Assembly: GCA_001972305.1 (NCBI GenBank) | Contig: BDDD01002647.1 | Coordinates: 234,400 to 298,399 of the forward strand | Origin: Cephalotus follicularis | Taxonomy: Eukaryota; Streptophyta; Magnoliopsida; Oxalidales; Cephalotaceae | Length of the DNA: 64,000 nucleotides | Direction: 5' to 3' | In this document: positions 1-64,000 of the stretch, one piece after another | Position numbering within the stretch: position 1 is the stretch's first letter | How the letters are laid out: each line of letters begins with the position of its first letter | Notes under the pieces: model-generated | Seen by the model: only the letters and a program-made list of their open reading frames with translations | The model's database searches: none | Told to the model about the DNA's origin: nothing | Translations under genes and position numbers: made by a program

Positions 1-234
1 CAAAAATGCCACACATTCACAAGTCTTATGCGTTACTGCCCGTGACTCACCGAGACTCAGAGCCAAACGCACGGTCTCAGGCGGTAGTGAGTCGACTCAG
101 TCAGTTGATTTCGGCCGATTCCGGCTGAAATACGCCTCAACGGTGGCCAAAATGGACAAAGCGGGCCTTTTAGACGAAAACCTCCTTCATCCGCGACGCT
201 AACCGACTGTGGAACGCACAACAGAGGAGAAAAC
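1..234 (-). repeat. LTR fragment, family B, left part of the host LTR
   Basis: Read on the minus strand this matches 17280-17475 of the plus-strand family-B LTR: the same order of a GTTAGCGTCG segment, a CCATTTTG segment and a cluster of GAGTCGACTC palindromes. It is the left piece of an old minus-strand LTR split by element A; the other piece is 20777-21056. About 220-300 bp expected between the two pieces is absent and no target duplication is seen, so a deletion accompanied or followed the insertion. The LTR continues beyond the window start. Confidence 0.6.
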
Positions 235-639
235 TGTTGGAAACCTGGCAAGGGTTCCCAGTCAATTTTGTCCTAGGACGCTAGTGTGCATAATTTTAAT
301 TTTTCAAAAATACCAAGACAAGAAGTCAAGGTTCACACTGACATCTTAGCACAAATTAGAAAAGCCGAGGATCTCCGTTTAATGGTCAATCGAACAATTA
401 CGAAATCAAGCATGCATGCAAAAACATAAAACGTAAGCACAACAGAACTCATAAAACAAATGGGAAGCGACCATACCAACGTTGGAGGCTCCACCACTTT
501 ACCGCTACACGCTTGCAGTAGCAACATTCGGTCACCGGTACCATCGCCGGATTTTGGACAGTCTACGTTTGGTCCGATCTTGACACCACCGTACTCCAAA
601 AAATTTGCTCTACCCATTGCAGGCGGAGACACGCCAGGA

Positions 640-975
640 CTCACGCCAGAACACGGTGAACAGTGGCGGCGACTCACTGAGGTCAGACTCAGTGAGTCTC
701 GGTCAACTTACCTTTGACCGGTCTTGACATATGTGGACGCAAACCACCCGATCTTCACACCGGTGGCTGAGACTCGGCGAGACTCGGCCTAGAATACAGC
801 GAACGGCCGGCAGCGAGTCACTGGGTTGACTCGCCGTTCGTCATCAGCGGCCGCCAAGCCACCACACAGTTCAACTCCTTCAGCCCGACACACCCACGCC
901 ACAGACTCGCCGTGACTCAGGCCAGAACACCAAGTCATGGCAGCCCGACCCGTCAACTTGCCCAGTTGACTCACC
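640..975. repeat. Cluster of GACTC/GAGTC motifs in the LTR of A
   Basis: Repeated ACTCACTGAG, CTCAGTGAGTC and GAGACTCGG copies occur here, including two GACTCGG copies exactly 10 bp apart at about 773-790. The sister LTR holds the same cluster at 10035-10205 and 14645-14715. Family B has a related cluster with full GAGTCGACTC palindromes at 85-100 and 17397-17420. Function unknown; it looks like a variant of the TCGA-centred palindromes found in the other LTR families. Confidence 0.6.
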
Positions 976-1392
976 ACGCACAAACACCGGCCAAACAACC
1001 GAAAAACGTAAAGAGAAGATCAAAATGGATAGAGCCAACGATTTGGCTCCACCCACTGTGATCATCGGCGGTGGAAGAGACGCCGGGAGCGGCGTGATGA
1101 CAAAACCACGTCACTGCCGCCAGGGAGAAAATGGGGAGAAAGAAAGGAAAAACGGGAGAGGGAAGGGAAGAGGCATACCGTGGAAGGACATCGGCCATTC
1201 CTTGGCCATCGGCGCGAAGCGCCGATCATCTTCCTCGGCCGAACAACGCCCCTGCGCTGTGCGTACGCATAGCGCCCTTCTGCCTCGCCCAAAACGCACG
1301 GGAGAGATTGGGAGAGAGGTGGGAGAGAGTGTAAGAGAGAGTTTTTTTTTAAATTAGTAATAAAATGAATTTTTGACTTTATAAATAATAAG

Positions 1393-1414
1393 TCTCTCTC
1401 TCTCTCTCTCTCTC
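1393..1414. repeat. (TC)n microsatellite, short allele
   Basis: About 11 TC units. The sister LTR of the same element has about 23 units at 15133-15178, so the tract changed length after the two LTRs were copied from one template. Confidence 0.9.
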
Positions 1415-2562
1415 TTCTCATTTCTCCTTTTACAAAAAATCTCTTTCAATTTTAATTTGTTTCTCTCCCAATTAATTAAAGACTCTCTCTTCAATTAATT
1501 TGATTTAATAAAATTAAATCATGCTCTGACATTTAATCTCTATATATTAAAAAGGCAAATTGCGGAGAGTGGAACAAACCACAAATGTCTAATTAATATA
1601 TACTAGTTAAAAAACTAGTTTTACCACCAAGCGAGCATGTGTGTAGCATGCGTCACATTTCCAATAATCGGGCGGGACCCGAAAGCCTATCGTTCTCCAG
1701 TATGATGATAAATTCCCAGAGCACCCCGTCATCTGGTATGACTACTTTAATAGTCACCGACTACTAGAATAGCCCCGGTGTGATTTCCAGTCACCCCCCG
1801 GATTCGTGTATTACCACGTCTATCAATCAGGGACCGAATAGCCAGTCGCTTTGTCCAGTCATCGGCATATGTGTAGTGTTTCCCTCGTCATACGTAGCTC
1901 AGATCAACGGTCTAGGGTTTGGATGAATGACACCCCTAGATTTAGCCGTGATACTAAATATCTATGATCGTACTGAGACTATGACAGACCTCCCATGGAA
2001 ACTACCCCATCTCTGGTCCGTCTATAACCTGATCAGGATTTTAAGTCTACAACGTACATAGATAAATAGAGTTGGTCACCCTCTGCCCGGGTGTGACGAT
2101 CCCCTGTTGCGCACTCGCTCATACATCTCAATGCAGCTTCCATAAGACCCAACGACAACCCTTTTGCCAGCACGTGGCTAGTGCTGGGGAAGACAGAAAT
2201 CAAAGTCAAGCAGCCCCCACACAATGCATGCTAGCCGCTTAGGTCAAAGCAACATCGTAGGCGTGGACCTACTAGTCACCATAGACTATACACTACCATG
2301 ACCATAGGAACCCCTATTGACATGGGTATAGACTATCCAAATAGGGATCCTATTGGTAGGTCTGTTCAGCATCATGAAACCGTGCACGCACCCCACATTA
2401 GCTTTAGGATAAATACCAAATGGTCCATGAGATGATCCATCCTCCCTCCTTGGGAGCAAGCGTAATGTGGCAAGTCTTTATCACGGTTCTACAATGGCCT
2501 AAAGATTGTGAACCTATGACTTGGAACAAGTTTAGTCACAGGGAATAAGGATCTTAATCTCA

Positions 2563-2869
2563 TGGCCTCCATGGCGAGAGATCCAACCCTTTGATGTGAC
2601 AGGGCAACATATTGCATACAGTTAATTAAGAATAAGTATTCTGTTCCTTTTAGTTGGTTGGGATGAGCCATATATTCTTGCCAATATAAATAAATTTGCA
2701 CATAGAACATAATTGGAACTAAGAACGTTAAATTAGAGTGTACATATAGCCTCTCGTGGCTTGCAGGGACACCCAATTCCAAAAATCTCCCATTTGGCCC
2801 TTCAGCCACGAAGACCTTATAGCCTAAGCATATCGTACATGACTCCCACAAGTACTGAACTGCTAAAGG
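2563..2869 (-). other. Untranslated 3' end of element A
   Basis: Lies between the 3' LTR and the RNase H remnant. No coding similarity is recognised. A clear polypurine tract beside the LTR is not visible, probably because of decay. Confidence 0.4.
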
Positions 2870-4151
2870 CATAGGTAAGTGGGTCTGTTAAGTTTGCTTC
2901 CTACGCGACTCTCTCTGATGGTGACATCTACCCTCATGATGTCTCCTATATTTTCCTCAATAACATCTCTTTCGAAACGTTACATTCATATATGATCTCC
3001 ATGATCATAATGATACCATTGCTGTATATGTTTGGGCAGTAATGAGACCCGGGTTCCTTGGTTTGTGCAAAGCCCCATCGTCGTCCTTATGCTGCACAAC
3101 TGAACAATGATGGATAGAACCACATAAAGTTCGATAATGAACTTCCGCTGCCAAACCAGCTACCGTATCCAGTATCACAGGTTGCAGCATACTCTTGCAC
3201 CATGGTGGAGTTTGCAGTTCTCGACTGCCACAAACTCCTCCCACTCACACAGCACTTCCATTTAGGACCAACACATATCCTGAAATGGATTTGTGATCAT
3301 CCGGATCACTATTGAAACTAGAGTTAACCTAACTCTTACGTCTCAATTCACTATATTCTCCATGTATCAAGAAATAATCCTGAATCTTTCACAGGCATTA
3401 TATCCTCTTGACAATGTCACACTGTCTCTTACAGGGACTGGACTGAAATCGATTAGCCAAACCCTTAGGTATATCGACATCAAGCTCAATACGAAGTATG
3501 GCATACATGATGGAGCCTATTGCTGAAGCATAAGGTTACCTATTCATGCTTGTCCTCTCCTCATAAGTCTTGGAAGACATCCTCTTGGAAAGGTGAATTC
3601 CTTGGCTAATTGGCAGTAAGCCATACGTGGAATTCGTTTCATACTATTTCAGCTCCCTGCAGATGTACTAGCTTTGGAAAAGTCTAAGCAATCTACTCGA
3701 TCTACTCTTTAAATCTTCATTCTCTAAAACGTAGAAAGCCCTTCCCAAATCCTTCGCGGAGAAATTCTTGCTTAACTGTACTTCAACATACCTACAACAT
3801 CCTTTGTGTATAGTACGTCATCGATATACCGTATCAAGAAAGTAATTTCTGGGTTATCCTGTTTCTGGTAGACATTAGGTTTATCCATATATTTGATAAA
3901 ATCAAAATGGATATTTCAGCTATGGGATGCTTGCTTAAGGTCATAGACCTTTGGAGCTTGCACCTCTTGTGCTAATGCTCTATGAATGTAAACCTCCTTG
4001 GTTTGGAACATATCAATGTCCTCTTCAAGATAGGGGAAGGTAATCCTGATATTCATTTGCCATAGCTCATCACCACAATGAGCAGCAATTTCAAGCATAA
4101 TCCGAATGGACTTAACCATTTGCGACTGATGAGAAAGTTCCCGGTATATAC
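2870..4151 (-). pseudogene. Ty1/copia RT (C-terminal half) and RNase H remnant
   Basis: Minus-strand translation shows copia landmarks in several frames. KSIRIMLEIAA, then LEEDIDMFQTKE and DLKQAS (3916-4120) match the RT region usually read as SIRIMLAIAA, LEEDVYM and GLKQAS. FLIRYIDDVLYTKD (about 3800-3850) carries the YxDD-type catalytic box. Near 2900-3120, QTKEPGSH and, after stops, NLTDPLT match the RNase H end (AKEPRSH and NLADPLT). Frameshifts and stops are frequent. The upstream RT part continues at 6165 across the solo LTR that split it. Confidence 0.72.
4147..4151. repeat. Target-site duplication of the solo LTR (left)
   Basis: TATAC here against TATGC at 6165-6169, four of five bases identical. 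Confidence 0.55.
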
Positions 4152-4324
4152 TGTAACGCCCGGTATTTCCCTGAATGTAATATTTCAATTTATGATGTAA
4201 TCATTAAACTTGATTTAATGAGAATGTTGAGTTTTTGAACTCAAAGGAGGTGTACAAACCCTAATTATGGACTTGGGAGGGGAATGAGTGTGTTAAAGCT
4301 TGAAACGGCACTGTTTTGGGACAA

Positions 4325-4362
4325 AGACATCGACGCCTTTTGGAAAGACGTCGACGCCTTTG
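4325..4362. repeat. Paired TCGA palindromes, 21 bp apart
   Basis: Cores at 4330 and 4351 in the context RACRTCGACGCCTTT. The same spacing recurs in this LTR at 4658/4679 and 4817/4838. Confidence 0.85.
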
Positions 4363-5458
4363 GGGTTTGAGGTACGCGTGGATGCGTGGCATGCACATCG
4401 ACTTTGAGAGAAGGCACCGACATACTGTAAATTCGAGCTTGATATTCATGCATGGTTTATGATCTTGAATGTATAAAAATGCATGATTCTTGAATTGATA
4501 CTGCCACTGGATTGATGCCATGATGTGCTAGATATGTTTGGAGTATCTATATGTTGGTTTCTTGCTATGAAAACCTGTTGTTATGCATGATTGTGGGTTG
4601 TTAAGGCCACTGTTTGATAAGTTGTGGGGTAGAAGATGACTACTGTTGAAAATGACGTCGACTCCTTTTAGAAAGACATCGACGCCATCAAATAATACAC
4701 TGTCGTTTTGAGGATCCAGACTTGAACGTCGACGTGTGAGAAAGGGACCTCGACGCCTCCTGTGGAAGAACGCGCTGATACTGGGACTTGGACATCAACG
4801 TCTGCCATGAAAGACATCGACGCCTTTGGGAAAGACGTCGACTTGTTTGTTACTGTTTGGAGTCTCCTTCATCAAATGATACGAAACGATCCCGATTCCT
4901 GTTAGGGTGCATTTGAGCATATGTATGCATTGCATATGCACTGTTTACTGCCTGATTGTGTACTGTTTGTGTGTTGTTGTGATTTCTAATGTGTTGATAC
5001 TTTAGAAATGCATAGATGAGCTCGGAATAAGATATTTTGAGTACGGAAATTATGTATTGATCAAATAACGTATTTTCAACCGAACCGGTAAACGATTTAC
5101 ACTACTGAAACTGTTACTGATATTTTCTACTGAAAATACCTATTTTCAAATGTTGTCAATTTTGGAAACATTTTGGAAAATAACTGCCTGTTGTCGATCA
5201 AATCGATCATTACCGTTTACTGCACTGTTACTGTTTAAATTCACTGTTTGCTCTGTGAATTGCTTGTGATTGTGTTTGAGCTGCTAGTTGCATGGCGGAG
5301 GTTACCAATGATGACTAGTGGTAGGGTCGAACCTAGGGGCCAGGAGCGTGGCTAGGTGACTCACTGTACTGTTGCCTCGCTTGGTTGCCCGATGTGGGGA
5401 CCGGAGTGGGAGTGTAGCGTGGGGCCAGGAGTTGGCGGCGCTATATACTGTTGTTGTA

Positions 5459-5538
5459 GTCCTATGTGGACATCCTGACTGTTGTTGTGGTCCTATACGG
5501 ACATACTGTACTGTACTGTTTACTGGTCCTTTACGGAC
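5459..5538. repeat. Three GTCC-N5-GGAC hairpins
   Basis: Thirteen-nucleotide inverted repeats at 5459-5471 (loop TATGT), 5490-5502 (loop TATAC) and 5526-5538 (loop TTTAC). The stem is constant and the loop varies. Counterparts exist in other LTR families of this window. Confidence 0.8.
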
Positions 5539-5589
5539 ACTACTGTGATTGTTGACGTAGCCCTGGCCGGGTTACTACTGTACTGTTAC

Positions 5590-5805
5590 TGTATACATAT
5601 ATTTCATATATATATGTGTAACATTGATATTTTAATGTACTGTTATACGTATGCATATTTTTATATAAGTATAAACTGGGTCTCCACTGTACTGCATCAT
5701 TTACGCATTCATATCATGACATGCATTATGTTGACCCCGATTTACTGTTATGTCTTAGCCGAGTGAGGACAAAGGCTAACCCCCTACTTTACAGATTGAT
5801 GCAGT
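5590..5805 (+). promoter_or_regulatory. Candidate core promoter or processing block of the LTR
   Basis: TATA-like AT tracts (5596-5620, TTTTATATAAG near 5659) are followed by an ACTGCATCA box and then by the block GAGTGAGGACAAAGGCTAAC near 5761-5780. The same order occurs in the LTRs at 16240-16400, 19510-19660, 41230-41395 and, on the minus strand, 45343-45480 and 52660-52790. Conservation between families is seen directly; a role in transcription start or 3' end formation is inference. Confidence 0.4.
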
Positions 5806-6164
5806 GGACTGTTGGATCGGCTTGGACGAAGATCAAGTTGTTATCTTGTCATCTTACTGTTTTGTTAACCCTTGTGGATCATGGTTTTTGGATACACCAT
5901 TGTGATGGTATTGTTTATGAAGGAATATTGTTTGTACTGTAAGTTCACGCTCCGTTTTTTGGGCGATTAACACTGTAATAACCTGTATTTGTGTAGCATG
6001 TGGTATGGGACGCACGTTACGAGTTACGGCTTATGTTTTGTTATGCTTCCGCAGCTGTTATTCTTGGAAAAGTTTTAAGTTTTATGGTTTTTGGCATGAG
6101 CTGTATTTTATGTTAATTGCCTTTACCGCTTTTATGTCGCGTTTTATATAAACGGGGTGTGACA

Positions 6165-6430
6165 TATGCAGACCTCTTGTCTTTAGTTTATACCCTTTCA
6201 CGACCAATTGCGCTCTAAAGGTTTTAACCTTTTCCATTAACGCCAATCTTCCTCGTGAAGATTTACTTACCATCTGATAGGGTTTTAAGCCTTCGGGTGA
6301 GTGTACCAAGTCCCTTACTTGATAGGCGTATATGGAGTCCTTTTCGGATTTCATGATCTCTTACCATGTCCTGGAATCGGTGCACTTCACTAATTCCTTA
6401 TAGCTGACAGGCTCGTCATCTCGCTGACGT
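6165..6430 (-). pseudogene. Ty1/copia RT, N-terminal remnant
   Basis: The minus strand reads EPVSYKELVKCTDSRTW, then MKSEKDSIYAYQVRDLV, SPEGLKPYQMV and LVVKGYKLKTRG. These match the start of copia reverse transcriptase (EP.TY.EA, A..SEMDSIY, W.LV, LVAKGY.Q). The frame is interrupted by at least one stop and ends at the solo LTR. It joins 3916-4151 across that insertion. Confidence 0.75.
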
Positions 6431-6619
6431 TAGGTTCGTTAGTGCCTTTATTGAGAAAACCTTATTTCTCAGCCACTGTCGAAAACCTTGCCTGATCTCC
6501 TCGATAAATAAGTGCCTAACTGAGATTCCATCTCAGATTGGGATCCTTTCCCAATTATGTCTTTAGAGGTTCCAACCTCCAACTCCTTATCGTCTTGTGG
6601 GTTTTCACCTTGTCATAAC

Positions 6620-7060
6620 TCACTTAGTTATAACATACTCCCACTGCTTCCTGCAATCAGGTATTCCTTCCATAGGAATTTTGCAGTATGCGAAACAAAA
6701 CCATATTTGTTCGCTAAGATGGTAGAAATAATATCCTAAGCACTTCTTAGAATATTCCACAAACCGGCAACATCTCGATCGTGCCTCCAGCTTAGAAGGT
6801 TTCCACCTTCTTATATAAGTTGGACAGTCTTCAACCAACCGATGGTTTAGGCTGGGTTTCCTCCATGTATGATCTCCTTGATCATATGATATCCTCTTGA
6901 TATCGGAAGGGACGAATTCCAAAGAATCCAGATTAGGATAAGTATTGCCCTGTGCAATGCATAACCCAGAAGGAGATAGGAAGATGTATAAAAGATTTAA
7001 TGGATAAGACAATTTCCACAAAGTCCATCTACTCTGTACGGATATACCATTTCCACACGG
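6620..7060 (-). pseudogene. Ty1/copia integrase, C-terminal remnant
   Basis: The minus strand reads KPSLNHRLVEDCPTYIRR, SKLEARSRCCRFVEYSKK and CLGYYFYHLSEQ in one 133-residue frame. This is the region after the integrase core usually read KPSL.HL..WGC.AY, KL..RS..C.FVGY and GYYFYNP. The catalytic core itself is not recognisable upstream. Its position between gag and RT supports copia order. Confidence 0.68.
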
Positions 7061-7689
7061 TTTTTCCTCAGAGATGTCACTTTAGAGAGAAAATCTCATT
7101 ATCTCTCAATAATCTTTTATTATATGTTTCTTATTGAATTGTTAATACAATGGTTAAAACTCAGATCCTTTTGTATCCATGTGCCTCTTGCACTAACTAG
7201 AATATTACTATGTATGAGAATAAAGAATTTACCACAATTCAAGCTCCTTGCTTATCTCATACAAATCAAAACAATGTTTCTTATAATATTCTTTATATTT
7301 AAGGATCCAGTTTTAGTATATATCTATTCACAATATTTAAACAATTCATTTTGCCATTACAAAGGTGTGAATCCCTTGACTCATCATTATGGCGTATATC
7401 CATAGCTTTAACAGCTCCTTGCTGCCTAGCTTCTCTTAGCTCATTGCATAGAGATACCAATGTTAGTGTCATAACCTGAGTTCCTTACTCAAGCTCAACT
7501 TACATCGTAAGCTAGATAAAGTATATGGAGGTGCCTTACCACAAGGCATCTCTAGCTATGAACTATAGGAACATATTACAATATCTTCCAATTGCCTTAG
7601 CTTCCCGAAATGGAAGTAGGCAAATTCCATATAAAACTTTTAATCATTTTTCTAGAATAGAATTCCCTTTGCACTAGCTGCCTCTTCCT
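7061..7689 (-). other. Internal region of element A without recognisable domain
   Basis: Expected to hold protease and the integrase core in a copia element. Only short frames are open on either strand and no catalytic motif was found. Confidence 0.4.
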
Positions 7690-8010
7690 TGGGTTTTCAC
7701 CCTTGGAACTTAGATTCACTTGATCTATCTCCCCTTGAGATTATTCAAGTAGGAAATCAAGACATCACAAACGATCTCAACCTCTCTTGGTCAAAATCTA
7801 CCTTTACAGTCATAGACTGGGTACCATACAACTCCTCAAGTTGTTTAAGCATGGCACATAAGGTCTGTGAGTGCATAACCTGCATAAAAATTGTGGCTCC
7901 GTGCCAACAAATGCAAGGTTACGAGCCTGATAATTGTCTTCCCACCACTTAACCACCAAGGTCTGGTGATGGTCGGATACATCATTCCCTAGCTCAGGGT
8001 TATCTAAGTC
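7690..8010 (-). pseudogene. Possible copia gag remnant
   Basis: The minus strand reads CAMLKQLEELYGTQSMTVKV, which resembles the LQ.LEELYG.QS segment of copia-type gag, followed by stops. No zinc knuckle was found. Placement next to the 5' end of the minus-strand element fits gag, but the match is short. Confidence 0.4.
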
Positions 8011-9591
8011 ATGACATGATCGCCTCTCATGCTCGTGAGAGTATTACGCTAAACGTGTTTCCATTCAGTGAAAATTGGATGTTCAAGTTTAGGAGTTCCA
8101 AATGTGTTTGAATTTTATCGTGCTGTCTGCCATTTGAGTATTAAATCGAGTATGTGGAAACTAGCAACCTATAGGAGGAAAGAGACAGAGAATATTAACA
8201 TATCATTCCATTTATGTTATTACCGTAATCCTTGGTCTTTTGTAATTATGGCTCCTCCCACTATTCTAATCGTATCCCACACCTCCAATGTGGAACTCGG
8301 GAAGCTCCTTGGCTCCTAGTGGGGATCGGAATCTATACTGATATTATAGCCTTAACTGTGGCTAACAAACCATAATACCTGAATAGGTAGGTACGAGTAC
8401 CAATTTACATTCTCAGGCTCTTCCCTCGAAATATAAGATCCGATACAAAACATTCGGCCTCCCGGCCCTTATGGTCTCAGCTGTGGCATGACAAACCATA
8501 AGATCCCAGTATAAGTCAAACCCATAATCCTCAAAGAAATGAACCCGTTTTGACACCCACACGCTGTGGCCTGTCAGAGTACTAAAACATGGTTATTTCC
8601 TTCAAGTGCAACCCCAGTACTGAAATTGAACAGAAATGGTCATACGGGGGACCTCTGCCGTGGCAGTGCTATCCCAAATATGTCCACACCATTCAACAAA
8701 AATTATGGAAGGCCAACGACGGGGCAGCTGTATGTCCCACCGCTTACGAACTTATTATTTTACAAGTTGGAGGAATTTTGGTCTCATCAAATTTTATATT
8801 TACCAAAAGCCGTTTTAGATAAATTTAATTATCTTCTAATCCATTTGGACGGTTGAGCATGCTTGACGTGTTTGGATTTGTTTGCAAAAAGAAAACATCC
8901 ATCTCATGCAACCTATTTCCCCCTTAGAAATAAAATGGCCTGACCAGGGACTAAATCTATGAGTGATCACACGAGCCAATGTGATCACTCAATCTCCTAG
9001 GTGAACCATTTAAAACTACTTTATTACAAAATGCACCACGCATCCATGACCTTCACTTGGTTTTGCAAATTCCTTGATCTTTCTCTTCTTGCTCCTTTGC
9101 GATTCCTCTCTTCTTTGTTTACAAAAATGAAACTACTAAATACATTTAAAAATAAAGAATATAATACAAATGGAGGGAGAGAGAATAATACAAATAAGGA
9201 ATTAATGGTGCTCGCAGGCAACCATATTACAGACCAAATAAAGCACAAGTTAATAAAGCAAATTAAACCATCCACAAAAGAAATCAAAAGTTAGGTCCAG
9301 TCCCATAGCCTACCATCATGCATAAGACATTTAAAATCTACATCCACTGCAGACTTTGAATAAACACAAGTAATTTCAATTTCTGATGACCAATCGAAAT
9401 AATTCCACAAGTCCACCGATATTCCAGCAAACCTCCCACTAGATTATTTAAAACCTAGTTTCCCGAAAAATAATATTTTGTTTTATAAAACCACCATGGG
9501 ATGAGAACTAAACTAGAATGTCAAGTACTTTAATTATTCCAAAATAGTCACCAAAACCGAAATTAAAGTCCAATTGAAATTAAAACTGATG
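8011..9591 (-). other. 5' internal region of element A, no recognised gene
   Basis: AT-rich DNA between the gag remnant and the primer site. No domain was recognised on either strand and the short frames are not conserved. It probably includes the decayed gag start and untranslated leader. Confidence 0.4.
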
Positions 9592-9603
9592 GCTCTGATG
9601 CCA
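9592..9603 (-). other. Primer-binding site of element A
   Basis: The plus strand reads GCTCTGATGCCA, so the minus strand reads TGGCATCAGAGC, one base from the initiator-Met primer site TGGTATCAGAGC. It lies two bases inside the LTR edge at 9606, which fixes the minus orientation of A. Confidence 0.85.
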
Positions 9604-9605
9604 CT

Positions 9606-10236
9606 TGTTGGAAACCTGGCAAGGGTTCCCGGTCAATTTGGTCCTAGGACGCTAGTGTGTATAATTTTAATTTTTCAAAAACACCAAGACAAAAAGTCAA
9701 GGTTCACACTGACATCTTAGTACCAATTAGAAAAGCCGAGGATCTCCGTTTAATGTTCAATCGAACAATTACGAAATCAAGCATGCACCCAAAAACATAA
9801 AACGTAAGCACAGCGGAACTCATAAAACAAATGGGAAGCGACCATACCAACGTTGGAGGCTCCACCACTTTGCCGCTACACGCTTGCAGTAGCAACAGCC
9901 GGTCGCCAGTACCATCGCCAGATTTTGGACAGTCTACGTTTGGTCCGATCTTGACACCACCGGACTCCAAAAAATCTGCTCTACCCATTGCAGGCGGAGA
10001 CACGCCGGGACTCGCGCCGGAACACGGCGAACAGTGGCGGTGAGTCACTGAGTTCGGACTCAGTGAGTCTTGGTCAACTCGCTTTTGATCAGTCTCGACG
10101 TATGTGGGCGCAAACCACCTGATCTTCACACCGGTGGCCGAGACTCGGAGAGACTCGGCCTGGAACACAGCGAACGGCCAGTGGCGAGTCACTGGGTTGA
10201 CTCGCTGTTCGTCATCAGCGGTCGCCAAGCCACCAC
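9606..10236 (-). repeat. 5' LTR of element A, piece 1
   Basis: Begins TGTTGGAAACC like position 235 and parallels 235-865. It is cut at ACCAC by the element at 10237 and resumes at 14601. Confidence 0.85.
10232..10236. repeat. Target-site duplication ACCAC (left)
   Basis: Identical to 14601-14605. The uninterrupted sister LTR has a single copy at the matching place (about 859-864). Confidence 0.92.
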
Positions 10237-11024
10237 TGTAACGCCCGGTATTTTTCTGAATGTAATATTTTGATTTATGATGTAATCATTGAACTTGATT
10301 TAATAAGAATGTTGAGTTTTAACCTCAAAGATGCTTCCAAACCCTAGTTATGGACTTAAGATGGAGCGTGTATGTTAAAAGTTTGAAACGACACTGTTTT
10401 AGCCAAAAGACATCGACGTCTTTTGGAAAGACGTCGACTCCTTTGTGACCTAGGGCACACGTGAATGCATGGGCATGCACGTCGACTTGGGAAGGAGACA
10501 TCGACACCTTCTTACGAATGGACAAAGACATCGACGCCCGAGGAAAGACGTCGATGCCTTTGTATGAATGGCCTGCACGTTCTTCGTCTGCAGAGGTAGC
10601 ATGCACGGGATTTGTTTAGGGGCTTACCTAACACCTTTTGTGAGTGCTCTGTGGCGTGTTGTGCATGTGGGGGTGTTGCCAGAACATGCCTCACATGGCT
10701 CGTGCAAGGGGAATCCTCACCTGCTACCTGCAATGTAAAGAATGGTTAAAGAATGAAAAGGAAATGCAGAAAAGAGAGTAGGTGGGAGAGAGCATGTGTA
10801 GGGCTGTTAAATGCCAAGAGGATATGTCGGGCGAGAGCCTTCTGCATAAAGGGCACCCTCCCCACTTGTCTCTCTTGTTTTACAATACCAGAAGAGAGAG
10901 AGTGAGTGAGATAGTGACTGTGTGTATTCCACCATTGTTGAAGCTTGGAGCTTGGACCTTGAAGCTACTGGTGCAGCTACGGGACGAACTTGAGGGGCTG
11001 CTGTGACTTCGTGGAATACTAAAA

Positions 11025-11068
11025 GAGGTGGACTTTCGGTTTCTAACTTGAAACCAGAGGTAGGGGAA
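11025..11068 (+). promoter_or_regulatory. Conserved LTR hairpin plus GGTAGGG box
   Basis: GAGGTGGACTTTC is followed by a perfect 6-bp stem GGTTTC/GAAACC with loop TAACTT (11038-11055), then AGAGGTAGGGGAAAG. The sister LTR has it at 12832-12849. Relatives: 34117-34134 and 36610-36627 (minus, stem GATTCC/GGAATC), 39819-39834 (stem GTTCC/GGAAC), 46823-46840 and 54142-54159 (minus, imperfect). AG-GTAGGG resembles a 5' splice donor; that role is inference. Confidence 0.6.
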
Positions 11069-11300
11069 AGCCATACTGTAAATTCGAGCTTAATATTCAT
11101 GCATGGTTTATGAATTCTGAATGTATACAAATGCATGATTCTTGGATTGATACTGTTACTAGATTGATGCTATGAGATGCTAGATGTGTTTTTAGTATCT
11201 ACATGTTGGTTTCTTGCTGTGAAAACCCGTTGTTATGCATGATTGTGGGTGGTTATGGCCACTGTTCGATGAGTCGTGAGGTAGAAGACGACCACTGTTG

Positions 11301-11650
11301 GAAATGACGTCGACTTCTTTTATATAACATCGACGCTATTATGTAATACATTGTCGTTTTGAGGTTCCAGACCCTAAGACATCGACTTCTTTATAATGAC
11401 ATCGACGTCTTTTACGTTTTATCTCGTTACTGACTGAGAGGGATCGACGTCTTTAGGAAGACATCGACACCCTAGGCCGTTTACCTGGTTTCTGTTGAAA
11501 AAGGCATCGACGCCTTTTAGTTAGACATCGACGACATTTCATGATACGCTGTCGTTTGGGGTTCCTTCTGTAGAAGAACATGGGGCCTGGACTTCGATGC
11601 ATGACTCGAAGACATCGACGTCTTTGGGAAAGACGTCGACGTCTTTGCTA
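11301..11650. repeat. TCGA palindrome cluster in the LTR
   Basis: Successive RACRTCGACG motifs occur mostly in pairs 20 or 21 bp apart. The last pair contains AAAGACGTCGACGTCTTT, an 18-bp perfect palindrome holding GACGTC and GTCGAC. A second group lies at 10407-10560. The second LTR repeats both groups at 12200-12355 and 13100-13440. Confidence 0.85.
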
Positions 11651-11812
11651 CTGTTTGGAGATTTCTTCATCGGATGACACGGAACGATCCCAATTTCTAT
11701 TAGGGTGCACTCGAGCATATGTATGCATTGCATATGTACTGTTTACTGCCTGATTGTGTACTGTTTGTGTATTGTTTATGATTTCAAAAGTGTTGATGCT
11801 TTAGAAACTGTG

Positions 11813-11986
11813 CAAGATGATCTATCTTGTGAGGAGTTGCCTGTGCAGATTCTCGATCGGAAGACGCAGACTTTGAGGAACCGAACCATTGCCATGGTCA
11901 AGGTTCAATGGCAGTTTCACAAACCCGATGAGGCAACTTGGGAGCGTGAGGAGGACATCCGAGAGCGCTACCCGCACTTGTTTTAG
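11813..11986 (+). pseudogene. Pol C-terminus with chromodomain end (Ty3/gypsy)
   Basis: The frame reads DDLSCEELPVQILDRKTQ, then [19 protein letters not shown] and [10 protein letters not shown], then TAG at 11984. This is the tail of a chromovirus pol, where a chromodomain follows integrase. It closely resembles the tails of elements G (57500-57669) and H (47663-47830), so this element belongs to the same lineage. Everything upstream is deleted; there is no start codon of its own. Confidence 0.85.
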
Positions 11987-12017
11987 TATTGTGTTAATTT
12001 CGAGGGCGAAATTTCTT

Positions 12018-12031
12018 GAAGGAGGGGTGGA
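12018..12031 (+). other. Polypurine tract
   Basis: GAAGGAGGGGTGGA lies immediately before the LTR start TGTAACG. It primes plus-strand DNA synthesis in LTR retrotransposons. Confidence 0.85.
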
Positions 12032-14600
12032 TGTAACGCCCGGTATTTTCCTGAATGTAATATTTTGATTTACGATGTAATCATTGAACTTGATTTAATA
12101 AGAATGTTGAGTTTTAACCTCAAAGATGCTTCCAAACCCTAGTTATGGACTTAAGATGGAGCGTGTATGTTAAAAGTTTGAAACGGCACTGTTTTAGCCA
12201 AAAGACATCGACGTCTTTTGGAAAGACGTTGACTCCTTTGTGACCTAGGGCACATGTGAATGCATGGGCATGCACGTCGACTCGGGAAGGAGGCATCGAC
12301 ACCTTCTTACGAATGGACAAAGACATCGACGTCCGAGGAAAGACGTCGATGCCTTTGTATGAATGGCCGCACGTTCTTCGTCTGCAGAGGTAGCATGCAC
12401 GGGATTTGTTTAGGGGCTTACCTAACGCCTTTTGTGAGTGCTCTGTGGCGTGTTGTGCATGTGGGGGTGTTGCCAGAACATGCCTCACATGGCTCGTGAA
12501 AGGGGAATCCTCACCTGCTACCTGCAATGTAAAGAATGGTTAAAGAATGAAAAGGAAATGCAGAAAAGAGAGTAGGTGGGAGAGAGCATGTGTAGGGCTG
12601 TTAAATGCCAAGAGGATATGTCGGGGGAGAGACTTCTGCATAAAGGACACCCTCCCCACTTGTCTCTCTCGTTTTACAATACCAGAAGAGAGAGAGAGAG
12701 TGAGATAGTGACTGTGTGTATTCCACCATTGTTGAAGCTTGGAGCTTGGGCCTTGAAGCTACTGGTGCAGCTACGGGACGGACTTGAGGGGCTGTTGTGA
12801 CTTCGTGGAATACGAAAAGGGGTGGACTTTCGGTTTCTAACTTGAAACCAGAGGTAGGGGAAAGCCATACTGTAAATTCCAGCTTAATATTCATGCATGG
12901 TTTATGAATTCTGAATGTATAAAAATGCATGATTCTTGGATTGATACTGTTACTAGATTGATGCTATGAGATGCTAGATGTGTTTTTAGTATCTACATGT
13001 TGGTTTCTTGCTATGAAAACCCGTTGTTATGCATGATTGTGGGTGGTTATGGCCACTGTTCGATGAGTCGTGAGGTAGAAGACGACCACTGTTGGAAATG
13101 ACGTCGACTTCTTTTATATAACATCGACGCTATTATGTAATACAATGTCGTTTTGAGGTTCCAGACCCTAAGACATCGACTTCTTTATAATGACATCGAC
13201 GTCTTTTACGTTTTATCTCGTTACTGACTGAGAGGGATCGACGTCTTTAGGAAGACATAGACACCCTAGGCCGTTTACCTGGTTTCTGTTGAAAAAGGCA
13301 TCGACGCCTTTTAGTTAGACATCGACGACATTTCATGATACGATGTCGTTTGGGGTTCCTTCTGTAGAAGAACATGGGGCCTGGACTTCGATGCATGACT
13401 CGAAGACATCGACGTCTTTGGGAAAGACGTCGACGTCTTTGCTACTGTTTGGAGATTTCTTCATCGGATGACACAGAACGATCCCAATTTCTATTAGGGT
13501 GAACTCGAGCATATGTATGCATTGCATATGTACTGTTTACTACCTGATTGTGTACTGTTTGTGTATTGTTTATGATTTCAAAAGTGTTGATGCTTTAGAA
13601 ATGCACAAATGAGTTTGGAATGAGATGTTTTGAGTATGAAAATATGTGTTGATCAATTAACGTATTTTCAACCGAAAGATTTATACTACTGAAACTGTTA
13701 CTGATATTTTCTACTGAAAATACTTATTTTCAAATGTTGTCAATTTTGGAAACATTTTGGAAAATAACTGCCTATTATTGATCAAGTCGATCATCACTGA
13801 TTACTGTACTGTTACTGTTTAAATGCACTGTTTGCTCTGTGAATTGATTGTGATTGTGTTTGAGCTGCTAGTTGCGTGGCGGAGGTTGCCAATGATGACT
13901 AGTGGTAAGGGCGGGCCTAGGGACCTGGAGTATGGCTAGGTGTCCCACTGTACTGATGCCTCACCCGATTGCCCGATGTGGGGATCGTCGTGGGAGTGTA
14001 GCGTGGGGCCAAGAATTGGCGACGCTACAAACTGTTGTTGTAGTCCTATGTGGACATCCTGACTGTTGTGGTCCTATGCGGACATACTGTACTGTACTGT
14101 TTACTGGTCCTTTACGGACATTACTGTGATTGTTGACGTAGCCCTGGCCGGGTTACTACTGCATTGTTACTGTACACATATATTTTATATATGTAACACT
14201 GATATTTTACTGTACTAAAGGCTAACCCCCTACTGTAACAGATTGATGGAGTGGTCTCGACATGGAGCAAGCACGGAGATTTAAAGAGAAGACTTGTTAT
14301 TTTCTCTTATTTTGGGTTGTTGAACATTTATCATGTTATTTGGTTTTGTAACATTGGATATTTGTTATCTTGTACCGTTTTGTTCACGCTCCGTTTTATG
14401 GGCGATTGACTTGTATGATCTGTATTTGGGTAGCGTACGGTATGGGACGTACGTTACGTATTGACAGCTTATGTTCTTTTATGCTTCCGCAACTCTTATG
14501 CTTGGAAAAGTTTTGAATTTTACGGTTTTCACATGAGCTGTATTTATGTTAATTGCCTTTACCGCTTTAACGCTGCATTTTTTGTAAACGGGGTGTGACA
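12032..14600 (+). repeat. Complete 3' LTR of the deleted gypsy element
   Basis: 2569 bp, TGTAACGCCCGG to GGGGTGTGACA. It holds the hairpin and GGTAGGG box (12832-12868), TCGA clusters, three GTCC-N5-GGAC hairpins (14043-14055, 14071-14083, 14107-14119) and a partly deleted GCTAACCCCCTACTG block at 14221. The 3' portion (CACGCTCCG, TATGGGACG, GCTTCCGC) is shared with the LTRs of B, G and H. Confidence 0.88.
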
Positions 14601-15128
14601 ACCACACGGTTCAACTCCTTCAGCCTGACACACCCACGCCACAGACTCGCTGTGACTCGGGCCAGAACACCAAGTCATGGTAGCCCAACCCATCAACTCG
14701 CCCAGTCGACTCACCATGCACAAACACCGGCCAAACGACCGAAAAACCTAAAGAGAAGATCAAAATGGATAGAGCCAACGATTTGGCTCCACCCACTGTG
14801 ATCATCGGCGGTGGAAGAGACGCCGGGGACGGCGTGACGGTAAAAAAGCGTCACAGCCACCAGGGAGAAAACGGGGAGAAAGAAAGGAAAAACGGGAGAG
14901 GGAAGGGAAGAGGCATACCGTGGAAGGACACCGGCCATCCCTTGGCCATCGGCGCGAAGCGCCGATCTTATTCCTCGGCCGAACAGCGCCCCTGCGCTGT
15001 GCGCACGAGAAGCGCGCTTCTGCCTCGCCCAAAACGCACGGGAGACATTGTGAGAGAGGTGGGAGAGAGTGTAATAGAGAGTTTTTTTTTAAATTAGTAA
15101 TAAAATGAATTTTTGACTTAATAAATAA

Positions 15129-15181
<53 letters not shown>

Positions 15182-15547
15182 TCTCATTTCTCCTTTAAAA
15201 AAAAATCTCTATCAATTTTAATTTGTTTCTCTCCCAATTAATTAAAGACTCTCTCTTCAATGAATTTGACTTAATAAAATTAAATCATGCTCTGATATTT
15301 AATCTCTATATATTAAAAAGGCAAATTGCGAAGAGAGGAACAAACCACAAATGTCTAATTAATATATACTAGTCAAAAAATTAGTTTTACCACCAAGCGA
15401 GCATGTGTGCAGCATGCGTCACTTTTCCAATAATCGAGCGAGACCCGAAAGCCTATCGTTCTCCAATATGATGATAAATTCCCAGAGCACCCCGTCATAT
15501 GGTACGAATACTTTAATAGTCACCGACTACTAGAATAGCCCCGGTGT
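14601..15547 (-). repeat. 5' LTR of element A, piece 2
   Basis: Continues 10236 after the guest and parallels 865-1790. It includes the long (TC)n allele and stops at CCGGTGTG, where family-B LTR sequence begins. Confidence 0.85.
15133..15178. repeat. (TC)n microsatellite, long allele
   Basis: About 23 TC units against about 11 at 1393-1414 in the sister LTR. Confidence 0.92.
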
Positions 15548-15556
15548 GCCATTAAC

Positions 15557-15895
15557 TGTAGCTACTAAGCTCTGTTGAGTAAGTAGCTAGGGTTTCCCAT
15601 GCAATGGTTACTAAGCTCTGTTGAGTAAGTAGCCAGGGACTCCCTTTTGGGTTACTAAGCTCTGTTGAGTAAGTAGCCAGGGACTCCCTTTTGGGTTACT
15701 AAGCTCTGTTGAGTAAGTAACCAGGAACTCCACTGCTAAGCTCTGTTGAGTAAGTAGCCGGAGATTCCATATACTGTAGCTACTAAGCTCTGTTGAGTAA
15801 GTAGCTAGAGTTTCCCATACAATGGTTACTAAGCTCTGTTGAGTAAGTAGCCAGGGAACCCGTTTTGGGTTGCTAAGCACTGTTGTGTAAGCAAC
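15557..15895. repeat. Tandem repeat of about 44 bp, eight units
   Basis: Each unit begins near CTACTAAGCTCTGTTGAG. Within it GCTACT can pair with AGTAGC and CTC with GAG around TGTT, so each unit can fold into a hairpin. Spacer types recur in an ordered way (GGGACTCCC, GGAACTCC, GGAGATTCC, GAGTTTCCC). The final units diverge (CTAAGCACTGTTGTG). Confidence 0.85.
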
Positions 15896-16167
15896 TTGAA
15901 TTGTATTGTTTGTCCGATGTGACTGATTGACTGTTGTGCCGGTTACTAAACGCAGAGCGGAAGTAGCCGGGTTGCTAAACACAGAGTGGAAGTGACCGGG
16001 TGCTAAACACGGAGTGGAGGCATCCCCGCATAGAGTGTTGTCCGTGGTGACATGATTGATTGAAAGTATTGGTTTGTTTGTCCATTGTGACATGTTTTAC
16101 TGGATTGTGGGCCCGTTGAGGCATAACCGATGTATTGTCTGATCCTGTGAGGACATAATTATGACTG

Positions 16168-16180
16168 GTCCGCTGAGGAC
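16168..16180. repeat. GTCC-GCTGA-GGAC hairpin of family B
   Basis: Same 13-nt stem as in the other LTR families. The second LTR has it at 19444-19456, plus GTCC-TTTGA-GGAC at 19418-19430. Confidence 0.75.
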
Positions 16181-18104
16181 ATGACCGTGATTGTGTTGAT
16201 GTAGCCCTGACGGGTTGCACCTGTACTGTGGATATGTATATATAGATACATATATGTATCAACTGTTATATATATACCGTACTGCATCACTGTGCATTCA
16301 TACATGACATGCATTACCATTGAAACCGAACTGTATTTATACTTAGCCGAGTGAGGACAATGGCTAACCCCCTACAGTTTCAGATTGATTTCAGGTTGAT
16401 GCAGCGGATTGTACTATTGAGCTCCGTGGAGCGAATGGAGTTTTATGTTGTTTTACTTTTGAGAAATGTTAATGGATCATTGTAATAAATGAATCGATGT
16501 ATTGATATATATTGTTCACGCTCCGTTTGAGGGCAGTTAACTTTGATGATGTTTATTGTTGTAGCATGTAGTATGGGATGCATGTTACGTTATAATTCGG
16601 CTTATATTTAAATGCTTCCGCAAGATGTTAATGGTTATGGAAAGTTTTAAATTTATGGTAATTTGCATAAGCCGGGTTTATATGTTGATTGCCACCACTA
16701 TATATGTTGTTATGGGTAACGCCCCGAATTTCATAAATAATTATTATGAAACTGGTGCGTGTACAGTTGTGACAAAATCGATGGAGCCCGGAGTATTAAA
16801 AAGGCATTACGCATTTAAGTCGTAATCGTGTTAGCTAAGAAGGCTAATAAAATCTATTTTTAATGCGTGACAATAAAGCCCAAATGTTCGCATTTTTATT
16901 GCGATTATTTTGGTGGTTGTTTGGATAATTTATGTCGCGATTTGCGGAAAAATCAGGACCCGTACCTTAGTATTTTACCAGAAAATACTAAAGAGAAAGC
17001 AAAATAACAAAACAATAAAGGAAGGAAGAAGGGGAAACACGGGCGCATAGCGCGCCCGTGCGTGTTACCTGCAGGGAGAGAGAGACAGGGAGAGAGTGCA
17101 AGAGAGATTGGGAGAGAGATCAGAGCAGAGCGAGTGAGAGCGCGCCGGAGCTACCCACCGGACCAGGGGAGGACGGCGAGCAACCCAGGCCCACAACCCG
17201 CCGGTAAGCCCTTCCCCCTCCTCCTCTTTTCTCTTCTTTTTCCTTTGTTCCCCGCCACTGCCGCGCCTCCTCCCGGCGTTTCCCGGCGTCGTTAGCGTCG
17301 AGGGTGGGGTGGGTTTTCATCTAGAGGACCTGCTCTTCCCATTTTGACCCCCGGTGAGGCGTGATTCCGCCCGAAACGGCCGGAATCAGTTGAATGAGTC
17401 GACTCAGCGAGTCGACTCACTGTCGCCTTGGACCGCGCGTTTAGCGCCGAGTCTTGGCGAGTCATGGGCATGGGTGTGTATAACTGGTGGATATGTGACG
17501 TTTTTGGGTGGTGATCGGACCTGTGGAGGTCCGGTGAGTTGACTCAGTGAGTCACGACTCACTGCTGGCTGTGGCGCGGCGTTCGGCACCAATTCCCGGC
17601 GAGTCTTGACCGGTTTTGTGTAGACCGTTCAATGTGGAACCCATTGATGGGTGTTTCGTAAGCTGGTTGTGTCGGTCGGATTCCGGTCGGCGTTTCGGCG
17701 ACGGAAATGTTTTGTGTGTCGAACGTAACAGAAATGTGTTGTATGTGTAGTGTGCAAGCGGCAATTGGATTTGGCAGTGAGGAACTGATCAATTGGCAAG
17801 AACCGGCTTCGGTTCAACGATTATCAAAAAGGTTCGACAATTGAACCTGCGGCTCGACTGTGCTGCTGTAACAGGTAGGGGAAGCTATACATGCAAGTTT
17901 GAGTTCAATAATATTGTAATGCCATTGATGAAATGCATGATTTGCGAATTGTGAATTGTGTGACTGTGTTAGGGTTGCTATATGAATAGTTAACCTGTCC
18001 TGTATATTGTGTTTTACGATGATTGCGAATTGAATGACATGTGTTGTGTGCTTTGAACTCTTTTGGTTTCGAGGCGTGTTGAGGGAACCGTGTTTTGGTT
18101 CTCT

Positions 18105-18370
18105 TAACCGTCGACGCTTAAGAAAGAAGCATCGACGTTATGGATTGTTATACGGGGAATGAGTCCTGATTTGCGATAAACGTCGACACTTACATAAAAC
18201 GTCGACGCCATGATTTGTTGTATGTGAGAATGGACACGTGTGTCGTTGACGCCTGAGGTTCCTACCTCAGAGCATCGACGCCAAAGGGATGAGACGTTGA
18301 CGCGTAAAGTTCTGGTTGAAAGCATTGACACTAAGAGTTAAGCGGCGACGCTTAAGTGACTGAGTTGAAC
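18105..18370. repeat. TCGA/TTGA motif cluster of family B
   Basis: CCGTCGACGCTTAAG with cores at 18111 and 18132 (21 bp apart), then further pairs 19 and 22 bp apart. Later copies are decayed (GTTGACGC, ATTAACGC), mostly by C-to-T or G-to-A changes. Confidence 0.75.
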
Positions 18371-18678
18371 ATTAACGCCTATATGGTGCATGTTGACGCG
18401 AATAGAGCCCGTTTGCATTATTGAGCATATGTTTGCATTGCATACAATTGTTGATTGAGCTATCACATGTTTTCTAAAATGTTCTTCATTTTAGAAGTGT
18501 ATAAATGGTTTATCAAATCATTGTTATATGGAAATGTATTGTTTTCGAGTATTTTACTATACCTTGAAACTACTTGAAAATGATTGTAAATGGATTGTTA
18601 TATATATTGAGCAAATATATATGTTTTTCAAGTGTTTATATTTATAAATTACTTGGAATGGAATGAGAAACTTGTGAT

Positions 18679-19170
18679 GACTACTAAGCCCTGTTGGGTA
18701 AGTAGCCAAGACTGTGAAATGTTTTATGGCAATGCATTGTTTACAAGTATTATATTTGTTAATAATTACTTGTAATGGATGGATTGATTGTATTTGGCTG
18801 CTAAGCTCTGTTGAGTAAGTAGTCAGGAACTCCACTACTAAGCTCTGTTGAGTAAGTAGCCGGAGATTCCATAAACTGTAGCTACTAAGCTCTGTTGAGT
18901 ATGTAGCTAGGGTTTACCATGCAATGGTTACTAAGCTCTGTTGAGTAAGTAGCCAGGGACTCCCTTTTGGGTTACTAAGCTCTGTTGAGTAAGTAACCAG
19001 GAACTCCACTGCTAAGCTCTGTTGAGTAAGTAGCCGGAGATTCCATATACTGTAGCTACTAAGCTCTGTTGAGTAAGTAGCTAGAGTTTCCCATACAATG
19101 GTTACTAAGCTCTGTTGAGTAAGTAGCCAGGGAACCCGTTTTGGGTTGCTAAGCACTGTTGTGTAAGCAA
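18679..19170. repeat. 44-bp hairpin tandem repeat, second copy
   Basis: About ten units of the same repeat as 15557-15895, with one detached unit at 18679. Unit order differs from the first LTR by one duplicated or lost GGGACTCCC unit. Confidence 0.85.
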
Positions 19171-20007
19171 CTTGAATTGTATTGTTTGTCCGATGTGACT
19201 GATTGACTGTTGTGCCGGTTACTAAACGCAGAGCGGAAGTAGCCGGGTTGCTAAACACAGAGTGGAAGTGACCGGGTGCTAAACACAGAGTGGAAGCATC
19301 CCCGCATAGAGTGTTGTCCGTGGTGACATGATTGATTGACCGTATTGGTTTGTTTGTCCGTTGTGACATGTTTTACTGGATTGTGGGCCCGTTGAGGCAT
19401 AACCGATGTATTGTCTAGTCCTTTGAGGACATAATTATGACTGGTCCGCTGAGGACATGACCGTGATTGTGTTGATGTAGCCCTAACGGGTTGCACCTGC
19501 ACTATGGATATGTATATATAGATACATATATGTATATACTGTTATATATATACCGTACTGCATCACTGTGCATTCATACATGACATGCATTATCATTGAA
19601 ACCAAACTGTATTTATACTTAGCCGAGAGAGGACAAAGGCTAACCCCCTACAGTTTCAGATTGATTTCAGGTTGATGCAGCGGATTGTTACTGTTGAGCT
19701 CCGTGGAGCGAATGGAGTTTTATGTTGTTTTACTTTTGAGAAATGTTAATGGATCATTGTAATAAATGAATCAATGTATTGATGTATATTGTTCACGCTC
19801 CGTTTGTGGGCAGTTAACTTTGATGATGTTTATTGTTGTAGCATGTAGTATGGGATGCATGTTACGTTATAATTCGGCTTATATTTAAATGCTTCCGCAA
19901 GATGTTAATGGTTATGGAAAGTTTTAAATTTATGGTAATTTGCATAAGCCGGGTTTATATGTTGATTGCCACCACTATATATGTTGTTATGGGAACGGGG
20001 TGTAACA

Positions 20008-20776
20008 TCTAGTCACCCCCCGGATTCGTGTATTACCACGTCTATCAATCAGGGACCGAATAGCCAGTCGCTTTGTCCAGTCATCAACATATTTGTAGTG
20101 TTTCCCTCATCATACGTAGCTCCGATCAACTGTCTAGGGTTTGGATGAATGTCACCCCTAGATTTATTCTAAATATCTATGATCGCACTGAGACTATGAC
20201 AGACCTCCCATGGAAACTACCCCGTCTCCGGTCCGTCTATAACTTAATCAGGATTTTAAGTCTGCAACGTACATAGATAAATAGAGCTAGTCACGCTCTG
20301 CCAGGGTGTGATGATCCCCTGTTGCGCACTCGCTCATACATCTCAATGCAGCTTCCACAAGACCCAAAGACAACCTTTTTGCCAGCACGTGGCTAGTGCT
20401 GGGAAGGCGGAAATCAAAGTCAAGCGGTCCCCACACAATGCATGCTAGCCGCTTAGGTCAAAGGAACATCGTAGGCGTGGACCTACTAGTCACCATAGAC
20501 TATACACTACCGTGACCATAGGAACCCCTATTGACATGGGTATAGACTATCCAAATAGGGATCCTATTGGTAGGTCTGTTCAGCATCATGCAACCGTGCA
20601 CGCACGCCATATTAGCTTTAGGATAAACACCGAATGGTCCATGAGATGATCAATCCTCCCTCCTTGGGAGCAAGCGTAATGTGGCAAGTCTTTATCACGG
20701 TTCTACAATGGCCCAAAGATTGTGAACCTATGACTTAGAACAAGTTTAGTCACAGGGAATAAGGATCTCAATCTCA
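20008..20776 (-). repeat. 5' LTR of element A, piece 3
   Basis: Resumes at AGTCACCCCCCGG and parallels 1796-2562, ending AATCTCA. A few bases around the insertion point differ from the sister LTR and no duplication is visible. Confidence 0.85.
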
Positions 20777-21056
20777 TTTATGGTATTTTACCAGAAAATA
20801 TTAAGGTCCGGGTCCCATTTTTCCGCGAATCGTGACGTTTATTAATCAGATTGCAACTAAAATAACCGTAATAATAATTCGAATATTGGGCTTTACTGTC
20901 GCGCATTAAAAATAGGCTTTAATAGCCATTTTGGGCAACATAATTATGGCTTAAATGCGAAATGCCCTTTTATCACTCTAGGCCTCTATCGGTTTTATTA
21001 AGATCGTACACGCACCAATTTCATACTAATTATTTATGAAATTCTGGGGCGTTACA
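20777..21056 (-). repeat. LTR start, family B, right part of the host LTR
   Basis: On the minus strand it begins TGTAACGCCCC at 21056 and follows 16717-17000 of the plus-strand family-B LTR, including the TTTTACCAGAAAATA stretch. It pairs with 1-234 as the LTR into which A inserted. Confidence 0.75.
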
Positions 21057-21284
21057 ACACTGAACTGGACCCACGTAGGAGACACTATTTGGATAGTTGT
21101 TATTCTCGTGTCAGTAGTGACTCCTATTTGTTGCGGTTGTGTATAAGTGTTAATCACTTAGCGAGTTCACAAACTCGTCTGATCCTTAGGCCTTAGAGAC
21201 TGCTCTATATTGTATGGAGACAGTTATGCTTTGATCTCCACCTTACCCAGTCCTTGCACAGGGCTAGCAATCGGGTGGTCTTTG
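21057..21284. other. Unassigned DNA left of element C
   Basis: No gene or repeat recognised. It joins smoothly to 31253 when element C is removed, so both sides were once one sequence. Confidence 0.5.
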
Positions 21285-24148
21285 TGTAATACCCCGCTAG
21301 TTCGTATGTGTGTTTACGGACTTTTTATGTGGTTGTGTTCGGGATTTTTAATTGTGTTTAATTTTAAAGTCCGGTTGCCCTATGTTTTGGACTTATGTGA
21401 TTTGGGCTGACTGATACCAGTCCAATTTTGGGTATGTTATGCTATGTTGGGTTTGGAGTTTTTATTTTATTTAATCAAAATTTTTTTTAATAAAACAATT
21501 CATTTCTATTTTTAAAATCCTTTTTAATCCATTTTAACTTATTTATTTTCTTTTAATTTATTTTCTTTTTCTTTCCTTTTTCCTTTTCTTTCTTCTTTCT
21601 TCTCTTCTTTCCTATTTCCTTCTCCTTTCTCTCGAAGCCCTCCCTCTCCCTCATTAATTTTACTCGTTTGTAATCTTGTTTTCCTTTTCTAATCCCCTGA
21701 AATCCTCCCTCCTTCCCTTTAAAACAGATTTTTTGTCCCCTTTTTCCTTTTGTGAGTGCCATTACCGTTTTATATGTTGCCTTCATCTTTCTTGCAAGCC
21801 ACTGCTGAATCCTGCCAGCGAGTCTGTGTAATCTGTTGTGCAATTGTTTCCTTAAGTCTGAATAGGTAATCTTAATCCTTTTGTTGTTCTTTGAGTTGAA
21901 TTCAATTGGTTTGCTAAGTATGTCTTTGTATTGGTTTTTCTTTGGCCCCTGTTTTGTTTATAGCCGATTGTGATTTCGTGCTAGTGTTCCTTCTACTATT
22001 TTTCTGTGTTCTCTATACCATTACAGGTCAGTTAATTCATTCCTTTTTGTAATGGTTTTGCCGCAATGTTGTAATTTGAGTTTTATGCTCTTAATGTCCT
22101 TTGGTTTCGATCTCCTGTATAATTATATGTTCTGTCATGGCATTAGTAGGTTGTTAGCATGTTTTGTGCACCATGACTTGTCACAAACTGGTTTTATAAC
22201 ATCTGTAAATGATTATGGACTGAGTCTGGACATATGAGCATGCATATCTTTTTGTCTTCTCCTTAAACTAAACCACTATCCAATTGTTTCTATGTCGATT
22301 ATGTGTTTTTATGTCACATAAATGCCATACTATGTCATATAATTATGTCCATGTGTCTCTGGTTTAGTGTAGAGATCATTTGAACCACTTTCTGCATGAA
22401 ATCGTCTAGTTCCTACTGTTCTGTCGTCGAGAACAGTCGGTTGTTCCTGTGGACAGTCGGCTGGATTGGATGAACAGTCGACTGCCATATGAACATAGTC
22501 GACTGTCTTAGGTTGAGTAGTCGACTGGACCTATGAACCAGTCGACTGTCTGCATTCTGGTTTGAGTAGTCGACTGGACCTTATGAATAGTCGACTGCCA
22601 AGCTTCCCCAGTCGGCTGGTGCTCTGTAATAGTCGACTGTTTTGCCCAGAAATGTACTATTTTCAACTGTTTTGCTCCGTTTGTTCCTCGAATCGATCTG
22701 AATCTTTTCCAAACACTGTTAAGAGTCTGTTTAATGTTTCTGATGAGTCTTAGACTCTTATACGTATGATTTTGAATGCCTTTTTAGATTGTTGTGCTTC
22801 AAGTGTGATTCGTTTGAATCATCTATCCGTAAGTACTTTGTTAGCGCATAAGGTACGGATCTTCGTTTCTTGATACCCTCCTATCAGTTTTACTGTATTA
22901 AACAAAAGATATTTTACTTTATGATCATTGTACGGATTTTCTGTTCCTTGGCTATCTGATATTTCGAACTGAAAACTGTTTTGCTATGCTTCTTCGTCTA
23001 TGAAATTGATAATGTTTTTATGATTTTGAGACGTTTTGAAAATAAAGTTGGTTTGGACATTTTAAATGATTCCGACTTTATACATATGATATGAAATGAT
23101 ACGATATGTTATGAAATGTATGTTATGATACCGTTGTGAGCGGTTTTCCGATATGTTTTGTGAAAGCATATTTTACGTGATTTTAAATTGATTTCGATAA
23201 ATCAATATTTTTGAAATAAATACTGAGTATTGTACCCACCTATGGGGCGTACCGTAGGCACCTCATGGGCCTGGCACGGGGATGTGACACTTCCGTAGCG
23301 GTGTGATTAGACTATGGCGTCTCTGAGTGTATGAATAAATACCATGAGGTGGATTTATGGATCCGCTATGTATGATAGAGGCGTATGAATCGATTCTAGT
23401 TTATGATATGTGATCTAGTGAATTATCAAATATGTGATCAGATGGTTGATCTGATATATGATATGTGAGAATTGACTTGTGTAGTGTCGTACACTTCAAT
23501 TCTAGTGGGCATGTAGAATTAGCGCCTCCCTTGCCAAATTTATGTTATGTGATATGTATGTGACTCAGTATGATTTGTGATTTATAACCTATGATTTGTA
23601 AATGATTTTATGAAATGTTTCATAATTGTTTCGGAGGATATGAAATTGGTATTTGAATATGATTAAACTGTTTTAACTCTTTAAGATTTCTGTTACGATG
23701 TTCATTGAAATATTACTGTTTTTAAATTATCGTTTACTGTTTTATTTCCCTTATCCGTACTGAGGTTTGCTCAGCCGTGTTTTGTTTTCCATGAGGCAGG
23801 TTTTCAGGAGCAGTGGGGGAAAGTGTGATTGAGTGATGACCACCCTATGTCTTTGGATCTCTAGAAGTGTCATCCCTATGTTATGTTTAGTGGTCATAAA
23901 CACTGATGATTATGTTTTTATGTTTTAAATTGGAACTAGATTATGTTTGAGTTTTTTCACAAATACTTAATATGTTAAATTGTTAAGTTTTAAATGTTAA
24001 GATAAGACTGCCACGTTTTTGGCTAATAAAGTAATGTTATGATCAATTAAAGTTAAGTTTATGCTCAGATAAGCCATGTTATGATATGATGAGTTCTGGA
24101 TGTATGTATATTGTCTTGTGACGACTCCCGCCGTCCGGGGGTGTTACA
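21285..24148 (+). repeat. 5' LTR of element C
   Basis: 2864 bp, TGTAATACCCC to GGGGGTGTTACA. It includes a long pyrimidine-rich stretch (21540-21735), the phased CAGTCGACTG array (22437-22640) and ATATGATATG-rich segments near 23090-23480. It is 48 bp longer than the 3' LTR because the latter lacks a segment matching about 21955-22010. Confidence 0.92.
22431..22640. repeat. Phased CAGTCGACTG palindrome array
   Basis: TCGA or TCGG cores begin at 22437, 22457, 22478, 22499, 22521, 22542, 22570, 22591, 22612 and 22633: spacings 20, 21, 21, 22, 21, 28, 21, 21, 21. Seven are GTCGAC hexamers. The DNA between cores is not itself conserved, so this is a spacing-constrained motif array rather than a simple tandem repeat. 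Confidence 0.9.
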
Positions 24149-24153
24149 GATTG

Positions 24154-24164
24154 TGGTATCAGAG
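24154..24164 (+). other. Primer-binding site of element C
   Basis: TGGTATCAGAG, five bases after the LTR end, matches the initiator-Met primer site; the following bases (AATTAGG) diverge. Confidence 0.75.
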
Positions 24165-24318
24165 AATTAGGTTTTGTTTCCTTAGAAGACCTAACTAGGT
24201 TTGACCTGTGAGATTGGGTAGACACTGGGTTAGGCTTTTCTGTTATGGTTTTATGATATGTTTTCTGTTTTTGTTTTTATTCTTTGTGATGTTTTATGTT
24301 TTGGGTGCCTTTTCATAG

Positions 24319-25593
24319 ATGGCACGTACAAGGAACGTTGCTCAGAGGACTGTACCCGCTGAGGCTTGGGAAGTCAGAAATGAGCCGTCTATGGAGGAGT
24401 TGGTGCGTCAGGCGGTCGCTCAGGAGGTACGATGCGTGTTGAGTGAGCAGAATCATAATCAGGACTGTAGGGAGCCGGTTGTTGCTAACGATGCTCCAGC
24501 TGATGTCCATTTGGGAAGAGATGCTGGGGACAGGACTAACACGCCCACTTATATCTGGCTAGAGCGGTTCCAGAACCAGAGACCGCAGTCTTACAGCTCA
24601 GCTGTGACTCCTGTGGAGGCTGAGCACTGGACTGCTCATATGGATAAGATCTTTGATGTGCTTGGTTGCAATGATGAACATAAGATTAAGTTAGCTGTGT
24701 ACAAGCTTGAGGGTGATGCTAAGAAATGGTGGAAAGCTGTGGTTTTGGCTAAGGGTGAAAACTATGCGGAAACTTTGACCTGGTCTGAGTTTTGCGAGGT
24801 CTTTTATCAACAGTACTTTCCCACTGCTTATAAGGAGGCTTACGCCAGAGAGTTTATCAATACCAGACGAAAGGATGGAGAGTCGGTGAGAGAGTTTCTG
24901 ACTCATTTTACTAGGCTTGCTGGTTTTGCTCGGTCCGCGGCGGGGACAGCACTGGAGCAGGCATAAAGGTTCAAGTGGAAGTTGCACTATCAGTTCCGGG
25001 GTAAACTGATCAACACCAGGTTTGCTGATGTGTCTGAGGTGACTAATGCAGCAAAGAACATAGAATTGGAAAGGCTAGATTTCCAGGAAGCTTGTCAGGA
25101 GAGTGACAGAAAGAGAAACAGAGGTGATTCTCAAGGGCAAGGTTCTGGGCAGAATAATAAGAATAGGAATGGCAAGCGTGGGAAAAGGAATGATAACCAG
25201 GGACAGCAACAGCCCGGTAATGACCAGAGGCAGACACAGGGAGCTGCGGATGTCCAGATTGCCAAATGTGATGTATGCGGTAGACAGCATCCAGTGGGAG
25301 TGTGCTACAAGGCTATCGGGGCCTGTTTTGTGTGTGGTCAGAAAGGGCATTTCGTGAAGGATTGTCCAGACCCTCGTGCGAAGGAAAGCAAGGGGAATAA
25401 TGCAGTTCATGGACAGCGCAACATGGGAGGTCATGTCTTTTCTATCACGACTCAGCAGGCTGCTAATGCACCAGGTACTGTTTCGGGCTTTATTTCTGTT
25501 GGTAACCGCAGGGCTTATGTTTTGTATGATACTGGATCGACCCACTCGGTTGTAGCGAGGTCTTTTGTTCGGCATCTTGGGATGTCTTCGTAA
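24319..25593 (+). pseudogene. Gag and protease of element C
   Basis: ATG at 24319 opens a frame of 425 codons with one in-frame TAA at 24964. That stop is explained by CAA to TAA, since RFKWKLHYQFRG continues directly. The gag core has AHMDKIFDVLGC, KKWWKAVVL and EFCEVFYQQYFP. Two zinc-knuckle-like motifs follow: CDVCGRQHPVGVC and CFVCGQKGHFVKDC (about 25267-25366), for RNA packaging. The protease active site is LYDTGSTHSVV near 25525-25560. The frame ends TAA at 25591 within protease; pol resumes in another frame. Confidence 0.88.
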
Positions 25594-26760
25594 TTGCTTG
25601 ATCCAGCTTTGGTTCTTTCGACCCCTACGGGTTCTTCTGTTGTGATATCTGAATGCTTTTTGCTTGTCCTCTTGTTTTCGATGATCGGGTTCGTGATGCG
25701 GATCTTTTGCCTATCAATATGTATAACTTCGATATGATTCTGGGTATGAACTAGTTGGATCGTTATCGGGCTACGATTGACTGCTACGCTCGGAGGATTC
25801 TGTTTGGGGATGTGAACAGACTTGATTTTGTTTATTAGGGTTCACAGTCGAGAAAAGAAGTGAAAGTTATATCTGCTCTGAAGGCTCAGAAATTGGTGGC
25901 TAAGGGCGCTGAAGGTTTCTTAGCTATTGTGAAGGATGTCTCAAAGGTTAAGTCTCGCCTTGAAGACTATCCTGTGCTCAGAGAATTTTTTGATGTGTTT
26001 CCGGAGGAGTTATCGGGTTTGCCACCGCAACGGAAAGTGGAGTTTACCATCGAACTCATTCCTGGAGCGGCACCTTTATCTAAGGCACCTTACAGAATGG
26101 CACCGTTGGAACTGCAAGAGTTGAAGGAACATTTGCAAGATCTGTTGGATCGGGGTTTCATTCGGCCTAGTGTTTCGCCGTGGGGTGCTCCGGTTCTTTT
26201 TGTGAAGAAGAAAGATGGGTCTATGAGGTTGTGCATAGACTACAGAGAGTTGAACCGAATTACTGTTTGGAATAAATACCTGCTACCTAGGATTGATGAC
26301 TTGTTTGATCAACTCCAGGGGGCTCGGCATTTCTCTAAGATTGATTTGAGATCGGGATATCATCAGCTTCGTATAAAGGATGAAGATGTGCCTAAAACTA
26401 CTTTCCGTACTCGGTATGGGCATTATGAGTTTCTGGTGATGCCTTTCAGACTCACTAATGCGCCGGCAGTTTTCATGGATCTGATGAATAGGGTATTCCA
26501 TGAGTACTTGGATCAGTTTGTGATTGTATTCATAGATTAAGTTCTTGTATATTCCAAGTTGAAGGAAGAGCATGAAGAACAGCTTCGCATTGTGTTGAGT
26601 ATTCTGAGGAAGAATCAGTTATACGCGAAGTTTTCGAAGTGTGAGTTCTGGTTGGAACAGGTGGCATTTTTGGGTCATGTGGTAACAGCTGAAGGTATTT
26701 GTGTGGATCCTGCTAAAAAACATGCGTCAGAGAAGATGGTTAGAACTTCTGAAAGACTAT
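25594..26760 (+). pseudogene. Protease end and reverse transcriptase of element C
   Basis: RT landmarks from 25860: [43 protein letters not shown] and [15 protein letters not shown]. The catalytic FIDD box near 26530 reads FID followed by TAA at 26538, removing the second aspartate; the same frame continues as [12 protein letters not shown]. After [15 protein letters not shown] (about 26715) the sequence jumps to RQRRW and [12 protein letters not shown]. The end of RT and nearly all of RNase H, roughly 600 bp, are therefore deleted and the frame shifts. Confidence 0.88.
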
Positions 26761-28377
26761 GATCTGAACATTCAGTACCATCCTGGTAAAGCAAATGTGG
26801 TAGCTGATACTCTTAGTCGGAAGAGTTCTGGGAGTGTAGCGGCTTTGCTTACTCAGTCGCAGTTGATAGCTGATATGGAACGGATGGATTTGCATTTGTA
26901 TGTTCGGGGTTCTGAAGGTTGTGTTGCTGCAATGAATGTTGAGCCTAGTCTTATATCTCGGATTAAGACAGCTTAGAGTGACGATGGTGAACTTTGGGCC
27001 TTAGTCCAGAATGTTGAAAAGGGTAAGCAATCAGAGTTTCGTATGGATGAGCATGGTGTGATATGGCTGGGTAATCGGTTGTGTGTTCTGTCAGATTCTT
27101 CTATCAGAGATGTTGTTTCGTCAGAGGCATACAGTTCTCAATTTTCTATACATCCGGGTTCTACGAAAATGTATAGGGACTTGAAGAAGAACTTCTGGTG
27201 GAATAGAATGAAAAGGGATGTAGCGGAGTACGTTGGGAAGTGTTTGATCTGCCAGCAGGTAAAGATTGAACACCAACGTGCTAGTGGTTTGTTACAGCCC
27301 TTAAAAGTACCGGTATGGAAATGGGAAAGTATATTGATGGACTTTGTTACGGGTTTACCGAGTACTTTCAGGAAGAACGATGATATCTGGGCAGTAGTGG
27401 ATCGATTGACTAAATCGGCTCACTTCTTGGCTATCCGAGAGGATTTTTCTGTTGATCGTTTGGCTGAGGTGTTTCAGCAGGAGATAGTGAGACTGCATGG
27501 GACTCCGGTATCCATAGTTTCGGATAGGGATCCTCGTTTCACTTCGTGATTTTGGAACGGGTTTCAGAAAGCTTGGGGTACTAGGCTCAGTTACAGTACA
27601 GCTTTTCATCCACAGACAGATGGGCAGACTGAGAGAACCATCCAGAACTTAGAAGATATGTTGAGGTCTTGTGCTTTGGAGTGGACTGGGAGCTAGGATG
27701 AGTATTTGAGCTTGGTGGAGTTTGCCTACAATAACAGTTGGCACGCTAGTATCGTTAGGGCTCCGTTCGAAGCTCTGTATGGGAGGAAGTGTCGTGCTCT
27801 GACATGTTGGGATGAGGTTGGAGAGCGAGTTATTGAGGGACCCGAGCTAGTGCAGATCACTACGGAGAAAGTGGCTATAGCAAGGGAGAGATTGAAAGCG
27901 GCTCAATCTCGACAGAAGAGTTATACGGACAAACATCGGAGGGACTTGGAGTTCAAGGTTGGTGAACATGTGTTCTTCAAAGTTTCACCTTGGAAAGGAG
28001 TCTGACGTTTTGGACTGAAAGGAAAGTTGAGTCCGCGGTTTATCGGGCCTTTCGAAGTTTTGGAGAAGGTGGGCGCGGTCACTTATCGGTTAGCTTTGCC
28101 TCCGCAGTTAGCACACGTCCATAATGTGTTCCACATGTCTTTGCTGAGAGGTTATCAGTATCATCCCCTACATGTGGTTCACTATCCATTGGACAGTATT
28201 CGGGAGGATCTATCCTGTGACGAGGAGGCTGAAGCTATTCTGGATTGACAGGAATGGGTGACACGTAGCAAGACCATTTCTTTTGTGAAAGTGCTGTGGA
28301 GGAATCATCCTGAAGGTGAGGCTACTTGGGAGCTTGAGGAGCATATTCGGGAGCAATATCTGCACTTGTTTGTTTAA
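26701..28377 (+). pseudogene. Integrase with chromodomain-like tail of element C
   Basis: [18 protein letters not shown] marks the RNase H end. Integrase follows: SIHPGSTKMYRDL and CLICQQVK (zinc-binding region), then catalytic aspartates in LMDFVTGLP and VSDRDPRF and the glutamate in DGQTERTIQ, so the DDE triad is visible. [14 protein letters not shown] is the C-terminal GPF segment. The tail VLWRNHPEGEATWE and EEHIREQY resembles a chromodomain end. In-frame stops occur at 26974, 27547, about 27694, 28003, 28246 and the true end TAA at 28375. Several fit CGA to TGA or TGG to TAG. Confidence 0.88.
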
Positions 28378-28420
28378 GGTATGTTTATGTTTGTGATTTC
28401 GGGATGAAATCTTCTTTTTA

Positions 28421-28431
28421 GGGGGGGTGGA
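28421..28431 (+). other. Polypurine tract of element C
   Basis: GGGGGGGTGGA lies directly before the 3' LTR start. Confidence 0.85.
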
Positions 28432-31247
28432 TGTAATACCCTGCTAGTTCGTATGTGTTTTTACGGACTTTTTATGTGGTTGTGTTCGGGCTTTTTAATT
28501 GTGTTTAATTTTAAAGTCCGGTTGCCCTATGTTTTGGACTTATGTGATTTGGGCTGACTGATACCAGTCCAATTTTGGGTTTGTTATGCTATGTTGCGTT
28601 TGGAGTTTTTATTTTATTTAATCAAAATTTTATTTTAATAAAACAATTCATTTCTATTTTTAAAATCCTTTTTAATCCATTTTAACTTATTTATTTTAAC
28701 TTATTTTCTTTTTCTTTCCTTTTTCCTTTTCTTTCTTCTTTCTTCTCTTCTTTCCTATTTCCTTCTCCTTTCTCCCGAAGCCCTCCCTCTCCCTCATTAA
28801 TTTTACTCGTTTGCAATCTTGTTTTCCTTTTCTAATCCCCTGAAATCCTCCCTCCTTCCCTTTATAGCAGATTTTTTGTCCCCTTTTTCCTTTTGTGAGT
28901 GCCATTGCCGTTTTATATGTTGCCTTCATCTTTCTTGCAAGCCACTGCCGAATCCTGCCAGTGAGTCTGTGTAATCTTCTGTGCGATTGTTTCCTTAAGT
29001 CTGAAGAGGTAATCTTAATCCTTTTGTTGTTCTTTGAGTTGAATTCAATTGGTTTGCTAAGTATGTCTTTGTATTGGTTTTTCTTTGGCCCCTGTTTTTC
29101 TCTATACCATTACAGGTCAGTTAATTCATTCCTTTTTGTAATGGTTTTGCTGCAATGTTGTAATTTGAGTTTTATGCTCTTAATGTCCTTTGGTTTTGAT
29201 CTCCTGTATAATTATATGTTCTGTCATGGCATTAGTAGGTTGTCAGCATGTTTTGTGTACCATGACTTGTCACAAACTGGTTTTATAACATCTGTAAATG
29301 ATTATGGACTGAGTCTGGACATATGACCATGCATATCTTTTTGTCTTCACCTTAAACCAAGCCACTGTCCAATTGTTTCTATGTCGATTATGTGTGTTTA
29401 TGTCACATAAATGCCATACTATGTCATATAATTATGTCCATGTGTCTCCGGTTTAGTGTAGAGATCATTTGAACCACTTTCTGCATGAAATCGTCTAGTT
29501 CCTACTGTTCTGTCGTCCAGAATAGTCGGCTGTTCCTGTGGACAGTTGGCTGGATTGGATGAACAGTCGACTGCCATATGAACACAGTCGACTGTCTTAG
29601 GTTGAGTAGTCGACTGGACCTATGAACCAGTCGACTGTCTGTATTCTGGTTTTAGTAGTCGACTGGACCTTATGAATAGTCGACTGCCAAGCTTCCCCAG
29701 TCGGCTGGTGCTCTCTAATAGTCGACTGTTTTGCCCATAAATGTACTGTTTTCAACTGTTTTGCTCCGTTTGTTCCTTGAATCGATCCGAGTCTTTTCCA
29801 AACACTGTTAAGAGTCTGTTTAATATTTCTGATGTGTCTTAGACTCTTATACGTATGATTTTGAATACCTTTTTAGGTTGTTGTGCTTCAAGTGGGATTC
29901 GTTTGAATCATCTATCCGTAAGTACTTTGTGAGCGCATAAGGTACGGATCTTCGTTTCTTGATACCCTCCTATCAGTTTTACTGTATTAAACAAAAGATA
30001 TTTTACTTTATGAACATTTTACGGATTTTCTGTTCCTTGGCTATCTGATATTTCGAACTGAAAACTGTTTTGCTATGCTTCTTCGTTTATGAAATTGATA
30101 ATGTTTTTATGATTTTGAGACGTTTCAAAAATAAAGTTGGTTTGGACATTTTAAGTGATTCTGACTTTATACATATGATATGAAATGATACTATATGTTA
30201 TGAAATGTATGTTATGATACCGTTGTGAGCGGTTTTCCGATATGTTTTGTGAAAGCATATTTTATGTGATTTTAAATTGATTTCGATAAATCAATATTTT
30301 TGAAATAAATACTGAGTATTGTACCCACCTATGGGGCGTACCATAGGCATGTCGTGGGCCTGGCATGGGGACGTGACACTTCCGTAGCGGTGTGATTAGA
30401 CTACGGCGTCTCTGAGTGTATGAATAAATCCCATGAGGCGGATTTATGGATCCACTATGTATGATAGAGGCGTATGAATCGATTCTAGTTCATGATATGT
30501 GATCTAGTGAATGATCAAATATGTGATCAGATGGTTGATCTGATATATGATATGTGAGAATTGACTTGTGTAGGGCCGTACACTTCAATTCTAGTGGGCA
30601 TGTGAAAATAGCGCCTCCCTTGCCAAATTTATGTTATGTGATATGTACGTGACTCAGTATGATTTGTGATTTATAACCTATGATTTGTAAATGATTTTAT
30701 GAAATGTTTCATAATTGTTTCGGAGGATATGAAATTAGTATTTGAATATGATTAAACTGTTTTAACTGTTTAAGATTTCTGTTACGAAGTTTATTGAAAT
30801 ATTACTGTTTTTAAAGTATCTTTTACTGTTTTATTTCCCTTATCCGTACTGAGGTTTGCTCATCTACGTTTTGTTTTCCATGCGGCAGGTTTTCAGGAGC
30901 AGCGGGGGAAAGTGTGATTGAGTGATGACCACCCTATGTATTTGGATCTCTAGAAGTGTGATCCCTATGTTATGCTTGGTGGTCATAAACACTGATGATT
31001 ATGTTTTTATGTCTTAAATTGGAACTAGATTATGTTTGAGTTTTTTCGCAAATACTTAATATGTTAAATTGTTAAGTTTTAAATGTTAAGATAACACTGC
31101 CACGTTTTTGTCTGTTTTTCGCTAATAAAGTAATGTTATGATCAGTTAAAGTTAAGTTTATGCTCAGATAAGTCATGTTATGATATGATAGGTTATGGAT
31201 GTATGTATATTGTCCTGTGACGACTCCCGCCGTCCGGGGGTGTTACA
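28432..31247 (+). repeat. 3' LTR of element C
   Basis: 2816 bp, TGTAATACCCT to GTGTTACA. It differs from the 5' LTR by scattered substitutions and one 48-bp-class deletion. It carries the same phased array at 29520-29730 with cores at 29526, 29546, 29567, 29588, 29610, 29631, 29659, 29680, 29701 and 29722. Confidence 0.92.
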
Positions 31248-32889
31248 CTTTTGGTATGATCGAATCTATACAAATATAAGTGAGTGCGTAATATGGGATT
31301 GTCACACCTGAGCGAAGGTGATCGGCTCTATTATGATCTAATTATACTTTGGACTTATGAAACCCTTGGCCAAGGTTGAGGTACACTGGAAATTAGATTT
31401 CCAGAGAGTTTACCAAAGGTCCTAGTAGTGATCAGATATTTTACTCATTGAGGTATTATCTAGGGTTGACACGTATACTTATCCTAGACCTCAATTGGGA
31501 CCAAGCATGACAAGGGATTATAGTACACGTGAATCGACGACTTAGAAAATCTAGGGTTAAAGAGGTATGTAATAAATTATGGGAAAATTAGTTAGATTAA
31601 TTTTTCCATTTGGATAATATTAGATATTATTCTGATAGCATTTAAATTGGTCTAGGACCATTTAGAATGGCTAAACTGAACCCTAGGGGCATTTAGGTAA
31701 TTTATAAATTACTCTGTTTTTAACCAAGATTTTTAAAGGGTCCCTGCCCATTAATGATTAGTTCTTTAATATGTTGGACATATTCAGACTTGGTGTCAAA
31801 TATCGGTTATGTGGATTTTACATTTTGTGGAAACACATATGTTTGATCTTAATCAATATTAGAAGGGATTAAATAAGTTGGACTTATACTCAAATTGCTT
31901 TATATATACCAGTCGAAGCATCGTTGCCTTATGGGAAAGCATCGATGCATACCTTTGTACAAAGCGTCAACGCCTTCTGGGAAGCGTCGACACTTAAGGC
32001 TTGCATAGGCGTTGATGACTTTTAGAAAGACGTTGACGTTTCGTGCTATGTAATGCATAAGCGTCGACGCCATTATTGAAAGCGTCGACACTTAGCGTGG
32101 GTTGTGCAGCCTGTGCACAAACTCACTTCGTGGGCACGTTTTCTCTCTCATCTCCAGCAGTTCTCTCCTATCATTACACGTTATGGAAACGTGGGGATCA
32201 TGGCTACAGTCTCCCTGGGAGTGAGGACCATGATTCCGTGTTTGTGGGAGAGTGGGTTGGTGAGAAGATTTTACTGTAGACAAAGTTTTTGGTCCTTAAA
32301 TGGTAATTTTGCTGGGCAAAAACGTGAGAAGACTTCTCTCTGCACTTAGTGTTTTCCTTCACTAATAAACACCAAGCAAAGTTAACTTATCTAGGGTAGA
32401 TTGCTTTTTATTGTATTAATCAACCTCAATTTTCCTTATATAAGTTTTGAGAGAAAGAGAGATTGTAAGAAAAATCTGTTTTGCTTCTTTTTGGAATGGT
32501 GTTGTTGTTGCTGGGAGCAGTAGTAGTATGAATTGGAAGGCAATATTGAGGGAGTCTTCTCAAGCTTGAAGCGGCAAAGAAAGGAGGAGCCATCACTGTT
32601 GGTATATCTCTTTGCCTTCCTTTGTCATTACCTTGCTTGTATGTCACCATTGAATGCAATGGTGACATCTTTTCAATCACTGTTGTTGATGTGGTGATCC
32701 ATGTGGCTTGTGGTGATGCCATTTTGGGATGTTTGTTTATGCCTAGGGCGGTTTTTCTGCTGCATATTTGTTGAATAAAATTTTGTTCTACACCCTACAT
32801 ACCTTAGTCCATTTATGGCATAGGAAATGGTTAATCCGTTTCCATCACCCCTAGCCCCAATGATGCACCACCTAACTACCACCATGCAC
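31248..32889. other. Unassigned repeat-like DNA with a TCGA motif cluster
   Basis: No coding domain recognised on either strand. At 31915-32100 a cluster of AAGCGTCGACGCC, AAGCATCGATGC and AGCGTCAACGCC motifs, with several 20-22-bp spacings, suggests this is part of another LTR on the plus strand. CT-rich and GA-rich tracts at 32140-32170 and 32446-32470 are also LTR-like. Family and ends are not determined. Confidence 0.45.
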
Positions 32890-34972
32890 TCCGATGATGA
32901 TAGAAAAGCTAAACAGTACTACCGGCACTTGGCGGGCAGCTAACAGTTAAGATTTGCAATGCAAATAAGTTTGGTGTATAATCTCTAGTCAACTCCTGGT
33001 ACCTAGGCTCACCTCCGCAGTCCCATGATACACTCCGATCACAAGACCGTCAGAACCTATCACTCACAAACAGTACAGTCCAATATAGAAATTACATATA
33101 TTATGTAATATAACAGTAGTTTTCTTTTAGAAAACGGTAAAACAGTTCAGTGAAATCTCATTTGAGAAAACAGTAACAGTTCAGTAACAATGCCTTTCAT
33201 CGGAGGAAAACAGAACAATGCAGTAATTCTCCCTTGGTGAAAACAGTAACAGTGGCAGTACCTCTCATAGGAGGGAACAATAAAATACAATAACAATGGA
33301 AAAACCTTTAAAAGTACTTACAGTAATTAGTTCCTTGAGAACAGTAAACAGTAATTTGTGCATATGGCACTCAGTCCTTGAAACCTTTAAACAGTAGTAT
33401 TTGTATCAAATACATTGATAGATATAACTATAAATAGCAGTAATAACATTCAGTGATATGCAATTCAGTCAACAGTACAGTCAGTGATGATTCTAAGAAT
33501 CAAGCCAGTGAAATGCAAGCAAAGATATGCTCAAAATGCAAAACAGCACTTGTGGCGTCAACGAGTATCTTATGCGTCGACGTGTACCTTATGCGTCAAT
33601 GTGTATATAGGCATCAACAGGTTTCCCTATTTGGTGTTAACATAAAACAGTGTATAAACAAGATATCATCAACTGTTCTTAAGGTGTTTACGTGTAAACT
33701 AGGTGTCATCGTGTATATAGGCGTCCACGTTATCACTAGACGTCAACGCGTTAAGGTAGGAACCTTAAGCATTATCTTTCTCTTTAGCATTGACGGGATA
33801 AGGAAGGAACCATACTTATCAACGTGTTCCTTAGGCATCAACATGTTCTAACACAGTGACTTTGGATGTCAACGTTATCCTTCCTTGGCATCGATGAGAA
33901 TAAAACATACACAGGTAAACCGTCGTCTACCTCAGTATGGCGTTAACGTGTAAACATTGGCGTCGATGAAAATCATACCGAACAGAATATGCAGTCCATA
34001 AATCTGTTCAAGCAAGCATGGATTCAACAACTTAGTATCAACATGCAAGCACAAACAACCACCATAACACAATATACATGCTATATCTTCATAAACATGT
34101 CATAAACCCTACCTCTGATTCCAAGTTAGGAATCGAAGTCCACCTTTTTAAGCTTTTTTGATCAGCAGCTTCTCCAAGCTTCCCGATCTGGTCCAGTTAC
34201 TCCTAATCTAGGTTCTAAACTTTGGTTCCCAAGCTTCTCTTCCTGGTGCAACAATGGTGGAATAACCTCTCTTTTCTCTCACTGTTTTCATTCTCTTTCT
34301 CTTGTGGTATCAGTAGAAGGAGGTGCAAGTGAAGTTGTGTCCTTATGGAGGAGTTCTTTCTCTCTCTCTCTCTCTTTTCCACCCGCATTCATGGCTCCAT
34401 GTGCCTTTCTCTCCCCTTCTTCCCTCTGTGGATGTGACAGCCACCAGTCTCTTCTATCTTCCCTTTTGTCATTGCAGAGCATGGGGAAGAGATAAAGTGC
34501 CTTTCACTTGGTCCTTCAAGCATCTTCTATCAGTGCTTTGTCTTATTCTGCCGACAGTTTAGGTGTCGATATCAATCTTAGGCATTGAGGCATTGACCTT
34601 TCTTCTTTGTGCTAACAGACTCCAGCGCACTGCGTTAACGCTTATCCCTTTTTCTGCATTGTTGGCGTCAACGTCATGACTTGGTGTCAACATCTTAAGG
34701 CCTATCCTTCACTCGACTCATTTAAAACACATGTCAGTTCATGGCACCGACGTCATTCGTTAGCGTCGACGTCTATGTGTCAGATTTTTGTCCTTAAAGC
34801 TATTTCCATTAACTTCAAATTCTAGTCAACTTAGTTCTTAACCCATTCAATTAAACTCTCAATAATCATAATTAGCTCAATAAAAAGGAAAATTAAACAT
34901 GAATTCCAACTCAATATATATTTTATTCATCCTTTATACAATATACATTAATTTGAATTTGCGGTTATTACA
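32890..34972 (-). repeat. Truncated LTR, family D
   Basis: The minus strand begins TGTAATAACCGC at 34972. It contains the conserved hairpin (34117-34134, GATTCC/GGAATC) followed on the minus strand by AGAGGTAGGG, TCGA motif clusters (33550-34000, 34560-34775) and a CTGTTACTG-rich stretch, as in the gypsy LTRs here. The 3' end is missing near 32890. A short GGGATTTCATTCCTTGAA segment outside its start resembles the tail of a gypsy internal region. Confidence 0.6.
33551..33640. repeat. TCGA/TCAA motif array of family D
   Basis: Cores at 33558, 33577, 33596 and 33614, spacings 19, 19, 18, in the context ATGCGTCGACGTGTA. The phase is shorter than in elements C and H. Confidence 0.75.
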
Positions 34973-35575
34973 TTTCTATTCAAGGAATGAAATCCCATTA
35001 ACACGTTTTCATTTGGCTGGCTTAATGGTGATCCATATTTGGTGGATCACATCATTGGATGCATGAATTCATCAGAGAGAGGGAGAACACGTTTTCTTGA
35101 TACTGGCATGAACCTGGACATCTTGCTTAGTGAGAGAGGGTCTGGCTTTTGGTTCTAAGAGAACAAAAGAGAGAAAAGAGAGAAAACAATACCATATCAC
35201 CACAACTTGATTTCTATAGGTGGTGTATTGCTTTGACTGAGCATTACTCTCCTATATTGATCCTAGATTAGGATTAGATATATAGGGCTTGCATTTGTTT
35301 GGTTATTCCACTGTTGTCTGTTTCTGAGTTAAAGCTTGAAGTCTCAGAACGGATTCTTAGAGGAAGGAGTTTGGTAGCTCGGCATAATCTCTATCCATGT
35401 ATGTATGAATGTTTTGTTTGATTGGGTTATTGATTAGCGATCCTAGTTTGGTTGTGATCATTTATGGAGTTGGATTATAGGATATTCATTGTTTTAGAGA
35501 CACTTTAATGAAAATTAAAGTTATACATCCTATGCACCTAATGCCTAAAATGACCATAAACGAAGTATTTTTTCT
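34973..35575. other. Unassigned DNA between LTR pieces D and E
   Basis: Apart from the first 30 bases, which look like the internal edge of family D, nothing is recognised. GA-rich segments at 35072-35090 and 35160-35190 are LTR-like. Confidence 0.4.
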
Positions 35576-37441
35576 TTCACTAGCTACTTGTACTCAGTGT
35601 TTCGTAGCAAACTTATGAGGAATTCCTCAATGCTTGCACTCAGTGTTTAGGAGCCATTTTACATGGAATTCCTATCATAATCTATCAATCAATGTCAAAA
35701 TCAATCCACTTCCAAGTAGATCATAAGTTATAAAATACTGGAAAATAATACATTTATTCAAACGTATGATCAATCATTTGAACAATAATCATTTCTTCAA
35801 AAATATCCATTTTTGTATAACAATTTTCAATCTTATGAAAATACACATTCCGTACAAAATAATGATTTATTTTAAATCATGCACGCACTTTCTAAAATGA
35901 GAAAACTTTTAGAACCCATTTACAATCTATCTTGCAAGACAATCCATAACAATATGCAATGTAAGCATATGCTCAAAATGCAAACAGGCTCTATTCGGCT
36001 CAACGTGTATCATATAGGCATTAACGTCCAAAATGAGTCACTTAAGCGTCGCCATTTAACTCTTGGCGTCGACGCTTATGTCCCTTAAGCGTCGACGCTC
36101 ATACCCTTAGTGTCAGCGCTTTCGACTAGAAGCTTTGCGCATCATCATTTATCGTTTATGGCATCGACACTTCAAGGCAAGGACCCTTGAGCATCGACAC
36201 TCACATCTTGACGTCGACTCTTTGAGGTAGGAACCTCACGCGTCAACGCATCCATTATTCCTTGTCACGTACATAGACCGTGGTGTCAACGCTTTCTATT
36301 TAAGCGTCAACGATTTAGCGAAATTAGGCGTTCGTTTCTCGCATTACGTCAAGGAGTTGACGCTTTTCCTTTAAGCGTCGATGGTTAAAGAAGACCAGGA
36401 CGTCTTCTTCAATCCGTCACAACACTAGAAGAGAATCAACATGCAATATAATCCATATTCAGTCATGTATACAACATGCATGGCAAGTTTGTTATCCACA
36501 GTAGACATATCATCATTCAATCAACCTCAATCCATAATAATCATGCATTTCATCAATGGTCATTGACTAACTTTGAACTCAAAATTGCATGTATATAGTC
36601 CCTACCTTAGATTCCAAGTTAGGAATCGAAGTCCACCTCTTTAAGTCCCTGATCAGTGTCATTTTGAGCTCCCAGCAGCTCCTAGACCTGTTTTGACCTC
36701 AAAAACTCAAGCTTTCAAGCTTCTCACTGGTTCAACAATGGAGGATATGATTTCCTCTCTTTCTCTCCTCTGTTTTTCCGATTTTTTCCACTGTTGTTTC
36801 TCTCTATTTCTTCCCTTCTTTCTTTTCTTCTCAGTCCCGATCGAAGAGAGTGAGGGTGTTGCGTTTTAATGGCGTTTTCTCCCTCTCTTTCTCTCACCCG
36901 CACATGCATGACGCTAGGCATGCGCCATGCCTTTCTCTCTCTCCTTCACCTGCCGCATGACACCCATGTGTCACGCTCTCTCTTCCATTCAGTCACTGGC
37001 AGGTCCAGGAATAACGGTTGTATGTCTAACATGCCATCTCTGGCTTGACAAGGTGTCGAGTAGTGGTCAATACCTACTCCTATCACATTTTCCTGACAGT
37101 GTTTTAAACTTGTCTGTTGTTCGTCTTTAAGTAGCGCCACTTTCCTCTTAGTGTCGACGCTTAACTCAGTTCGTTCAATGTTGTCGAGGCTATCACTTGG
37201 CGTCGACACTTTGCGGGCATGCATCTTAAGCGCACACTTTGCTTTCTTGGCGTCCACGCTTTGCTCTTGGGCGCCGATGCTTTGTGCAGTTTTCAGCATT
37301 CTCAAGAAATGCAACACTCTTAACATTCTTTTCTACAAAATTAACATCATAACTTGGAAAATCCATCATTTCTCATTAATTTATGATAAAGTTACATTGA
37401 GAATTACAACAATACATTAAATAGTAATTCGGGACATTACA
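35576..37441 (-). repeat. Truncated LTR, family E
   Basis: The minus strand begins TGTAATGTCCCG at 37441. It contains the GATTCC/GGAATC hairpin at 36610-36627 followed by TAAGGTAGGG, a (GA)-rich zone, AAGCGTCGACGC clusters (36000-36380, 37140-37280), and at 35580-35655 two decayed units resembling the CTACTAAGC hairpin repeat of family B. The left end is not defined. Confidence 0.6.
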
Positions 37442-38464
37442 TTCTACTACCACGTATGCACACGAGTGGTACCTGCCACTGAATAGGCTCTTAGCTGGAA
37501 CTAACCACTAGACATGCCTAGTAGGTTTAATCTATTGATCTGAATCTACTACAGGACTACCCTCTGGGAGTTAGATTACCATTCTACTTGACTTGTACAG
37601 ATATGAGGTCACAAGCTCTATAAACTTTACTTGACTTAATGTGATTGTATTTAATGTATTTGATTGATTAGACTTGATATACTTGACCTAATTGATCTAC
37701 TCGATTTGATAGGAGCTCTATGTCACTTACCATTGGGATGGACTAGTAAACTTGATCTAACCAATTCAAGCCTATTAAGACGCCATCCTATACAAAGGAT
37801 TACCCTCCGGGTTAGATTGTCTATATCTGATTAGACTTGATTGATATTGGTTAAGTGTACCCGCACTCTTTTATTAATTGTCCTTTTGATGATTATTGGG
37901 CTATTGATAGATCCCACTCTTATGCACCAATATGGGAGGTTGTATACGACTGGTAGATCGCAACTGGCCTTCATGCATTCTTTTATGCCATTCATTATTA
38001 CTGTACACTCATTACCTGACACTGTGCACCTACACATTTATATAAGATACTGCATACATGTATATATGGATGTACCTAATTAGCCTTATAGCTAACCCAT
38101 CCTTTGGGATGGAAAATCTATTGTGTTGCAGGTAGTGCAGCTGGGACCAGCTCTCGTGGGGGCTACTAAATCCCACTTTCTGCAGAATACTTAAGGACTC
38201 CAGTGACAAGACTTGAACGCTTTATCTTTCTTGTTTTTACCATGTATTCAACCTGTACTTTATTTGTATCAATATTGTACCGAAGCTCTTGTTTGCAATA
38301 ATTAAGTATGGGTTACTGTTATTAGTTACGAAACTTGATGAATTAAATGTATTGTAATAAAGTTTTAAATTATCCTTCTTTTTATTATGCTACCTAGGCC
38401 CGACTACTGTATATGATTTGAAATTGACACCACGTGTCTGGCCCTCCAGGTGCGGCGTGTCACA
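37442..38464 (+). repeat. 3' portion of an LTR, family F
   Basis: Ends GGTGCGGCGTGTCACA, a typical gypsy LTR end. Upstream AT-rich TATA-like tracts (38036-38075) and a CTTATAGCTAACCCATCC segment resemble the layout of the other LTR 3' regions. The 5' part is missing, probably displaced by E. Clade unknown. Confidence 0.45.
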
Positions 38465-38997
38465 CACATCTTGTATCCTATTATTCAGGCATTGTATAAC
38501 TATTTAAGATATACCATTTCATCATTCGTTACATCTATTGAATTGATTAGCACTCGCCACAAAAATAATATTATGACAATCAATACTTTTGACCACCACC
38601 AGTCACCCTATCTTTCTCTCAAACGCCATCACATTTATTGAACTAAATTTGTAGATAATGATATGGTATATAATTAGTGACACTATGCATTGACATTAAT
38701 TTGCTCAGTATTTCGTGACAGGTAATGTTGTGATTAAAAGTATAATTTTTTTGTGACAATAGAAAGTATTGTCACGAATATATATATATATATATATATA
38801 TGGGTATAGGTATAATTTGTCACTGATAATTTATTACATCAATGACGAGTTTAATATTAGTCACTGATGTTAATTTGTCTACCAAATGTAATTTTACTAT
38901 ATTGAATAATCAATACATTGGCGACTTTGTAGTGACAACATAGTTAAAAGTCAATGATAATATACTATTAGTAGCGTCATTTAATTTCGTTACTATT
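38465..38997. mobile_element. AT-rich CACTA-like transposon region, left part
   Basis: Repeated short motifs in both orientations (GTCACTGAT, TTAGTGACA, TTGTGACAATAG, TATTGTCACGAA) resemble the subterminal repeats of plant CACTA DNA transposons. They continue after element G at 60333-60440 (GGTCACTAAAAGTG, GCCACTAAAATG). No CACTA terminus or transposase was found, so the class is tentative. Confidence 0.4.
38778..38801. repeat. (TA)n microsatellite
   Basis: Uninterrupted AT dinucleotides, about 12 units. Confidence 0.92.
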
Positions 38998-41761
38998 TGT
39001 AACGCCCGGTATATTCGTTTTTGTAATATTTCATTTTAAGATGTAATCTTACGTTGAATTAATGAAAATGTTGGAGATTTCGACCTCAATAATGTTACCA
39101 AACCCTAATTATTGTTTTGGGGAAAGAAATGTGCATGATAAAACAAAAAGGGCACAATTTTGGGGAAAACGCGTCGATATCTTTGGAAAGACATCGATGC
39201 TTATGGGAGCAAAGGCGTACGTGAATGCATGTACATGCATGTCGATGTAGGCAAAGACATCGACCCCCAGATATGAAAAGGAAAAAGACATCGACGTCTA
39301 TGGAATACGTCGACGTCTTTGGAAAGAATGTCAGTCACGTTATGAACTGACAGAGTAACATGCAAGAGGGAAGGAATTAGAATCCTTGCAGGCGCCTTAA
39401 GGCATAGGAAGGAGACGTGTTGATCATGCACAAGGGCCTCCTGACCTGCATGATTGAAGAAGGGTGAAGTAGGTAACAAGTGTTACCATGCATGCAACCT
39501 GCAAAAGAAAAGATGAGAAGAAAAAAAATAGGATGCAGAGTTCTGGGAAAGAGGGAGAGAACATGAGAGTGTTCATTGAATGCAAGGAGAAAGAAGATGG
39601 GGGAGCCATCTGCATAAGAACAACCCCCTCCCCATCTCTCTCTCTCGTTTAAAACACCAAAGGAAAGGAAGAGGATGAAACCAGTGAGTGGGAAAAGGAG
39701 AGAGACACCATTGTTGAGCTTGGTTGGAGCTGGGAACTTGGAGCTGGTGGCTTGCAGCAACGAAAAGGACCTAGAGGCTGCTGTAACCAGTTTGGAACTT
39801 AAAGGGGTGGACTTTCCAGTTCCTAACGTGGAACAACAAGGTAGGGGAAAGTGATGATTCTTATACATGCTTTTTTTGAGTTCTAAGATAATGAATGCCA
39901 TTGATGAATTGCATGTTAATGGGTGAATTGTAATCTCTGGACTCTTGTGATGATTACTGTGAAATACGGAGTAACCATGCGTGTGTGATTACATGAATAC
40001 ATGAACTGGTTTGTGTGAAGGATGGATTTGATAATGGCTTTGTGTGTTAAAACTATGGAGAAAGCGTTTTGGGTTGGATAGACGTCGACGTCTACATGAA
40101 GACGTCGATGCCTTCGTGTGAAAATGTGAAAGACATCGATGCTTGAGTAAAGACATCGATGCCTTTTCTGGGCATTATAGAACAGTAATGTTATGCCTTC
40201 GTGTGTGAATGCGAAAGACATCGATGTCTTTGGGAAGACATCGACGCCTTTTCTGGGTATTGTAGAACAGTAGTGTTTACTGTTGTTGGTGAACTGCCCT
40301 CGGCGATTGCATGTTTATTCATGAAATGGTGTTCTGGTTATATTCCCTGTTACCAGTAGCATGCCTTACATGTTGAGAGAGTGAGATTTGTTTATATGAC
40401 GAATTAAGGGGCCGGATTCTACCCTCTAGAATTAAGACTCGCGAACTGATACTTACTGGTATCATAAAGACATCGACGTCTTTGGAAAAGCATCGATGTC
40501 TTTGGTCCAAAAACGCCTGGGAATGACTGCTCGGAATGTTGACGCCTTAGGGTAAAAGACATCGACGCTTATCCCTCTGTTTGGAAAAGTTTCACTCGAA
40601 TGGGACCCGTTAGACCCGAAACGACTCTAGGAACGATCCTAGATGCATTCTGAGCATATGTTTGCATTATTACTGTGAATTGCATTATGGTTGATTTCAA
40701 AAAGTGTTAACCATTTTGAAAAACTTGTATGATTATTATAATCATTATTGTACAAAAATGTATATTTGGCAACATATGAATATATATATTTTTGAAATGA
40801 CTGGGAAAGTATTTTCCAAAGACGGAGAAATGTTTTAAAGGATTGGCTATACAATCAAATTGTATTCTTTTAAGTTTTATAACTTATTACAACCTGTGAC
40901 GGAGTTTTATATTTTAAACAAATATATTTGATCAAGTAATTATATTTATTGCTTGACTTGTACTGTACGGCGTTTGTGCTTGTTGATTATTGGCCGCTGT
41001 GCTAAAAACCTGTTGATTGTTTAGCCGTCGTGCTAAGCAACCTATACGGAGGACTTACTTAAAACCGTTCACAAACGGGGATTGGAGTAAGAGTGCATGA
41101 CGTTGGGGCCAGGAGGTGGCGACGGTCATGACGATTTGTTTGTCTGGTTCCTTTTTGGGGACATGCTTGCTACTTGTGTTGATATAGCCTTATGAGGTTA
41201 TACCTGTATTGTGAACATTCATATACTTATACATGTATATACTGTGATATATATACACTGCGATATATATATTGTACTGCATCATAATGCATTCATTCAT
41301 GTTGCTCATTATCATATACCTTGAACTGTATTTATGAGTCTTTTCACTTAGTCGAGTGAGGACAAAGGCTAACCCCTACTGTAACAGATTGATTGAGTGA
41401 GGTTTGATATGGAGCAGCGTAAGGAGACATAAAGAGAAGACTGAGTTGTTCTTATATTGTTATGTATTGGATTTTGGAACAATGTTTATAACATTTGGAT
41501 TATTGTAACGCGGGTTATTTATTCGTACTGTATTATCACGCTCCGTTTATGGGCGATCGACAATGTTATTGGGTTTTATATAAACTTTGTGGGTATCACA
41601 TAGTATGGGATGCGTGATACATATTTAAATTCAGCTTATTTAATGTTATTGCTTCCGCTATTGAAGGTTTTTGTTTTATGGATTATTGCATAAGCTGAAT
41701 TATGTTGTGTTGATTGCCTTACCGCCTAAATGTTGGCCTCTTGGAAAAACGGGGTGTGACA
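38998..41761 (+). repeat. 5' LTR of element G
   Basis: 2764 bp, TGTAACGCCCGG to GGGGTGTGACA. It contains TCGA clusters (39170-39325, 40078-40255, 40465-40510), a TC/GA-rich stretch, the GTTCC/GGAAC hairpin at 39819-39834 followed by AAGGTAGGGG, the GAGGACAAAGGCTAACCCC block near 41358, and the shared 3' portion (CACGCTCCG, GCTTCCGC, TTACCGCC). Confidence 0.9.
39285..39325. repeat. 19-bp motif repeat, two units
   Basis: Cores at 39291 and 39310. The sister LTR has four units of the same repeat at 58434-58500. Confidence 0.85.
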
Positions 41762-41764
41762 ACG

Positions 41765-41776
41765 TGGTATCAGAGC
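41765..41776 (+). other. Primer-binding site of element G
   Basis: TGGTATCAGAGC, exact match to the plant initiator-Met primer site, three bases after the LTR end. Confidence 0.92.
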
Positions 41777-41872
41777 ATATTCCATATATGCTTAGCTAGG
41801 ATACTTTCCTTGGCGATCAATAAATTGTTTTCCTAAAGTTGTGACTAACCGTCATCCTTCTTATAGGAATAA

Positions 41873-42683
41873 ATGGACCGAAGGAGAACGCGCGCTAGGG
41901 ATAGAGCTGTTGGAGCCAATGCCCCTGAGAAAGCGAATATGCCGCAAGGAATGAATGTTCCCTTGGATGAGAGAGATCCGATGGTTCGTATCGCGGATTA
42001 CTTTCAACAGCAGATGGCCTTTAATATGGCTAATATGGAGGAATTACGTAGGAATTATGCGCAAGCACAACCACGACACAGGGCTCCTGACCAGTGCCCA
42101 GGGGAGGATGGTAATCAGTTTGGGAGGAACATTGAAAGATTCATGCGTCAGAATCCGCCTAGCTTTCGGGGAGAGCTAGATTCTACCATCTCCGAGAGGT
42201 GGCTACAAGACTTGGAGAAAATTTGAGGTGATGGACTGTACAGATGAACAGAAATTGAAGTTTGTCGTGTACCATCTATGGGGAGAGGCCACTCACTGGT
42301 GGGAGATGGTCAAAGCGAGGTGGGAGTCAGTTGGACTCGATGCTACATGGGAGAAATTTCAGACAGAGTTCCTCGATTCCTATGTACCCCGAGTTGAGCA
42401 AGAACGGAGGAAGACAGATCTTCTTGAGTTACGTCAAGGGGAGATGACTGTGGTCGAGTACCAGGCCAGCTTTATGGAGCTAGCCAGACATTCACCTTAT
42501 CTGGTAGCCGATGAAGTGAAAAAGATACGGAGATTTCTGAGGGGTTTGCGACCGGATCTTCGGTCGAGGATTAGGGATATGGAGCTGGGTACTTTTTCGG
42601 AGGTCGCTCAAAAAGCGAGGCTGCTGGAAAGCATATCCAGTGAGGACCGAGCAGAGAGAGCCCGAGCACAACAAAATAAATAG
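41873..42683 (+). pseudogene. Gag of element G
   Basis: ATG at 41873 gives a basic start (MDRRRTRARDRAVG), then FMRQNPPSFRGELD and WLQDLEKI. One base is missing near 42222 relative to element H, so the frame shifts and continues as MDCTDEQKLKFVVYHLWGEA, WWEMVKARWE and LRPDLRSRIRDMELGTF. This is the retrotransposon gag core. It ends TAG at 42681, probably from CAG, since the linker continues in the same frame from 42684. Gag forms the virus-like particle. Confidence 0.88.
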
Positions 42684-43451
42684 AGCCCGACGAGACCAGC
42701 TTCTTCGAAATTGCAAGGCAGTGGTTCTCCGACGAAATCATCGAAGAACAGATCTAGACAGACTGCCACACAGGGTACTCCTAGCCAAGGGAGTAATGCC
42801 AGAACTGGAGCTTGCTATCACTGTGGTCGTAAAGGCCACTTACAGAAAGATTCCGTGAGAGATTTCCCGAAGAGTCAGGCTACAGCACCTACTGGACCAG
42901 CTAGTAGCAGCGGGGCCGTAGCGGGGCCTTCACAGCGAAGGGACACCGGCAAGGGCATTGCCAAAGGTAGAGTTTTTACCCTTTCACAGACAGAGGTTCT
43001 GGAGTCTACCTCGGTCATTGGAGGTACACTGTATATTTATGGTTTTTCTGCTAGAGTGTTGATGGACCCTGGAGCATCACATTCCTTTATTTCTTCACAA
43101 TTTGCATCGTACTTAGATGTAACACCAGACTGTATGCCATACACCATGGATGTGAGCACACCTGTTGGAGTTTCCATGTATACAGATACCGTATATATGA
43201 GTTGTGAGATGTCTGTGTCAGGCATTTCCTTGTATGCAGATTTGATAGTATTGCCCATCCGTGACTTCGATGTTATTTTGGGGATGGATTGGCTGTCAGC
43301 ACATCATGCTTACATGGACTGCTACAGCAAGATAGTCGATTTTCGTCTGCCCGATGGTACTGTTTTCCAATTTAAGGGAGATAAGGGGTTTGCTACACCA
43401 GTTATATCCTTTATCCGAGCATCGAGGTATCTCGAGAAAGGATGCGAATGA
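42684..43451 (+). pseudogene. Zinc knuckle and protease of element G
   Basis: CYHCGRKGHLQKDS is a CCHC knuckle whose last cysteine is replaced by serine. A Ser/Pro-rich linker follows. The protease site reads LMDPGASHSFISS near 43062-43100 (DPGA where the family usually has DSGA/DTGA), then VILGMDWL at about 43270, the conserved partner motif of pepsin-like retroproteases. The frame ends TGA at 43449 after LEKGCE, while H reads LEKGCEGYLAY at this point, so the stop is a single-base change. Confidence 0.85.
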
Positions 43452-44958
43452 TATCTTGCTTATGTAATTGACCGGAGGAAAGAGAAGAGTTTGAGCCTGG
43501 AGGAGATCCCAGTGGTGTGTGAATTTCCAAATGTATTTCCTGATGACTTGGGATCCTTGCCACCGAAGAGGAACATGGAGATTGTTATCGATCTTATACC
43601 GGGTATAGCTCCTATTTCTAAAGCACCGTATTGAATGGCTCCTGCAGAATTGAGGGAACTGAAATTGCAGTTGCAAGATCTGATCGATAAGGGTTTTATT
43701 TGACCTAGTGTTTCTCCGTGGGGCGCGCCTGTACTGTTTGTCAAGAAGAAGGACGGGTCGATGAGGCTCTGTATTGACTACAGAATGTTAAACAAGGCAA
43801 CTATAAAGAACAAGTATCCTTTACCTCACATCGAGGATTTGTTCGACCAGTTGCAAGGGGCGAGAGTATTCTCGAAGCTTGATTTGAGGTCAGGCTATCA
43901 CCAGTTGAGGGTGAAGGAAGGAGATATTGAGAAGACTGCTTTCCGGACAAGGTATGGTCACTACAAGTTCCTCATGATGCCTTTTGGCGTTACCAATGCA
44001 CCGGCTGCGTTCATGTCATTGATGAACGATGTGTTTCGACCGTACCTGGATCATTTCGTCATCGTGTTTATTGACGACGTACTAGTATACTCAAGGAGTG
44101 AGGAGGAGCATGCGTACCATTTGAGGTTGGTTTTGCAGATTCTCCGAGAGCAGCAGTTGTACGCCAAATTCAGTAAGTGTGAATTTTGTCTTGACCGTGT
44201 GATCTTTCTTGGACACATGTTATCTGGAGAAGGTTTGGCGGTTGATCCGTCGAAGACAGAGGTGGTACGAGATTGGCCACAGCCAAAGAATGTGACGGAG
44301 GTGCGCAGCTTTCTTGGCTTGGCGGGGTATTACAAAAGGTTTATCCAGAACTTTTCAAGGATAGCCGAGCCCTTGACTAGACTGACCCAGAAGAAGACCT
44401 TGTTTGTCTGGGATGATGATTGCGAAGCCAGTTTCCGCGAACTGAGGGATCGGTTGGTATCCGCTCCTGTCTTGGCATTACCTAAGCGTCATGAGGGCTT
44501 TGCTGTCTATAGTGATTCTTCGGGTAAGGGCTTGGGCTGCGTGCTGATGCAGCAAGGGAAGGTGATTGCTTATGCTTCTAGGATGTTGAAGCCGTATGAA
44601 GAAAACTACCCGACTCATGACCTTGAACTTGCAGCTATTATCTTCGCCCTACAAAAGTGAAGACACTATCTTTATCGGGCGCAGTTTGAGATCATTACCG
44701 ATCATAAGAGTTTGAGGTACCTGTTTTGTCAGGACACACTGAACATGAGACAGCGCAGGTGGGTAGAGTTCTTTAATGATTATGACTGCAGTATCAAGTA
44801 CCACCCGGGGAAAGCGAATGTAGTTGCAGATGCCTTGAGCCGCAAGGCTACGGTTGCCAGTACGATGGTGTCGCAATGGAAGATGTTAGAAGACTTCCAG
44901 GAATGGTCTCCGTTCAATTAGTCACCGGGGATCTTTCTAGCCGACATGCGAGTACAGC
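43452..44958 (+). pseudogene. Reverse transcriptase and RNase H of element G
   Basis: Starts [12 protein letters not shown]; stops at 43632 and 43701 are CGA to TGA. From 43710: [43 protein letters not shown] and an intact FIDDVLVYS catalytic box near 44070. RNase H shows [18 protein letters not shown], a stop at 44658 (TGG to TGA), [11 protein letters not shown] and [17 protein letters not shown] further stop at 44919 is CAG to TAG. The frame runs on to ADMRVQPV, where element H inserted, and resumes at 56248. Confidence 0.9.
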
Positions 44959-44963
44959 CTGTG
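44959..44963. repeat. Target-site duplication CTGTG of element H (left)
   Basis: Identical to 56243-56247; removing H and one copy restores the pol reading from QPV to LLDHIRDAQ. Confidence 0.95.
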
Positions 44964-47617
44964 TGTCACGCCCCGGTTCTAGGGAGGCGGGCATTAAAGC
45001 AGTAAAGGCAATTAACATAAGGTACAGCTCATGCAACAACCATAAAGCTTAAACATTTCCAAGGATCATCAGTTGCGGAAGCATAACAAAAATTATAAGC
45101 TGTAAACTTATAACGTGCATCCCATACTGCACGCTACCCAAATACAAGTCATTATAGTTAAAATCCCACAAAAACGGAGCGTGAATTACAGTACAACATT
45201 ATAATCCATCAGTAAACAAAACCATAACAACGGTACATCAGTCCTTTAACCAAAACCAGGTTTATTACAAGACAGTAGAATAAGCAAAATCAAGAACATA
45301 ACAACTTGATCTTCGTCCATGTCAGTCCAACCGTTCCACTGCATCAATCTGTAAAGTAGGGGGTTAGCCTTTGTCCTCACTCGGCTAAGTCATAAAAGCA
45401 ACTCGGGATCAACATTAAATGCATGTCATGTAATGTATGCATAAATGATGCAGTGTAGGAAAACCCGTTTATATATATATGAGAATATATATATTTTAAC
45501 AGTATAGTAAAATAACAGTGAGTACATATATAAGAAAATATATGTATGCAAGACCAGTACAATAGTAACCCGTCCAGGGCTACATCAACAAACACAGGAA
45601 TGTCCGAGAAGGACCAACAGGCAGTACAGGATGTCCACACAGGACTACAATAGGCAGGATGTCCACATAGGACTACAACAGGCAGTATGTGTAGCGCCAC
45701 CAACTCCTGGCCCCGCGCTACAGTCCCACTCCGGCCCCTACATCAGGCAACCGAGCGAGGCAACAGTACAGGACAGTGAGTTACCCAGCCATACTCCTGG
45801 CCCCTAGGTCAACCCTCCACTAGTCGGCGCTGGCAGTCTCCGCCATGCAACTAGTAGCTCAAGCACAAACGCATAGCAATTCACAGAGCAAACAGTGAAT
45901 TCAAGCAGTAACAGTACAGTAAACAGGACAGTAGTGATCGTTTAGATCCACAACAGGCAGGTTATTTCCAAGATGTTTCAAAAGTGACAACATTTATATA
46001 TTGCATTTTCAGTAGAAAATACCATTAAACAGTTTCAGTAACAGTACAGTAAACAGTAATGATCGTTTAGATCGACAACAGGCAGGTTATTTCCAAAATG
46101 TTTCCAAAAGTAACAACATTTGAGATATTGCATTTTCAGTAGAAAATACCATTAAACAGTTTCAGTAGTGTAAATTATTTATCAGTTCGTTCGAAAATAC
46201 GTTATTTAACCAATACATATTTTCATACTAAAAATAGTACATTCCGAGTTCACATATGCATTTCTAAATATCAAAACTTTAGAAATCATAAACAATTCAT
46301 AAACAGTACACAAACAGGCAGTAAGCAGGGTGTATGCAATGCATACAAATGCTCTAATGCATCCTAAGCGAAATCGGGATCGTCAGGTATCAAAAAGGTA
46401 AAATAGTCCAAACAGGACCTTAAAGCGTCGACGTTTATTCATCAGGCGTCGACGCTTATGTGTCTGGGCGTCGACCTCTCTTCCTTTGAACATCGACGTT
46501 TAAGCGCATTTCAATATATAATACGCAGTTCACAGGGCAAAGCGTCGACGGTCATTACGTAGGAATCGACGGTTTAAACCAGGGGTCGTCTTCTACCTCT
46601 AAACATGGCTAACCAGTGACATTTCCAAGCATAATACATGCGTTCCAACAGGTAATAAGCACAGAAAACGGCCATGAAATATCATGTGACACACCCAGCA
46701 TAAGATAGAATCATTTCAGTGACTAAAAACGGATCATTAAACCATGAATTTCATGCAAGAACATCACTGCACAAACATTAAGCATTGAACACGAAACTAC
46801 AATTATGGCTTCCCCTACCTTTGGCCTCAAGTTAGAATCCGAAAGTCCACCTCTTTTAGTATTCCACGACATCACTTGAGTCCCCAGGTACGGCTTAGAA
46901 GCTCCCTGGTTCATCCTAGCAGCTGGTGTGCAAGCTCCAAGCTTCCATGCTCAACAATTTTGGTTAAGTCCGTCTCCCAAGTTCTCTTGCTCTCTTTTAC
47001 TGCTCACAGAGTCTCTATCAAGTCTCTGGTTCTCTGTAACCGAAAGGAGGGTGAGAGGAGTAGGTATTTTATGTTAAACGTTTTTGTTTCTTCTGCTAAA
47101 ACCCACCAGATCAACTCCTCCTCTTCATGCAGACCAGGTGTAACAGGTGTCATTCTCTTCCTCTTCTCAGGCCATGCAATGAAGGATTCTCCCTCTGTCC
47201 CATGCCCTGTTGTTACAGGTATGTCTGACAACAAGAGGCATGCATGCCACATCCTTAAACGTCTGCCAAGATGCCTGATAAAAGGCAAGAAAACACCTCC
47301 CTGTGACACGTTCATCTGCTGTCATGAATGTGCAGAACACGCCGCAAAGCGTCGATAGTTACATGCAAGCGTCGGCGCTTATGTGTTGTATTTAAACGCG
47401 CGTTTTAACGGCTTAAGCGTCGACACTCCAAGTCTAGGCGTCAGCGCTTTAACCCTAAAACTGTGTTGTTTTTACCAAAACACACATTTAACATTCCCCT
47501 CACAATTGGATTCCAATTCCTTCATCAAATTCGGAAATTCCATCCTTTATTAATTCCACAATTCAAAAGTACAAATACATTGTGAAATTACAATACAAGA
47601 AAATCTCGGGCGTTACA
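44964..47617 (-). repeat. 3' LTR of element H
   Basis: 2654 bp; the minus strand starts TGTAACGCCCGA and ends GGGGCGTGACA. It contains TCGA motifs with cores at 46428, 46449, 46471, 46493, 46545 and 46566, GTCC-N5-GGAC hairpins at 45602-45614, 45633-45645 and 45661-45673, an imperfect hairpin at 46823-46840 before AAAGGTAGGG, and the AGGACAAAGGCTAACCCCC block at about 45358-45377. Confidence 0.92.
46421..46575. repeat. Phased AAGCGTCGACGCTT motifs of element H
   Basis: Six TCGA cores spaced 21, 22, 22, 52 and 21 bp. The sister LTR repeats them at 53740-53895. Confidence 0.88.
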
Positions 47618-47637
47618 TCCACCCCTCATTCAAGGAA
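47618..47637 (-). other. Polypurine tract of element H
   Basis: The minus strand reads TTGAATGAGGGGTGGA directly before the LTR start; the same sequence follows the middle LTR at 54937. Confidence 0.85.
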
Positions 47638-47662
47638 TTTCGTCCCCGAAATTAAAACAAAT

Positions 47663-49031
47663 CTAGAACAAGTGCGGGTAGCGTTCTCGGATGTCCTCCT
47701 CACGCTCCCAAGTTGTTTCATCTGGTCGGTGGAACTGCCATTGAACCTTGACCATGGAGATGGTTCGGTCCCTCAGGATCTGCGTCTTCCTATCAAGAAT
47801 CCGCACAAGCAACTCCTCACAAGATAGATCCTCTTGTACAGGAACAGTATCAAACTCCAGGACATGTGTCGGGTCCGGGATATATCTCCCCAGTATAGAT
47901 ACATGGAAGACGTCATGCACGTTTGACAGTGTAGGAGGTAAGGCAAGCTGGTAGGCTACCTCCCCAACTCTCTCCAAAATCTCGAAAGGTCCGATGTAGC
48001 GTGGCGCTAATTTGCCCTTCTTCCCGAATCTTTGTACCTCCTTCCACGGAGATACTTTAAAAAACACATGATCACCAACACTGAAGGTCAGAGGCCTCCT
48101 CTTCACGCTGTCAGTGTAGCTCTTCTGCCGACTCTGGGCAGCAAGCAGCTTCTTTTTGATCATCCTGATCTTTTCCAAAGTTTCCTCCACTAACTGAGTC
48201 CCGAGTAAAGGTCGCTCCCCGACCTCATCCCAACACACAAGAGATTGACACTTCCTCCCATACAGTGCCTCAAACAGTGCCAAGCCGATACTGGAGTGAT
48301 AGCTGTTATTGTAGGAGAACTCTATCAGAGGGATGTGATCCTCCCAGGTACCAGCAAAATCAATAACGCAAGCCCGTAGCATATCCTCCAAGGTCTGGAT
48401 GGTACGCTCAAACTGCCCATCGGTCTGTGGGTGGAAGGCAGTACTCAGGTTCAGCTTCGTTCCGAAAGCTGTCTGAAATATCTTCCAGAAGTTAGAAGTG
48501 AATGGCATCTCTATCACATACGATGCTGACTAGAACACCGTGCAGTCTCACTATCTCCTTCACATACAAACGAGCTAGCTTACTCGCAGAATCGGTAACA
48601 TGTGTAGGCAGAAAGTGCGCTGATTTGGTGAGTCTGTCCATGACAACCCACACGGTGTTGTGACTGTTCCGAGTCAGAGGAAAACCCGAAACAAAATCCA
48701 TCGTAACATGTTCCCACTTCCACTCTGGAATTGGCAAAGGTTACAGCAAACCTGCCGGTCTCTGGTGCTCGGCCCTAACTGTCTGGCAAGTCAAACACCT
48801 TCCCACATACTCGGTGATCTCCCGCTTCATGCCGGGCCACCAGTAACACTTCTTCATGTCTTGATACATTTTAGTGCTACTAGGATGAATACTGTACTGA
48901 GATTTATGAGCCCCGCGGAGTAACTCATCCTTCAGTCTTGGTTCATTCGGAAGACACACGCGTCCCCGATATCTCAGAATACCATCAGCATGCACTCGAA
49001 AATAAGATTCCGAGTCCAAGTTCTCTTGGAT
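47663..49031 (-). pseudogene. Integrase with chromodomain-like tail of element H
   Basis: Reading down the minus strand: VHADGILRYRGRVCLPNE, SIHPSSTKMYQDM, CLTCQTVRAEHQ (zinc region), a stop near 48740, then MDFVSGFPLT and DRLTKSAHFLPTHV with catalytic aspartates. SIVCDRDA is followed by a frame change near 48515. [13 protein letters not shown] holds the glutamate. Then [18 protein letters not shown] and the tail [14 protein letters not shown] and [10 protein letters not shown], ending at 47663. The last 284 codons are open. Integrase joins the DNA copy to the genome; the chromodomain tail is thought to guide it to chromatin. Confidence 0.9.
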
Positions 49032-50522
49032 CTACTGCAACTCCGGATCGAGCGATTGTGCATCCCTGATGTGATCCAGTAACACAGGTTGTACTCGCAT
49101 ATCGGCTAGAAAGATTCCCGGTGACTGATTAAATGGAGACCATTCTTGGAAGTCTTCTAACATCTTCCATTGCGACACCATCGCACTGGCAATCATAGCC
49201 TTGAGGCTCAAGGCATCAGCGACCACATTCGCTTTCCCTGGGTGGTACTGAACACTACAATCATAATCATTAAAGAATTCTATCCACCTGCGTTGTCTCT
49301 TGTTCAGTGTGTCCTGACAAAACAGGTACCTCAAACTCTTGTGATCGGTAAAGATCTCAAATTGCGCCCCATAAAGATAGTGCCTCCACTTATGAAGGGA
49401 GAAGATAATAGCTGCAGGTTCAAGATTAAGAGTCGGGTAGTTTTCTTCATATGGCTTAAGCTTCCACGAAGCATAAGCGATCACTCTACCTCGTTGCATC
49501 AACACGCAAGCCAAGCCCTTACCCGATGCATCACTATAGACTGCAAAGCCCTCATTACCCTTGGGTAATGTCAAGATAGGAGCGGAAACCAACCGATCCT
49601 TCAGTTCACGAAAACTAGCTTCACAATCTTCATCCCAGACAAACAAGGTCTTCTTCTGGGTCAGTCTAGTCAAGGGCTCAACTATCCTTGAAAAGTCCTG
49701 GATAAACCTTCTGTAATACCCTGCTAATCCAAGGAAACTGTGTACCTCCGTCACGTTCTTTGGTTGTGGCCAGTCCCGCACCACCTCTGTCTTTGATGGA
49801 TCCACAGCCAAACCTGCTCCAAATACGATGTGACCGAGAAAGATCACATGATCAAGCCAGAACTCACACTTGCCAAACTTGGCGTACAACCGATGCTCTC
49901 TGAGGACTTGCAATACTAGTCTCAGATGATGAGTGTGCTCCTCCTCGCTCCTCGAATATACCAATATGTCATCGATAAACACAACAACAAACTGATCTAG
50001 GTGTGGTCAGAATACGTCATTCATCAATGACATAAAAGCTGTCGGTGCATTGGTAACACCGAACGGCATCACCAAGAACTCGTAGTGACCATACCGTTTC
50101 CGGAAGGCAGTCTTCTCAATGTCTCATTCCCTTACTCTCAGTTGGTGATAACCCGATCTCAAATCGAGCTTGGAAAACACCCTTGATCCCTGGAACTGAT
50201 CAAACAAATCCTCAATGTGGGGTAAAGGATATTTATTCTTGATAGTTGCCTTCTTCAACATTCGGTAGTCGATACATAGCCTCATTGACCCATCCTTCTT
50301 CTTGACAAACAGCAGAGGCGCACCCCACGGAGAAACACTGGGTCTAACAAAACCCTTATCAATCAGGTCTTGTAACTATAGCTTTAGTTCTCGGAACTCA
50401 GCAGGAGCCATCCGATAGGGTGATTTAGAGATAGGAGCCGTTCCAGGAACAAGATCAATAACGAACTCCATACTCTTCTTCGGTGGTAAGGATCCCAAGT
50501 CATCGGGGAACACATCCGAAAA
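49032..50522 (-). pseudogene. Reverse transcriptase and RNase H of element H
   Basis: [35 protein letters not shown], then TGA near 50125 and another near 50010 (CGA to TGA against FRPYLD in G), then [15 protein letters not shown] with the intact catalytic pair at about 49965-49980. A 316-codon open stretch follows with [29 protein letters not shown] and [14 protein letters not shown]. It ends with TAG at about 49033 after [11 protein letters not shown]. An earlier stop in [11 protein letters not shown] is CAG to TAG. Confidence 0.9.
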
Positions 50523-51281
50523 TTCGCACACAACTGGAATTTCCTCCAAACTCTAGCCTTTCTCCTTCCTACGATCAATCACATATGCCAGGTATCCCTC
50601 GCATCCTTTCTCCAGGTATCTCGATGCTCGAATAAAAGATATGATCGGTGTCGAGAACCCCTTGTCTCCCTTGAACTGAAAAGTTGTTCCGTCGGGCAGA
50701 CAAAAATCCACAGTTTTGTTGTAACAATCCATGCGAGCACGGTGTGCTGATAGCCAATCCATCCCCAGTATAACATTGAATTCACGGATAGACAGCACTA
50801 TCAAATCTGCATACAAAGGAATGCCTGCCATAGACATCTCACAACCTCTATATACCGAGTCAGTATACATAGAAGTCCCAATCGGTGTGCTCACATCAAG
50901 TATATAACACATGCAGTCAGGGGTAACATCTAAACAAGATGCAAAACCTGAAGATATAAAGGAATGTGATGCTCCAAAATCCATCAGTACCCTAGAAGAA
51001 TAACCATATATATACAGAGTACCTCCAACAATAGAAGTTGATTATGTAACCTTTGTCTGAGCAAGTACAAAAATTCTACCTTTTGCGATGCCCTTGCCGG
51101 TTTCCTTCCTCTGTAAGGGTCCCGCAGCCGCACCGCTACTACTCCCTGGCCCTGTAGGCGCTGTCGCAGAACTCTTTGGACAATCTTTCACTGAATGACT
51201 AGGTGACCCACACCTCAAACACCAGCCATTGAACCTCCACATTCTTTCTGTCTGTGACCGGTATGACCACAGTAATAGCAA
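50523..51281 (-). pseudogene. Zinc knuckle and protease of element H
   Basis: CLRCGSPSHSVKDC is an intact CCHC knuckle near 51190-51230. GKGIAKGRIFVLAQ leads to the protease, with active site LMDFGASHSFISS near 50955-50990 (DFGA, not DSGA) and VILGMDWLSAH near 50745-50775. The unusual residue after the catalytic aspartate differs from that in G (DPGA). The frame is broken at about 51042 and at 50553. Confidence 0.85.
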
Positions 51282-51357
51282 CCTCCGAATCTAGCATTAC
51301 TCCCTTGGCTAGGAGTACCCTGTGAAGCTATCTGTTGAGTCTTGTTCTTAGATGACT

Positions 51358-52170
51358 TCATCGGAGAACCACCATCTTGCCATTTCGACTATGCTGGTCG
51401 GGACTGTGTAGGACACTGTTTACTCTGCTGTGCGCAACCTCCACAAAACTCCTCAGCTCCATATATCTAATCCTTGACCGAAGATCCGGTCGCAAACCTC
51501 TCAGGAATCTCCGTATATTCTTCGCTTCATCAACTACCAGATAAGGTGAATGTCTGGCCAGCTCCATGAACGTTTCTTGATACTCAGCCACAGTCATCTC
51601 ACCCTGTCACAACTCCAAGAGTTCAGTCTCTCGTCGCTCTTGCTCAATATGCGGAACATAAGTCTCCAAGAACTCCGTCTGGAATCTGTCCCAAGTACTG
51701 TCCAGTCTCTGTGTTTCCCATTTTGCCCTAACCATCTCCCACCAATGAGTGGCCTCACCCCATAGGTGGTACACAGCAAACTTAAGCTTCTGAGCATCAG
51801 TACAGTCCATCACTTCAAAGATCTTCTCTAAGTCTTGCAGCCATCTTTCTGCAATAGTAGCATCAAGTTCCCCACGGAAACTGGGTGGATTCAGTCTCAT
51901 GAACTTTTCAATATCTCTCACAAACTGGTTACCATCATCCCCCGGGCAGTGGTCGGGAGCTCCATGTTACGGTCGAGCCTGCGCGTGGTACTGGTGCATC
52001 TCTTCCGCATTAGCCCGATTAAAGGCCATCTGCTGCAGAAAATAGTCTGCGATCCGAGCCATCGGATCTCTATCATCTTGGGGAAAATTCATTCCTTGCG
52101 GATTATTCGCTTCATCAGGGCCATCGGCTCCAACGGCTCTAGCCCTAGCACGTGTTCTCCTTCGGTCCAT
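51358..52170 (-). pseudogene. Gag of element H
   Basis: ATG at 52170: MDRRRTRARARAVGADG, then a stop at about 51967, then FMRLNPPSFRGELDATIAER, EVMDCTDAQKLKFAVYHLWG, WWEMVRAKWE, a stop at 51607 (CGA to TGA against LRQGEMTV in G), and VAEYQETFMELARHSPYLVV. The C-terminal part is frameshifted before the zinc knuckle. Same gag type as element G. Confidence 0.88.
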
Positions 52171-52266
52171 TAGTTCCTATAAGAAGGATGACGGTCAGTC
52201 ACGGCTTTAGGAAAACAATTAATTAATTACCGAGGGAAGTATCCTAGCTAAGCATATATGGAATAT

Positions 52267-52278
52267 GCTCTGATACCA
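52267..52278 (-). other. Primer-binding site of element H
   Basis: The plus strand reads GCTCTGATACCA, the exact complement of TGGTATCAGAGC, three bases from the LTR edge at 52282. Confidence 0.92.
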
Positions 52279-52281
52279 CGC

Positions 52282-54936
52282 TGTCATGCCCCGGTTCTAG
52301 GGGGGCGAGCATTAAAGCGGTAAAGGCAATTAACATAAGGTACAACTCATGCAACAACCATAAAGCTTAAACTTTTCCAAGGAACATCAGTTGTGGAAGC
52401 ATAACAAAAATCATAAGCTGTAAACTCGTAGCGTGCATCCCATACTGCACGCTACCCAAATACAAGTCATTATAGTTAAAAGCCCACAAAAACGGAGCGT
52501 GAATTAGAGTACAAGATTATAATCCATCAGTAAACAAAACCATAACAACGGTACATCAGTCCTTTAACAAAAACCAGGTTTATTACAAGACCGGAGAATA
52601 AGCAAAATCAAGAACATAACAACTTGATCATCGTCCATGTCAGTCCAACCGTTCCACTGCATCAATCTATAAAGTAGGGGGTTAGCCTTTGTCCTCACTC
52701 GACTAAGTCATAAAAGCAGCTCGGGATCAACATTAAATGCATGTCATGTAATGTATGCATAAATGATGCAGTGTAGGAAAACCCGTTTATATATATATGA
52801 GAATATATATATTTTAACAGTACAGTAAAATAACAGTGAGTACATATATAAGAAAATATATGTATGCAAGACCAGTACAGTAGTAACCCGGCTAGTAATA
52901 CATCAACAAACACAGGAATGTCCGAGAAGGACCAACAGGCAGTACAGGATGTCCACACAGGACTACAACAGGCAGGATGTCCACATAGGACCACAATAGG
53001 CAGTATGTGTAGCACCGCCAACTCCTGGCCCCACGCTACACTCCCACTCCGTCCCCTACATCAGGCAACCGAGCGAGGCAACAGTACAGGACAGTGAATT
53101 ACCCAGCCATACTCCTGGCCCCTAGGTCAACCCTCCACTAGTCGGCGCTGGCAGTCTCTGCCATGCAACTAGTGGCTCAAGCACAAACACATAGCAATTC
53201 ACAGAGCAAACAGTGAATTCAAGCAGTAACAGTACAGTAAACAGGACAATAGTGATCATTTAGATCCACAACAGGCAGGTTATTTCCAAGATGTTTCAAA
53301 ACTGACAACATTTGAAATATTGCATTTTCAGTAGAAAATACCATTAAACAGTTTCAGTAACAGTACAGTAAACAGTAATGATCGTTTAGATCGACAACAG
53401 GCAGGTTATTTCCAAAATGTTTCCAAAAGTAACAACATTTGAGATATTGCATTTTCAGTAGAAAATACCATTAAACAGTTTCAGTAGTGTAAATTATTTA
53501 TCAGTTCGTTCGAAAATACGTTATTTAACCAATACATATTTTCATACTAAAAATAGTACATTCCGAGTTCACATATGCATTTCTAAATATCAAAACTTTA
53601 GAAATCATAAACAATTCACAAACAGTACACAAACAGGCAGTAAGCAGGGTGTATGCAATGCATACAAATGCTCTAATGCATCCTAAGCGAAATCGGGATC
53701 GTCAGGTATCAAAAAGGTAAAATAGTCCAAACAGGACCTTAAAGCGTCGACGTTTATTCATCAGGCGTCGACGCTTATGTGTCTGGGCGTCGACCTCTCT
53801 TCCTTTGAACATCGACGTTTAAGCGCATTTCAATATATAATACGCAGTTCACAGGGCAAAGCGTCGACGGTCATTACGTAGGAATCGACGGTTTAAACCA
53901 GGGGTCGTCTTCTACCTCTAAACATGGCTAACCAGTGACATTTCCAAGCATAATACATGCGTTCCAACAGGTAATAAGCACAGAAAACGGCCATGAAAAA
54001 TCATGTGACACACCCAGCAAAAGATAGAATCATTTCAGTGACTAAAAACGGATCATTAAACCATGAATTTCATGCAAGAACATCACTGCACAAACATTAA
54101 GCATTGAACACGAAACTACAATTATGGCTTCCCCTACCTTTGGCCTCAAGTTAGAATCCGAAAGTCCACCTCTTTTAGTATTCCACGACATCACTTGAGT
54201 CCCCAGGTACGGCTTAGAAGCTCCCTGGTTCATCCTAGCAGCTGGTGTGCAAGCTCCAAGCTTCCATGCTCAACAATTTTGGTTAAGTCCGTCTCCCAAG
54301 TTCTCTTGCTCTCTTTTACTGCTCACAGAGTCTCTATCAAGTCTCTGGTTCTCTGTAACCGAAAGGAGGGTGAGAGGAGTAGGTATTTTATGTTAAACGT
54401 TTTTGTTTCTTCTGCTAAAACCCACCAGATCAACTCCTCCTCTTCATGCAGACCAGGTGTAACAGGTGTCATTCTCTTCCTCTTCTCAGGCCATGCAATG
54501 AAGGATTCTCCCTCTGTCCCATGCCCTGTTGTTACAGGTATGTCTGACAACAAGAGGCATGCATGCCACATCCTTAAACGTCTGCCAAGATGCCTGATAA
54601 AAGGCAAGAAAACACCTCCCTGAGACACGTTCATCTGCTGTCATGAATGTGCAGAACACGCCGCAAAGCGTCGATAGTTACATGCAAGCGTCGGCGCTTA
54701 TGTGTTGTATTTAAACGCGCGTTTTAACGGCTTAAGCGTCGACACTCCAAGTCTAGGCGTCAGCGCTTTAACCCTAAAACTGTGTTGTTTTTACCAAAAC
54801 ACACATTTAACATTCCCCTCACAATTGGATTCCAATTCCTTCATCAAATTCGGAAATTCCATCCTTTATTAATTCCACAATTCAAAAGTACAAATACATT
54901 GTGAAATTACAATACAAGAAAATCTCGGGCGTTACA
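52282..54936 (-). repeat. Middle LTR of element H
   Basis: 2655 bp, nearly identical to 44964-47617 with few substitutions. It is followed on its right by the polypurine tract and pol end of a second internal region, so it serves as 5' LTR of the gag-pol unit and 3' LTR of the reduced unit at 54937-56242. Confidence 0.92.
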
Positions 54937-55456
54937 TCCACCCCTCATTCAAGGAATTTCGTCCCCGAAATTAAAACAAATCTAGAACAAGTGCGGGTAG
55001 CGTTCTCGGATGTCCTCCTCACGCTCCCAAGTTGTTTCATCTGGTCGGTGGAACTGCCATTGAACCTTGACCATGGAGATGGTTCGGTCCCTCAGGATCT
55101 GCGTCTTCCTATCAAGAATCCGCACAAGCAACTCCTCACAAGATAGATCCTCTTGTACAGGAACAGTATCAAACTCCAGGACATGTGTCGGGTCCGGGAT
55201 ATATCTCCCCAGTATAGATACATGGAAGACGTCATGCACGTTTGACAGTGTAGGAGGTAAGGCAAGCTGGTAGGCTACCTCCCCAACTCTCTCCAAAATC
55301 TCGAAAGGTCCGATGTAGCGTGGCGCTAATTTGCCCTTCTTCCCGAATCTTTGTACCTCCTTCCACGGAGATACTTTAAAAAACACATGATCACCAACAC
55401 TGAAGGTCAGAGGCCTCCTCTTCACGCTGTCAGTGTAGCTCTTCTGCCGACTCTGG
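54937..55456 (-). pseudogene. Second copy of the pol C-terminus of element H
   Basis: The minus strand reads [36 protein letters not shown] and [10 protein letters not shown], ending at 54982. The 147 residues compared are identical to the tail at 47663-48103, with the same untranslated end and polypurine tract. Upstream it switches abruptly to LTR sequence at 55457. Confidence 0.92.
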
Positions 55457-56242
55457 TTTTAGTATTCCACGAAGTCACTTGAGTCCCCAGGTACGGCTTG
55501 GAAGCTCCCTGGTTCGTCCTAGCAGCTGGTGTGCAAGCTCCAAGCTTCCTTGCTCAACAATGGTGGTTAAGTCCCTCTCCCAAGTTCTCTTGCTCTCTTT
55601 TACCACTCGTAGAGTCTTTATCAAGTCTATGGTTCTCTGTAACAGAAAGGAGGGTGAGAGGAGTAGGTATTTTATGCGAAATATTTTTGTTTCTTCTGCT
55701 AAAACCCACCAGATCAACTCCTCCTCTTCATGTAGACTAGGTGTAACAGGTGTCATTCGCTTCCTCTTCTCAGGACATGCACTGAAGGATTCTCCCTCTG
55801 TCCCATGCCCTGTTGTTGCAGGTATATCTGGCAACAAGAGGCATGCACGCCACATCCTTAAACGTCTTCCAAGACGCCTGATAAAAGGCATGAAAACACC
55901 TCCCTGCGACACGTTCATCTGCTGTCATGAATGTGCAGAACACGCCGTAAAGCGTCGACAGCTACATGCAAGCGTCGGCGCTTATGTGTTGTATTTAAAC
56001 GCGTGTTTTAACGGTTTAAGTGTCAACGCTCCAAGTCTAGGCGTCAGCGCTTTACCCTAAAACTGTGCCGTTTTTACCAAAACACACATTTAACATTCCC
56101 CTCACAATTGGATTCCAATTCCTTCATCATTAGTGTTTGGGAAACATCATCAAATTCAGAAATTCCATCCTTTATTAATTCCACAATTCAAAAGTACAAA
56201 TACATTGTGAAATTACAATACAAGAAAATCTCGGGCGTTACA
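55457..56242 (-). repeat. Truncated right LTR of element H
   Basis: On the minus strand it starts TGTAACGCCCGA at 56242 and follows the first 786 bp of the H LTR with scattered differences and a small insertion, more diverged than the other two LTRs are from each other. It ends at GGAATACTAAAA, just before the hairpin block, and is fused to pol. Confidence 0.9.
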
Positions 56243-56247
56243 CTGTG

Positions 56248-57669
56248 TTACTGGATCACATCAGGGATGCACAACCACACGATCCGGAGTTACAACGAAT
56301 TCGGGAGAACCTGGATTCGGAATCCGATTTTCGAGTACACGCTGATGGTATTCTGAGATATTGGGGACGTGTGTGTCTCCCGAATGAACCAGGATTGAAG
56401 AATATATTACTTCGCGGGGCCCATATATCTTTGTACAGTATTCATCCTGGTAGCACTAAAATGTATCAAGATATGAAGAAGACTTACTGGTGGCCTGGCA
56501 TGAAGCGCGAAATTACAGAACATGTCACGAAGTGTTTGACTTGCCAGAGGGTCAAGGCTGAACACCACAGACCGGCAGGACTGTTGCAGTCATTACCAGT
56601 GGCAGAGTGGAAATGGGAACACATTACGATGGACTTTGTTTTCAGATTTCCACTGACTAGGCATCGTCATAATGCCGTGTGGGTTATTGTTGATAGACTC
56701 ACCAAATCGGCACACTTTTTACCTACACACGTCACTGACTCAGCGAGCAAGTTGGCTCGATTATATGTGAAGGAGATTGTGAGACTGCACGGTGTTCCGG
56801 TGAGCATCGTTTGTGATAGGGATTCGATCTTCACTTCCAACTTCTGGAAGAGATTTCAGACAGCCTTCGGAACAAGATTGAATCTCAGTACTGCTTTTCA
56901 CCCTCAAACAGATGGACAGTCAGACCGTACCATCCAAACCTTGGAGGATATGCTTCGGGCTTGTGTGATCGATTTTGCTGGGACGTGGGAAGACCATATT
57001 CCTTTGATAGAGTTTTCATACAATAACAGCTATCACGCGAGTATTGGTATGGCTCCATACGAGGCACTGTATGGGATGAGGTGTAGGTCACCCATCTATT
57101 GGGATGAGGTTGGTGAACGACCATTGCTTGGATCGGATTTGGTGGAGGAGACTTCGGAGAAAGTCAAGTTCATCAAAGAGAAGTTACTAGCAGTACAGAG
57201 TCGGTAAAAGAGCTATGTCGACAGTGTGAAAAGAAGGCCTTTAACCTTCAATGTTGGAGATTACAGGTTTTTGAAAGTATCTCCGTGGAAAGGTGTGTAA
57301 AGATTCGGGAAGAAGGGCAAGTTAGCGCCACGCTATATTGGTCCTTTTGAGATTCTAGAGAGGGTTGGGGAGGTAGCTTATCAGCTAGCCTTGCCTCCTA
57401 CTTTGTTGAGCGTACATGATGTCTTCCATGTATCTATGCTATGAGGTTATATCTGAGATCCAACACATGTCTTGGATTTTGACTCGGTTACGGTGAGGGA
57501 TGATCTTTCTTGCGAGGAGTCACCCGTGAGAATCTTGGATTGGAAGACACAAGTATTGAGGAACCGGACCATTCCGATGGTAAAGGTTCAGTGGCAATTT
57601 CATCGACCGGATGAAGCGACTTGGGAACGTGAGGATGATGTCCGAGAACGTCACCCGCATTTTGTTTAG
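56248..57669 (+). pseudogene. Integrase with chromodomain-like tail of element G
   Basis: Directly continues the pol of G after element [30 protein letters not shown] and CLTCQRVKAEHH (zinc region) are followed by catalytic residues in MDFVFRFPLT, VCDRDSIF and DGQSDRTIQ. The last reads D where C and H have E, so the catalytic glutamate is replaced by aspartate. The first 320 codons are open. Later stops at 57205, 57298, 57442 and 57454 fit C-to-T changes of CAA and CGA codons. The tail [14 protein letters not shown] and VRERHPHFV ends at TAG 57667. Confidence 0.9.
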
Positions 57670-58181
57670 CATAAAAATGTGTTGTTTTTAATGCATTATT
57701 TGTGATATTTTTATGCTTGGAATAGACTACTTTGGTTGTGTTTTAATGATTTTCAGGTACAAGTGTTTAAAGACCAAAGTGCAAGAATATTACCCCAAAG
57801 TGTGCATAATTGAAGCTTAAAGCATAAAGATTGAAGAATTGCAGAATTCTGCAGAAAACAGGACAAAGAAGTCGACTCCTTTCAATACAAGTCAATGTCT
57901 TTTCTGGGTTGGAAAATGTAGTCGACGTCTTTCCTTTAGAAGTCGACGTCTTTTCTGGGCAACGCAACAATCTTCAAACGAGCTATGAACAACAAGTCGA
58001 CGTTTTTCAACAATTGCATCGACGTCTTTTAGCAAAAATGACCTGTAACTTCTGGACCAAAACACGTCGACGCACTTCCAGAAGAAGTCGATGTCTTTTA
58101 CTCGCAGTTTAGCAAGTCGCGACTTTTACACAAAAGGAGTCGACGCCTTTCCAGAAGAAGTCGACGCCTTCCTCTGTTTTA
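57670..58181. other. Foreign segment replacing the end of G and start of its LTR
   Basis: Just after the pol stop the expected untranslated end, polypurine tract and first about 38 bp of the LTR are missing. Instead there is 0.5 kb beginning ATAAAAATGTGTTG with GATTTTCAGGTACAAG near 57750, which reminds me of Athila/Tat LTR sequence. It carries its own TCGA array: cores 57922/57943, 58067/58088 and 58140/58161, each 21 bp apart, in the context AGAAGTCGACGTCTTT. No target duplication was found, so it arrived by recombination or has lost its ends. Confidence 0.6.
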
Positions 58182-60327
58182 AGATGTAATCTTATGTTGA
58201 ATTAATGAAAATGTTGGAGATTTCAACCTCAATAATGTTACCAAACCCTAATTATTGTTTTGGGGAAAGAAATGTGCATGATAAAACAAAAATGGCACAG
58301 TTTTGGGGAAACCGCGTCGATGTCTTTGGAAAGACGTCGACGCCTATGGGAGCAAAGGCGTACGTGAATGCATGTACATGCACGTCGATGTAGGCAAAGA
58401 CATTGACCCCCACATACGAAAAGGAAAAAGACATCGACATCTATGGAAGACGTCAACGTCTATGGAAGACGTCGATGTCTATGGAAGACGTCGACGTCTT
58501 TGGAAAGAATGTCAGCCACGTTATGAACCGAAAGAGTAACATGCAAGAGGGAAGGAATTAGAATCCTTGCAGGCGCCTTGAGACACGGGAAGGAGACGTG
58601 TTGATCATGCACAAGGGCCTCCTGACCTGCATGACTGAAGAAGGGTGAAGTAGGTCACAAGTGTTGCCATGCATGCAACCTGCAAAAGAAAAGATGAGAA
58701 GAAAACAAAATAGAATGCTGAGTTCTGGGAAAGAGGGAGAGAACACGAGAGTGTTCATTGAATGCAAGGAGAAAGAGGATGGGGGAGCCATCTGCATAAG
58801 AACAACCCCCTCCCCATCTCTCTCTATCGTTTAAAACACCAAAGTAATGGAAGAGGAGGAAACAAGTGAGTGGGAGAAGGAGAGAGACACCATTGTTGAG
58901 CTTAGTTGGAGCTGGGAACTTGGAGCTGGTGGCTTGCAGCAACGGAAAGGACCTAGAGGCTGCTGTTACCAGTTTGGAACTTAAAGGGGTGGACTTTCCA
59001 GTTCTTAACGTGGAATAACAAGGTAGGGGAAAGTGATGATTCTTATACATTCTTTTTTTGAGTTATAAGATAATGAATGTCATTGATGCATTGCATGTTA
59101 ATGGGTGAATTGTAATCTCTGAACTTCTGTGATGATTACTGTGAAATACGGAGTAACCATGCGTGTGTGATTACATGAATATGTGAACTGGTTTGTGTGA
59201 AGGATGGATTTGATAATGGCTTGGTGTGTTAAAACTATGGAGAAAGCGTTCTGGGTTGGATAGACGTCGACGTCTACATGAAGACGTCGATGCCTTAGTG
59301 TGAAAATGAGAAAGACATCGATGCTTGAGTAAAGACATTGATGCCTTTTCTGGGCATTATAGAACAGTAATGTTATGCCTTCGTGTGTGAATGCGAAAGA
59401 CATCGATGTCTTTGGGAATACATCGACGCCTTTTCTGGGTATTGTAGAACAGTAGTGTTTACTGTTGTTGGTGAACTGCCCTTGGTGATTGCATGTTTAT
59501 TCATGAAATGGTGTTCTGGTTATATTCCCTGTTAACCAGTAGCATGCCTTACACGTTGAGAGAGTGAGATTCGTTTATCTGATTGTTTAGCCGTCGTGCT
59601 AAGCAACCTATACGGAGGACTTACTTCAAACCGTTCGCAAACGGGGATTGGAGTAAGAGTGCATGACGTTGGGGCCAGGAGGTGGCGACGGTCATGACGA
59701 TTTGTTTGTCTGGTTCCTTTTTGGGGACATGCTTGCTACTTGTGTTGATATAGCCTTATGAGGTTATACCTGTATTGTGAACATGCATATACTTATACAT
59801 GTATATACTGTGATAAATACACACTGCGATATATATACTGTACTCCATCATAATGCATTCATTCATGTTGCTCATTATCATATACCTCGAACTGTATTTA
59901 TGAGTCTTTTCACTTAGTCGAGTGAGGACAAAGGCTAACCCCTACTGTAAAAGATTCATGGAGTGAGGTTTGATATAGAGCAGCGCAGGGAGACATAAAG
60001 AGAAGACTGAGTTGTTCTTATATTGTTATGTATTGGATTTTGGAATAATGTTTATAACATTTGGATTATTGTAACGCGAGTTATTTATTCGTACTGTATT
60101 ATCACGCTCCGTTTATGGGCGATCGACAATGTTATTGGGTTTTATATAAACTTTGTGGGTATCACGTAGTATGGGATGCGTGATACATATTTAAATTCAG
60201 CTTATTTAATGTTATTGCTTCCGCTATTGAAGGTTTTTGTTTTATGGATTATTGCATAAGCTTAATTATGTTGCGTTGATTGCCTTACCGCCTTAATGTT
60301 GGCCTCTTGGAAAAATGGGGTGTGACA
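58182..60327 (+). repeat. 3' LTR of element G, truncated
   Basis: Matches 39036-41761 but lacks the first 38 bp and an internal stretch equivalent to about 40398-41010 (junction near 59580). It ends GGGGTGTGACA before the CTATT duplication. It keeps the hairpin region (about 59001-59016) and the conserved 3' portion. Confidence 0.88.
58431..58502. repeat. 19-bp motif repeat, four units
   Basis: Cores at 58434, 58453, 58472 and 58491 in the unit ATGGAAGACGTCGACGTCT, all 19 bp apart. The 5' LTR has two units at 39291 and 39310, so the array gained or lost units after insertion. Confidence 0.9.
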
Positions 60328-60440
60328 CTATTAACTTATTATTATTTGTAATAACAATAATGGTCACTAAAAGTGTAGTATTTATGACAATTTTTATACA
60401 TGCCACTAAAATGTTACAACTAAATATGAGAATTCTTGTA
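60328..60440. mobile_element. AT-rich CACTA-like region, right part
   Basis: Continues the sequence at 38997 beyond the CTATT duplication, with GGTCACTAAAAGTG and GCCACTAAAATG motifs like those on the left. Confidence 0.4.
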
Positions 60441-60529
60441 TGCACACAAGGTACGGGAGTAAACTTGTTACCCGCGTCCAAGAATCTGGATGGTGTACAC
60501 TAATTGGGTACTTTAGAGCGGTACCCCCG

Positions 60530-61470
60530 ATGATAACCCTGAGACTATCCTCTCCTTCCTGTAGATTGGGCTGACTCTCACGTTCTCCAGGACTTCCTTG
60601 TGAACCTCCACTCTGGTAGCCACTACCAAGAGATCCACTACTGTCAGTTTGTTGAGACTTTCTACTATCGCTACTGCTATCACCAACCTACCATGAATAA
60701 GGTGTAAAATGGGTGTTGGTCTAGTTCCTTAGTTGTTTGACTTCCTCTACAAAGTCCTCGAGCTGCCTTAACCCGAGTAGCAACTTCTGAAAATGTTGTC
60801 AAACCAAGGGGAAGCAACTGCTTCTGCAATTTAGTCCTCAGTTTGCGGAAAAACTTCTTTGCTCTCTATGATTCATCTCCCACAACATATGGAGCTAATC
60901 GAGCTAGTTCGGTGAGCCTAGCCTCATACTATGTTACTGTGATGTTCCCTTATAGCATATTAGTGAATTCAACATCCTTCTTATCCTTCTCATCATCAGG
61001 ATAGAAACGGGCATTGAACTCTGACAAGAAGGCAGTCCATGTCTGTATGGTTCCATTTCGAGTCCAGTCGGCGTTAACCATCGCCCATCAGTGTTTAGCT
61101 TCACCCTCTAACAAGTACATGGCTAACCGAAGCTTCTGTTCATCAGTGCACTCCATTACTAGATCTCAATATGATTGAGCCAAGACTCAGGTACACAATG
61201 ATCCAGATGTCCCATGAAAACAAGAGAGTTTGGTTTTGGTAATATGGCTAAGGCATCATCCCTCCATGGTTGACGCTCCTCTCTAGCAGCTCTCCTTTCA
61301 AGAATGTCCACCATGCGTGCCATGGTGGCACACATGTCTCTCCAAGTGTCATGGTTTACTCCCAAAGGTGGAGCATTTGCATCATACTCCGGTGCAACAT
61401 TATCGTACACTGATTCATTTTCAATATCGAGAGCCAAGGTGACCTTCCTTCCACGACCTCTGTTTTCCAT
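60530..61470 (-). pseudogene. Element I: gag remnant of another Ty3/gypsy lineage
   Basis: The minus strand opens at 61470 with MENRGRGRKVTLALDIENES and runs to DTWRDMCATMARMVDILERR and FMGHLDHCVPESWL, stopping at about 61159. After frame breaks it continues as MECTDEQKLRLAMYLLEGEA, WWAMVNADWTRNGTIQTWTA, FLSEFNARFYPDDEK and LTELARLAPYVV, the gag core layout also seen in G, but clearly a different family. A Ser/Gly-rich stretch lies at 60560-60680. No zinc knuckle or pol follows; the element is cut at about 60440-60530. Confidence 0.75.
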
Positions 61471-61740
61471 ATTTACCTTATATAATAGGGTAAATATAAA
61501 TGATTAGATAACTGACATATCTAATTTCAGTTCAATGTCCAATTGAAAAGCATAGATAGATGGAAGAACATAAGGCACACAAGTTCATTCAGTCAATCTA
61601 TAATAGTTCAATATGTAAACTCAACCTAGTAGGCCAACACAATCTCTAATATCATTATGTGACACCCCGAACCTGAAGAGCGAGCTCGTGATGTCACTCT
61701 CAGTCCTATCAGTCACTAAGTCAAATATATTTCGAGCTCG
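61471..61740 (-). repeat. Leader, decayed primer site and LTR edge of element I
   Basis: A leader of about 170 bp precedes gag. The minus strand at 61644-61654 reads TGATATTAGAG, a decayed TGGTATCAGAG primer site, next to an LTR end TGTGACACCCC on the plus strand from 61658. Only about 80 bp of that LTR remains before unrelated sequence. Confidence 0.6.
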
Positions 61741-62100
61741 TGATGACACAATCTCCTATGTTTTGATGATAACATATTTGTATTTAACAAAGTTTCTTTT
61801 TGTGCAAGAAAGACAAAAGCTAAACATATCAGCAGAAATTATGCAGAAACTGCCCAGACCGCCGACGCTTGAAATTAAAGCGTCTGCGCTTTATCTGGCG
61901 GTCGAGACAAGAACAAAGCGCCTACCGGTGAAGCACTTGGAGAATTGGAAACAACACTTCAAGCGTCGACGCTGAGATTCAGGCGTCTGCGCTTTAAGGC
62001 GCAAAACGCATGCGCTTAGTGCAAAGCGTCTGCTGTCTGGTACAGAGAGTTTTTGGCAATTAAAATGTGCCTAAGCGACGACGCTCAAGGCTGAGATGAA
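61741..62100 (+). repeat. LTR-like segment upstream of the Athila-type pol
   Basis: TGTTTTGATGATAAC is followed by motifs AAGCGTCTGCGCTTT, AAGCGTCGACGCTG and GGCGTCTGCGCTTT in which CTG replaces GAC in some copies. Spacing between successive cores is about 20-21 bp at 61863/61884 and 61964/61984. No gag lies between this segment and pol, so a deletion joined them, or they belong to different elements. Confidence 0.45.
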
Positions 62101-64000
62101 TTGAATGCAATCCATACCTTTCCCGATTATATTGAGACGCAATTCGATATTGATTTTGATGGAAATTTCAATGATTGCATGCGGGATTTAGAGGATGACG
62201 ATGGCGGTGATTTCGTTGATATGTTTAGTATGCAGCCATTAGAGCCAGTGGGACCCTTGTCCACATCCTTGCCTAAACCATCAATTGAGGAACGTCCAAA
62301 ACTCGAACTGAAAGAATTTCCCTATACGTTGAAATACTCATTTCTAGGTGAAAACCAAACTCTTCCTGTTATTATTTCATCCGATCAGGAAGAGGAGGTT
62401 ATTGACCTACTCAAAGAAAACAAAGAGGCAATTGGTTGGACGATGGCTGACATCAAAATAATTAGCCCTTCCATTTGCGAGCATCGCATAAATCTCATAG
62501 AAGGATCCAAACCTTCTAGAGAACCTCAGCGAAGAGCAAATCCCTTGATGAAAGAAGCCATCCAAAAAGAAATTTTGAAGTGGCTGGACAATGGGATCAT
62601 TTATCCCATCTCGGATAGTTAGTGGGTGAGTCCAGTCCATCTTGTTCCAAAGAAATCCGGAGTAACGGTAGTGCAATCCTCCACCGATGATTTACTTCCT
62701 ACGAAAATCCAAACCGGATGGAGGGTGTGCATTGACTACCGCAAGTTGAATACAGCAACCTGGAAGGATCATTTTCCCCTTCCATTTATTGATCAAATGC
62801 TTGATAGGTTGGATGGTCATGAGTATTATTGTTTTCTGGATGGGTACTCCGGATGCAATCAAATTCCCATCGCTCCACAAGATCAAGAGAAAACCACATT
62901 CACATGCCCTTTCGGAACATTTGCTTACCGACGCATGCCGTTTGGCCTTTGCAATGCTCCCGCCACCTTCCAAAGGTGCATGATGAGTATTTTCTCTGAC
63001 ATCGTGGAAGATTTTCTTGAAGTATTTATGGATGACTTTTCTGTTCATGGTTCCTCCTTTTCTCAATGCCTTCATCACCTAAAATTAGTACTCGAAAGAA
63101 GTCAGAGAAGAATTTGGTGCTTAATTGGGAAAAGTGCAATTTTATGGTGAAGAAGGGGATCGTTCTTGGACATGTAGTGTCAAAAGAAGGAATTCAAGTA
63201 GATAAAGCAAAAATTGAAGTCATCAAGCATTTGCCTCCACCTCGTAATGTGAAAGATATCCGAGCATTCCTCGGACATGCTGGTTTTTATCGAAGGTTCA
63301 TCAAGGATTTTAGCAAGGTCGCACGTCCCTTGACTTAGCTCCTTGCGAAGGATCAAGATTTTGTTTTCTCTGATGAGTGCCTTGTAGCATTTGACCGCTT
63401 AAAGAAGGAGCTTACTTCCGCCCCTATCATTCAGGCACCCATTTGGACTGAGCCTTTAGAGATCATGTGCGACGCTTCCGATAGTGCCATTGGAGCTGTT
63501 CTCGGACAAAGAATGAATAAACTGCCTCACGTCATTTATTATGCTAGTAGGACCCTTTCCGATGCGCAATTGAATTACACGAAGACTGAGAAGGAATTTT
63601 TAGCTGTGGTCTTTGCTCTTGAGAAATTCCGTTCATATCTTTTAGGATCACATGTCATCGTGTATACTGATCATGCTGCGATTCGGCATCTTATGAGTAA
63701 AAAGGATGCAAAAGCACGTCTTATTCGGTGGGTTCTACTTCTTCAAGAGTTTGACGCGGAAATCCGAGACAAGAAAGGAACTGAGAATTTGGTAGCCGAC
63801 CATTTATCCCGACTTCATAATCCACCCGAAGTCCATGGTCTGATTAATGAGAGTTTTCCGGATGAGCACATTCTGCGCGTTGAGAGGGAACCATGGTATG
63901 CGGATATAGTGAATTATCTTGTTACGGGAAGTGTACCCTCGAAATGGTCTGCTCAAGTAAGGCATAGGTTTCTGTCGCAAGTTAAACATTTTTATTGGGA
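62101..64000 (+). pseudogene. Athila-type Ty3/gypsy pol: RT, RNase H, start of integrase (runs off window)
   Basis: Upstream of RT: KEAIGWTMADIKIISPSICE and HRINLIEGSKPSREPQRR, hallmarks of the Athila/Tat group. RT: WRVCIDYRKLNTAT, CFLDGYSGCNQIPIAPQDQE, YRRMPFGLCNAPATFQRC and the catalytic EVFMDDFSVHG near 63020. A stop at 62620 is TGG or AAG to TAG in SDS-WVSP. A frameshift near 63100 splits RT before LNWEKCNFMVKKG. After a stop at 63336, RNase H shows [27 protein letters not shown] and [14 protein letters not shown]. The end reads HFYW at the integrase start. It has no chromodomain relatives here; the lineage differs from G and H. Confidence 0.88.

Follow-up and report, generated by a model that had tools for sequence, protein, structure and literature searches.

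Arrays of near-palindromic TCGA-core sites, putative U3 enhancers, in the long terminal repeats of unrelated Cephalotus follicularis retrotransposons

The 64,000-nucleotide stretch of Cephalotus follicularis DNA analyzed here (the window) is made up of plant Ty3 retrotransposons nested in one another. Based on chromodomain, reverse transcriptase (RT), long terminal repeat (LTR) ends, and primer-binding site (PBS), we take most of these elements to be Tekay/Del chromoviruses. Profile searches matched RT and RNase H domains in the Tekay-type elements, and in element E a chromodomain follows the integrase of a Ty3-type pol, where the open reading frame (ORF) at 47663–48529 matched PF00385 (E = 9e-5; 22.7 bits, below the cut-off of 25.1) together with SH3_Tf2-1.

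On the forward strand, the solo Tekay-type LTR A (4152–6164, termini TGTAACGCCC and GGGTGTGACA) has seven sites of what we call class I at 4330–4838. The internally deleted Tekay-type element A2 (10237–14600, forward), recognized by a 98% direct repeat, a polypurine tract (PPT), and its termini, consists of a 5' LTR part (10237–11807), a remnant with the PPT, and a 3' LTR (12032–14600); it is flanked by an ACCAC duplication, and each LTR copy contains 11 sites, mostly of class I. The Tekay-type LTR B (16715–20007, forward, start approximate, end motif at 19998) aligns with the LTRs of A, A2, G, and E and has five sites at 17399–18202, namely GAGTCGACTC and class II forms. Element C (forward; gag, protease [PR], and RT domains; PBS at 24154, PPT at 28421) is bounded by a 5' LTR at 21285–24148 and a 3' LTR with termini at 28432–31247, a pair 95.6–96.6% alike, with class III arrays at 22478–22633 and 29567–29722, respectively. 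Region D (31248–38997, given without strand) contains 14 scattered sites, largely class II-like; no LTR ends were recognized in it. The Tekay-type element G (forward), with a CTATT duplication outside both ends, has a 5' LTR with termini and PBS at 38998–41761 (11 class I sites, 39194–40493) and a 3' LTR at 58177–60327 whose start is missing (94–97% to the 5' LTR; nine class I sites, 58337–59423). A Tekay-type element, E, is nested on the reverse strand; its 3' LTR (44964–47617, with termini) has class II sites at 46428–46545 and 47420, and its 5' LTR (52282–54936, 98.4% to the other copy, PBS at 52268) has them at 53747–53864 and 54739. Between the end of G pol and the G 3' LTR lies a cut-down foreign promoter module (57663–58176, forward) with eight sites at 57872–58161.

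The window contains 271 TCGAs, where a first-order Markov null predicts 193, and TCGA-centered near-palindromes (at least four of six flanking pairs complementary) number 79 against 8.1 expected; the next of the 16 four-base palindromic cores are ATAT (40) and TATA (39). Gaps between consecutive TCGAs peak at 19, 20, 21, and 22 bp (6, 18, 24, and 8 cases, respectively). Both the clustered TCGA-core palindromes and their spacing of mostly 19–22 bp had been noted in a preliminary description of this DNA, and both are real. The arrays lie in LTRs, that is, in noncoding DNA of transposable elements (TEs): 87 of the 110 window sites fall inside stretches assigned to LTRs (26,650 bases), and four in roughly 12 kb of internal sequence of C, G, and E.

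The flanks of the core fall into about three classes (I, II, and III), which are common to unrelated elements and sometimes mixed. The preliminary description regarded them as private to each LTR family, which proved incorrect, as class I is present in four groups or more, class III is not confined to C, and both class I and class II sites are found in L019. Most of the forms it listed were recovered (AAAGACGTCGACGTCTTT at 11636 and 13430, CAGTCGACTG in C, ATGCGTCGACGTG at 33577, GAGTCGACTC at 92, 17399, and 17412, and the array at 57872–58161), but AAGCGTCGACGCTT occurs exactly nowhere in the window, where the longest form in its place is AGCGTCGACGCT (36092 and 61966). Nor are A, A2, B, E, and G separate families, since their LTRs align as one homologous clade, and the array at 57872–58161 belongs not to a Tekay LTR but to a piece of the foreign module fused there.

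For a wider survey, 20 further 10-kb stretches at even contig numbers were chosen before reading, one of which is almost all N. In the 19 usable stretches, enrichment was seen for palindromic TCGA (82 vs. 25) and not for TCGA as such (543 vs. 532), and 10 of them contain TCGA arrays, 16 in total, compared with an average of 0.15 over 20 shuffles. By raw count without shuffle, the AT-only cores ATAT, TATA, AATT, and TTAA form 10–32 arrays; the other eleven cores form 0–2. LTRs of the window lineages also carry arrays elsewhere; their absence there had been named as a check against the earlier reading. In the 1.58-Gb source genome, the perfect class I palindrome has 4083 exact copies against 18 of its reversed control. 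The commonest counted class I unit, AAAGACATCGACGTCTTT, is not a perfect palindrome (37,431 vs. 161), and two more exact units gave 28,876 versus 65 and 212 versus 0. The arrays are real, and they are found genome-wide.

The Tekay/Del lineage is only a carrier of the arrays, which are also found outside it. Class I sites are present in the U3 of a Ty1/copia LTR (the L044 array; in order, LTR start, 18 sites, TATA, PBS, and copia gag) and in the promoter module of a second Ty3 lineage. The module at 57663–58176 is 78% identical to the module of L029, which in turn is 96% identical to that of L013. Downstream of the L029 module are PR and RT ORFs, and their RT shares 38% identity with the RT of G; these similarities suggest that the window module is probably the U3 of another Ty3 LTR. 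The L008 family was considered as Tekay, but profile search found SH3_Tf2-1 and no chromodomain, so that only a Ty3-type assignment is made. When flanks were compared with the array spans removed, seven groups without any common sequence were obtained and both positive controls were recovered; masking the arrays instead was too insensitive and missed the homology between L029 and 57663. The arrays are thus present in otherwise unrelated elements: Ty1/copia, two Ty3 lineages, and unalignable LTRs. In a more sensitive search, C aligned with L021 and the L022 start over its array region (47–214 bp), the C–L021 alignment falling at an array-like place other than the one used in the phase test below.

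Such data bear on the possibility that the arrays are functionless, having arisen in one ancestral LTR by tandem duplication of a 20–21 bp unit and been carried onward by inheritance and template switching. Common descent does apply to the arrays of A, A2, B, E, and G; class II LTRs cluster with a mixed LTR (support 94/97); and symmetry is a property of the class, that within one site barely exceeding that between sites of the same array. Array regions of different groups also align weakly (64–71% over 100–260 bp), which leaves room for the exchange of bare arrays between lineages. However, the same core and class occur in copia and Ty3 elements with unalignable flanks, and spacings at odd half-multiples of the unit (about 31, 51, and 72 bp) are not produced by unit duplication. 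Together with the retention of the core while neighboring CpGs decay (see below), these observations make unselected repeats quite unlikely. Descent of all arrays from one exchanged sequence, a further check on the earlier reading, does not hold in full: it fits within the A/A2/B/E/G clade, and the seven groups have no sequence in common outside their arrays, although the bare arrays may have been exchanged between them.

We analyzed the helical phase of the sites in the seven groups with unalignable flanks, leaving out L021 and the L022 start, both of which align with C. Pair distances of 26–130 bp gave a vector strength of 0.493 at 10.5 bp (null 0.093; reached in 0 of 3000 jitters), with a best period of 10.3. 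A nine-group version including L021 and the L022 start gave 0.477 versus 0.090, and the copia array alone 0.505 versus 0.123 (0 of 3000 jitters). Consecutive gaps gave P = 0.012 for gaps >25 bp and P = 0.0046 for 26–80 bp, but their best periods of 9.3–9.7 count against a helical phase. Also against it, phase in the 19 survey stretches was not significant for sites with at least four symmetric pairs (n = 39, P = 0.17), and low-symmetry TCGA in the same stretches also reached P = 0.046. The earlier observation that core and phase stay constant in otherwise unrelated elements while flanks change is thus supported by the seven-group result.

The site cluster lies upstream of the LTR core promoter in the copia LTR, where TATA is 104 bp past the last site, and in two copies of the second Ty3 module, where it is 90 and 96 bp past it. 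These positions suggest that the arrays are upstream of the transcription start. Tekay-type LTRs contain TATA-like words, none of which keeps a fixed distance to the array.

A constant core with changing complementary flanks could also represent the loop (TCGA) and stems of RNA hairpins acting in the transcript as dimerization, packaging, or stability signals. We consider this highly improbable. Mismatches on the sense strand are A:C in 51 cases and G:T in 27, the opposite of wobble tolerance, and hairpins of the sense RNA were rejected on this ground; moreover, class III stems would have only about 3 bp, spacing is set by the DNA helix, and no Rfam family was found at gathering score in the window.

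Within the A/A2/B/E/G clade the same positions are filled by class I or class II, and orthologous sites of A and E differ in this way. To compare arms with the rest of the LTR, 15 LTR pairs were aligned and 12 tested; pairs share LTRs and P values are uncorrected for multiple tests. Arms were more alike than the rest in three class I pairs (0.70 vs. 0.57, P = 0.011; 0.85 vs. 0.65, P = 6e-5; 0.89 vs. 0.78, P = 0.011) and less alike in I/II cross pairs (0.54 vs. 0.71, P = 0.021; 0.51 vs. 0.68, P = 0.013 and P = 0.024). Among the 12 tested pairs, the effect was absent in the same-class pairs A–A2, A–L007, and E–L015 and in the cross-class pair A2–E, and borderline in L006–E (P = 0.08) and A2–L007 (P = 0.07). 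Pairs given without P value are A–L015 (0.67 for both), A–L019 (0.55 vs. 0.61), and E–L019 (0.42 vs. 0.66). Arms are thus conserved within class in some pairs, and the core is retained: CpGs are intact or changed by transition in a ratio of 71:11 in the core and 66:50 in the arms (P = 9e-6). Genome-wide, the unit with one core-CpG loss has 383 copies and that with one arm-CpG change 37,431, a gap that founder copies could also cause.

The seven class I/II array stretches have a CpG observed/expected ratio of 1.42–2.04, against 0.43–0.94 in matching LTR or pol stretches, as might be expected if symmetric CpG triplets attracted or resisted DNA methylation without one specific binding protein. 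The idea of CG islands in the preliminary description fits these two classes (1.4–2.0) but not class III, whose array is not CpG-rich (0.87 vs. 0.96 in its comparison stretch). In addition, arm conservation within class I pairs goes beyond the arm CpGs. A methylation element is therefore very unlikely.

The suggestion that no system of this kind had been described was too strong, the closest known systems in our assessment being the heat elements of ONSEN, with a similar working, and the VANDAL/VANC arrays. VANDALs are Mutator-like (MULE) DNA transposons with a TE-encoded binding protein, VANC, and with tandem short-motif arrays in noncoding regions whose motifs differ between related families, according to PMC5735166 and PMC10398659; the word "palindrom" is absent from the main text of the former. 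The arrays described here likewise occupy noncoding TE DNA, with coordinated motif change between related LTRs (A class I, E class II), and those of classes I and II are CpG-rich. They might then recruit a protein, encoded by the TE or supplied in trans, that clears silencing marks, with family-specific arms blocking cross-activation. Unlike VANDALs, however, the carriers are LTR retrotransposons, and the sites are near-palindromic, with classes common to unrelated elements rather than family-specific. C and E have gag-pol-sized internal regions (4.3 and 4.7 kb, respectively), whose ORFs of at least 200 amino acids are gag-pol where profiles matched, no TE-encoded factor being seen among them. 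Anti-silencing of this type appears unlikely, though less so than the other alternatives above.

In tobacco Tnt1 and Tto1, repeated short U3 boxes drive LTR transcription under host control. Their sequences are different and, to our knowledge, do not form one core common to both superfamilies; the likeness lies in repeated short U3 sites, here putative enhancers. ONSEN/COPIA78, among Brassicaceae COPIA LTRs, has clustered host-factor sites that grew by duplication and recur in several families, as described in PMC5059998. The arrays resemble it in being clusters of short LTR sites, here for a putative host factor, placed before the core promoter (TATA 90–104 bp on in the copia LTR and both second-Ty3-module copies). 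They differ in that ONSEN has nGAAn sites for heat shock factor (same source), in place of RTCGAY near-palindromes of about 18 bp with several arm classes, and in spanning both Ty1/copia and Ty3 elements. Consistent with this, nGAAn clusters in the nine array stretches were limited to zero three-unit and 0–2 two-unit cases each.

Considering these results together, the arrays are probably U3 enhancers for a dimeric, presumably host-encoded factor, gained by or passed between retrotransposons. Protein binding, activation, the host origin of the factor, and the correspondence of class to factor specificity are what we infer. The unit would be an approximately 18-bp site (core RTCGAY, with 7-bp arms in class I) recognized by a DNA-binding dimer, and units at whole helical turns would place bound dimers on the same side of an upstream activating sequence, which stops some 100 bp short of the TATA box in elements with a clear one. 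The factor would already be present in the plant; because it would drive their transcription, unrelated retrotransposons may have gained rows separately or taken them from one another. Arms changing as sets (I, II, and III) might then reflect movement of lineages between factors or paralogues. The pattern resembles a gene switch of the host being captured time and again by genomic parasites. A more specific version, possible but doubtful, is that a small host family of dimeric DNA-binding proteins, with three or more arm specificities for a common RTCGAY core, was captured independently by Ty1/copia and several Ty3 lineages, that a switch of paralogue rewrites the arms of a whole array with core and helical phase kept, and that LTR arrays preserve the trace of an arms race, or of niche partitioning, between retrotransposons and this protein family.

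If the enhancer reading is right, one site grammar (core, arm class, helical phase, and about 100 bp before TATA) would be common to members of both retrotransposon superfamilies in a 1.58-Gb genome. One could then ask directly whether retrotransposons converge on host activators and switch from one to another. With its tens of thousands of exact sites, the grammar would also serve as a genome-wide tag for finding the activator and for learning which factor was behind the expansion of the genome.

The commonest unit is off-center, and its orientation is strong in Tekay-1 (54:7) and absent in the L008 family (22:20). A plain homodimer would not predict this pattern, which counts against the dimer reading.

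Among open-licence papers, judged by title and the start of the abstract, none describing these arrays was found, and the unit strings, searched as text, led to no retrotransposon paper. Array translations searched for homologues yielded no candidate with three words in common. A search of viral contigs with the unit pattern matched four contigs (L001–L004).

TCGA-centred near-palindromes were observed 79 times in the window versus 8.1 expected, and other GC-containing cores gave 0–22 near-palindromes each. Over 304 sites in 53 arrays, the symmetry of the complementary arms is down to chance (0.25) by the eighth base, so the unit measures about 18 bp; in class III, one of three arm types, only about three bases of the arms are kept. 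A further sample of the same genome comprised 200 kb (9.6 kb of it N) in 20 stretches taken from even contig numbers at the same position, and is not strictly random. In this sample the plain TCGA count equals expectation, and palindromic TCGA is in 3.3-fold excess with at least four of six flanking pairs complementary and in 6.3-fold excess with at least five. Besides TCGA, only ATAT and TATA reached a 2-fold excess at four or more pairs; at five or more, the excess of these two was 5-fold.

The preliminary description had taken the flanks to be private to each LTR family, a view that has to be abandoned, as the arm classes are common to several elements. Class I (half-site TCGA-CGTCTTT) occurs in the solo LTR A, the internally deleted element A2 and element G, in a high-copy LTR family represented by locus L008, in a copia LTR (L013, L044) and in a second Ty3 promoter module (L029, L013). 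Of 12 additional loci taken from the surroundings of exact class I places, 8 belonged to the L008 family and four matched A, A2 or G. In the L008 family a Ty3-type SH3_Tf2-1 domain precedes the LTR, and a profile search gave no chromodomain match. Class II (CGCTTAA) is carried by B, D, E and L015, and L019 mixes classes I and II. Class III (CTG) is found in C and its relatives, as well as in L021 and the start of L022, both of which align with C over its array region only. When the class III arms are kept constant and the core is left free, the window and loci yield the cores TCGA (11), TCGG (9) and CCGA (4), so this class may tolerate another core besides TCGA. Two arrays (L022:6504-6768 and L024:3434-3657) adjoin extra ORFs matching PF20167 (Transposase_32) and PF04195 (Transposase_28), which may be part of the array-bearing elements.

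Exact units were counted in the whole 1.577-Gb genome against the reversed unit, each copy of an LTR family being counted. Class I gave 4083 versus 18, its one-letter arm variant 37,431 versus 161 (strands summed), class II 212 versus 0 and class III 28,876 versus 65; the class I unit with one-sided loss of the core CpG gave 383 versus 0 (strands summed). All loci, counts and LTR comparisons come from one genome.

The sites are also in helical phase. For 178 sites in 26 array stretches chosen by hand, several of whose LTRs are homologous, vector strength at 10.5 bp for distances of 26–80 bp was 0.417 versus 0.100 with jittered positions (0/2000 jitters as high; best period 10.2). When seven groups whose flanks cannot be aligned were represented by one member apiece, it was 0.552 versus 0.138 at 26–80 bp (n = 45, best period 10.2) and 0.493 versus 0.093 at 26–130 bp (n = 87, best period 10.3), and 0/3000 jitters were as high in either range; for the copia group the array came from L013 and the compared flank from L044, whose LTR starts mark them as one type. 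Many distances fall near 31, 51 and 72 bp, so the pattern does not simply reflect copying of a 21-bp unit. Among 13 other cores (ATAT and TATA lying outside this set), none of the four with at least 15 distances was phased (AATT, P = 0.06). Within the 19 usable stretches of the further genome sample, TCGA sites with at least three pairs were phased (n = 119, 0/500), those with at least four pairs not significantly (n = 39, P = 0.17), and low-symmetry TCGA sites gave P = 0.046.

Arm conservation was compared with the remaining LTR in 12 of 15 aligned LTR pairs, which share LTRs and are not independent. Because the compared sites were picked for TCGA in both LTRs, core identity is no evidence here. 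Arm similarity exceeded that of the rest of the LTR in class I pairs A2–G, G–L018 and L005–L007 (A2–L007, P = 0.07), with no difference in A–A2 and A–L007 or in class II pair E–L015. Between classes I and II, arm similarity fell below that of the rest of the LTR in A–E, L005–E and L007–E (L006–E, P = 0.08), with no difference in A2–E and, compared without a statistic, A–L015. Retention of the core was assessed in a separate test: when outer arms were fixed and any core allowed, intact versus one-step-transition CpGs numbered 71:11 in the core and 66:50 in the arms (P = 9e-6).

The LTRs of A, A2, B, E and G are mutually alignable (64–87% identity in blocks of at least 100 bases), and the LTR of C aligned with none of them. 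Two orthologous palindromes spaced 21 bp apart lie about 50 bp ahead of a conserved block; this pair belongs to class I in A, A2, L005, L006 and L007, and to class II in E and, in part, in L015. A tree of the adjoining 420 bases clusters E (two copies) and L015 with the mixed L019 (support 94/97); it used 12 of 13 pieces, with four of nine inner branches open and one row on a very long branch. The class of this pair by LTR, together with the tree grouping, indicates that classes were exchanged in place rather than through a new array elsewhere.

Descent of all arrays from one exchanged sequence had been named as one explanation that would undo the initial view. With array spans removed, stretches from G, C, L008, copia L044, L029, L022 and L024 gave no mutual match at E 1e-3, and both positive controls (G–A2, and L029 with the module piece at 57663) were recovered; reverse transcriptases of L029 and G are 38% identical. 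On this evidence that explanation does not hold in full. Array regions alone align between groups at 64–71% identity over 100–260 bp, so array transfer between lineages is possible, and such alignment is also expected because rows of similar units must align.

In two unrelated lineages the arrays sit about 100 bp before TATA. The copia LTR shows, in order, the LTR start, 18 sites at +125 to +647, TATA at +751 and a primer site at about +1305, followed by ORFs with Retrotran_gag_2 and RVT_2. An enhancer recognised by a dimeric protein is consistent with the U3 position, the distance to TATA, the helical phase, the conservation within classes and the occurrence in unrelated elements. Possible leads to a binder are the likeness of GTCGAC to a site preference reported for certain CBF/DREB factors and the two GACGTC boxes within the class I unit. 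The same logic applies to ONSEN elements, whose LTR sites are served by heat shock factor (PMC5059998). The reader of the arrays may instead be TE-encoded, since extra ORFs were surveyed only within the elements seen. In VANDAL arrays (PMC5735166), a TE-encoded reader accompanies family-specific motif turnover, whereas the arm classes here are common to unrelated elements.

The window covers C2647:234400-298399. Its proteins are plant retrotransposon gag-pol, and the closest named relatives of the G reverse transcriptase are in Lotus, Tanacetum, Vitis and Iris among the best 120 of 7993 matches. Eight of ten tested ORFs matched gag, protease, RT, RNase H, integrase or chromodomain profiles; one had no profile match and one only a weak DUF3397 match. 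The elements, which we take to be Tekay/Del chromoviruses, are nested, and most are bounded by LTR starts TGTAACGCCC or TGTAATACCC and ends GGGTGTGACA or GGGTGTTACA, with a TGGTATCAGAG primer site and GGAGGGGTGGA-type tracts.

In E, a 3.17-kb stretch (LTR and chromodomain end) occurs at 44964-48137 and 52282-55456 (98.4% identical), from which E looks like an LTR-internal-LTR-internal tandem; an additional 0.8-kb LTR piece lies beside it at 55457-56242. Both E LTRs contain 28–31 bp repeats (ACAGGATGTCCACA..) at 45594-45690 and 52912-53008, which a repeat on the other strand of A (5446-5546) resembles by eye. A 44–46 bp tandem repeat (CTAAGCTCTGTTGAGTAAGTAGCC...) is present at 15563-15891 and 18836-19133, in each copy of a 1.16-kb direct repeat around B. 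At 57663-58177, a piece of a foreign promoter module is joined directly to the Tekay-type 3' LTR of G, which lacks its first ~36 bases, and the CTATT target duplication on the outside of G is still intact. One event that could have produced this junction is template switching during reverse transcription. Finally, 61658-64000, with an RT about 43–52% identical to the Tekay-type set and a single AGCGTCGACGCT site at 61966, is probably the start of another Ty3-type element.
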